Source: Chloroflexota bacterium (lineage in GTDB: Bacteria > Chloroflexota > Anaerolineae > UBA4142). From it: a DNA stretch of 38,653 bases. The notes beneath the pieces are model-generated. The model saw only the letters and a list, made by a program, of their open reading frames with translations. It made no database searches and was not told the origin of the DNA. The stretch is taken from positions 1-38,653 of the forward strand of contig JAMDCU010000076.1 of assembly GCA_023489485.1 (NCBI GenBank), written 5' to 3'. Of the stretch, positions 1 to 38,653 are shown in pieces. The position numbers were made by a program, and so were the translations under genes. Positions within the stretch are counted from its first letter, which is position 1, and each line of letters begins with the position of its first letter.

Positions 1-377
1 CCAGCGCCGCCGTTGACGCCGAACCAAGGCATTCAAATCGTTCACCATCCAAGTGGGCAAGTTCGGCCAGGCTCCTTCTAGCTCCAAGGGGACCGAGGGT
101 TCAGGCATCGCCTGTCCTTGACGAAAGCGCAGATACTCGACGAGTTTCGCCCGCGCCCGTCGGCCGGTGGTCCATTTTCTCTCGGAAAATAGCTTTTTTT
201 GGGCTCGGACCGCTGGCCTAACCGGCTACTCAGCATGGCGAGGCAAGTCCAGGGAGCCATCTCGTCCAAGATCACCCGGGCCATGCGCTCGTACGTCTGG
301 CATGTGGCCGGATGATAGCCCCCGGCTTGCAACCAGGTCTTAAACTCGGCCGAGGCGGCTTCCAGCGGGTGTGTCAT
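1..377 (-). pseudogene. Tyrosine recombinase/integrase N-terminal fragment, frameshifted and running off the window edge
   Basis: N-terminus EFKTWLQAGGYHPATCQTYERMARVILDE resembles a SAM-like core-binding domain. Its start overlaps the stop of the upstream integrase-like ORF (ATGA at 374-377). After the A-run near 190-196 a coherent reading (KWTTGRRARAKLVEYLRFRQGQAMPEPS...) continues in another frame. Confidence 0.45.
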
Positions 378-1402
378 GCCGCCCTCCGTTCAGACCGACC
401 ACCGCGCGGGGTCCCGGATGAGGAGGCCTCCGCCAGATTCTGGCCAGGCTGGGCCAGCGTGTCCGGGTTCGCCGCTTCATCCCCGGTGATCCGGTGCATA
501 CTTTCAAAATAGTCGCGCCGCACTAACGGGTCGGCAACATGCACATAGACCTGGGTCGTGCGCAAAGAGCGATGACCCAGCAGCGCCTGCAGCGACGTGA
601 CCGGCATCCCGACTTCAATGAGTTGGCGACTAAACACATGCCGCAGTTGATAACACGTGAGATGCAGTCCCGCTTGCTCGGCGTAATGCGTCAGTCGTTT
701 CTGCACCGCCGTCACGGAGAGGTGGACGCCATAGCGATTGAGAACGAGAGCCCGGTCCTGCGCCGCCGGTCGCATCGCCAAGTAAGCCCGTACCCGCTGC
801 TCGGCTTGCTCGGACAAAAAGACCACCCGCTCCGTCTGGCGCTTGCCGTGAATTCGCAGACGCGAGGCCTGCTCGGCCCGACTCCGAAAGAACACATCGT
901 CCAGGTTCAAGGCGATCGCATTCACCAGGTTCTCCCGACCGACCATTTCATAAATAAACGCTTGTCGCACTGGGTTATCGATCGCCGTGATCAAGCCCTG
1001 AATCACCGCCAGCACGTAAACGTGCCATAGCTGGATCGCCCCGCTCGCGACCAAAACTCCAAAGACCGCGGCTTGGAGCATCAGCAAGCTCTGCGTCACG
1101 ACGAGGGCGGAGCGCTTGGGCAGGCGGTCTGCCAAGACACCGCCGAACAGCGCAAACAACATCACCGGCAGAAACTGCAGGGTAATGACGAGGCCGAGCG
1201 CGAAGGGAGAATCGCTCGTCAACTTGAGAACGATCCAAGCTTGGGCGGTCGTCTGCATCCAGATGCCGATCAGCGAGATCACTTGGCCCGTCCAGAACAA
1301 GCGGTAGTTGCGAACTTTTAAAGAAATAAAGCCGCGGGCGGCGGCCAAAACGAACGAATTGAAACGCGAATCATGAATGGGGGGTGGTTTTTGTGGGATC
1401 AC
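374..1402 (-). CDS. Chimeric ORF: N-terminal part of an MFS exporter fused in frame to a tyrosine recombinase C-terminal catalytic domain
   Basis: Residues 1-166 are MFS-like (YRLFWTGQVISLIGIWMQTTAQAW...GGVLADRLPKR...NLVNAIALN). From about residue 167 the protein is integrase-like (LDDVFF...LRIHGKRQTERVVFLS...YQLRHVFSRQLIEVGMPVTSLQALLGHRSLRTTQVYVHV). Junction near nt 904. Confidence 0.75.
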   Translation of the reverse strand: MIPQKPPPIHDSRFNSFVLAAARGFISLKVRNYRLFWTGQVISLIGIWMQTTAQAWIVLKLTSDSPFALGLVITLQFLPVMLFALFGGVLADRLPKRSALVVTQSLLMLQAAVFGVLVASGAIQLWHVYVLAVIQGLITAIDNPVRQAFIYEMVGRENLVNAIALNLDDVFFRSRAEQASRLRIHGKRQTERVVFLSEQAEQRVRAYLAMRPAAQDRALVLNRYGVHLSVTAVQKRLTHYAEQAGLHLTCYQLRHVFSRQLIEVGMPVTSLQALLGHRSLRTTQVYVHVADPLVRRDYFESMHRITGDEAANPDTLAQPGQNLAEASSSGTPRGGRSERRAA

Positions 1403-1749
1403 TGGGTCATGTTCTTGAGCGAGGTTTCCGAAACGAGTTGAGCTTGCCGCTTCGGCTCCGCCGGTTCAAGCCCGTAGACGGAGCGCTAATCGCGCACCAA
1501 CAATGCCAGCGGTGCCGGAGCGAGTGCTGCTCTTCATTGTATGCGATCAACCAAGGGTGTCAAAGATCCTGCGGAAGCAAACTCTCCCTCCCCTCTTGTT
1601 CTCTTGTCGAGAAACGACTGGATGCTCGATGATGAAGGGAGGCACCCAGGCACGTACGAGGGAGAGGGTCGCTTAGCGAAAATCCACACAAGAGCTGAGG
1701 CATTCTCCCCTTTGGCGAGAATGGGAGAGTGCTGGCAGCGCCGGGGCGT

Positions 1750-2082
1750 GGAAATCAGCAGTTGGCCCAAGCCAAACCGGAGATCTGGAACAGCGATCAG
1801 GGCAGCCATTTCACCAGCGCGCAGTACACCCACCTGCGGGCTGGCGGCGAGCGTACGAATCAGCATGGACGGACGAGGCCGTGCGCTGGACAACATCTTC
1901 GTTGAACGGATGTGACGCTCCGTCAGTACGAAGAGGTCTACCTGCACGATTACACAACTCCGCGGGAAGCGCGGCAGGGGCTGAGCCGCTACTTCGAGTT
2001 CTACGATCACGAGCGCCCGCATCAGGCCTGGGGCTATCGCACCCCAGCCGAGGTCTATTTCGGCACACGCGCGGCTGGTTAA
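1750..2082 (+). pseudogene. IS3-family transposase (OrfB) C-terminal remnant
   Basis: Spliced across frames: QLAQAKPEIWNSDQGSHFTSAQYTHL / ASVRISMDGRGRALDNIFVERM* / YEEVYLHDYTTPREARQGLSRYFEFYDHERPHQAWGYRTPAEVYFGTRAAG*. It contains an internal TGA and indels. Confidence 0.8.
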
Positions 2083-2093
2083 GGTCAAGCCCT

Positions 2094-2150
2094 GGTCTGT
2101 GGGGGCGGTGGACAACTGAAGAGCACACCTGCCCACCGCCCCCACAGACC
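2094..2150. repeat. Perfect 18-bp inverted repeat (ggtctgtgggggcggtgg / ccaccgcccccacagacc), 21-nt loop
   Basis: Arms 2094-2111 and 2133-2150 are exact reverse complements. The hairpin begins 11 nt after the transposase remnant stop. Confidence 0.85.
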
Positions 2151-2231
2151 CTACTACTCTGGCTGCGGCCCGATCAGTTCATCATTCCCACCGGAGAGGA
2201 GGAAATTCCACCTTATCTTTCGACCAAATCG

Positions 2232-2251
2232 TGTCTTGATAATGGGGTCCA
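2232..2251 (+). repeat. Candidate IS3-family terminal inverted repeat (tgtcttgataatggggtcca)
   Basis: Resembles IS3-type ends (TGGACCCC...CAAGACA on the complement) and lies downstream of the OrfB remnant in the expected orientation. No matching left end was found. Confidence 0.4.
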
Positions 2252-2331
2252 CCTTAGGCCTTCGTCTGCCTGGTCGGGATAAGAGAGGATATTTGAGAAA
2301 TACGATGCCCGTCATCACTCCGCATGGAGTA

Positions 2332-3222
2332 CTAAGCCAGAACGTATTTCTTTTCCAACTCCGTCCAGAAATCCAGACCGGCAAATCTGAACATGTCCAG
2401 GATTGTTCCTGCTTCCACAGTGTCAAAAGCCCTCAATGTCCCCGTTTTGAGGAAGTCCTTGTACAAATCAATTACCAGTTTGGTAACGGCGCCCACCGGT
2501 ATTGCCGTCACCCACATCTTGGCACCCACCTCCTCGTAGTCTGCCGCCGTCATCTCGCGTGGTCCCATTGCCCAAATCTTTACCTCCGGGGCTCCCACTT
2601 TCTTGTAGAGCTCCCTCAGTGTCTCCTTGCCCCGCTCTTTAAACTTGGCCTTCGGCGGGACGGCATGGGGCAGGATGACATCTACGCCGAGCTCGACGCA
2701 CTTCTTGGCCCTTACCAGCATCTCATCATCGCCCAGCGTAGCCGCCGCATCAATCCTGGCAACAATAACAAAGTCCTTGTCCAGCTTGTCCCTCGCCTCA
2801 AGAACAGCCCCGATCTTGCCATAGTATTCATCCCGCGGCAGGACTTCTTGAACGCCCATAAACGGGCATTTGGTGGGATGTTTCTGGTCATCGATAAAGA
2901 TACCGGCGGCGCCAATCTTGATTAGTTCTGTCGTGGTCCGGAAGGCAGCCAATGCCCCGCCGTAGCCATCATCAGCATCAACGATAAGTGGTATTTCGAC
3001 CGAATCCGCCATATACTTGGCGATGCTGACGACCTCACTGGCCGTCGCGATACCAATATCAGGCATGCCCAGCTGGGCGCTGCGGATGGAGCCGCCACTC
3101 ATGAAGACCGCTTTCGCCCCGGCTGCCTGGGCGCATCTTGCCGTCAGGCAGTCATATGCCCCGGGTACACACAGGAACCCCGGCTTGTTCAAGAGGTCAC
3201 GCAGCATAGTTGTTTTCTTCAC
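2332..3222 (-). CDS. Isocitrate lyase/PEP mutase superfamily protein (lyase A)
   Basis: MSGGSI...VDADDGYGG...DDQKHPTKCPFMGVQEV. GTG start at 3222 preceded by an AAGGAGAG ribosome-binding site; the ORF-track start at 3282 is probably too far upstream. Confidence 0.85.
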   Translation of the reverse strand: MKKTTMLRDLLNKPGFLCVPGAYDCLTARCAQAAGAKAVFMSGGSIRSAQLGMPDIGIATASEVVSIAKYMADSVEIPLIVDADDGYGGALAAFRTTTELIKIGAAGIFIDDQKHPTKCPFMGVQEVLPRDEYYGKIGAVLEARDKLDKDFVIVARIDAAATLGDDEMLVRAKKCVELGVDVILPHAVPPKAKFKERGKETLRELYKKVGAPEVKIWAMGPREMTAADYEEVGAKMWVTAIPVGAVTKLVIDLYKDFLKTGTLRAFDTVEAGTILDMFRFAGLDFWTELEKKYVLA

Positions 3223-3289
3223 TTGACCACTCTCCTTGTCTTTTTGTTTGTCGATGGGCCTTGTTTTGACTCCCTGATCCAAGCCGCTG

Positions 3290-3808
3290 CTATCCCTTTC
3301 CTTCCGCGATCAGCTTGTCGCCATAGGCTTCAAGGCTGCCGGCCTCGAGCATGTCCAGGAGAAAGTCCGGGAACGGCTTGAACTTGATCGATTCCCCAGT
3401 GGTGACATTCTCGATGATACCGGCATGGAGGTCGGCCTCCACCACGTCTCCTTCCTTCACCTTCTTCTTTATTCCGGGTAATTCAATCAGGGGCAGGCCA
3501 ATCGCCACCGAGTTCTTGATGTAGTTCTCATCAAAGGACTCGGCGACGACGACCGATATGCCGCACTGCTGTATGGACTGCGGAGCATGGGGATGATCAT
3601 GGCCACAGCGGAAATTTGTGCCCGCGACCATGATGTCGCCCTTCTTCACCTTCTTGTGGAACTCGGGATCCACATTCTCCATGCAGTGCTCCCCCAGTTG
3701 GTCGTGGGTGAAGACTCCATAGTGGAGCTTGGCAAATGACACTATCTCGTTATCGACGTCCAAGTTGTCGCCGAAAATCCAGGTCTTACCCTTAAACTTT
3801 AGTGCCAT
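3290..3808 (-). CDS. Aconitase/LeuD-like hydro-lyase small subunit (module A)
   Basis: LeuD swivel-domain architecture (GKTWIFGDNLDVD...GDIMVAGTNFRCGHDHPHAPQSIQQCGISVVVAESF...). AGGAGG upstream of the ATG. Confidence 0.85.
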   Translation of the reverse strand: MALKFKGKTWIFGDNLDVDNEIVSFAKLHYGVFTHDQLGEHCMENVDPEFHKKVKKGDIMVAGTNFRCGHDHPHAPQSIQQCGISVVVAESFDENYIKNSVAIGLPLIELPGIKKKVKEGDVVEADLHAGIIENVTTGESIKFKPFPDFLLDMLEAGSLEAYGDKLIAEGKG

Positions 3809-5099
3809 CTATTCCTCCTGAAGGTATTTTCTCGGGTCAGTTATCTTGCCCTCAATCGCCGATGCCGCCACGGTGGCTGGACTCCCCAGGTAGACCTTGG
3901 CACTCTCGGCACCCATTCGACCCGGAACATTGGTCGTGCTCGACCCGATGCAGACCTCGTTCTCAGCGAGCGGAGTGTAGAAGCCAGGACACATCCCGCA
4001 CCCCGGCGCGCAAACAAATGCTCCCGCTTTGAGTAGCGTCTCCAAAACACCCGATTCTGTCGCCCGCGTCATAGAAGCGCTGCTGCCCGGCGTAATGTTG
4101 AACACCACCTTTGAATTTACTTTTCGACCTTTCATGATTTTGGCGGCTACCGCCAAGCCCTCATCACGGCCGCTGGCACAAGAGCCGATGAAGGCGTTGG
4201 TGATTGGTGTCCCTTCGACCTCGGCTATATTCTTCACCGTTGACCGATGTGGGGGAACAACCACCATGGGCTCAATCTTGGCACCGTCGATTTCGTAGAT
4301 CGCCGCGTACTGAGCATCCGGGTCACTGGCCAAAGGCTCGAACGGATAGTCGGTCCGGGCCTTGTACCAGTCGAGCACTTTCTTGTCCGGATTGACGATG
4401 CCTGTCTTCGCCCCGATAAACACCGAAAGGCAGCACATCGTACAGCGGCTGTCGATGCTCATTTGGTCGATGATCGGCCCGGCGTACTCGGCTACCTTGT
4501 TGAGGGCGACAGTCGGCCCGTACTCTTTCAGGATATACTCCAGGACGTCTCTACCCATAACGCCTTTCTTCAGCTTCCCCTTGATGATGAACTTTACGCT
4601 CCCCGGTACGCGGAGCCATGTCCAGCCGAAGCGCATGATGAAGTTGTTTGACGCCGAAGGAGCAAACCCAAAGGCGCCAACCCCACCCACGCTTATGGTG
4701 TGGTTGTCACCACACAGGTAGAAGCTTCCCGGCGTGACCCAGGCGCCCTCTACGGACATATGATGGTCGATGCCTATCCTACCGAGATCGAGGATATTTT
4801 CCTCAGGCACTCCCATCTGTCTGGCCCACTCAGCGTTCTGGCGGTGCGACTCCCTTTGACTTACCTTATCGATTGGTCGCCACCAGGCCCCGGCATGCTC
4901 CGGTGCCACCAGCGCCTTTTGGGGGTCCCAAATCTTGTCCCAGCCCCGCTTCTTAAAAGCTGCCGGCATGTTTACCCCCAAGTCACTGGTCATAAAGACA
5001 GACCTGGATGTGTTCCTGACCTGCACGTAATCGCCGGGGGGATACTTCTGGTTGTCCGGCTGCTTTGGCCAGGATTTTTTCAGCAATTGTTTTTCCCAA
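3809..5099 (-). CDS. Aconitase/LeuC-like hydro-lyase large subunit (module A), apparent frameshift near the N-terminus
   Basis: GSCASGRDEGLAVAAKIMKG and CAPGCGMCPGF provide Fe-S ligand motifs. The start at 5099 (TTG, GGAGG upstream) gives LGKTIAEKILAKAAGQPEVS, matching the paralogs (MGQTITEKILSRAAGRPVS), but that frame is broken at the G6 run 5036-5041. Confidence 0.8.
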
Positions 5100-5322
5100 T
5101 TTCTATAACCTCCTCTGCTTTTGTATTTATCCGAGTCTTAAGGAATTGCCGACCTCAAGGCCTACCCATCAGTGACGGAAGTACCCGATAAGATTACTAC
5201 CAGCGAATCATTTGCCGCCATCTACCGCTTCTTCGATAACCTCCTTTCATCTAGTATGCAGATCAGTAAGAGATAAACCTCCTTGAGAACCTTCCCACTA
5301 CCTGCCGCATCGGGTAAATCCG

Positions 5323-5446
5323 AACTCCGCACGGAGTACTAAGCCAGAACGTATTTCTTTTCCAACTCCGTCCAGAAATCCAGACCGGCAGCCCTGAACA
5401 TGTCCAGGATTGTTCCTGCTTCGGCAGTGTCAAAAGCTCGCAATTC
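5323..5446 (-). pseudogene. 3'-terminal remnant of a second copy of lyase A
   Basis: About 120 bp nearly identical to 2317-2437 (ggagtactaagccagaacgtatttcttttccaactccgtccagaaatccagaccggca...), including the equivalent stop codon at 5339-5341. No upstream remainder. Confidence 0.85.
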
Positions 5447-5591
5447 TCAAGACGCCGGCGTACCCATCTCGGCAAAGGGACGCTGCGCGTAATTAGGCTC
5501 CAAGCCATTCCGTTCTCGCGTTCTAGGCCTTGCTTGGTAGGCGATGCCTAGGATACTGAACGGATGGCTCCTTTGCAACCTTTATGAAGTT

Positions 5592-6077
5592 CTATTTAGC
5601 CTGGATGACTTTGCAGAATCTTTCCCTTATTCTGGACCGAAGTTCGTGAACCTCAGTGGCCAGGTCGCACCGATGAGGGCTCAGGTAGTAGCGCTGCAAT
5701 CCGAAAACCTGATCAGTTTCATTGAATACCCGTCGCAGCGTCTCAAGGTACTGCATCACTAGAGCTGCATCTTCTTCTTCAAAGTAACTCGATCGACCCC
5801 GAATGACGGTGACCATGTCAGCAATCCTTTTATCAAAATCCCCCTGGGTGACGAGCTCCGCCAAGAAAAGGTCCTTGTGTATTGCTTCAAGCTTCTCCCA
5901 AATCTTGCGATAAATCACCGGCACACTTGCATTTGAGGCCTCAATGCGCCAAAAGTCTCGCTGCCGCTTCCACCGATAATAGGCTACGACCACAATTATG
6001 CTGCTTCCCAAAAAAGCGACGAATGGGGCTACTGCATGTACGAGAGATTCATTCATGGTTCTCTGTGCCTCGTGCAA
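5592..6077 (-). CDS. Small single-TM membrane protein of unknown function
   Basis: 161-aa ORF with one N-terminal hydrophobic segment (AVAPFVAFLGSSIIVVVAYYRWKRQRDFW) and a charged cytosolic helix-rich tail. No family recognised. Confidence 0.5.
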   Translation of the reverse strand: MHEAQRTMNESLVHAVAPFVAFLGSSIIVVVAYYRWKRQRDFWRIEASNASVPVIYRKIWEKLEAIHKDLFLAELVTQGDFDKRIADMVTVIRGRSSYFEEEDAALVMQYLETLRRVFNETDQVFGLQRYYLSPHRCDLATEVHELRSRIRERFCKVIQAK

Positions 6078-6270
6078 TCACCTTCGTCGAAACCTTACTC
6101 CGCAACGCCATAGGTAGAATTGACAAGAAGAGATTGACGGACAAGTCCTGACACCAAATTCGGATGACGTTATTCAGTCGATTCGTTCCATGGACCCATG
6201 TTCGGAGCTGTGTGATCTAGCTCCAGGCTTTGCCACGCGAGATCACGCTGCAACGCCATGTTTGTTTCCT

Positions 6271-7116
6271 TTACTTCCAACGCTTTTCTTGGACGACATA
6301 CTCTCCCGCCAGACTGCCCATCGCAATATTCTCGGCGAGGTTGCCGCCGCCGTTGTAAAGCATCCCAAAGAATGAACCCAGCTCGCCGCAAGCATAGAGC
6401 CGGGGGATGGGAGTTTTGTCGGGACGAAGGACCTGGCAGCGGATATTTCGCATCGGTCCGCCCTGCGTATTGGGACCGCCGGGCCACAGCTTGACGGCAT
6501 AATACGGCGGGTCTTCCAGAGGACCGAGACTGGACTTGGGCCGGTGGAAATCAATGTCCTCGCCATCGCGGCACAACTGATTGTACCGTTGGACCGTTGA
6601 TTTGAATCTGGAGGTATCCATCAAGCCATTATTGTCGGGGTCCGCGGCGATGAAGCGGCCTAGTTCCTCGATCCTGTTCGCTTGCCAAATCCACCCTCGG
6701 TCTATTTCGGCCGAGTTGTCCTCACTCCAAATGTAATGAATCCGTCCCTTGATACCGCGGGGCGGATTGCACGCGCCGTGGACGCCGGCGAGCGGACCCA
6801 ATTTTCTTCTCTTCTCGTCAAAGATCCAATAGCATGGTATTCGAGGGTAACACAGAGCATAGCCATCGTAACCTGCTAACTCATAGCCGAAGGCGTGTCC
6901 CTTAAATCTTTCGTTGCTGAATCTGTTTCCCCGCTTGTCTACAAAGATGCTCATTTGGGAGTGATGCTGCGTACCGAAAGCGATGGGGTGTTCCGGGAAC
7001 TTCATCGTCACGCGGTAGGAAATACTGTTCATTTGCCACAACGCCGCCCCAACTCCTAGTGCCATATTAATGCCATCCTCTGTATTTCCCGGATTGCAGG
7101 TGAATTCAATCGGCAA
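6271..7116 (-). pseudogene. FAD-binding fumarate-reductase/flavocytochrome-type oxidoreductase, N-terminally truncated
   Basis: CNPGNTEDGINMALGVGAALWQMN...ACGELGSFFGMLYNGGGNLAENIAMGSLAGEYV is the C-terminal half of FAD_binding_2 proteins. The GxGxxG FAD-binding N-terminus is absent; an in-frame stop lies at 7132-7134. Confidence 0.75.
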
Positions 7117-7163
7117 GGGTCGAAGGTAATACTACAACGAGACTTCGGCGTCAGTAGACGCCC

Positions 7164-7199
7164 AAGTGTCGGAGTCATATGAAGTGTCGGAGTAATATT
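7164..7199. repeat. Two tandem 18-bp direct repeats (aagtgtcggagtcatatg / aagtgtcggagtaatatt)
   Basis: 16 of 18 positions identical; located immediately upstream of the truncated FAD gene. Confidence 0.8.
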
Positions 7200-7218
7200 A
7201 GGGCCAAGCCTAATGTAT

Positions 7219-8719
7219 CTACTCTTGCACCGCCGTGCCGAGTAGGTCCCTCTCATTCTTGGCACGGTGACCCCCTATCCAGGTGAGAGCGACGGCGACA
7301 AAGCAAACCATTCCGGCAATGATCAACGCATCTTGAAGACCCGCCAGCAATGCCGCCTCAGAATGATCAGCGTCCACCAAGGTCAGCCCGGACACACTCG
7401 CGTAATAGGACGTCCTCCCCGCCCAGACGGCTCCCGCCAAAGCGATCCCGGACATCATGCCCATGTGCCGGGCTGTTGCCAATAGCCCAGATGCACCCCC
7501 CGTTGACTGGGAAACGCGGCCCCAATCAACAAACTCGTATTGGGGGATAGAAAAAGCCCCCCCCAATACTCAACAGAATATAAGGGGGAACAATTCCCGC
7601 AGATGCGGCGGTTGGACTCTGTCGACTCATCCAGAAAAAGCCAGTCCCGCCAACGGCCAAACCCAAGGATGCCAACACCCTGGGATCCATTCCGCCCGCT
7701 AGCCATCCACTGAGCGGAGCCACGATGACAATGCCGAGCGGAACACTCATCAATATCATGCCTGCGTTCTCAGCCCCGAAATTGAACAATCGCTGCAGAA
7801 GAAATGGCGAGAGAAAGGTATTGGCTGTGGTCGCGACGTAATACAGGAATCCGCTTAGAAATGCAGCGGCAATCACCCGTTGCCGCAGTAGACGTGTGTC
7901 GAGGATGGGCTGACTGGTGGATGCTTCAACCCGCAGGAAAAGCAAGCCAAATGCGATGGAAGTAACGAAAAGAGCTAGTACATTCACCGACCCCCAACCC
8001 GAATCTTGTCCATAGGTGACTCCTAAAAGCCCGGTCAGCAGGAACCCGCCTAAGACGATGGCGCCGGTCCAATCGAATCGCTGGGTAACGAGGATTTTTC
8101 GCTCTCGCAGGCTAAACGCTGAGAGAATTGCCCCGAGGAACACTACGGGGGCACTGGCAAAGAAAATCACAGGCCATTCCGCTCTTGCCAAAATAAAACC
8201 GCCCAGAGAGGGTCCAAGTGTCGTGCCAATGGCCGTAATGCTGCTGAGGATTCCTATGGCCCTTCCAAGCTCACGCGGTGGGAAGGCATCAGTGACAATG
8301 GCTGTTCCGTTCGCGACGATAAGCGCGCCCCCTATTCCCTGTAGGACACGTGAGAGAACAAGTAGGTAAATATGACCTGCCGATCCGCATAGAACCGAGC
8401 TGACTCCGAATAAAACTGAACCAGATATGAACAGCCTTTTCCGCCCGAAAATGTCCGAGAGGCGCCCCACGCTGACCAGCAAGACGGCCATGACCAGAGA
8501 ATAGTCCAGAACAACCCACTCCGCCGCGGCCAGGCTGGTTTTAAGGCCGGACTGGATGGCGGGCAGTGACATATTGATGATGCTGAGATTCAGGCTCGTC
8601 ACAAAGACGGCCAGCCCCGCACCGGCCATTACCCACCATTTGCGCTCGTAACCACTGTCGCTACTTTGATCTTTGATGAGGGAAGCATCCGCCTGCACGA
8701 GCTGTGACGTTGTAGGCAT
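7219..8719 (-). pseudogene. MFS multidrug transporter, DHA2/EmrB-QacA type, split by two frameshifts
   Basis: 397-aa N-terminal ORF (NLSIINMSLPAIQSGLKTSLAAAEWVVLDYSLVMAVLL...GRLSDIFGRKR). The C-terminus continues in two other frames (FLSPNTSLLIGAAFPSQ; STGGASGLLATARHMGMMSGIALAGAVW). Frame changes map to the C8 run 7557-7564 and C6 run 7496-7501. Confidence 0.8.
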
Positions 8720-8723
8720 GCCT

Positions 8724-10000
8724 CTACCCGGGCCTCAGACGTTGCGAAATTGACCTTGTGCTCTCGGGTGCAAAAGCGGCGAAGATCAGACTCACCAGTA
8801 CCAATATGAACGCCGCTATGTACAGGGGAATGCTTGCCTCGGTCTGATCCATGATCCAGCCGGACATCACGGGTCCCAGGAAGAGACCAAGCGTGTGCCC
8901 ATACTGACCTGTGCTTGTAAGGTCGCTGGCATAGGCGGCGGGGGCGAGTCTCGAAATACCCTCGCCTACACCCAAAATACATGCGCTGAAAAAGAACCAA
9001 GTAATCGTAGACCCTAATCCGAACAACATCAGCCCCACCGCCATCACGATTGTACTCGGTACAATGACGGCGTTCCTTCCATATCGATCCGCCAAGGGTC
9101 CGGCGACGAACAGCGTGAGCATGTTGACAACCGTATCCAGAGTAAGAGCAAGGCCAATCTGCCCTTCGCTCAGACCCAGCTTTAGGCTGCCGAGAAGCGG
9201 AACGATTGTCCCACGCGCCCCGTTGCGCGCAAAAGCGGCAGAAAACGTCACCAGTACAATGAGAACAAATCCCGGCCGAGTGAGCAACCTAAAGACACTC
9301 GAAAGGCGACGCACAGCGGAGCGGATCCCTTGGTCAATGGCGCCGCTTCCCCAGCGGTTTTCCGCTTTGCCAAGCCAAATGGTTTCAGCGACGGCCCCCG
9401 CGCTCTCCCGCCCGCCCTGATCCTCACGCAAACCCCAGTGAGTCCACACCGCCGAAATTCCCGATAACAGTGCATAGATCCAGAAAGGAGCCTGGTAACC
9501 CCAGTTTTCCGCAGCCAATCCGCCCAGCGCAGGGCCAAAGCTCGCGCTCAGTAGGAAAGCACCTTGGTACCAGCCCATCATTCGCCCGCGGTTCGATACT
9601 ACTTCATCTTGGCTAGTGCCGCGAAGGCAGTGGTATTCTGTAGTGCTGAGCCTACCCCCTGCAAAATACGAAAAAGGAGAAGCTGCGAGAAATCATTCGT
9701 CCACCCAGCCCCGAGTGCGGATACGGCGATGACCAGACATGAGAGAACGAGCACCGGTCTAGACCCTACTCTGTCTCCGAGATGTCCGGCCGGAAGGTTG
9801 GTGAAAATGCGCGCCAGTCCTAAACCGCTAATCAGGAGACCCACTGATGCCAAGCTCACACCAAAGGTCCGCGCATAAATGGGCAAGATGGGGCTCATCA
9901 GATTTAGGCCCAGCCCAGAAATCATCGTAGTCCCACAGCGAACAACAAATGACCTGTTCGCGGGAATAGTTGCCATGATGCCTGGCGCACGGCTCATCAC
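8724..10000 (-). pseudogene. Second MFS transporter, split by a single frameshift
   Basis: N-terminal ORF 9599-10000 (SPILPIYARTFGVSLASVGLLISGLGLARIFTNLPAGHLGDRVGSRP) and C-terminal ORF 8724-9581 (MMGWYQGAFLLSASFGPALGGLAAE...) join if one base is restored near 9612. Confidence 0.75.
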
Positions 10001-10111
10001 GAATCCTTTGTTCCGACAGTCGACAGCATTCTCTTGGACGCCTATGCCTCATCACACCAGACAAGGATGTACTTTTTCTGTTGTCTGGGGACCACCGCCA
10101 AGCTGAACGGG

Positions 10112-10990
10112 TTATTGGGAGTCCAGTCTTTTCAAAAGCAAGGCATACTCCTCTTCCACCTCCTTTTGTACCAGTTCCAGTTCTTCGGGCGTGATTCCGG
10201 CAAAGCGACCTTGGAGCTTGAGGTATTCGGCGACGGGCTGGGGTTTGCCCACCGGAACCGTGATTCTTCCTTTGACCCTGTCGACAATCTCATATAGCGG
10301 CCAGCTTCGTGTTCGGACGGCGGCCCGGGCGATCTCGACGCTCTTTTCTGGCTCGAACCCCCATCCTGGTGGACAGGGCGAGTGAATATGAATATAGGCC
10401 GGGCCGCCACTCGCTTTGGCCTTTCCGACTTTCTTCCGCAAATCCTCGACATATCCGATGGAGGCAGTCGCCGCATAAGGGATGCCATGCGCCGCCACAA
10501 TCTGCAGCATGTCTTTTCGGCGTGCCGTCTTGCCGGCCGGAGTGGTCGTGGTCCACGCCTGATGTGGCGTCGAACCGCTTCCCTGGATGCCCGTGTTCAT
10601 GTACGCCTCGTTATCATAGCAGACATAGAGAATACGGTCGCCCCGCTCGAATGCACCCGACAAGGACTGTAGACCGATATCCACCGTGGCACCGTCACCT
10701 GCAAATCCCAGCACGTTGATGTCACTTCTTCCCTGCATCTCAAAACCCGCTTTGATACCGGCCGCATACGCCGCCGTGTTCTCCAAGTTCCCCTGGAGTC
10801 CAGGTATTCTCAGCGCCGTCTCACTGCCAAAGCCCGAAAATAGAGCAGCGCAACCGGGGGGAATCACAATCACCGTGTTCCGGCCGAGCACGTCCACGAC
10901 GACGCGAATCGCCAGTTCCAGCCCACAACCTGCACACGCACTCACCCCATGAGCCACGAAACCTTTGGCACGTGTTTTGATCTCCAGCAT
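10112..10990 (-). CDS. porB: 2-oxoacid:ferredoxin oxidoreductase beta subunit (POR set 1)
   Basis: ACAGCGLELAIR and TPP motif GDGATVDIGLQSLSGAFERGDRILYVCYDNEAYMNTGIQ. Start 10990 overlaps the porA stop (TAATG). Confidence 0.9.
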   Translation of the reverse strand: MLEIKTRAKGFVAHGVSACAGCGLELAIRVVVDVLGRNTVIVIPPGCAALFSGFGSETALRIPGLQGNLENTAAYAAGIKAGFEMQGRSDINVLGFAGDGATVDIGLQSLSGAFERGDRILYVCYDNEAYMNTGIQGSGSTPHQAWTTTTPAGKTARRKDMLQIVAAHGIPYAATASIGYVEDLRKKVGKAKASGGPAYIHIHSPCPPGWGFEPEKSVEIARAAVRTRSWPLYEIVDRVKGRITVPVGKPQPVAEYLKLQGRFAGITPEELELVQKEVEEEYALLLKRLDSQ

Positions 10991-12186
10991 TATGACTGGA
11001 CCTCCCGAATGAACAAGGCGTTCTCTCGGACATCCAACCACCTTGCCCCCGATTCCAGTTCCTCTTGGCTGAGGAGCGCATAAAAGGCATTGGCAATACT
11101 TTCGACCGGCACATCCCTGCCGCCCAAGCCCGCGACAAATCCATGGATTTGCGTTGTGCCCGACTCTTTGCAGGCGGCGAGAACCTCGGCACAGACCGGA
11201 CCGGTTTCAGCCCCGAGGTTCGCGGAGCGATCGATGACACCGACACGAGGAACCTTCTTGAGGCATTTCCGGATCTCCGCCGCGGGAAAGGGCCGAAAGG
11301 AAATTATCTTGAGCACACCGACGCGGGCTCCTTTGGCTCTTAATTCGTCGACTGCACACTTGGCAGTACCGGACATCGAACCAAGCGTGATGAGGACGGC
11401 TTCGGCATCTTCGCAAGCATATGCCTCGACCGCGGAGTAACTCCTCCCAAATCGTCGGCCGAAATCCTCGAACACTTCAGAAACAACCGACCGCGCCGCT
11501 TCGAAAGCCTGCTGCTGCTGATAACGCATTTCCATGAAATCAGACGAAGGGGTCAGGTCGTTGATGAAGATGGGATGATCAGGGTCGAGGACGAGATTGT
11601 GCGGCTGGTAACGGGGCAGGAAATCATCGACATCGCTCTCCTCGGGGACCGATACGGCGTCGGTACGATGCGAGAGAAAAAACCCGTCGAGGCAGATCAT
11701 GGCGGGCAACTGGACCCGCTCGTCCTCGCCGATCCTATAGGCAGCCAAGGTCAGATCCAGAACTGCTTGTGCGTCTTCGGCGAAGAACTGTAGCCATCCC
11801 GAATCCCGCTCGGCCATACTGTCCTGGTGGTCGCACCAGAGGCTCCAGGGACTGACGAGGGCCCGGTTCACCACCGGCATGATAATCGGCACTCGGCACC
11901 CTGCTGCGACGCCCAAAACCTCGTGCATGAGCGCCAACCCGACCGACGAAGTCGCCGTCGCTGCGCGCACACCTGTAAGCTGGGCGCCGATGGCGCAAGA
12001 CAGCGCAGAATGCTCCGATTCCACCCGGATGTATTTCGCGTGCAGTCTCCCTTCCGCTACATAGTTGGCCAATTGTTCCGCAATGGGACTCTGCGGCGTG
12101 ATGGGATACGCGGAAATCACCTGGACTCGTGCCAGTCTCAGTGCTTCGCTCGCGGCACCATTGCCGTCTAGCATCATCCGGGGCAT
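10990..12186 (-). CDS. porA: 2-oxoacid:ferredoxin oxidoreductase alpha subunit (POR set 1)
   Basis: VISAYPITPQSPIAEQLANYVAEG...YIRVESEHSALSCAIGAQLTGVRAATATSSVGLALMHE, classic PorA N-terminal domain. Confidence 0.9.
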   Translation of the reverse strand: MPRMMLDGNGAASEALRLARVQVISAYPITPQSPIAEQLANYVAEGRLHAKYIRVESEHSALSCAIGAQLTGVRAATATSSVGLALMHEVLGVAAGCRVPIIMPVVNRALVSPWSLWCDHQDSMAERDSGWLQFFAEDAQAVLDLTLAAYRIGEDERVQLPAMICLDGFFLSHRTDAVSVPEESDVDDFLPRYQPHNLVLDPDHPIFINDLTPSSDFMEMRYQQQQAFEAARSVVSEVFEDFGRRFGRSYSAVEAYACEDAEAVLITLGSMSGTAKCAVDELRAKGARVGVLKIISFRPFPAAEIRKCLKKVPRVGVIDRSANLGAETGPVCAEVLAACKESGTTQIHGFVAGLGGRDVPVESIANAFYALLSQEELESGARWLDVRENALFIREVQS

Positions 12187-12188
12187 GC

Positions 12189-13097
12189 TTATTCACCTCT
12201 CTCGGGGACCATGGCGATACATCTCTTGGGGCATACGTTGGCACAGATTCCACAACCCTTGCAGTAGGCATAATCAAAACTAATGTCTTTACGGGGCGCA
12301 GAGCGTGTCACCGTGACGGTATCCACAGGACAATACTTCTCACAGATCTGGCAGAAGCTGCATTCTTGAAGGTTTACCACGGGGCGAACATTGCGCCATG
12401 AACCCGTGTTGGTGCTGGCGAAGACCGTGGCCACTGGTCCAAGAAGATATTTCCGTGTCTCGGGCTCTCCACTACTCATCGAACCGGAACGTGGGGGTCG
12501 CTCTGAGTGCAGCGTGTTCAAGAATCTCTTCTCTGTGCCCGGCGATTCTCTGTGGAGGGGGACAGCTTCTTGGAGTTGATCGTAGGCTCGCTGGGCGGCC
12601 TCGGCGTTCAGAGTTCCGGACTTGAACGTTTTGTCTATCGAGGCTTTCACCGACTCGATCTTGACGAGACCCGCTCCAGCCATTGCCCCCAGCATAGCCG
12701 CGTTCGGGATATCTCGCTTGATGGTTTCGAAAGAAATCCTGTGTGCGTCGACGAAATATGTCCGATGGTTCCGGAAAGGCATACTCTCGTCGAGGCTCGC
12801 CGCATTCACGATGAACACGGTCTTTTCATCGGTACCCGCCATGATGTCCACGCCCTTTTCAACCACGGCGACGTCGAAGAGAATCACATAGTTCGGCGTG
12901 TAGACAAAGGATTTGGATTTGATGGGACATGCATCGATGATCACATCGGCATAGACGGGAGCGCCCCGGCGCTCGTGGCCGTACGCGGGAATGGCCTGCG
13001 CAAACCTGTTCTCGACGATACCGACCGCTTCGGAAAAGATTTTGGCCGCAGTGACCACTCCCTGGCCCCCCAATCCGTGCATCTTGATCTGCTCCAA
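12189..13097 (-). CDS. 2-oxoacid:ferredoxin oxidoreductase gamma-delta fusion (POR set 1)
   Basis: Gamma domain (MHGLGGQGVVTAAKIFSEA...IPAYGHERRGAPVYADV) followed by a 2x[4Fe-4S] ferredoxin domain (CSFCQICEKYCPVD...CKGCGICANVCPKR). TTG start with GGAGG upstream. Confidence 0.88.
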   Translation of the reverse strand: MEQIKMHGLGGQGVVTAAKIFSEAVGIVENRFAQAIPAYGHERRGAPVYADVIIDACPIKSKSFVYTPNYVILFDVAVVEKGVDIMAGTDEKTVFIVNAASLDESMPFRNHRTYFVDAHRISFETIKRDIPNAAMLGAMAGAGLVKIESVKASIDKTFKSGTLNAEAAQRAYDQLQEAVPLHRESPGTEKRFLNTLHSERPPRSGSMSSGEPETRKYLLGPVATVFASTNTGSWRNVRPVVNLQECSFCQICEKYCPVDTVTVTRSAPRKDISFDYAYCKGCGICANVCPKRCIAMVPERGE

Positions 13098-13165
13098 TGG
13101 CTATTCCTCCCCTTGGAATCGGTACCCCGATAAGGCCGGCCGCCGCGTTCAGTTTTCCTCGGCGG

Positions 13166-13651
13166 TCATTGCTCCGCACTGTGTGTTTCGATGAGCACTG
13201 GATCTCCGCTCTTTATTGGACCGGGCTGGAGCACGCACGCGTAGACGCGGGCCCATCCCTTATGAGTGGTCTGCGAGACTCTGCCGGGATTCCTGCCTGC
13301 AAAAAACGATGTGATGGTGTCACAGGGCGAAGTAAAACGCGTGACCAGTACCTGCACCTGATTGCCCAGACGAAGGCGCACCCCAGGGATCACGCGCGGC
13401 CAGTCGAGATCTGCCACAGTGATGTTTTCGCCCAGCGCCCCGGGGAAAACCGGATGCCCTTCCGCCTGCAAACCGAGGATGCATTCGAGGGAATATAGAC
13501 AGAGGGCGCGTTCGGGTCCCCCATGTTTGTCAGGATGCGCGGATCGATCCCCTTCGATCCCAAGCAACCCGACTTGGCGCTGGAGAATTGGACACTTGGG
13601 CACGCCTCCATCCGAGACATTGATTTGAAAGATATAACCTGATGATTTCAT
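13166..13651 (-). CDS. MOSC-domain protein
   Basis: INVSDGGVPKCPILQRQVGLLGIEGDRSAHPDKHGGPERALCLYSLE...GALGENITVADLDW is characteristic of stand-alone MOSC proteins. Confidence 0.8.
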   Translation of the reverse strand: MKSSGYIFQINVSDGGVPKCPILQRQVGLLGIEGDRSAHPDKHGGPERALCLYSLECILGLQAEGHPVFPGALGENITVADLDWPRVIPGVRLRLGNQVQVLVTRFTSPCDTITSFFAGRNPGRVSQTTHKGWARVYACVLQPGPIKSGDPVLIETHSAEQ

Positions 13652-13668
13652 ACGTATCCTTACTTCTC

Positions 13669-13713
13669 AAAAAGCTGGGGTGGCGCGGCGGACAAACACC
13701 ACGCCACCCCAGC
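13669..13713 (-). terminator. Rho-independent terminator
   Basis: 12-bp perfect stem (gctggggtggcg 13674-13685 / cgccaccccagc 13702-13713), followed on the minus strand by TTTTTGAG. It lies between the permease and MOSC genes. Confidence 0.8.
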
Positions 13714-13788
13714 GAGCCTCGATTCACCATTGCTGCTCAGGTTCCGCCTATGCAGGCATATCAGCCAAGCCCTTTGAGGACGGTGCGA

Positions 13789-14718
13789 TCAGTAGCGTTC
13801 TCTCAATCGCGGGTTGATGACCTCCTCGTAAGCTCGCGTGACCATGTACGTGGCAATCACAAAGAGCGACAAAGCGATACCAGGCGGCAGGACCCACCAC
13901 CATGCCTGCCGAGTGGCCCCCGAAGCAAACGCCCCGTTCAACATCTGGCCCCAGGTGGGAGTCAAAGGATCGCCAAACCCCAAAAAGCTCAACGCCGCCT
14001 CCAGCAACACGCCCGAGGCGACGCCGAGGGCGACATAGAGGAAAGTCAGTGGCAAGACATTCGGTCCGATGTGAAGGTATATGATGCGCAGATGGCTGGC
14101 TCCTGCCGCCCTCGCCGCTAGGATAAATGGACGCTCTTTCAGGCTCAAGGTCTGTGAGCGAACGACGCGTGCAGTGGTTCGCCATAGGAACAAAACAATC
14201 ACTAGGATCACATTTTGCAGGCTCGATCCGGCAACGGCCAAGAGAATCAGGGCAAAGGGCAGGAACGGGATTCCGAAACAGACATCGGTCAGTCGCATCA
14301 AGATCTGGTCCACCCAGCCGCCAAAGTAGCCGGAGATCAATCCAACATTGGTGCCGATAAGTACGCTCCCCAAAGCCGACAGCCCACCCACCGCGAAAGC
14401 CGTCGGGAACCCCAAAATCAACTGGCTAAAGACATCGTAGCCAATGTTGTTGGTTCCTAACCAATGTGCCGAACTGGGCGGATCGAGCCGGAGGACGGCC
14501 CCATTCGCTCGATACATGACGTCAAACGGTTTGTAGGGCGCGAGCCAGGGAGCAAACAACGCAACGAGGGCAAACCCGACCAGCAAGATTAAGCCGAGCG
14601 CACCCAACCGATCGCTGGTGATCGTCTTGAGTGTTCCGAGAAAGCTCTGCCCGACACTCTTTAGAATTCTTAACCCATTTCCGAGGAGATCGGGTTGCCT
14701 CTGTTCGACAATTTCCAC
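13789..14718 (-). CDS. ABC transporter permease, DppC/OppC type
   Basis: APYKPFDVMYR...PPSSAHWLGTNNIGYDVFSQLILG...EAALSFLGFGDPLTPTWGQMLNGA. Confidence 0.88.
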   Translation of the reverse strand: MEIVEQRQPDLLGNGLRILKSVGQSFLGTLKTITSDRLGALGLILLVGFALVALFAPWLAPYKPFDVMYRANGAVLRLDPPSSAHWLGTNNIGYDVFSQLILGFPTAFAVGGLSALGSVLIGTNVGLISGYFGGWVDQILMRLTDVCFGIPFLPFALILLAVAGSSLQNVILVIVLFLWRTTARVVRSQTLSLKERPFILAARAAGASHLRIIYLHIGPNVLPLTFLYVALGVASGVLLEAALSFLGFGDPLTPTWGQMLNGAFASGATRQAWWWVLPPGIALSLFVIATYMVTRAYEEVINPRLRERY

Positions 14719-14742
14719 GTTGTATCTCCTTTTTTACCCTGA

Positions 14743-15717
14743 TTAGTATTTGACCCGCGGATCAAGATAACCATAGAGCACATCCACGACCAGGTTCATG
14801 CTCACGACCACCAGCGCGGTCAGGAAGAAACCGGCCTGAGCCACGGGATAATCATGATCCATCAGTGACGTGACGATTTGACGACCAATGCCGGGCCAGG
14901 CGAAGATGGTTTCAATCAAGACTTGGCCCTCAAACAAAAAGGCAGATATGACGGCAATATACGTGATGAGGGGCAGAATCGCGTTCCGAATGGCATGACG
15001 GATGACCTGCGGCTCGGATAGTCCTTTCGCCCAGAGCGTCTCGAAAAAGTCCTCGCCCTTTACTTCGATGATACTGGTCCGCATGAGGAGAAAAGATTCG
15101 TTAGCTCCTCTCAACACAAGCACGATCGTCGGCAGAATCAGGTGACGGAGAAAATCAAGAGAGAAAATTTCCTGCAAGAAAGGCAGGTTGGTGCCCGCCT
15201 CGACCATGCCGCCTGAAGGGAACCAACGTAGATTGTAGGAGAATATCATGAGCACGATGATAGCAAGGAAGAAGGAAGGCACCGCGCGCGTCGCGAGCGA
15301 CACGATGGCGCTGATTTGTTCAAATCTCGAGCCTCTGCGCCAACCGGCGACCGCGCCCCACACTGCGCCCAATACCACCATCAGTACCACTGAAGGTCCC
15401 ATCATCACGATGGTGTTTAGGAGTTTGTCTATGATGATCGGCCTGACACTGATTCCCTGAGTAAAAGATTGGCCAAACTGAAACGTGACCAAATTCCACA
15501 GGTATCGGAGATACTGGATATAGATCGGGTCATTGAGGCCCCACAACTCGCGCTGTCTTTGGATGGCAGCGGGATCACTCCAGACCGCTTCATTGATAAA
15601 CATCTGTGTGGGATCCCCGGGGACAAGTCGGACGATCAGGAACAACAGGGTTACGATGGCGAATAAGGTGAACAGCGTCGCCGCGAACCTTATCAGCAAA
15701 AAACGCTTCAATCCCAT
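14743..15717 (-). CDS. ABC transporter permease, DppB/OppB type
   Basis: LLFLIVRLVPGDPTQMFINEAVW...FEGQVLIETIFAWPGIGRQIVTSLMDHDYPVAQAGFF. Confidence 0.88.
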   Translation of the reverse strand: MGLKRFLLIRFAATLFTLFAIVTLLFLIVRLVPGDPTQMFINEAVWSDPAAIQRQRELWGLNDPIYIQYLRYLWNLVTFQFGQSFTQGISVRPIIIDKLLNTIVMMGPSVVLMVVLGAVWGAVAGWRRGSRFEQISAIVSLATRAVPSFFLAIIVLMIFSYNLRWFPSGGMVEAGTNLPFLQEIFSLDFLRHLILPTIVLVLRGANESFLLMRTSIIEVKGEDFFETLWAKGLSEPQVIRHAIRNAILPLITYIAVISAFLFEGQVLIETIFAWPGIGRQIVTSLMDHDYPVAQAGFFLTALVVVSMNLVVDVLYGYLDPRVKY

Positions 15718-15754
15718 AAGCCCTTCTCCTGCAAGTCAGGCGGCCGAGTGGCGA

Positions 15755-17116
15755 TCAGCAACAGTCCCGGAGTCGGTCCGTGCCGACCATCATCTGGAAG
15801 AGTTCGTCCAGGTCAGCCAAGTGCTCAAGGTCATCTACGAGTTGAATCGCCCGTTCCACTTGTTCAGTATTCATGACCCGTCTGGCGATATCGCGGAACT
15901 TGAGCAGCACCGCCTCTCGGGACGAAAGCGTAACCGGCTTGCCGAGGTGAATCATTGGACTGTCCGAAGAGGCTTGGAAGATACGATCGTCATCCATTCG
16001 CACCGTTACAGTTACCCCGCTCTCAGGATGGCTGTCCAATCTTATCTTTGACAGCAGCAACTCCATGTCAGGCCGAAAGCGGCGCTCGTCGCGAAATGTA
16101 TCTAGACGAATGTGCCCATCCAGAAGGGCGGCGGCGAGACAATATTGGTAACTGAACTTGCCTTCCAGGCCAGTGCTTGGACGCGGACGATTGCTAATCG
16201 CCCGCAGAGGCATATTCGCAGGACATTGCAGAACGACTTCGGAGATGTGCGAGGCGTCAAGGCGATGCTCGCGCCGCAGTTCTAGTCCGAGTTCGATAAC
16301 CGCATGAGTGTCTCCCCGCGCCGGGTAGAACTTAATAACAAAACCGGGGCTGACCATGCGATAGGTCGGCAGGCACACGGTTTTTGCCGCTCCCCAGTCG
16401 TACTCGTCGGCATGGTCCTGGTAATACGCCTTGACCCAGCCACGCTCGCCTTCTATCGCTTGTTCGTTCGCGGTGAAACCTTCCGCCGCGAGGAGCGCCG
16501 CTTCAACTCCCATACGAGCTGCATTTCCGCAGTGACTGGACTTGCACATCGTCCCGATATTGGCGATCAGTCCGCCGCCGCGACTGGCGGCCATACCCAA
16601 AGCCCACTGCGTCTGCTCAAGGTTCAGACCGAGTAGCCGCGCCGAGCACGCAGCGGCTCCAATGGGACCAACCACTCCGGGCGGATGGAAGTGCAGGTCT
16701 TGGTGTGTTTGTTCGAGCCTCTCTGCGCCGTACCGCAAGCGAGCCTGCACTTCGTAGCCGACCACCAGAGCCACTAGCGCCTCCTTCCCCGGTCTATGCA
16801 TGAGCTCGCATACCGCGAGAATCGCAGGCAGCACCGGGGAGGTGGCGTGAGTAGGCGGGCGCATCAGCGGCTCGTAGTCCAACACGTGAGCCGAGATGCC
16901 GTTGATAAAAGCGGCCATCGGGGGAGAGGTCTTGTAGCCCAGGCCGAAAACAGAGCAAACAGGATGTCCACCCATCTTCTGCGCATACCGAGAAGCGAGA
17001 GCAGGAGCCTCTTCTTTGGAGCCAGCGAGGAGAACACCGATACCGTCCAGGAAGTAAAGCTTGGCTAGGTCGCGAACATCTTGAGGCAGTTCCTCAATTG
17101 CGGTCTCTAGTGCCAA
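15755..17116 (-). CDS. MmgE/PrpD family protein (2-methylcitrate dehydratase-like)
   Basis: LYFLDGIGVLLAGSKEE...AAFINGISAHVLDYEPLM...PPTHATSPVLPAILA...KSSHCGNAARMGVEAALLAAEGFTANEQAIEGERGW. Confidence 0.88.
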   Translation of the reverse strand: MALETAIEELPQDVRDLAKLYFLDGIGVLLAGSKEEAPALASRYAQKMGGHPVCSVFGLGYKTSPPMAAFINGISAHVLDYEPLMRPPTHATSPVLPAILAVCELMHRPGKEALVALVVGYEVQARLRYGAERLEQTHQDLHFHPPGVVGPIGAAACSARLLGLNLEQTQWALGMAASRGGGLIANIGTMCKSSHCGNAARMGVEAALLAAEGFTANEQAIEGERGWVKAYYQDHADEYDWGAAKTVCLPTYRMVSPGFVIKFYPARGDTHAVIELGLELRREHRLDASHISEVVLQCPANMPLRAISNRPRPSTGLEGKFSYQYCLAAALLDGHIRLDTFRDERRFRPDMELLLSKIRLDSHPESGVTVTVRMDDDRIFQASSDSPMIHLGKPVTLSSREAVLLKFRDIARRVMNTEQVERAIQLVDDLEHLADLDELFQMMVGTDRLRDCC

Positions 17117-17175
17117 GCGGGCGTAGACCTCTGTCGTGTTGATTTTCGTTCCCCCTGATCAGAGTGGCAGGCGAA

Positions 17176-18462
17176 CTAAGATTTCGATGCCGCTTTCCGC
17201 TTCAACGCACCCGCACAGATTTTCTTGAATTCCGGCTCGGATAGGTATCCCTTTTTGCTACTCCTGATCTCTTTCAAAGCGCGGCGTCGGACTCGCTCGA
17301 TATCCTGCACGGAATACTGAAAGCCCCAATCGTCCAATTGGATCTCAATCGCGCCGCCGTACATTGTGGTAGTCCCAAAGATCTTGGTGTAGTGACGCCC
17401 AACCGTTTCGGGCACGTAGGGCACGTACGCTTCCGGTGTGCCGCCGACGATCGCGGCATGCATGGAGCGATGATGTCCGGCAGATTCTTCCATGAACGAA
17501 TTCTGACCAACGATGGCTTTGTGCGGCTGACACTTGACGCCGCTTTTTTTCGCCACGAACTTGGAGAGCTCATAGAGCCTGTCCAATTTGATGCCCGTGT
17601 TCACGCCGTAGAGGATTTCGAGCGCGCTGACCACTTCTTCGAAGGAAGCATTGCCTCCGCGGTCACCCAGCCCATTAACCACCAGATCGCACCATTCTGC
17701 TCCGCCCTCAATGCCCGCCAGAGTATTCGCGGTGGCCATGCCGAAATCGTTGTGGACGTGGATTAACACCGGAGTCTTACCCACCGCCTGCTTCACTTGA
17801 CTGACCAAGTGACGAATCGAAGCCGGTAAGCCCACGCCGAGACTATCGTAAATCTGAGTTCGATCCACTCCGGCATCCGCGGCAGCCTTGTGAAACCGTT
17901 TGAGCGTGTCCAGGTACGTCCGGGTCTGGTTAGGCCAGCCGAAGCCTACAGTCGCACCTTGGTTCTTAGCGTACTGGACAGTCTCCCCGATGATCGCCTC
18001 GACCTTTTCTTTGCTGAATTCGCCGCCAAAATCGGACCAAGTATCTTCCCGCGAGAAACTTAGAGAAAGGGTGAGATGGTCAAGCCCGAGATCAATTCGC
18101 CTCTTGATGTCGTCCTTCCACGTGCTCGCCTCATATGGTGGAGTCCGAAAGTAGATGTAGGATTTGCGGCACTTGATACCGGCGCGCTTAAACTCCTTCG
18201 TCACCTCAGCGCTTTCCTCGAGCGAACTCGCCATCGGCATTTCCAATTCCGCGACGCCGATATCCTGCAACCTGACACCGATCTCGACTCGGTCCTTCAG
18301 ATCGAAAACCACGCCGGGTGTCTCTTCGCCTTCGCGTAACGTGTCATCTTTGACACATACCTGTCGCGGGAGACCCACCATCCCGCCGCGAACATTCTCG
18401 TGCCAATTATGGGGAGACGTGTACCATCTTCCCGGAACATGCCACGGTCGTTCACTCGCCAT
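17176..18462 (-). CDS. HMGL-like/homocitrate-synthase/isopropylmalate-synthase family protein
   Basis: VCVKDDTLREGEETPGVVFDLKDRVEIGVRLQDIGVAELE...IHVHNDFGMATANTLAGIEGGAEWCDLVVNGLGDRGGNASFEEVV. AAGGAGG upstream of the ATG. Confidence 0.88.
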   Translation of the reverse strand: MASERPWHVPGRWYTSPHNWHENVRGGMVGLPRQVCVKDDTLREGEETPGVVFDLKDRVEIGVRLQDIGVAELEMPMASSLEESAEVTKEFKRAGIKCRKSYIYFRTPPYEASTWKDDIKRRIDLGLDHLTLSLSFSREDTWSDFGGEFSKEKVEAIIGETVQYAKNQGATVGFGWPNQTRTYLDTLKRFHKAAADAGVDRTQIYDSLGVGLPASIRHLVSQVKQAVGKTPVLIHVHNDFGMATANTLAGIEGGAEWCDLVVNGLGDRGGNASFEEVVSALEILYGVNTGIKLDRLYELSKFVAKKSGVKCQPHKAIVGQNSFMEESAGHHRSMHAAIVGGTPEAYVPYVPETVGRHYTKIFGTTTMYGGAIEIQLDDWGFQYSVQDIERVRRRALKEIRSSKKGYLSEPEFKKICAGALKRKAASKS

Positions 18463-18487
18463 GAATCGCCTCCTTCGAGGGTGATTG

Positions 18488-19021
18488 CTATTGAGCAGAC
18501 TGTTGCTTGTTCTTCAACTCACTCTTGATATACTCCATTAGTCCGCCTGCCATGAGGATCTTCAAGCTGATTTCGCTCGGCGGTTTCGCTTGCTTGGAGG
18601 TGCCTTTGGTCAAATTCCTGACCTCGCCGGTCTCCAGGTTGACCTCCAGCTCATCGCCTTCATCGGCGAACTGCGTTATGCCTGCGCAACTCCAGGCCGG
18701 AATGCCCACATTGATGCAGCTCCGGGCAAACAGCCGACTGCACGACTCGGCGACGACGCCGCCGAGGTGAGTGGCTTTCAGGGTCTTGGCGTGATTCCCC
18801 CCGCGACTGGATCCGTACCCGCAGTTCTTGCCCGCCACGATGATGTCACCCGGCCTGACCTTTTTGTGGAAATCCGGGTCTATGCCGATCCACGCGTACT
18901 TGGCCAAGTCTTCATCCTTGACCGTTGTATGCGCCCAGATATGAGTCGGCGCCATCCGCTCGGAATCCAAGTCATCGCCATACTTCCAGACACGCCCTCT
19001 CAATATGAGTTTTGCATCCAT
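18488..19021 (-). CDS. LeuD-like hydro-lyase small subunit (module B)
   Basis: GRVWKYGDDLDSERMAP...GDIIVAGKNCGYGSSRGGNHAKTLKATHLGGVVAESCSRLFARSCINVG. Confidence 0.88.
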   Translation of the reverse strand: MDAKLILRGRVWKYGDDLDSERMAPTHIWAHTTVKDEDLAKYAWIGIDPDFHKKVRPGDIIVAGKNCGYGSSRGGNHAKTLKATHLGGVVAESCSRLFARSCINVGIPAWSCAGITQFADEGDELEVNLETGEVRNLTKGTSKQAKPPSEISLKILMAGGLMEYIKSELKNKQQSAQ

Positions 19022-19029
19022 GTTGCCCC

Positions 19030-20298
19030 CTAAACAAATTCACGTGGATCAGCGATCGCGCCCGCGACTGCCGAAGCGGCGACGGTGCCTGCATTGGCAA
19101 TGTAGGACTTGGAATCGGGATGACCTTGCCGCCCCTTGAAATTGCGGTTGGCAGATGAAATCCCTACCTCTCCCGCCGCCAACAATCCCTTGTCCAAGCC
19201 ACCGCAAGGTCCACAACTCGGAGCGCAGACCACGCAGTTCGCGTCGAGGAAGATTTTAATCAGACCTTCGTCGAGGCACTGCTTGTAGATTTCTTGGGAA
19301 GCGGGAATGATGATCAGCCGGACATCCGGGTGCACTTGGCGATTCTTGAGAATCTGTCCCGCCATGCGGAGGTCTTCCAGGCGACCATTGCAGCAACTGC
19401 CGATGAAGGCTTGATCGAACTTGATACCTTTCACCTCGCTCACCGGCTTGGCATTCGCAGGCCGGTACGGCACGGCGACTTGTGGCTCCATGCCGGTGAC
19501 ATCCACGTTGAACACGTGCTCATACTTGGCATCCGGATCGCTGTAGAGCGGCGTGAAGGGCTTGTTGGAATGCTGCTTGGCGTACGCGATGGATTGTTCA
19601 TCCGGGGCGATAATGGCATTCACCGCGCCCATCTCGGCCCCCATGTTGCACAGGGCAAGGCGGCTGTCGAGACTCATGGATTCGATTACGGGGCCTGCAA
19701 ACTCGACGCTCTTGTCTGTTCCTATATCCGAGCCAAAATCGCCGAGGATTTTCAGGATAATGTCCTTGCTGACCACCCACGGAGGTACTTGCCCTGTAAT
19801 GTTAAACTTGATCTGTGGGGGGACTTCGAACCAAGTCGTCCCCAGCAGGAGCACGCCGTTCACCTCCATAGCTCCGATGGAGGACGAAAATGCTCCGAAC
19901 GCGCCGTAGATCGCCGTGTGCGAATCACCGGCAAGAACGACATCGCCCGGCCTAACGTGTCCTCTTTCGACCATCACCTGATGACCGATCCCTGTGCGTC
20001 CCATCTCGTACCAGATCGTCCCTTGCTCTCTGGCAAAATCCCGCACGCCCTTCGCTCCCGCGGCGGACTGCGGCGAAGAAGGGGGCGTGGAATGTTCCAC
20101 CATCGCAATGACCTTGCTCGGATCCCATACACGGTTGACGCCGATCTCGTTAAAATCCTTGAAAAGGTCTGTCAGCCGCTCGCCGCCGATTTCCGTTACC
20201 CACACAGCATCTACTTTGGTCTCGACCGTGTCACCCGGTAGGACGAAGGGCTGACCGCTTGCGCGCGCCAATATCTTTTCCGTGATCGTCATCCCCAT
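19030..20298 (-). CDS. LeuC-like hydro-lyase large subunit (module B)
   Basis: MGMTITEKILARASGQPFV...GDSHTAIYGAFGAFSSSIGAMEV...GSCCNGRLEDLRMAGQIL...CAPSCGPCGG...RNFKGRQGHPDSKSYIANAGTVAASAVAG. Confidence 0.9.
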   Translation of the reverse strand: MGMTITEKILARASGQPFVLPGDTVETKVDAVWVTEIGGERLTDLFKDFNEIGVNRVWDPSKVIAMVEHSTPPSSPQSAAGAKGVRDFAREQGTIWYEMGRTGIGHQVMVERGHVRPGDVVLAGDSHTAIYGAFGAFSSSIGAMEVNGVLLLGTTWFEVPPQIKFNITGQVPPWVVSKDIILKILGDFGSDIGTDKSVEFAGPVIESMSLDSRLALCNMGAEMGAVNAIIAPDEQSIAYAKQHSNKPFTPLYSDPDAKYEHVFNVDVTGMEPQVAVPYRPANAKPVSEVKGIKFDQAFIGSCCNGRLEDLRMAGQILKNRQVHPDVRLIIIPASQEIYKQCLDEGLIKIFLDANCVVCAPSCGPCGGLDKGLLAAGEVGISSANRNFKGRQGHPDSKSYIANAGTVAASAVAGAIADPREFV

Positions 20299-20331
20299 GC
20301 TAACGCCTCCTTCATGTAGGGTTGTTTAGAA

Positions 20332-21261
20332 TCAAAACCGTTGACCAATGGTCTCGGCGTACTTGCGTGTCACTTCCTGCGCAGGCAAATACTTTTCTTC
20401 CATCTGCCGAATCTCGGCAAAGCCCGCGAAGGCATGCATGTTCTCCAATGGATGCCCTTTCATCGATTGATTCAAGTTCCGCATCGCGCTGACCCCATCT
20501 TGCTTAAGCGCGGTCGCAAAATCCCAGACGGCTCTGCCTGCCGCCTGGTAGAATGCCCCCGTCACAATCAACGAGTAGCCCAGTTCCTTGATCTGGCTCA
20601 TCGTCCAAGTCGTGCCCTTGATGGCAAAGTAGTTGAACCATTTCGGTCCGGGGATTTCGCGTCCCGCCCGCTCGACCTCCTCAAGGCTGGTCAACGCCTC
20701 CAGGAACGCCATGTCGGCGCCTGCTTCGATATAGGCGCAACCGCGCCGAACGGCTTCTTCAAAGCTCCCTCCCACCGCTCCGCGCGCATCACTTCTTGCG
20801 ATGACGACAAAATTCGGATCAATCTCATTCTTGGAATCGGCCGCCGCCCGGTATTTGCCGGCCGCCTCCTCAAGAGAGATGACTTGCTTGCCGGCGACCC
20901 AGCCGCAACGTTGCGGTGCCAGTTGGTCGTCAAGGAGAACTCCCGCCACCCCGGCCCGAGCAAAGACCTGGATCGTCCGGCGCACGTTGATCGCGTTTCC
21001 CCAGCCGGTATCAATGTCTACAATTACCGGGACATTGACGGAGTTCACGATGTTTTGGGCGACCGTCAGGACTTCGGTCATCGTCGTCAATCCGGCATCC
21101 GGAAGCCCCGTGAAGCAAACCGAGAGTGAGCCGCCGGAGACGAACACCGCCTCAAAACCGACCCGCTCGGCAATCTTGGCTGTGAGCGCGTCATACGCCA
21201 TCGGCGCCCAGACCGGCTCCCCCTTCGCAAGCAGTTCGCGCAAACGCGTCGTCCCTTTCAT
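20332..21261 (-). CDS. ICL/PEP mutase superfamily lyase (module B)
   Basis: VFVSGGSLSVCFTGLPDAGLTTMTEVL...IVDIDTGWGNAINVRRT...APQRCGWVAGKQVISLEE. GGAGG before the ATG at 21261. Confidence 0.88.
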   Translation of the reverse strand: MKGTTRLRELLAKGEPVWAPMAYDALTAKIAERVGFEAVFVSGGSLSVCFTGLPDAGLTTMTEVLTVAQNIVNSVNVPVIVDIDTGWGNAINVRRTIQVFARAGVAGVLLDDQLAPQRCGWVAGKQVISLEEAAGKYRAAADSKNEIDPNFVVIARSDARGAVGGSFEEAVRRGCAYIEAGADMAFLEALTSLEEVERAGREIPGPKWFNYFAIKGTTWTMSQIKELGYSLIVTGAFYQAAGRAVWDFATALKQDGVSAMRNLNQSMKGHPLENMHAFAGFAEIRQMEEKYLPAQEVTRKYAETIGQRF

Positions 21262-22072
21262 CAATCCCTCCGTATTGTGGAATTGGCTCTTGTGCCCCCG
21301 TTGCCTTCTGACACAGAATGGTTCCCTGCATCAGCTGAAACACAAGCTTTCCATTTTCTACTCCCGGTCTCATGATGTGCTGCACCGCCGCATCAGCATT
21401 TAGCAGAGCGATTTCCAATTCCCTCTCAACTTCAGACGGCACTCCCATCCGCCAAGTCCAGTCCTGAAATACCGTCGTCGTCGGCGCACTCTCGCATCCA
21501 GTGATGACCAGTCCCTCGTCAGCAAAGATCCGCACCAGCTGAGAGAGCGGGTAGGACCAGTGATGCGACGGATCGCGTCGCTTTTCGAATTGATTGATCC
21601 AAAGCGCCACATCCGGATCATCGGGGACCACACTATCCACAACCGCTATGCGTCCTCCTCGCCGACAAACTCGCGCCATCTCGCTTACGTATTTTCGCAC
21701 CTCTCGAAAATGATGTAACGCAAGGCGGCACGTTACCAAGTGGAACGCTTCAGACCTGAAGGGCAGTGTTTCTGCATCCGCACGACAGAAGATGATGTTG
21801 CTCAGATTCTGTTGATACGCAACAGTCCACGCCTGCAACAGCATCTCGGTAGTCATGTCCACCGCGACAACACGCGCAACATGGGGGGCCAGGATCGCGG
21901 CAGTGAAACCTGCTCCAGTTGCAATATCTAGAACCCGATCGGACGATACCGGCTGTGCCAGTTCGACAAGGCGTTGGAGACTCTGCCCTTTGGCTTGACT
22001 GGAACTAATCGCGTAGCGCTCCGCAAAACGACCAAACTGTCGGCGAACTACGTCTTTCTCTTCGATACACAC
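21191..22072 (-). CDS. SAM-dependent methyltransferase (UbiE/class I type)
   Basis: DRVLDIATGAGFTAAILAPHVARVVAVDMTTEMLLQA...ADAETLPFRSEAFHLVTCRLALHHF. Its 3' end overlaps the downstream lyase start. Confidence 0.85.
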   Translation of the reverse strand: MCIEEKDVVRRQFGRFAERYAISSSQAKGQSLQRLVELAQPVSSDRVLDIATGAGFTAAILAPHVARVVAVDMTTEMLLQAWTVAYQQNLSNIIFCRADAETLPFRSEAFHLVTCRLALHHFREVRKYVSEMARVCRRGGRIAVVDSVVPDDPDVALWINQFEKRRDPSHHWSYPLSQLVRIFADEGLVITGCESAPTTTVFQDWTWRMGVPSEVERELEIALLNADAAVQHIMRPGVENGKLVFQLMQGTILCQKATGAQEPIPQYGGIDERDDAFARTACEGGAGLGADGV

Positions 22073-22099
22073 CTCCCCGTTGGGGTGGCTCTGTACACC

Positions 22100-23101
22100 T
22101 CAGTAGCGATGACACGCGACCTGGACACCCAACCCGACCGCGCGTAATTCAGGTCTATTCTCCAGACAGCGCTCCATCGCAAACGGGCAACGCGGCGAGA
22201 ACCGGCAACCTTCCGGGATGTCAATGGCATCAGAAATCTCGCCTTTGATGGAGAGCGGCTGCCGCGTAAACCCGGCTTCGACGATCGGAACTGCGGAAAT
22301 GAGCGCTTGGGCGTAGGGATGGTGCGGATAATCAAGGATACTGTCTTTTGGACCTATCTCAACCACGTTCCCCAGATACATGATGCCCACTCGCTTACAT
22401 ATGTGCCGCATGGTGGATAAATCGTGCGAAATGTAGAGGATGCCCATCTTGAGTTCATCGGCGTAAAACTGAAGCAAGTGCAGAATGCCCGCGCGGATAG
22501 ATACGTCGAGCATGGACACCGGCTCATCCGCCACGATGAACTTTGGCTCAAGGACGATGGCTCGGGCGATGGCGACGCGCTGTCTCTGCCCGCCGGAGAG
22601 CTCGTGCGGAAAACGATTTAGAAACTGGTCGGGGGGAACCAATTCTGCCAGTTCGAGAGCGAAGCGGACTCGCTCGAGACGTTCTGCTTCCGTATGCCCG
22701 ATCCCGTGGATGATGAGCGGCTCCATCACCGTTCGCTTGACGGTAAAGCGCGGGTTCAATGATCCGAACGGATCCTGAAAAATGATCTGCGCCTTCCGGC
22801 GAAATTGTCGCAGTGCGCCGGCAGATTTGCGGTCGAGTTCTCGCCCTTCGAAAAAGACCTGCCCCGCGGTGGGTTCATACAGATGGAGAATCGTCATACC
22901 CGTCGTGGTCTTGCCGCAACCGCTTTCGCCGGCCAGCCCAACAATCTCGCCCGCGCCGATGGAGAGATCAACTCCATCCACCGCCTTGAGATACTTTTCT
23001 TTGCCCGTACCGGAGAGTGGCGAAAACATTCCGCGCTGCAACGGGTAATACTTTTTGAGTCCCTTAACTTGGACTAGTTTCTCATCAGGTCCGGCGTCCA
23101 C
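22100..23101 (-). CDS. Oligopeptide/dipeptide-type ABC transporter ATPase, DppF/OppF type
   Basis: Walker A GESGCGKTT, signature LSGGQRQRVAIARAIVLEPKFIVADEPVSMLDVSI, C-terminal GCRFSPRCPFAMERC. Confidence 0.9.
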   Translation of the reverse strand: MDAGPDEKLVQVKGLKKYYPLQRGMFSPLSGTGKEKYLKAVDGVDLSIGAGEIVGLAGESGCGKTTTGMTILHLYEPTAGQVFFEGRELDRKSAGALRQFRRKAQIIFQDPFGSLNPRFTVKRTVMEPLIIHGIGHTEAERLERVRFALELAELVPPDQFLNRFPHELSGGQRQRVAIARAIVLEPKFIVADEPVSMLDVSIRAGILHLLQFYADELKMGILYISHDLSTMRHICKRVGIMYLGNVVEIGPKDSILDYPHHPYAQALISAVPIVEAGFTRQPLSIKGEISDAIDIPEGCRFSPRCPFAMERCLENRPELRAVGLGVQVACHRY

Positions 23102-24240
23102 TTCTTGTCCTTTGTCATGCTTCCGGAGTGATCTTCTACCAAGTCCTTGTTCACTCCATGTTCGAGGACTCCCTCGCAGATTTCCTTGAATTCATTTATC
23201 TCAATAGCGCCCCGCCGAAAGATAATCGTGTGGGTCAAGCGCTCTTTGATTTCTGCCAGATCTTGTTCGCTATCCTGACAACCCCAGATGTCGACCATGT
23301 CGGTCCAAAAGCGCGTGCGGCGCGGGGAAAGGATATTGCCTCCCAGCATGCTCTTAAAAGGCTGCCGCCCCACTACCTGGGCAGCCAACCCTGAGGAGGT
23401 CTCCGGCGGCTCCTCCCCGGAACCGCGATGCCCTGAGCCATTCTCCATGAACGCTCCATTCCCAAGTCGTTGTGAAACTGAATGTAGAAGGGACGATCCC
23501 CCGCAATCTCTTTGAATTTGCTCACAATATATTGCGCGACCAATGGATTACAGTCCCCCCGGCTGTCCCACGGGTAGATCGAGTCGGCACCCGCATCAAC
23601 AGCCGCCTAGCAGAAGGACAGGGCCGCGGATAAGCGATGCCGCATCTGCTCGCCGTGACCATAATTGACGTGGACACATTTTCTCTTGGCATACTGCGTA
23701 GCTTGGCCGATGGCGTCGATCGCCTGTCCTTAGGTGATCTTCCCGGAAAAATCCGAAACCACGTCGGACCATTCCCAGAAGGAATCGACGAGAAAGCCAT
23801 CTCTGCCCACATCCGTCTTCAGATCCATTCGCACTTTCCAGCCGGGTCTCAGCGGGGGACGATAACCAGCCACCTTGTTGAGAACCAAACCCTTGACCCC
23901 CGCCGTTTTACGGCCTTGACCCAGTCCACTTCCTCTTTGCAGGAGCATGCGCCCGAGGTTGTGATGGCTCCTACTCCAATCTCATCCAGCCTAACCGCCA
24001 ACTCGATCTTGGAGCACCAACTGAGATGGCAGCCTACAGCATCGAGTCCTTCCGCCACGGTGCAGTCGGCGAGACGGACCTCTTTTGTTACTTGGGGCAC
24101 CCGCGCTTGCAGCTCAGCGTCCCACCGCGCGGGGATTGTCCGCTCCTTGTTTGGCCCATACCACGGATTGTGATTGGACCTGGTTCCCGCTTCGTCACGT
24201 TCTTAATCACCTCTCCACCCGGTCGCGCTCGGCTTCCTTT
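23074..24240 (-). pseudogene. Decayed paralog of the HMGL/homocitrate-synthase-family protein
   Basis: Fragments in several frames: NPWYGPNKERTIPARWDAELQARVPQVTKEVRLADCTVAEGLDAVG...IELAVRLDEIGVG; VSKFKEIAGDRPFYIQFHNDLGM; MVDIWGCQDSEQDLAEIKERLTHTIIFRRGAIEINEFKEICEGVLE (compare LDDWGFQYSVQDIERVRRRALKEIRSSKKGYLSEPEFKKICAGALK in 17176-18462). Confidence 0.8.
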
Positions 24241-24253
24241 TCTCGGCCATGCA

Positions 24254-25183
24254 CTAGAACCGTTGACCAATGGTATCCGAGTACTTGCGCGTAACCTCTT
24301 CCGCAGGCAAGTACTTGTCTTCCATCTTCCGAATCTCCCCGAATCCGGCAAAGGCGTGCATATTTTCCAGGGGGTGTCCTTTCACAGATTCTCTGAGGTT
24401 CTGCAATGCGGCGACTCCATCCTGCCTGAGAGCCGTCGCAAAATCCCACATGGCTTTGCCCGCCGCCTGATACATCGGCCCACTCACAACCAACGCGTAG
24501 CCCAAGTCCTTAACCTGACTCAGCGGCAATGCCGGAGTCTGTCCAACTCCGTTATTAAGCATCTTGGGACCTGGGATCTCGCGTGCGACACGCACAATCT
24601 CGTCAACCCCCAACAGGGCTTCCAGAAAAATCATGTCGGCGCCGGCGTTCTTGTATGCCCATCCCCGTTGAATTGCTTCATCTAGACTGCCACCCGCCGC
24701 CGTTCGCGCATCACTTCTTGCGATGACGACAAAGTCCGGATCAATCTCATTCTTGGCATCCGCCGCCGCGCGATACTTACCCACGGCCTCTTCGATTGGA
24801 ATGACTTGCTTGCCCGCGATGTGGCCGCAGCGCTTGGGCGCTTGTTGGTCCTCGAGCAACACCGCGGCCGCACCCGCGCGGACGAACGATTGTATAGTGC
24901 GACGGACGTTGATGGCATTCCCCCAGCCGGTATCGATGTCCACAATCACCGGGACATTGACCGAGTTCACAACGTTCTGGGCGACCGTCAAGACTTCGCT
25001 CATGGTCGTCAATCCCGCATCCGGTACCCCTGCGAAAGCCGCCGAGACCGAGGACCCTGAGACAAACACCGCCTCAAAGCCGACGGCCTCGGCAATTCGG
25101 GCACTGAGTGCATCATACGTCATGGGAGCCCAGAAGGGGTCTCCCGTGGCAAGCAATTTACGGAAACGTGTGGTCCCTTTCAT
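24254..25183 (-). CDS. ICL/PEP mutase superfamily lyase (close paralog of 20332-21261)
   Basis: IVDIDTGWGNAINVRRT...QAPKRCGHIAGKQVIPIEEAVGKYRAAADAKNEIDPDFVVIARSDAR. AGGAG upstream. Confidence 0.9.
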   Translation of the reverse strand: MKGTTRFRKLLATGDPFWAPMTYDALSARIAEAVGFEAVFVSGSSVSAAFAGVPDAGLTTMSEVLTVAQNVVNSVNVPVIVDIDTGWGNAINVRRTIQSFVRAGAAAVLLEDQQAPKRCGHIAGKQVIPIEEAVGKYRAAADAKNEIDPDFVVIARSDARTAAGGSLDEAIQRGWAYKNAGADMIFLEALLGVDEIVRVAREIPGPKMLNNGVGQTPALPLSQVKDLGYALVVSGPMYQAAGKAMWDFATALRQDGVAALQNLRESVKGHPLENMHAFAGFGEIRKMEDKYLPAEEVTRKYSDTIGQRF

Positions 25184-25205
25184 CGGTAATTCTCCTCTTG
25201 ACCCT

Positions 25206-26258
25206 TCAGTTGCCCACCAAGTGCGCCATTCGCTTCTTGGCCCCTCCTGCAGGGCCGAATGCCTGCCAAGTCTCCTCGCGTTTTGCCAACTCGCGGATTT
25301 CCTCGATACGGGTCCAATGATGGCAAGCCGTTGATTGATCGCTCGTCACTTGGGTCAGTGGCGGCATCTCTTCTCGGCAAACGTTGGAGTGGAATGGACA
25401 GCGATCGTAGAAACGACAGCCTGGCGGTGGGTTGACGAGGTTAGGTGGCGAGCCGGGAATCGAGATGAGTATTCTATCTTGTTTCATACTCGGGAAGGCG
25501 TTGCGCAGCCCCAAAGTGTACGGATTATACGGATGCTCCAGTACTTGCCGCGTGGGCCCGATTTCCATGATCTTGCCCGCGTACATCACCGCCGCGCGAT
25601 CACAGTTCTCGGCCACCACCGCCATATTGTGCGTCACGAGGAGCATCGCCTTCTTGAACTCTTGGCGGATCTGTCGCACTTGACGCAGGATTTGATCCTG
25701 AGTGACAACGTCCAGCCCGGTGGTGGGTTCGTCCGCCAGGATGAGAATGGGATTCAGAGACAAAGCCATCGCGATCATCACACGCTGGCGCATTCCGCCG
25801 CTGAACTGGTGCGGATAATCGCGCACACGTTTCCGGTCCAAGCCCACCAGTTCAAACAGCTCCTCAGCCCGCTGCATCGCCTCAGCACGACCGACCTTCT
25901 CGTGGGCGACGATGCTCTCGATGACCTGATCACCTACTCGCTGCACCGGGTCCAGTGCATTCATCGCGCTCTGTGTGATCATTGAAATCTCTTTCCAACG
26001 CAGCCGGCGAAGATCACCCGAACCCAAAGCCAGAATGTCGCGACCCTGGAAAAAGATGTGCCCGCCCGCGGCGAATCCATTCGGCGGGAACAGTCTCAGG
26101 ACCGACTTGACCAAGGTGGATTTGCCGCAACCCGATTCGCCCACCAGCCCCAGGCATTCATTGTGCTCGACGGCGAAAGAAACACCGTCGACGGCCTGCG
26201 CATACCCGTGTTGGGTTCGGTAATGGATTTTGAGATCTCTGATTTCTAAGAGCGACAT
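25206..26258 (-). CDS. Oligopeptide/dipeptide-type ABC transporter ATPase, DppD/OppD type
   Basis: [54 protein letters not shown]-terminal [18 protein letters not shown]. Confidence 0.9.
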
Positions 26259-26330
26259 TGCTGCCCTTTCGCAAGTAGGTGATCAAGCATCGCGAATACA
26301 AGACGGTCGGCCGTTGTTCGAGTCCTCTTG

Positions 26331-28154
26331 TCAACTCGCGATCATAGTCTTGATTCGCTCTTGGTATTTGGTATCCGAAGCCGGCGGATAGTGCAACAGT
26401 CCCTTGTCGTCCCAAGTGTACCCCGCCGATTTCAGAATGTCCTTGGCCTTGTTCAGATCGAAGGGGATGGCCGGGATATTGGGATTGTAGTATGGGTGGG
26501 CCGGTCCGAAGACGGGGTCGCCCGAGAGCGAACCCGCGCCTTCCCACAGCACCTTGACCACAAATGGCCGATCGATCGCGTGCTGCACGGCTTTGCGAAG
26601 TTCGATATCCGCCCAGGGCAATTTCGGCTTGAGATTGAACTGGATTTGAGGAATAAGATAGTGGTTGTCAAACGATGGGGTGTTTACGATGGCGAGGTGC
26701 TTGGATTTCTGAAGCTCCTGCGCCTGGGAAGGGGTCAAATTCACGTTTGCCATGTCAATCTCTTTTGTCTGTAACTGCCCCATGATCCCATCCAAAGTGG
26801 GGATGACCTTGAAAAGCAGCTCATCGTAGGCGGGTGCCGCCCAATGGTCCTTGTTCGCCACGAGCAGCATCTCTTGATCCTGAATATGGTGGCCGAACTT
26901 GAAGAACCCGCTCCCAATGGGATTATCGATGATGAGATCACGCGGATCTGTCTTGCCTTGTTTCTCCAACAATCCATCCCACTGGTGCTTGGGCATGATG
27001 AACGAGACGAGCAGGAGACTGCCGACAAACGCGGCATAGGGCTGCTTGGTCACAAACCGCACCGTTCGGTCCCCCACTATATCCACACTCTTCAATGGGT
27101 CGAAAGCGATGGTCATCATGCCAGGCTTGTACTTCATCCAGTAGTCAAAGGTGAACTTGAGATCCTCGACGGTGACCGGTACACCGTCATGCCACTTCAT
27201 GCCCGCCCGCAGAGTGACATCCCAAGTCAGCGGGTCCACATTCTTCCAGGATTCCACCGCCCAGGGGATGATTTTCATGTCTTTGTCGAGCTGAACAAGT
27301 CGGTCGTAAATAAATTTACCCTCGTCGCGCCACGCGTTGGCGGGGCCAATCACGTTCGTGGTCCGCGCGTCAGCGGGCCGGCCGACGATCAAGCGCTTCT
27401 TTCCGGTCTTGGACTTGATGTTGATGTAAGTCCAAGGGAATTCCGTCCCCGCGATCCCGTTTCCAACGGTGGGCACCACTCCCTCCCAGTCTTCGGTGTC
27501 GTAGGCGTGAATGAGGTCCGGGTACCCCACGGCGAGATAGTAATAATTGTCCGCCATGACCTGAGTCGCTTGCCAAACAAGCTCTTTCCGCTTGGCGGGG
27601 TCTACCTCTTTCGCCTGTGCGTTGTACAACTGGTCGTATTTCGGATCGACCCACTCGCCGAAATTGCGCCTGCCGATTGGCGCCTCAGTCGAACTGCCGC
27701 GCGAAAGCAACAACTCATTCGGGTCAACCCGCTCCAGCCGGGAGTACGCCACCCCTGTGGTCAAGTCTCCAAACGTATGCTTGATCATGACATCCAGCCA
27801 TTGGTCATTGGAGACTGGATTCAATTTGACACGGAACCCGATGGACTCCAAATCGGTTTTGAACTTGCGCCAGCCGTCCGCGCTCCACGTTACGGCTGTG
27901 CTATAGGTGGCAGTGATTTCCGAGACGACATCTCCGGCAGGTCCGGCGGCCTTGGCGGAAACGGCGGTGGCGGCCGGGACCGCGGTCGCGGCCGGCGCCG
28001 GTGCCGGGCTGCACGACGCCAATACACTGGGCAGAACCAAGCTGCCCGCACTCAGGCCGAGCAGCTTGAGAAAGGTGCGCCGATCAATCGCGAGGGATTG
28101 CCTGCGATCCAAGTCGCTTGTTTGCATTTCTTCTCGTTCATGTTCCGCTTTCAT
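26331..28154 (-). CDS. ABC transporter substrate-binding protein, family 5 (DppA/OppA type), predicted Tat lipoprotein
   Basis: DRRTFLKLLGLSAGSLVLPSVLASCSPAPAPAAT (twin-arginine plus lipobox); extended SBP_5 body (VDPLTWDVTLRAGMKWHDGVPVTVEDLKFTFDYW). AAAGGAGG before the ATG at 28154. Confidence 0.88.
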   Translation of the reverse strand: MKAEHEREEMQTSDLDRRQSLAIDRRTFLKLLGLSAGSLVLPSVLASCSPAPAPAATAVPAATAVSAKAAGPAGDVVSEITATYSTAVTWSADGWRKFKTDLESIGFRVKLNPVSNDQWLDVMIKHTFGDLTTGVAYSRLERVDPNELLLSRGSSTEAPIGRRNFGEWVDPKYDQLYNAQAKEVDPAKRKELVWQATQVMADNYYYLAVGYPDLIHAYDTEDWEGVVPTVGNGIAGTEFPWTYINIKSKTGKKRLIVGRPADARTTNVIGPANAWRDEGKFIYDRLVQLDKDMKIIPWAVESWKNVDPLTWDVTLRAGMKWHDGVPVTVEDLKFTFDYWMKYKPGMMTIAFDPLKSVDIVGDRTVRFVTKQPYAAFVGSLLLVSFIMPKHQWDGLLEKQGKTDPRDLIIDNPIGSGFFKFGHHIQDQEMLLVANKDHWAAPAYDELLFKVIPTLDGIMGQLQTKEIDMANVNLTPSQAQELQKSKHLAIVNTPSFDNHYLIPQIQFNLKPKLPWADIELRKAVQHAIDRPFVVKVLWEGAGSLSGDPVFGPAHPYYNPNIPAIPFDLNKAKDILKSAGYTWDDKGLLHYPPASDTKYQERIKTMIAS

Positions 28155-28199
28155 CTCCGATTCCTCCTTTGGCAAATCGTGGCCTCCGATCAGCCCGTT

Positions 28200-28733
28200 T
28201 CAGAGTTTTCCCGCGGCCGCCCTTTGCTTGAGGCGCGGGTAGAGCCCCCCGGCTTCGATCATCTCCAAGAGAAACGATGGATACGGGATGAAATGATATT
28301 CCTTGCCCTTCGTCATGTTCCTAATCACTCCCCCCGCCAGGTCCAACTCGATTTCATCTCCTTCCGCTGTTAGCTTGCGTATTCCCGGATACTGCACAAC
28401 CGGCAGCCCGTGCTCCAGTGACATCCGGAAGAAGTTTCCGCTGGTTGAGTCACAGATGACTGCCGCGACCCCCGCCCCCTTAATCGCCTTGCAAGCGTGA
28501 TCGTGGTCGTGCCCGTATCCAAACGTCTCCCCCGCGACGATAAAGTCACCCTTCTTTACTTTCTTGGGAAAGTTCGGGTCCACCGTCGTCATGCAGTATT
28601 GCCCCAAATCCTCCGGCGTGGGCATTTTCCCCTTCGCGATGAATTGTTGAAAGATCTCGAAAGGGCAAATCTCCCAGTCCACATCCATCACGTCACCAAA
28701 CGTCCACGCCCGTCCTTTCAGTTTCGTTGTCAT
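28200..28733 (-). CDS. LeuD-like hydro-lyase small subunit (module C)
   Basis: GRAWTFGDVMDVDWEICPF...GDFIVAGETFGYGHDHDHACKAIKGAGVAAVICDSTSGNFFRMSLEHGLPVV. Confidence 0.88.
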   Translation of the reverse strand: MTTKLKGRAWTFGDVMDVDWEICPFEIFQQFIAKGKMPTPEDLGQYCMTTVDPNFPKKVKKGDFIVAGETFGYGHDHDHACKAIKGAGVAAVICDSTSGNFFRMSLEHGLPVVQYPGIRKLTAEGDEIELDLAGGVIRNMTKGKEYHFIPYPSFLLEMIEAGGLYPRLKQRAAAGKL

Positions 28734-28745
28734 CTTCTCCTCCTT

Positions 28746-30014
28746 TCATAAGTACTTGCGTGGGTCCGCAATCTTGCCCTCGACGCACGACGCGGCTACG
28801 GTCGCCGCATTGGCCAGATAGATTTCCGCATCCCGGCTACCCATTCGACCGCGGTAGTTGCAGGTACCGGTGGCGACGCACACATCTCCCGCGCCCAAGG
28901 GGGTTGTCAAACCCGCGCACATGCTGCAGGAGGGTACCGGCACGATCGCCTCGGCTTCGAGGAAAATCTCCATCAGCCCTTCTTGGACGCATTGCTTTAG
29001 GATCCGATCCGTACCCGGCGTAATGTTGAAGACGACTTCGGGATGGATCTTGCGTCCCTTAAGAACCTGAGCCACCATCCGCATATCTTCCATCCGGCCA
29101 TTCGCACACGACCCCGCAAAGCCACGGTTGATCGGCTTGCCCTCATGCTGGGTCACCGGATGTACGTGATATCGCTCCGGTGGCGGCACTATTTGCGGGA
29201 CGAGGTTCGATACGTCTATCTCAAAGACATGGGCATAGCTGGCGTCAGGATCGCTATATAACGGCTCGAAAGGATTCGGATTCCGCGATTTCACATACTC
29301 GATGCACTTTTGGTCCGGGTTGATGATCGCCGTCCAGGCGCCAAAAAACAGCGCATTGCAGCATAGGGTGAAGCGACTATCGATGCTCATATCGTCAATC
29401 GCCGGTCCCACCCACTCGATCACCTTGCCGGCCGAGGCAATTGGGCCGATCTGCCCGAGGGCGTACTCGACCACGTCACGGCCCACGACACCCTTGGGCA
29501 GCTTTCCGTTTACGACAATCTTGACGCTGTCCGGCACTCTCACCCACGTCTTGCCGGTTATCAGATAGTTGTTCGAGCCGAACGTCAGAGGAAAGGCGAA
29601 GGCGCCCAATGCACCTGAGGTCGTCGTGTGGCCGTTGTTGTGCGCGCACATGAAAATCTCGCCGGGCAGTGCCCAGGCGTTATCGCCGCTGACGACGTGC
29701 TCGATGCCCGCCCTACCTAGCTCAAAGATATTTTCGAGCGGAATGCCCATGCGCTTGCCGAACTCGCGCGTGCGCGAGCGAGCCTCCCCCGCGTTGTGGG
29801 AGGGCGACGTTCCGATATGCCCATCTACAAAGTGAATGAGGTTCGGGTCGAATAACTTGTCGACCCCCAACTCTTTCATCATGGGGCTTGTCCGGTCACC
29901 CGTAAATCTACCCATCGTGATGGGAACGCGGGAGCTAACCTCAATGTACTCCCCAGGCGATACCGGCCTTCCCGCTGCTCTAGAGAGAATTTTCTCTGTA
30001 ATGGTCTGACCCAT
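28746..30014 (-). CDS. LeuC-like hydro-lyase large subunit (module C)
   Basis: MGQTITEKILSRAAGRPVSPGEYIEV...GSCANGRMEDMRMVAQVLKG...VPSCSMCAGLTTPLGAGDVCVATGTCNYRGRMGSRDAEIYLANAATVAAS. Confidence 0.9.
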   Translation of the reverse strand: MGQTITEKILSRAAGRPVSPGEYIEVSSRVPITMGRFTGDRTSPMMKELGVDKLFDPNLIHFVDGHIGTSPSHNAGEARSRTREFGKRMGIPLENIFELGRAGIEHVVSGDNAWALPGEIFMCAHNNGHTTTSGALGAFAFPLTFGSNNYLITGKTWVRVPDSVKIVVNGKLPKGVVGRDVVEYALGQIGPIASAGKVIEWVGPAIDDMSIDSRFTLCCNALFFGAWTAIINPDQKCIEYVKSRNPNPFEPLYSDPDASYAHVFEIDVSNLVPQIVPPPERYHVHPVTQHEGKPINRGFAGSCANGRMEDMRMVAQVLKGRKIHPEVVFNITPGTDRILKQCVQEGLMEIFLEAEAIVPVPSCSMCAGLTTPLGAGDVCVATGTCNYRGRMGSRDAEIYLANAATVAASCVEGKIADPRKYL

Positions 30015-30062
30015 GGCGAATCTCCTTCCTTTGGGGTTCCTGGATATACTCCGCGGTTTGCG

Positions 30063-31028
30063 CTAGAACGGTTTCTGCGGTTCCGTGCGTTTGTCCTTGC
30101 GCGGCTCGTAAAGTCCACGCGATCCTTCATACTTCGCCAGCCATTCCACGGGCAGGTATTTCTCCTCCGCCTCGGCGACCTCCGGAAAGCCGACAAGGTC
30201 GAAGGTGTGCGGCACAGGATGATTCCACGCGTGCTTTTCCCATGCGTCATGCGCTTGCGTACCGCGCACTTTAAAGTCGTTCGCAAATTCCCAGTACGCC
30301 TGAACCCGCGCTTGAATCATTCCAAACTCGGGCCACAAGGAAAGCCCCAGCGAGACGAGTTCGTCTGGAGTTGCCGGGGGCTGGATGAAGCCTAGCGTAC
30401 AAAACATCGGTCCGTCGACCGCCGCCCGGACCTGCCTGATTTCTTCCCGGGAAAGAAGTGCTTCCGGATACACCACATCCACGCCGACTTCTTTGTAAGC
30501 TCTCAAACGGCGGATCACTTCTTCGACCGAACCACCCACCGTCCCGCGAGCATCGCAGCGAGCAATGATGACGAAATCTGGATCGAGTTCGTTCTTGGCA
30601 TCCACCGCAGCCTTGTACTTGCCCACGGCCTCTTCGAACGAGATGATCTGCTTGCCCTTGACAAACCCGCAGCGCTTCGGAAAGGGCTGGTCTTCGATGT
30701 GGATGCCGGCAACCCCCGCGCGAATGAACTCCTGCACGGTGCGACGCACGTTAATGGCGTTGCCAAAGCCCTGATCGGCATCACAAATGACGGGGATTTT
30801 GACACAGGAGGCGATTCGTCTCGCATTGTCGATCATTTCCGTGGCCGTGATAAGGCCGGCATCGGGGAGTCCGTAAACTGTGGCGGCGGTCATCGCCCCC
30901 GAAATATGGGCTACCTCGTAGCCCGTCATTTCGATGATGCGCGCATCCAATGCGCAACCCACGACCGCGCCGATGATGACTCGTCCTTTCCGATTGAACA
31001 ACTCCTGCAGCTTCGTCGTCGGTCTCAT
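30063..31028 (-). CDS. ICL/PEP mutase superfamily lyase (module C)
   Basis: HISGAMTAATVYGLPDAGLITATEM...ICDADQGFGNAINVRRT...PFPKRCGFVKGKQIISFEE. ATGA overlap with the upstream LeuD-like gene. Confidence 0.88.
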   Translation of the reverse strand: MRPTTKLQELFNRKGRVIIGAVVGCALDARIIEMTGYEVAHISGAMTAATVYGLPDAGLITATEMIDNARRIASCVKIPVICDADQGFGNAINVRRTVQEFIRAGVAGIHIEDQPFPKRCGFVKGKQIISFEEAVGKYKAAVDAKNELDPDFVIIARCDARGTVGGSVEEVIRRLRAYKEVGVDVVYPEALLSREEIRQVRAAVDGPMFCTLGFIQPPATPDELVSLGLSLWPEFGMIQARVQAYWEFANDFKVRGTQAHDAWEKHAWNHPVPHTFDLVGFPEVAEAEEKYLPVEWLAKYEGSRGLYEPRKDKRTEPQKPF

Positions 31029-31618
31029 TGTTCTTCTCCTGACATTTCGTTCGCCACTTTATGCTTGAGATGGGGATACAATCCTCCCACCGCGATCCTC
31101 TCGAGGAGCGACTCGGGATAGAGCGGGAACCGCATTTCGTCTCCCGTCGTGAGGTTAACAATGGTGCCTGCAGCGAGATTGACTTGAAGGTGATCTCCTT
31201 GATGCACTTTGTCCCGCAGGCCGCGACATTCCACGACCGGTAATCCCAGATTGAGCGATGTCATCATGAAATTCGCGTTGCTCGATTCGCACAGTACGGC
31301 ACCAACCCCAGCCTCCTTGATGGCGAGCGATGCAGCACCCATCGCATGCGGATCCTCCATTTCACAATCCAGGCAGGAGGCGCTATAGCCCATGTTCTCA
31401 CCGGCGACGATGAAATCTCCCGGCTGGACGCAGCGGCTAAACTCAGGGTCTACGTTCTCCAAACACACCTTACCCAATTTCCCCGTCAAGAAACCCCCGC
31501 CTGGGCTCTTGAGTTGAGCCATGGTCTCGAGCGAGCAGATTTGCCAATCGGCGTCGAGTTGATCGCCAAAGACCCAGGCTCGACCACGCAACACGAATGT
31601 ATCCGTCAGTTTCCTCAC
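31025..31618 (-). CDS. Second LeuD-like small subunit near module C, without an adjacent dedicated large subunit
   Basis: GRAWVFGDQLDADWQICSLETMAQ...GDFIVAGENMGYSASCLDCEMEDPHAMGAASLAIKEAGVGAVLCESSNANFMMTSLNLGLPVVE. Confidence 0.85.
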   Translation of the reverse strand: MRKLTDTFVLRGRAWVFGDQLDADWQICSLETMAQLKSPGGGFLTGKLGKVCLENVDPEFSRCVQPGDFIVAGENMGYSASCLDCEMEDPHAMGAASLAIKEAGVGAVLCESSNANFMMTSLNLGLPVVECRGLRDKVHQGDHLQVNLAAGTIVNLTTGDEMRFPLYPESLLERIAVGGLYPHLKHKVANEMSGEEQ

Positions 31619-31757
31619 ATCGAATCACCCCCTATCAACCCGTTGGTGGAAACGGGCACCTTCCTCGGTCGTTCATAGCTTTCAGCAAGCGCTCTTCCCC
31701 GGCGGCCCAGGCGACGAAGCTGCGAATTTGCGATCGAGCGACGCCCCAGTTCAGACC

Positions 31758-33422
31758 TCAGTTTGCATCGGCCACCATCTGAATGCTGCCGCAGGGACAT
31801 TCCCGTGCACAGATCCCGCATCCTTTACAATAGCTGTCTTCAAAATGATAGCCGTTTCCCGGCCCCAGCTTTTTGATGGCCATATCGGGGCAAAAGGTGC
31901 GGCAGTTATCGCACTCGAAGCACTGGGTGCAACTGAAACAGCGCGCCGCTTCGTTCTTCGCCGTGGACACATCGTATCCCGTGCCGTAGACTTCTCGAAA
32001 ATTCCGCTGATGTTCCCCGGCGAAACGCCCGGTCAATGAATTTCGAACTGTCGGAGAAAAGTAGAAGGGATTCAGCGTTTCGTAAGTGACCGTTGGGGCT
32101 TTTCCGTTGGGAGCGGGAAGTTCGCCTCGCAAAAAGGCGTCGATACATTGAGCGGCACGTTTTCCCTGGGCCAGCGCCCGCGCGGCGGTTCCGCAGTCGG
32201 GCGTCGCGTCCCCCGCTGCAAACACACCCCGCCGGTCGGTCATTAGGGTCGCCGTGTCCACCGCGATATTGCCTCTTGGGGTTTGCCGCACCGAACCCGC
32301 CCTCGAGATGAACTCGACCTCGGGCGCTTGACCTGCCGCAAAAATAACCATGTCGCAAGGTAGAACCTGATCTGACCCAGGGCGGGTCTCCCAAGTGAAC
32401 CAGCCAACCGGGTCCATGTTTAGGGCAGCGACTTGCTGGCAGCGCACCCCGGAAATATGGCGCTCTTCATGGAGGATTTCCGCCACCGCCCGCTCGTCAA
32501 TGATTCGAATTCCTTCCGCTTCTGCCGCACCGATTTGCCGAGGGTGAGCGGGCATGGTGTCGGCGCGTTCCAAGCAGAGGATGTCGACTTGCTTGGCGCC
32601 GAAACGAAATGCAGTGCGAGCGACATCAATAGCTACGTTCCCTCCGCCGACCACCACTACATGTTTGCCGACTCGGATTCGCCTACCCGAGCGCGCATGA
32701 TGGAGGAATTCCACCCCTACCAGCGCATCGGGCAGATCGGCTCCAGGAATAGCTGGTTTGTAGCCGCGATGGGCCCCCACTGCGAGGAGGACAGCCTGAT
32801 AATCCTCGGTGAATAACAGGTCGAGGTCCGTTACTGGAGTGTCCAACTTGATTTCAATGCCCAAAGCCAGCAGCCGGTTGATCTCGGCCTGCAGCACCCT
32901 TGTGGGCAAATTGAATTTCGGAACTCCGACTCTCAGCATTCCACCAGCCACCGGAAGCGCTTCGAAAACGGTCACGGCATAGCCATGACGAGCTAGGTGA
33001 TACGCAGATGCCAAGCCCGCAGGACCTGAACCGACACACGCCACCTTTGTGTTCCTTCGCTCGGGTGGCGATGGGAGTTGCAGGGAGTGCTCCAGAGCAT
33101 AATCGCCCAAGAACCGCTCCAGGTTGGCGACCGATACCGGCTCATCATACGGACTGCGATTGCAGTTCTCTTCGCACGGAGCGTAGCAAATTCGTCCCAG
33201 GACCGCGGGCAAAGGATTATCACCCACCCACAAACGCCAAGCGCCGATCAGGTCACCTCGTCTGAGCAATTGGAGACACTGAGGGATTTTTGTATTATTC
33301 GGACAACTCACAGTGCAGGGGCCAACTCGGTTGGTGTGCGCTGGTCGTCGGTCTCGCCATCCCACACGAGTGTTCCCTTCTTGGGGGGCTCGCCGCGCAA
33401 CAGGCCATCGCTCATCCAGCAT
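31758..33422 (-). CDS. GltD-like FAD/NAD(P) oxidoreductase with C-terminal 2x[4Fe-4S] ferredoxin domain
   Basis: N-terminal Fe-S domain (CYAPCEENCNR), FAD motif VACVGSGPAGLASAYHLARHGYAVTVFEALPVAGGMLRVGVP, NAD(P) motif VVVVGGGNVAIDVARTA, C-terminal CFECDNCRTFCPD...CKGCGICARECPCG. Confidence 0.88.
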   Translation of the reverse strand: MLDERWPVARRAPQEGNTRVGWRDRRPAHTNRVGPCTVSCPNNTKIPQCLQLLRRGDLIGAWRLWVGDNPLPAVLGRICYAPCEENCNRSPYDEPVSVANLERFLGDYALEHSLQLPSPPERRNTKVACVGSGPAGLASAYHLARHGYAVTVFEALPVAGGMLRVGVPKFNLPTRVLQAEINRLLALGIEIKLDTPVTDLDLLFTEDYQAVLLAVGAHRGYKPAIPGADLPDALVGVEFLHHARSGRRIRVGKHVVVVGGGNVAIDVARTAFRFGAKQVDILCLERADTMPAHPRQIGAAEAEGIRIIDERAVAEILHEERHISGVRCQQVAALNMDPVGWFTWETRPGSDQVLPCDMVIFAAGQAPEVEFISRAGSVRQTPRGNIAVDTATLMTDRRGVFAAGDATPDCGTAARALAQGKRAAQCIDAFLRGELPAPNGKAPTVTYETLNPFYFSPTVRNSLTGRFAGEHQRNFREVYGTGYDVSTAKNEAARCFSCTQCFECDNCRTFCPDMAIKKLGPGNGYHFEDSYCKGCGICARECPCGSIQMVADAN

Positions 33423-34305
33423 GCCTTAATCCCCCCATTGAATTTGCTCTCGACCTCTCAATGCCCTTGATCGCATCCTCTTGTATGTTGGCAATCTGCT
33501 CTTCGGTGAGCCCCTCGAAGCGGCCTTGCGTGAGAACATAGTCCTTGACCGGTCTCAGTGGTCCTGTCGGCTGGATCCACCTCTGTTGACCGTCGATGAT
33601 TTCGTAGAGAGGGAACAGGCCCGTTTCTACCGCCAAGCGAGCAATCTCGATCGTCGCATCGGGTGGGTAATGCCAACCCGTAGGACATGGGACATGAAGG
33701 TGAATAAAAGCAGAGCCTTCCGCCGCCAAGCCACGCTGGATGCTTCTTTTCAACTCTTCCGGGTATGCAACTGATGCTGTAGCGACGTAGGCCGGGTTAT
33801 GGGCAGCGATGACCCGAGCAATATCCTTACGCGGCGTCAGCTTCCTCCCCGGAGTCGTCGTCGTCAGTGCCCCTATCGGTGTTGACCCGCTTCCTTGAGC
33901 TCCGGTATTCATGTAACCCTCGTTGTCATAGCACACGTAGAGAAACCGTTGCCCCCGTTCCAGCGCTCCGGAAAGAGACTGCAATCCAATATCGACGGTG
34001 GCACCGTCTCCGGCGAAGCCGACCAGATGGAGATCGGACTTGCCCAGAACCTCTAGACCTGCTTGCATACCGGAAAGATAGGCCGCCGTTGCCCCAAGGT
34101 TCCCCATGAACGCCGGAATCTGAAGGGGCGTTCTGGATCCCATGCCGATGAAGATATATCCGCAACCCGGGGGGATGACGAGGATGCTGCGGGGTCCGAT
34201 TTGGCTTAGGAGCAGGCGAAAGGCTATCGCCATTCCACATCCGGCACACGTGGTTAGTCCTGGCTGTAAGAGATCTGTGACGAAACCCTCTCGCAAGTCG
34301 CTCAT
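33412..34305 (-). CDS. porB: 2-oxoacid:ferredoxin oxidoreductase beta subunit (POR set 2)
   Basis: TTCAGCGMAIAFRLLL...GDGATVDIGLQSLSGALERGQRFLYVCYDNEGYMNTGAQGSGSTPIGALTTTTPGRK. Start at 34305 forms an ATGA overlap with porA. Confidence 0.9.
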   Translation of the reverse strand: MSDLREGFVTDLLQPGLTTCAGCGMAIAFRLLLSQIGPRSILVIPPGCGYIFIGMGSRTPLQIPAFMGNLGATAAYLSGMQAGLEVLGKSDLHLVGFAGDGATVDIGLQSLSGALERGQRFLYVCYDNEGYMNTGAQGSGSTPIGALTTTTPGRKLTPRKDIARVIAAHNPAYVATASVAYPEELKRSIQRGLAAEGSAFIHLHVPCPTGWHYPPDATIEIARLAVETGLFPLYEIIDGQQRWIQPTGPLRPVKDYVLTQGRFEGLTEEQIANIQEDAIKGIERSRANSMGGLRHAG

Positions 34306-35483
34306 AGAGGCCTGTCCGGAAGCACATCGATCCAACAGGAGCGAAACCCATCCGGTGAACTTTCCGGTTTGAGCAACGACTGGATGATCTTCTCAATAGT
34401 CCTAGGGCTGATATCACGTCCTCCCAAGCCGGCCACAAAGCCACGGACTCCAGGCGGGCTGTCAAGGTTGTAAAGGGCTGCCCTCACCTCACTCGTCAGA
34501 GGACCTACATATCCCAATGCAGGGCTTCGCTCGATGACTCCCACCACCCGCGCGCCCCGACACACTGCCCGCACTTGCTTGGCCGGGAAGGGACGGAACG
34601 CGGTGAGCTTGACCAACTTGGCACGTTCGAGTGCATACTTCTGGAGCACATGATGAATCGTTCCACACACCGAACCCATGCCGATTAGAACGACTTTGGA
34701 GTCTGGCGGACCAAAGCATTCGACCGGGGCATAATGCCGACCGAAATGAGATTCGAACTCGGCCATGACCTCAGGAATGACTTCGCACGTCGCGTCGATC
34801 GCTTGGCTGTGCCGGTATCTGACTTCCGTGTATTCATCCGGAGGCGTCAGGGTGTTGACCACCATCGGTTCATCGACGTCCAGACGAACGGGAGATAGAG
34901 CTCGCGGTGGTAAGAATGCGTCTACTTGCGATTGATCTGGCAGGGATAGCACTTCGCTGACATGCGAAAGGAAGAAACCGTCCAAGTTCACCATCACGGG
35001 CAGCAAGACCCTTCGATCCTCGGCAATTCGGTAGGCTATAATCACAAAATCCAGCGCTTCTTGGACCGTCGCGGCGCAGAGCGAAAGCCATCCCTGGTCT
35101 CGCGTTCCCATCATATCGGATTGATCGCCCCAAATATTCCACGGTCCCAAGATGGCGCGGTTGACGACGGCCATGACGATGGGTTGACGGCACCCGGCGG
35201 CGAGACCCAGGACTTCGTGCATCAACTCCAACCCGACTGACGAGGTAGCTGTAAACGCCCGCGCACCGACGAGGGAGGCACCAATGGCACCCGCGAGCGC
35301 CGAGTGCTCCGACTCCACACGCAGATAGCGCCCATTCAGCTCGCCTGCACTAATGGCCTTCGCCAGGCCCTCGGGAATCGCGCTCTGGGGCGTAATCGGG
35401 TACGCTGAGACGACTTGGATCCGAGATAGACGGGCCCCATAGGCAACCGCCCCGTTTCCGCTCAGGACAACCCTAGTCGCCAC
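34302..35483 (-). CDS. porA: 2-oxoacid:ferredoxin oxidoreductase alpha subunit (POR set 2)
   Basis: VVSAYPITPQSAIPEGLAKAI...YLRVESEHSALAGAIGASLVGARAFTATSSVGLELMHE. GTG start 35483 with AGGAG upstream is preferred to the ORF-track start at 35564. Confidence 0.9.
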   Translation of the reverse strand: MATRVVLSGNGAVAYGARLSRIQVVSAYPITPQSAIPEGLAKAISAGELNGRYLRVESEHSALAGAIGASLVGARAFTATSSVGLELMHEVLGLAAGCRQPIVMAVVNRAILGPWNIWGDQSDMMGTRDQGWLSLCAATVQEALDFVIIAYRIAEDRRVLLPVMVNLDGFFLSHVSEVLSLPDQSQVDAFLPPRALSPVRLDVDEPMVVNTLTPPDEYTEVRYRHSQAIDATCEVIPEVMAEFESHFGRHYAPVECFGPPDSKVVLIGMGSVCGTIHHVLQKYALERAKLVKLTAFRPFPAKQVRAVCRGARVVGVIERSPALGYVGPLTSEVRAALYNLDSPPGVRGFVAGLGGRDISPRTIEKIIQSLLKPESSPDGFRSCWIDVLPDRPL

Positions 35484-35491
35484 GAAACTCC

Positions 35492-36040
35492 TCAGAACTT
35501 GGTGATGTTCTTGAAGGCTCTTCTTGCTACGAGCGCGTTTCTTTCCCCTCGTTCGCCTGGCCAAAACGCCAAAATGGCTTGAACCAGAGCGCCTATACCG
35601 ATCCAGCCGGTTGTGGCCGCAAAGGCCCCGAGCATGGCGGCATTGGGAGGGGTAGCTGTGCCAAAGGTCTCTTGCGTTATTGCATTGGCATCAAGAAAGC
35701 CGCCGCAAAGACCTAACTTGAATAATTCGGGAGATTGAGAATGAGGGAGATTGGCTACGCAAAACACTGGACGTTGACCCTTATGGATCAATTGAGCCCA
35801 GGGGGTAGCATTCCAGAGGAACGAGACAATACAGTCGGGCTTGTATATATACGAGTGAGGAAGAATGGGCTCGTCAGAGAGGCGAACATGCGCATAGACG
35901 GGAGCGCCGCGTTGCTCCGGGGTGAACGCAGGGATGCTTTGCGCGTACCGGCCTTCGTACACGCCCGCTGCACTGGTCAAAAGATGAGCCGCGACAACGA
36001 CTCCTTGCCCGCCGAGACCGTACAGAGATATCTCTTGCAC
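35492..36040 (-). CDS. porG: 2-oxoacid:ferredoxin oxidoreductase gamma subunit (POR set 2)
   Basis: QEISLYGLGGQGVVVAAHLLTSAAGVYEGRYAQSIPAFTPEQRGAPVYAHVR. GTG start with GAGGAG upstream. Confidence 0.88.
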   Translation of the reverse strand: MQEISLYGLGGQGVVVAAHLLTSAAGVYEGRYAQSIPAFTPEQRGAPVYAHVRLSDEPILPHSYIYKPDCIVSFLWNATPWAQLIHKGQRPVFCVANLPHSQSPELFKLGLCGGFLDANAITQETFGTATPPNAAMLGAFAATTGWIGIGALVQAILAFWPGERGERNALVARRAFKNITKF

Positions 36041-36298
36041 CAGAGAGCATCTCCTCGCCTGAACAAGACGGCACGTCACTCAATCAGCGGAGATCTGTCG
36101 CCTGCTGTCATTACACGACTTACCAACTCGCTCAACCAGTCACGATCAACTGGAGCCCGGATTCTCGTCTAATATACGATCCCAGTTAAATCGAGGGAAA
36201 TAGTAAGCGGATTAGTTCGCAAGTCAGCTCATTTTGCTTATGTGTGTTCCTCTCCCATTTATGCCAGGTCATTCGTGCTTGCTCAAACCGAGAGGACG

Positions 36299-36862
36299 TT
36301 AGAAAGAGGGCGGAGTAATCGCCCAGATGGCGATAGTTTTTTCTGATCCCGGATTGTGATACCAATGAGGCAGAATACTTCGAAAATAGATGCTATCTCC
36401 AGCCTCGAGTACGAATTTCTCACCGCCGATGTGGATTTCAAGAGTTCCCTTGAGGAGTACGGCACATTCCTCGCCGTGGTGACTGTGCGGATGATCTTTG
36501 GTAATGACACCGGGAGCATGCTCTATCCAGAGCAATTCGATCGCACGATTCAAGTCAGGACTCAGGAGTTCGTACGTGACATTCATATCAGGGAAGCTGA
36601 GGCGCTTTCTCTCCGATCGTTTGACCACGACTTGATTGGACGAACCTGTTCCGTCAAAAAAAGATGCAATCGGAACGCCCAGACCCGTCGCGAGCTTATG
36701 GATCGTGTCGTAGGAGGGGTTCCCCAAACCTCTCTCGAGTTGGCTCAAGAGACCCATGCTGACACAGGCTCTCTGAGAGAGCTGCTCCAGGGTCAACCCC
36801 CGCTTTTCGCGGAGCTTTTGCAGAGTGATACCTAATTCTTGGAGAGAATTTGTGTCAGGCAT
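36299..36862 (-). CDS. XRE-family HTH regulator with C-terminal cupin domain
   Basis: LGITLQKLREKRGLTLEQLSQRACVSMGLLSQLERGLGNPSYDTIHKLATGLGVPIASFF, then cupin HSHHGEECAVLLKGTLEIHIGGEKFVLEAGDSIYFRSILPHWYHNPG. Confidence 0.92.
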   Translation of the reverse strand: MPDTNSLQELGITLQKLREKRGLTLEQLSQRACVSMGLLSQLERGLGNPSYDTIHKLATGLGVPIASFFDGTGSSNQVVVKRSERKRLSFPDMNVTYELLSPDLNRAIELLWIEHAPGVITKDHPHSHHGEECAVLLKGTLEIHIGGEKFVLEAGDSIYFRSILPHWYHNPGSEKTIAIWAITPPSF

Positions 36863-36899
36863 GCTGGTAAACCTCTCTCCCGTCCCCCCTTGTGACCGC

Positions 36900-36933
36900 T
36901 TTCACATATTGAAGAAATTTCACTCTAATGAAA
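36900..36933. promoter_or_regulatory. Candidate autoregulatory operator: adjacent TTTCA...TGAA(A) dyads just downstream of the -10
   Basis: tttcactctaatgaaa (36918-36933) is a dyad; the adjacent tttcacatattgaagaaa (36900-36917) is an imperfect second copy. Confidence 0.4.
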
Positions 36934-36936
36934 CCT

Positions 36937-36965
36937 ATTATACGAGTTCAGGGTCGGATTGCCAA
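36937..36965 (-). promoter_or_regulatory. Sigma-70-type promoter of the XRE-cupin gene (TTGGCA-17-TATAAT on the minus strand)
   Basis: -35 TTGGCA = complement of 36960-36965; -10 TATAAT = complement of 36937-36942; spacer 36943-36959 = 17 nt; the ATG at 36862 is downstream. Confidence 0.65.
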
Positions 36966-37019
36966 CACCCGAATGGGTAGTTTGTGTGATGCGAATGGAT
37001 CTAGTGCCATTCAAACGAT

Positions 37020-37295
37020 CTAACGCATAAATCGAGCGATGTAGCATTTGGCACTTGCGTGCTCCTTGTTACGCCAATGCAAGTAACGATAGATCCGACG
37101 CCGCCGCAGCAGATGGGACGAATCATCCGAGTTCTTGAGCGTGGCCGCATGGAGGGCCGTAAATTCGGATTCAATTGCATTCAGCCACGAGGCATCGGTG
37201 GGCAGATAGACCGCTTCCATATTGTGACCGGGAAAGAACTCATTAGCCGCACAAACATTCGCCGAGAGATTGTCCAGGTTGTGTGCCTCTCCTGA
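37020..37295 (-). pseudogene. IS630-like transposase C-terminal fragment
   Basis: HNLDNLSANVCAANEFFPGHNMEAVYLPTDASWLNAIESEFTALHAATLKNSDDSSHLLRRRRIYRYLHWRNK resembles the DDE C-terminal region. Confidence 0.65.
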
Positions 37296-37536
37296 TTATG
37301 TGGCCGCTGCACGATCTTTGACTTGAACCACCGAGCCGGGGGTTGCAAACCGGCCACGTAATACTTCCCGTGGGTTTCTCTTTTTCCAATTGCCTTTCCT
37401 CGGTTCCAGCCGGATAATCTCATCACATCTTGCAAGGAGGAGGTTATCCCGATGCTGGAACGCTACTACGTCCTGTGGTGGCTGAAAACCCCGTCCGTGC
37501 GGAATTTGACTCCAACGGGACGGTAGATACACTTTC

Positions 37537-38150
37537 TTGAAGTTTTTGACAGCTTCCCGGGAGTCGATCCGCGTGCTCATTCTCTTCCATTGGCTGACCC
37601 CACTTGTCGTTCGTCTCGTCACCTTCCTTGAACATACTCTCCTGCATATCACTCAACCTTCCCGCCATTCAATTGTGTTCAGTACTGCCACCGACGTGAC
37701 ACGCAGTAAAGCTGACCTGGTCGCTGAAAACGCTCTGCTTCGCCAACAACTGATTATCCTTCACCGCCAAGTCAAAAAGCCTACCGTTTCGCAAGCTGAT
37801 CGTCTCTGGCTCGTCCTGCTCGCCAGTCGCGTCAAAAACTGTAAAGAAGCACTCCTCATCTTCAAACCCGACACGCTCCTCCGCTGGCATCGCCACGGGT
37901 TTCATCTCTTCTGGAAATTCAAATCACGCCAGCGCGGCGGTCGTCCCAAACTATCCACGGAAACCGTCGCGCTGATTCGGCGGCTGGTCCAGGAGAATTG
38001 ATGGTGAGAGGCCGAACGCATTCGCGGGGAATTACTCAAGCTGGGTTTGACGGTCGCCAAGCACACCCTTCAGAGATACATCGCGTGCGTGCGCCCGGCC
38101 AAGCACGCTTCGCAAACTTGGGCTATATTCTTGAAGAAAACGGAAAGCCG
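37537..38150 (+). pseudogene. Integrase-core (IS3/IS481-like) transposase N-terminal part with two in-frame TGAs, truncated
   Basis: RSKADLVAENALLRQQLIILHRQVKKPTVSQADRLWLVLLASRVKNCKEALLIFKPDTLLRWHRHGFHLFWKFKSR...GRPKLSTETVALIRRLVQEN*W*EAERIRGELLKLGLTVAKHTLQRYIACVRPAKHASQTWAIFLKK. Confidence 0.7.
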
Positions 38151-38340
38151 ATCCAGCGTCTCGCGTCCATAAGCGATGGAAAAGGCAGTCGGGTCCGAGC
38201 GATGCTCCCCGACCAGTGCAAAGAAACGCGTCTTGCCCGCCCCCAGCAATGCTTGAGCGTCGGCACGGGAGAGCGTGCCCTGGCAGTAACCGTGCACCAA
38301 GACCTTGACTGTTCGACCGTGAAGCGCCGGCGCAACTGAT
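38150..38340 (-). pseudogene. Transposase N-terminal fragment (ISNCY-like)
   Basis: LHGRTVKVLVHGYCQGTLSRADAQALLGAGKTRFFALVGEHRSDPTAFSIAYGRET, abutting the previous remnant in opposite orientation. Confidence 0.35.
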
Positions 38341-38446
38341 CCATCGTTTCCCCTTTTTCGGCTACACCCTAGTACGACAACGTGACTTCACACTCAAGAT
38401 GGTATAATGTTCTTTCCGAGTCATCGGACTGGAAAGAGCGTAGGAC

Positions 38447-38653
38447 GTGATCGTACGGGTTTCGAAAGCGACGCCGCCTCCCTCCGGCCGCAAACCAGGA
38501 CTGAATCTCGCTCCCCGGCAAGTGAGCGGGCTGAAGCAAAAGCTGGTGGCGTACCATCGCCAATATGCGAGTGCGTTTCAGCGTAAGGAACAGCGCTTCT
38601 GGGCGCTGAAGTATATGGAAGGCCAGATGCTCGAGATCGAACGCAAATCGATT
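38447..38653 (+). CDS. IS4/IS701-like transposase, N-terminal part (runs off the window)
   Basis: Open frame from GTG 38447 to the end: ...VSGLKQKLVAYHRQYASAFQRKEQRFWALKYMEGQMLEIERKSI. Confidence 0.55.
   Translation, partial: MIVRVSKATPPPSGRKPGLNLAPRQVSGLKQKLVAYHRQYASAFQRKEQRFWALKYMEGQMLEIERKSI

Follow-up and report, generated by a model that had tools for sequence, protein, structure and literature searches.

A candidate carboxylic-acid catabolic island with divergent LeuCD-type hydratases and isocitrate lyase-superfamily enzymes in a Chloroflexota genome

The window analysed here, a 38,653-nucleotide stretch of DNA from a Chloroflexota genome, raises the question of what route is served by repeated LeuC/LeuD hydratase genes and genes of the isocitrate lyase (ICL)/PEP mutase superfamily, lying beside two sets of 2-oxoacid oxidoreductases (POR). 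The initial annotation had counted three LeuC, four LeuD and four ICL genes, two POR sets, one MmgE/PrpD gene and one importer, all co-directional; Pfam and NCBIfam scans bear out this inventory, and every gene lies on the minus strand (table 1). The single HMGL-family enzyme also listed there corresponds to one intact HMGL/LeuA-like gene, but a second, broken copy is present as well.

Gene content and layout

From 31618 down to 13789 the gaps are of 75 bp or less, so this stretch appears operon-like. Broken MFS genes, a fragment of a FAD protein and a duplicated 3' end of ICL4 occupy 5.3-10 kb, so that the LeuC3-LeuD3-ICL4 unit stands apart from the main operon. The importer is a single Opp system (SBP, OppD, OppF, OppB, OppC) split by interleaved enzyme genes, and the XRE-cupin protein is likely the regulator of the cluster. 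Both POR sets (33412-36079 and 10112-13097) comprise alpha, beta and gamma subunits and a ferredoxin part, which in set 1 resides in the GltD-like/PorD-like protein, probably the electron-transfer subunit of that set. The intact HMGL/LeuA-like enzyme is putatively a synthase or lyase for an acyl-CoA and an oxoacid. It keeps the catalytic Arg and, at the HxH metal site, HVHND; in RDGEQ the customary Asp is a Glu, and both IHQDG and the regulatory domain are absent. The GC content of the island (0.564) is similar to that of three other stretches of the same genome (0.555-0.583), and an RNA family scan gave no matches.

Table 1. Features of the island in window coordinates, with the evidence for each assignment.
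Feature	Coordinates	Strand	Evidence
ICL4, predicted lyase, TKCPF, His for PrpB Glu188	2332..3282	-	Domain scan, model, alignment
LeuD3, loop GHDHPH	3290..3808	-	Domain scan and alignment
LeuC3, His-x-His clade hydratase large subunit	3809..5086	-	Up to 66% to fen_1014
POR set 2 beta	10112..11041	-	Domain scan
POR set 2 alpha	10990..12186	-	Domain scan
POR set 2 gamma with fused 4Fe-4S part	12189..13097	-	Domain scan
MOSC-domain protein	13166..13651	-	Domain scan
OppC permease	13789..14718	-	Domain scan
OppB permease	14743..15717	-	Domain scan
MmgE/PrpD-family dehydratase	15755..17116	-	MmgE_PrpD_N and _C
HMGL/LeuA-like enzyme without LeuA regulatory domain	17176..18462	-	HMGL-like 154 bits; alignment
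LeuD2, GSSR retained	18488..19021	-	LEUD_arch 149 bits
LeuC2, canonical-motif hydratase large subunit	19030..20298	-	NF001614 515 bits, over cut-off 385
ICL3, predicted lyase, QRCGW, 73% to ICL2	20332..21264	-	Domain scan and alignment
Class I methyltransferase	21191..22072	-	Methyltransf_11
OppF ATPase	22100..23101	-	ABC_tran, oligo_HPY
Broken second HMGL gene (pseudogene)	~23161..24178	-	Three frames, internal stops, 27-32% identity to HMGL
ICL2, predicted lyase, complete PrpB-type motif KRCGH	24254..25183	-	PEP_mutase 176 bits; residues
OppD ATPase	25206..26258	-	ABC_tran, oligo_HPY
Family-5 solute-binding lipoprotein (Opp importer), unusual lobe order	26331..28175	-	SBP_bac_5; order of parts
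LeuD1, GHDHDH loop where GSSR expected	28200..28733	-	Domain scan and alignment
LeuC1, His-x-His clade hydratase large subunit	28746..30014	-	Aconitase 214 bits; tree clade
ICL1, predicted lyase, motif PKRCGF	30063..31028	-	PEP_mutase 146 bits; 66% in G470
LeuD4, without GSSR, with insert	31025..31618	-	LEUD_arch 88 bits; AF2 fold match 3vba
GltD-like FAD-NAD(P) protein, C-terminal PorD-like 4Fe-4S part	31758..33422	-	NF009410 531 bits, over cut-off; PorD_KorD 47 bits
POR set 1 beta (TPP)	33412..34335	-	TPP_enzyme_C; NF008818 320 bits, below cut-off
POR set 1 alpha	34302..35564	-	POR_N, PFOR_II
POR set 1 gamma, no ferredoxin domain	35492..36079	-	Pfam POR
XRE-family regulator, C-terminal cupin	36299..36862	-	Pfam HTH_31 and Cupin_2

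Hydratases and lyases

The branching pattern of the large subunits separates the hydratases. LeuC1 and LeuC3 group with LeuCs of the Dehalococcoidia MAG fen_1014, of G470, G441 and G1157, and of proteobacteria (support 100/99), outside the canonical LeuC, whose clade in the class is supported at 100/100. LeuC2 has G470_C2 as its nearest sequence (90/91) and is otherwise placed in no supported clade. The GSSR loop (Ser642/Arg644 in aconitase) is retained in the alignment by canonical LeuDs and replaced by G-H-x-H/N in all 20 LeuDs of the LeuC1/LeuC3 clade, with G-H-D-H at this site in LeuD1 and LeuD3. The substrate-binding motif NRNF is intact in LeuC2 and reads TCNY in LeuC1 and TTNV in LeuC3, while the three cluster-ligand Fe-S cysteines (GSC, CxxC) are present in LeuC1-3 and all relatives. 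Judged from tree and alignment, two of the three hydratases thus fall in a line of their own within the aconitase/leucine-enzyme family, one that is widely distributed and has a His-x-His loop in the place of the usual catalytic loop. Fold, Fe-S cysteines and heterodimer arrangement are those of 3-isopropylmalate/citramalate isomerase LeuCD and homoaconitase HacAB, and LeuC2D2 shares their GSSR and NRNF; LeuC1/LeuC3, in contrast, have lost NRNF, LeuD1/LeuD3 have lost GSSR, and they form a clade apart. The phylogeny proposed as a check in the initial annotation therefore does not gather all three LeuCD sets in canonical clades. The modules had been treated there as equivalents; at least two kinds exist: canonical-motif (LeuC2D2) and His-x-His (LeuC1D1, LeuC3D3). 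LeuD4 has no match in Pfam; its AlphaFold2 model (pLDDT 86) matches LeuD 3vba (TM 0.78/0.90), and on this model it has the LeuD fold. A homologue (61%) is found in the corresponding module of G470.

The lyase Cys and the Mg-ligand Asp85/87 (PrpB numbering) are retained in all four ICLs of the window. In ICL2, Asp85/87, KRCGH, Arg158, Glu188 and Asn210 are all present; it scores 230 bits against the TIGR02317 cut-off of 354 and falls outside the PrpB branch in the tree, and so is not filed as PrpB. Where PrpB has KRCGH, Glu188 and Asn210, we found KRCGF and N210T in ICL1, QRCGW in ICL3, and TKCPF, E188H and N210I in ICL4; ICL1 and ICL4 also lie outside the PrpB clade. The ICL4 model matches both the 2,3-dimethylmalate lyase 3fa3 and PrpB (TM ~0.79). 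The PEP mutase motif EDK-x5-NS is absent from the four ICL proteins, which have EDQ or DDQ with Cys instead. With PrpB Glu188 missing from ICL4, and the loop used in catalysis by known hydratases missing from LeuD1 and LeuD3, activity could differ or be lost. Between relatives, the third codon positions of the hydratase and lyase genes differ at 0.48-0.61 versus 0.12-0.21 for second positions, a purifying pattern by this codon comparison, and with such an excess these genes look maintained. A decayed island was rejected on this ground, although the MFS, HMGL and FAD genes nearby are broken.

Conserved neighbourhoods and distribution

LeuC-LeuD-ICL units were found in fen_1014 (contigs C106, C119, C135 and C10), in G470, twice in G1157, and on megaplasmids or plasmids of Azospirillum, Variovorax, Comamonas, Polaromonas and Rhodococcus. 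On C135 the order LeuC-LeuD-ICL-PORgamma-4Fe4S-PORalpha-PORbeta is contiguous, and C10 carries LeuC-LeuD-ICL-PORgamma-PORalpha up to the contig end. Importers of Opp or BCAA type adjoin the units, and Mo-hydroxylases occur near them in C135 (flanking) and G441. At 16 of the 19 loci with a LeuC1/LeuC3-type hydratase, an ICL-superfamily gene is adjacent or within ~7 kb. A lyase appears not to be obligatory, given that the hydratase lies beside MmgE/PrpD in G441, with no ICL gene within the stretch examined, and beside an SDR in fen_1014 C55. Together, protein families and conserved synteny exclude a chance assembly of genes. The synteny search proposed earlier thus recovers hydratase-lyase pairing across phyla, and this recurrence and the LeuC-LeuD-ICL-POR operon of fen_1014 sustain the earlier interpretation in part; the pairs might act in parallel on different acids, and their substrates might be dimethylmaleate-like. 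None of the homologous clusters that we found has a pathway assigned to it, and literature searches for this gene combination likewise returned nothing assigned. In a wide search, LeuC1/LeuC3-type genes appeared in only 1 of 396 genomes of the window's class and 1 of 400 of its phylum (its own genome both times), in 3/393 genomes of the class of fen_1014 and in 2/156 of its order. A single scan of GTDB contigs covered two peptide patterns only, so that the distribution is understated, as the plasmid matches show.

A candidate pathway and its alternatives

We consider it probable, at roughly 0.6, that the locus is a catabolic island in which carboxylic acids are imported, hydrated and cleaved in a retro-aldol fashion, the 2-oxoacids being oxidised by POR. 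The Opp-type ABC importer would take up the acid itself or its precursor. LeuCD-type Fe-S hydratases, as heterodimers, would then add a hydroxyl to an unsaturated di- or tricarboxylate or shift one within it, and ICL-superfamily lyases would split the resulting 2-hydroxyacid by retro-aldol cleavage, releasing a smaller acid together with a 2-oxoacid of the pyruvate or glyoxylate type. The two POR sets, the first of them aided by its GltD/PorD-like protein, would convert the 2-oxoacid into acyl-CoA, CO2 and a reduced carrier. Two branches can be envisaged, one with His-x-His hydratases (LeuC1-LeuD1 with LeuD4 and ICL1; LeuC3-LeuD3 with ICL4), the other with the canonical motif (LeuC2-LeuD2, ICL3/ICL2, the LeuA-like enzyme and PrpD), which would mirror the methylcitrate route, LeuC2-LeuD2 lying beside ICL3, the LeuA-like enzyme and PrpD in an arrangement resembling such a branch. 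POR families are able to run in both directions; the direction of the route, its substrates, the 2-oxoacid product, the POR-to-lyase assignment and all catalysis are what we infer here. At a MAG completeness of 70.7%, the route cannot be followed downstream to its end.

A variant methylcitrate cycle, in our view rather unlikely, would start with the LeuA-like enzyme joining an acyl-CoA to oxaloacetate. PrpD and LeuC2D2 would isomerise what is formed and ICL2/ICL3 would cleave it to succinate and pyruvate, the other modules being duplicates with the same substrate range. The contiguity of the MmgE/PrpD, LeuCD, ICL and LeuA-like genes fits such a cycle, as does an ICL2 with every tested PrpB residue but Gly47, and Re-citrate synthases of LeuA-like type are known in other anaerobes (PMC12016533). 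However, LeuC1/LeuC3 form their separate clade with a different loop, ICL1 and ICL4 branch apart from PrpB, a GltA-type citrate synthase is also encoded in the genome, the LeuA-like enzyme departs from the usual motifs at IHQDG and RDGEQ, and no LeuA-like gene was seen alongside the His-x-His hydratase at the G441, G1157 and plasmid loci. Compared with the known cycle (PrpC, PrpD, AcnB/AcnD, PrpB), the window likewise has a PrpD-family dehydratase, a hydratase and a PrpB-family lyase adjacent, with nearly the whole PrpB active site in ICL2, but its synthase is LeuA-like where that of the cycle is GltA-like, LeuCD takes the place of AcnB/AcnD, and extra modules fall outside the PrpB clade.

Less probable still are the last steps of a nicotinate-type pathway, in which dimethylmaleate hydratase (DmdAB) and 2,3-dimethylmalate lyase would form propionate and pyruvate. 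The two enzyme families are the same, NCBIfam names the small-subunit family LeuD/DmdB, the best match of the ICL4 model is annotated as 2,3-dimethylmalate lyase, and Mo-hydroxylases lie near two of the related units; yet no Mo-hydroxylase, enamidase or B12 mutase is found among the scanned window genes, and the known pathway has neither repeated modules nor an Opp importer. The likeness to the Eubacterium barkeri system of anaerobic nicotinate degradation is one of family, a LeuCD-type Fe-S hydratase followed by an ICL-superfamily lyase with 2-oxoacid release expected, whereas the window lacks nicotinate genes and has several modules, a His-x-His loop in two hydratases, and its own importer and PORs. 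Biosynthesis, be it of phosphonates (through PEP mutase and a phosphonomethylmalate synthase and isomerase) or by leucine-type/2-oxoacid chain elongation, would account for LeuA-like, LeuCD and PEP-mutase-superfamily genes lying together, but is very improbable: the missing PEP mutase motif led us to reject phosphonates, no LeuB/IDH-family gene occurs among the scanned window genes, and the leucine-type LeuC of this genome sits elsewhere, as a LeuA-LeuC open frame. For the His-x-His modules, leucine synthesis or chain elongation was rejected on the tree and on the absence of both the dehydrogenase and the LeuA regulatory domain.

We tentatively propose that the His-x-His LeuCD clade may make up a catalytic class new to the aconitase superfamily, with His for the serine base and arginine clamp. 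Its members would hydrate a substrate class unused by known LeuCD and supply lyases of the ICL superfamily dedicated to this task; the carboxylic-acid pathway that they form would be an undescribed one, exchanged horizontally among anaerobic and aerobic bacteria. If active, the His-x-His enzymes would represent a second way of abstracting a proton in the superfamily and would indicate a carbon source common to probable anaerobes and aerobic soil bacteria. Many "3-isopropylmalate dehydratase" or "isocitrate lyase/PEP mutase family" names rest on similarity alone; a simple loop change and steady lyase pairing let such annotations be split and give concrete expression targets. The unassigned cassettes that megaplasmids of Azospirillum, Variovorax and Comamonas carry under the names "aconitase family protein / 3-isopropylmalate dehydratase / isocitrate lyase-PEP mutase family" share with the window the His-x-His loop, the hydratase clade, an ICL with conserved Cys and an ABC importer, but differ in their aerobic hosts and in having a BCAA-type importer, an FAD-linked oxidoreductase and IclR where the window has Opp, POR and XRE-cupin. 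Finally, the alpha, beta and gamma subunits and the GltD-like flavoprotein with a 4Fe-4S part recall phenylglyoxylate:NAD oxidoreductase (PadEFGHI) and other 2-oxoacid oxidoreductases, although the PadG/PadI scores, 272 and 232, are well under the NCBIfam cut-offs of 700.

The cluster and its gene order

The window (GC 0.56) lies on contig C98 of a 3.12-Mb MAG that is 70.7% complete. Gene-by-gene reading bears out the gene inventory of the initial annotation, and with it the repeated modules of LeuC/LeuD (hydratase large and small subunits) and ICL-superfamily lyases accompanied by 2-oxoacid oxidoreductases (PORs). From 31618 to 13789 the intergenic gaps are 75 bp at most.

Features of the window and of two further loci
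Location	Feature	Strand	Remark
High-coordinate end	XRE-cupin regulator, then POR gamma, alpha, beta and GltD/PorD-like flavoprotein	minus	
Next toward lower coordinates	LeuD4, ICL1, LeuC1, LeuD1, then solute-binding protein (SBP), OppD	minus	
After OppD	ICL2, broken HMGL gene, OppF, methyltransferase	minus	
After methyltransferase	ICL3, LeuC2, LeuD2, intact HMGL/LeuA-like gene, MmgE/PrpD	minus	
After MmgE/PrpD	OppB, OppC, MOSC, then POR gamma-4Fe4S, alpha, beta	minus	
Low-coordinate end	broken MFS genes and FAD fragment, then LeuC3, LeuD3, ICL4	minus	
26331-28175	SBP	minus	lobes in unusual order
21191-22072	class I methyltransferase	minus	no clear role
13166-13651	MOSC protein	minus	no clear role
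7219-10000	two MFS transporter genes	minus	split over several frames
5324-5444 and 2317-2437	121-bp direct repeat, 93%		ICL4 3' end; flanks LeuC3-LeuD3-ICL4 on both sides
374-1402	one open frame, MFS N-terminal and phage-integrase C-terminal parts	minus	near contig end
L052:6629-9204 (contig C2, same genome)	LeuA-like and LeuC-like domains in a single 858-aa open frame		
L051:2034-3512	MtmB-family (monomethylamine methyltransferase) protein		no in-frame stop; between FAD protein and Mo-hydroxylase

LeuD4 has no match in Pfam and scores 88 bits against LEUD_arch; its AlphaFold2 model (pLDDT 86, pTM 0.84) superposes on the methanogen LeuD 3vba with a TM of 0.78 (query) and 0.90 (target). A homologue (61%) sits in the same four-gene module of another cluster-bearing genome, G470, in the order LeuC1-LeuD1-LeuD4-ICL1, preceded by SBP-OppB-OppC and followed by another ICL, LeuC2 and LeuD2. 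Since G470 has the same module arrangement, the mixed cluster, which combines an importer, two LeuDs and hydratases of both kinds, is an old unit rather than an accident of this contig.

The 121-bp repeat was left by a tandem copy or an insertion, and the joined MFS/integrase frame is either an insertion scar or an assembly chimera. In the SBP, the stretch 29-229 aligns with residues 348-546 of a normal homologue and the stretch 289-586 with its residues 116-400, a lobe order as would arise in circular permutation or in recombination between tandem copies.

A distinct hydratase clade

The GSSR loop, which holds aconitase Ser642 and Arg644, is kept in every canonical LeuD aligned (Methanocaldococcus, Pyrococcus, E. 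coli, Skermanella, Peribacillus and Paraburkholderia; nine same-class relatives; the leucine operons of G470 and of the Dehalococcoidia MAG fen_1014; LeuD2 and its G470 counterpart). Aconitase mutants S642A and R644Q exist as PDB entries. At this position LeuD1 and LeuD3 carry G-H-[DGSP]-[HN], hereafter His-x-His, as does each of the 18 LeuDs partnered with related LeuCs (six from fen_1014, one each from G470 and G441, two from G1157, eight on plasmids); one plasmid LeuD (Roseomonas) fitted neither pattern and was excluded. The LeuCs paired with them have lost NRNF (TCNY, TTNV or TLN instead) and the Ser of DSH, and retain the cluster cysteines. In the LeuC tree they are united at 100/99, distinct from the class's canonical clade (100/100), while LeuC2 has all canonical motifs and groups with its G470 counterpart at 90/91, which is not strong support. 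By fold family and cluster ligands the LeuC1 and LeuC3 enzymes look like LeuCD hydratases, but they depart from the characterised family in two sequence features, and we do not file them as isopropylmalate dehydratases.

Lyase partners

This His-x-His clade, together with its steady lyase partnership, is the new content of the analysis. An ICL gene lies nearby at 16 of the 19 His-x-His loci read, a count given without formal comparison since the canonical loci had shorter flanks. The pair is also present on megaplasmids of Azospirillum, Variovorax, Comamonas, Polaromonas and Rhodococcus, with an ICL-family gene in the fetched stretch in seven of eight plasmid cases, from adjacent to ~6.5 kb away. 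These generically annotated loci also hold BCAA-type importer genes, frequently accompanied by an FAD-linked oxidoreductase and an IclR regulator.

None of the four window lyases has lost its catalytic Cys, Mg-ligand aspartates or Arg158 (PrpB numbering). ICL2, 73% identical to ICL3, matches PrpB at KRCGH, Glu188 and Asn210, a pattern from which ICL1 (KRCGF), ICL3 (QRCGW) and ICL4 (TKCPF, Glu188 replaced by His) depart. In the lyase tree the partners of His-x-His hydratases fall into three distinct branches (ICL1-type, ICL4-type and KRCP/KSCP-type), all of them separate from that of PrpB. With a TM of ~0.79 to both 2,3-dimethylmalate lyase and PrpB, the ICL4 model shows a superfamily-level fold match that assigns no substrate.

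Four fen_1014 lyases stand behind a LeuCD pair. Three of them (contigs C119, C135, C10) have the Cys and are the only ones in the genome to do so; the one on C106 has lost it, as have the six away from LeuCD. Altogether this 2.8-Mb genome holds ten ICL-superfamily genes (L031-L041), seven without the Cys; the six apart from LeuCD mostly adjoin family-5 binding proteins. A fifth ICL gene of the window's own genome (KRCGH; contig C162, L042) adjoins SBP-OppB-OppC and hydantoinase A/B, and LeuCD, hydantoinase A/B and ICL genes are clustered on a Paraburkholderia plasmid.

Proposed oxidation of 2-oxoacids and a possible methylcitrate-like branch

The initial annotation envisaged parallel hydratase-lyase pairs whose released 2-oxoacids the PORs would oxidise. 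Synteny strengthens this logic, which is partly supported. On fen_1014 C135 an aldehyde:ferredoxin oxidoreductase gene precedes LeuC-LeuD-ICL-PORgamma-4Fe4S-PORalpha-PORbeta and a Mo-hydroxylase, and on C10 LeuC-LeuD-ICL-PORgamma-PORalpha recurs as far as the contig end; such runs support the proposal of PORs taking the lyase product. One G1157 copy continues with SDR, MaoC-type and CoA-transferase genes. Window POR gamma 1 is without a ferredoxin domain, and because the GltD-like protein supplies it, NAD(P) is suggested as the acceptor of this POR set.

The ICL3-LeuC2-LeuD2-HMGL-PrpD run resembles the methylcitrate route with a LeuA-like synthase, and we hypothesize a methylcitrate-like branch. 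In the LeuA-like protein the catalytic Arg and the HVHND metal site are conserved, but Glu takes the place of Asp in RDGEQ, and both IHQDG and the regulatory domain are absent; no close homologue was found in the other cluster-bearing genomes searched (best 28-35%). Since the genome has a GltA-type citrate synthase gene at another locus, the TCA cycle can do without the LeuA-like one. The LeuA-LeuC frame on contig C2, possibly a fused synthase-isomerase, adjoins 2-hydroxyglutaryl-CoA dehydratase and BcrAD-type genes.
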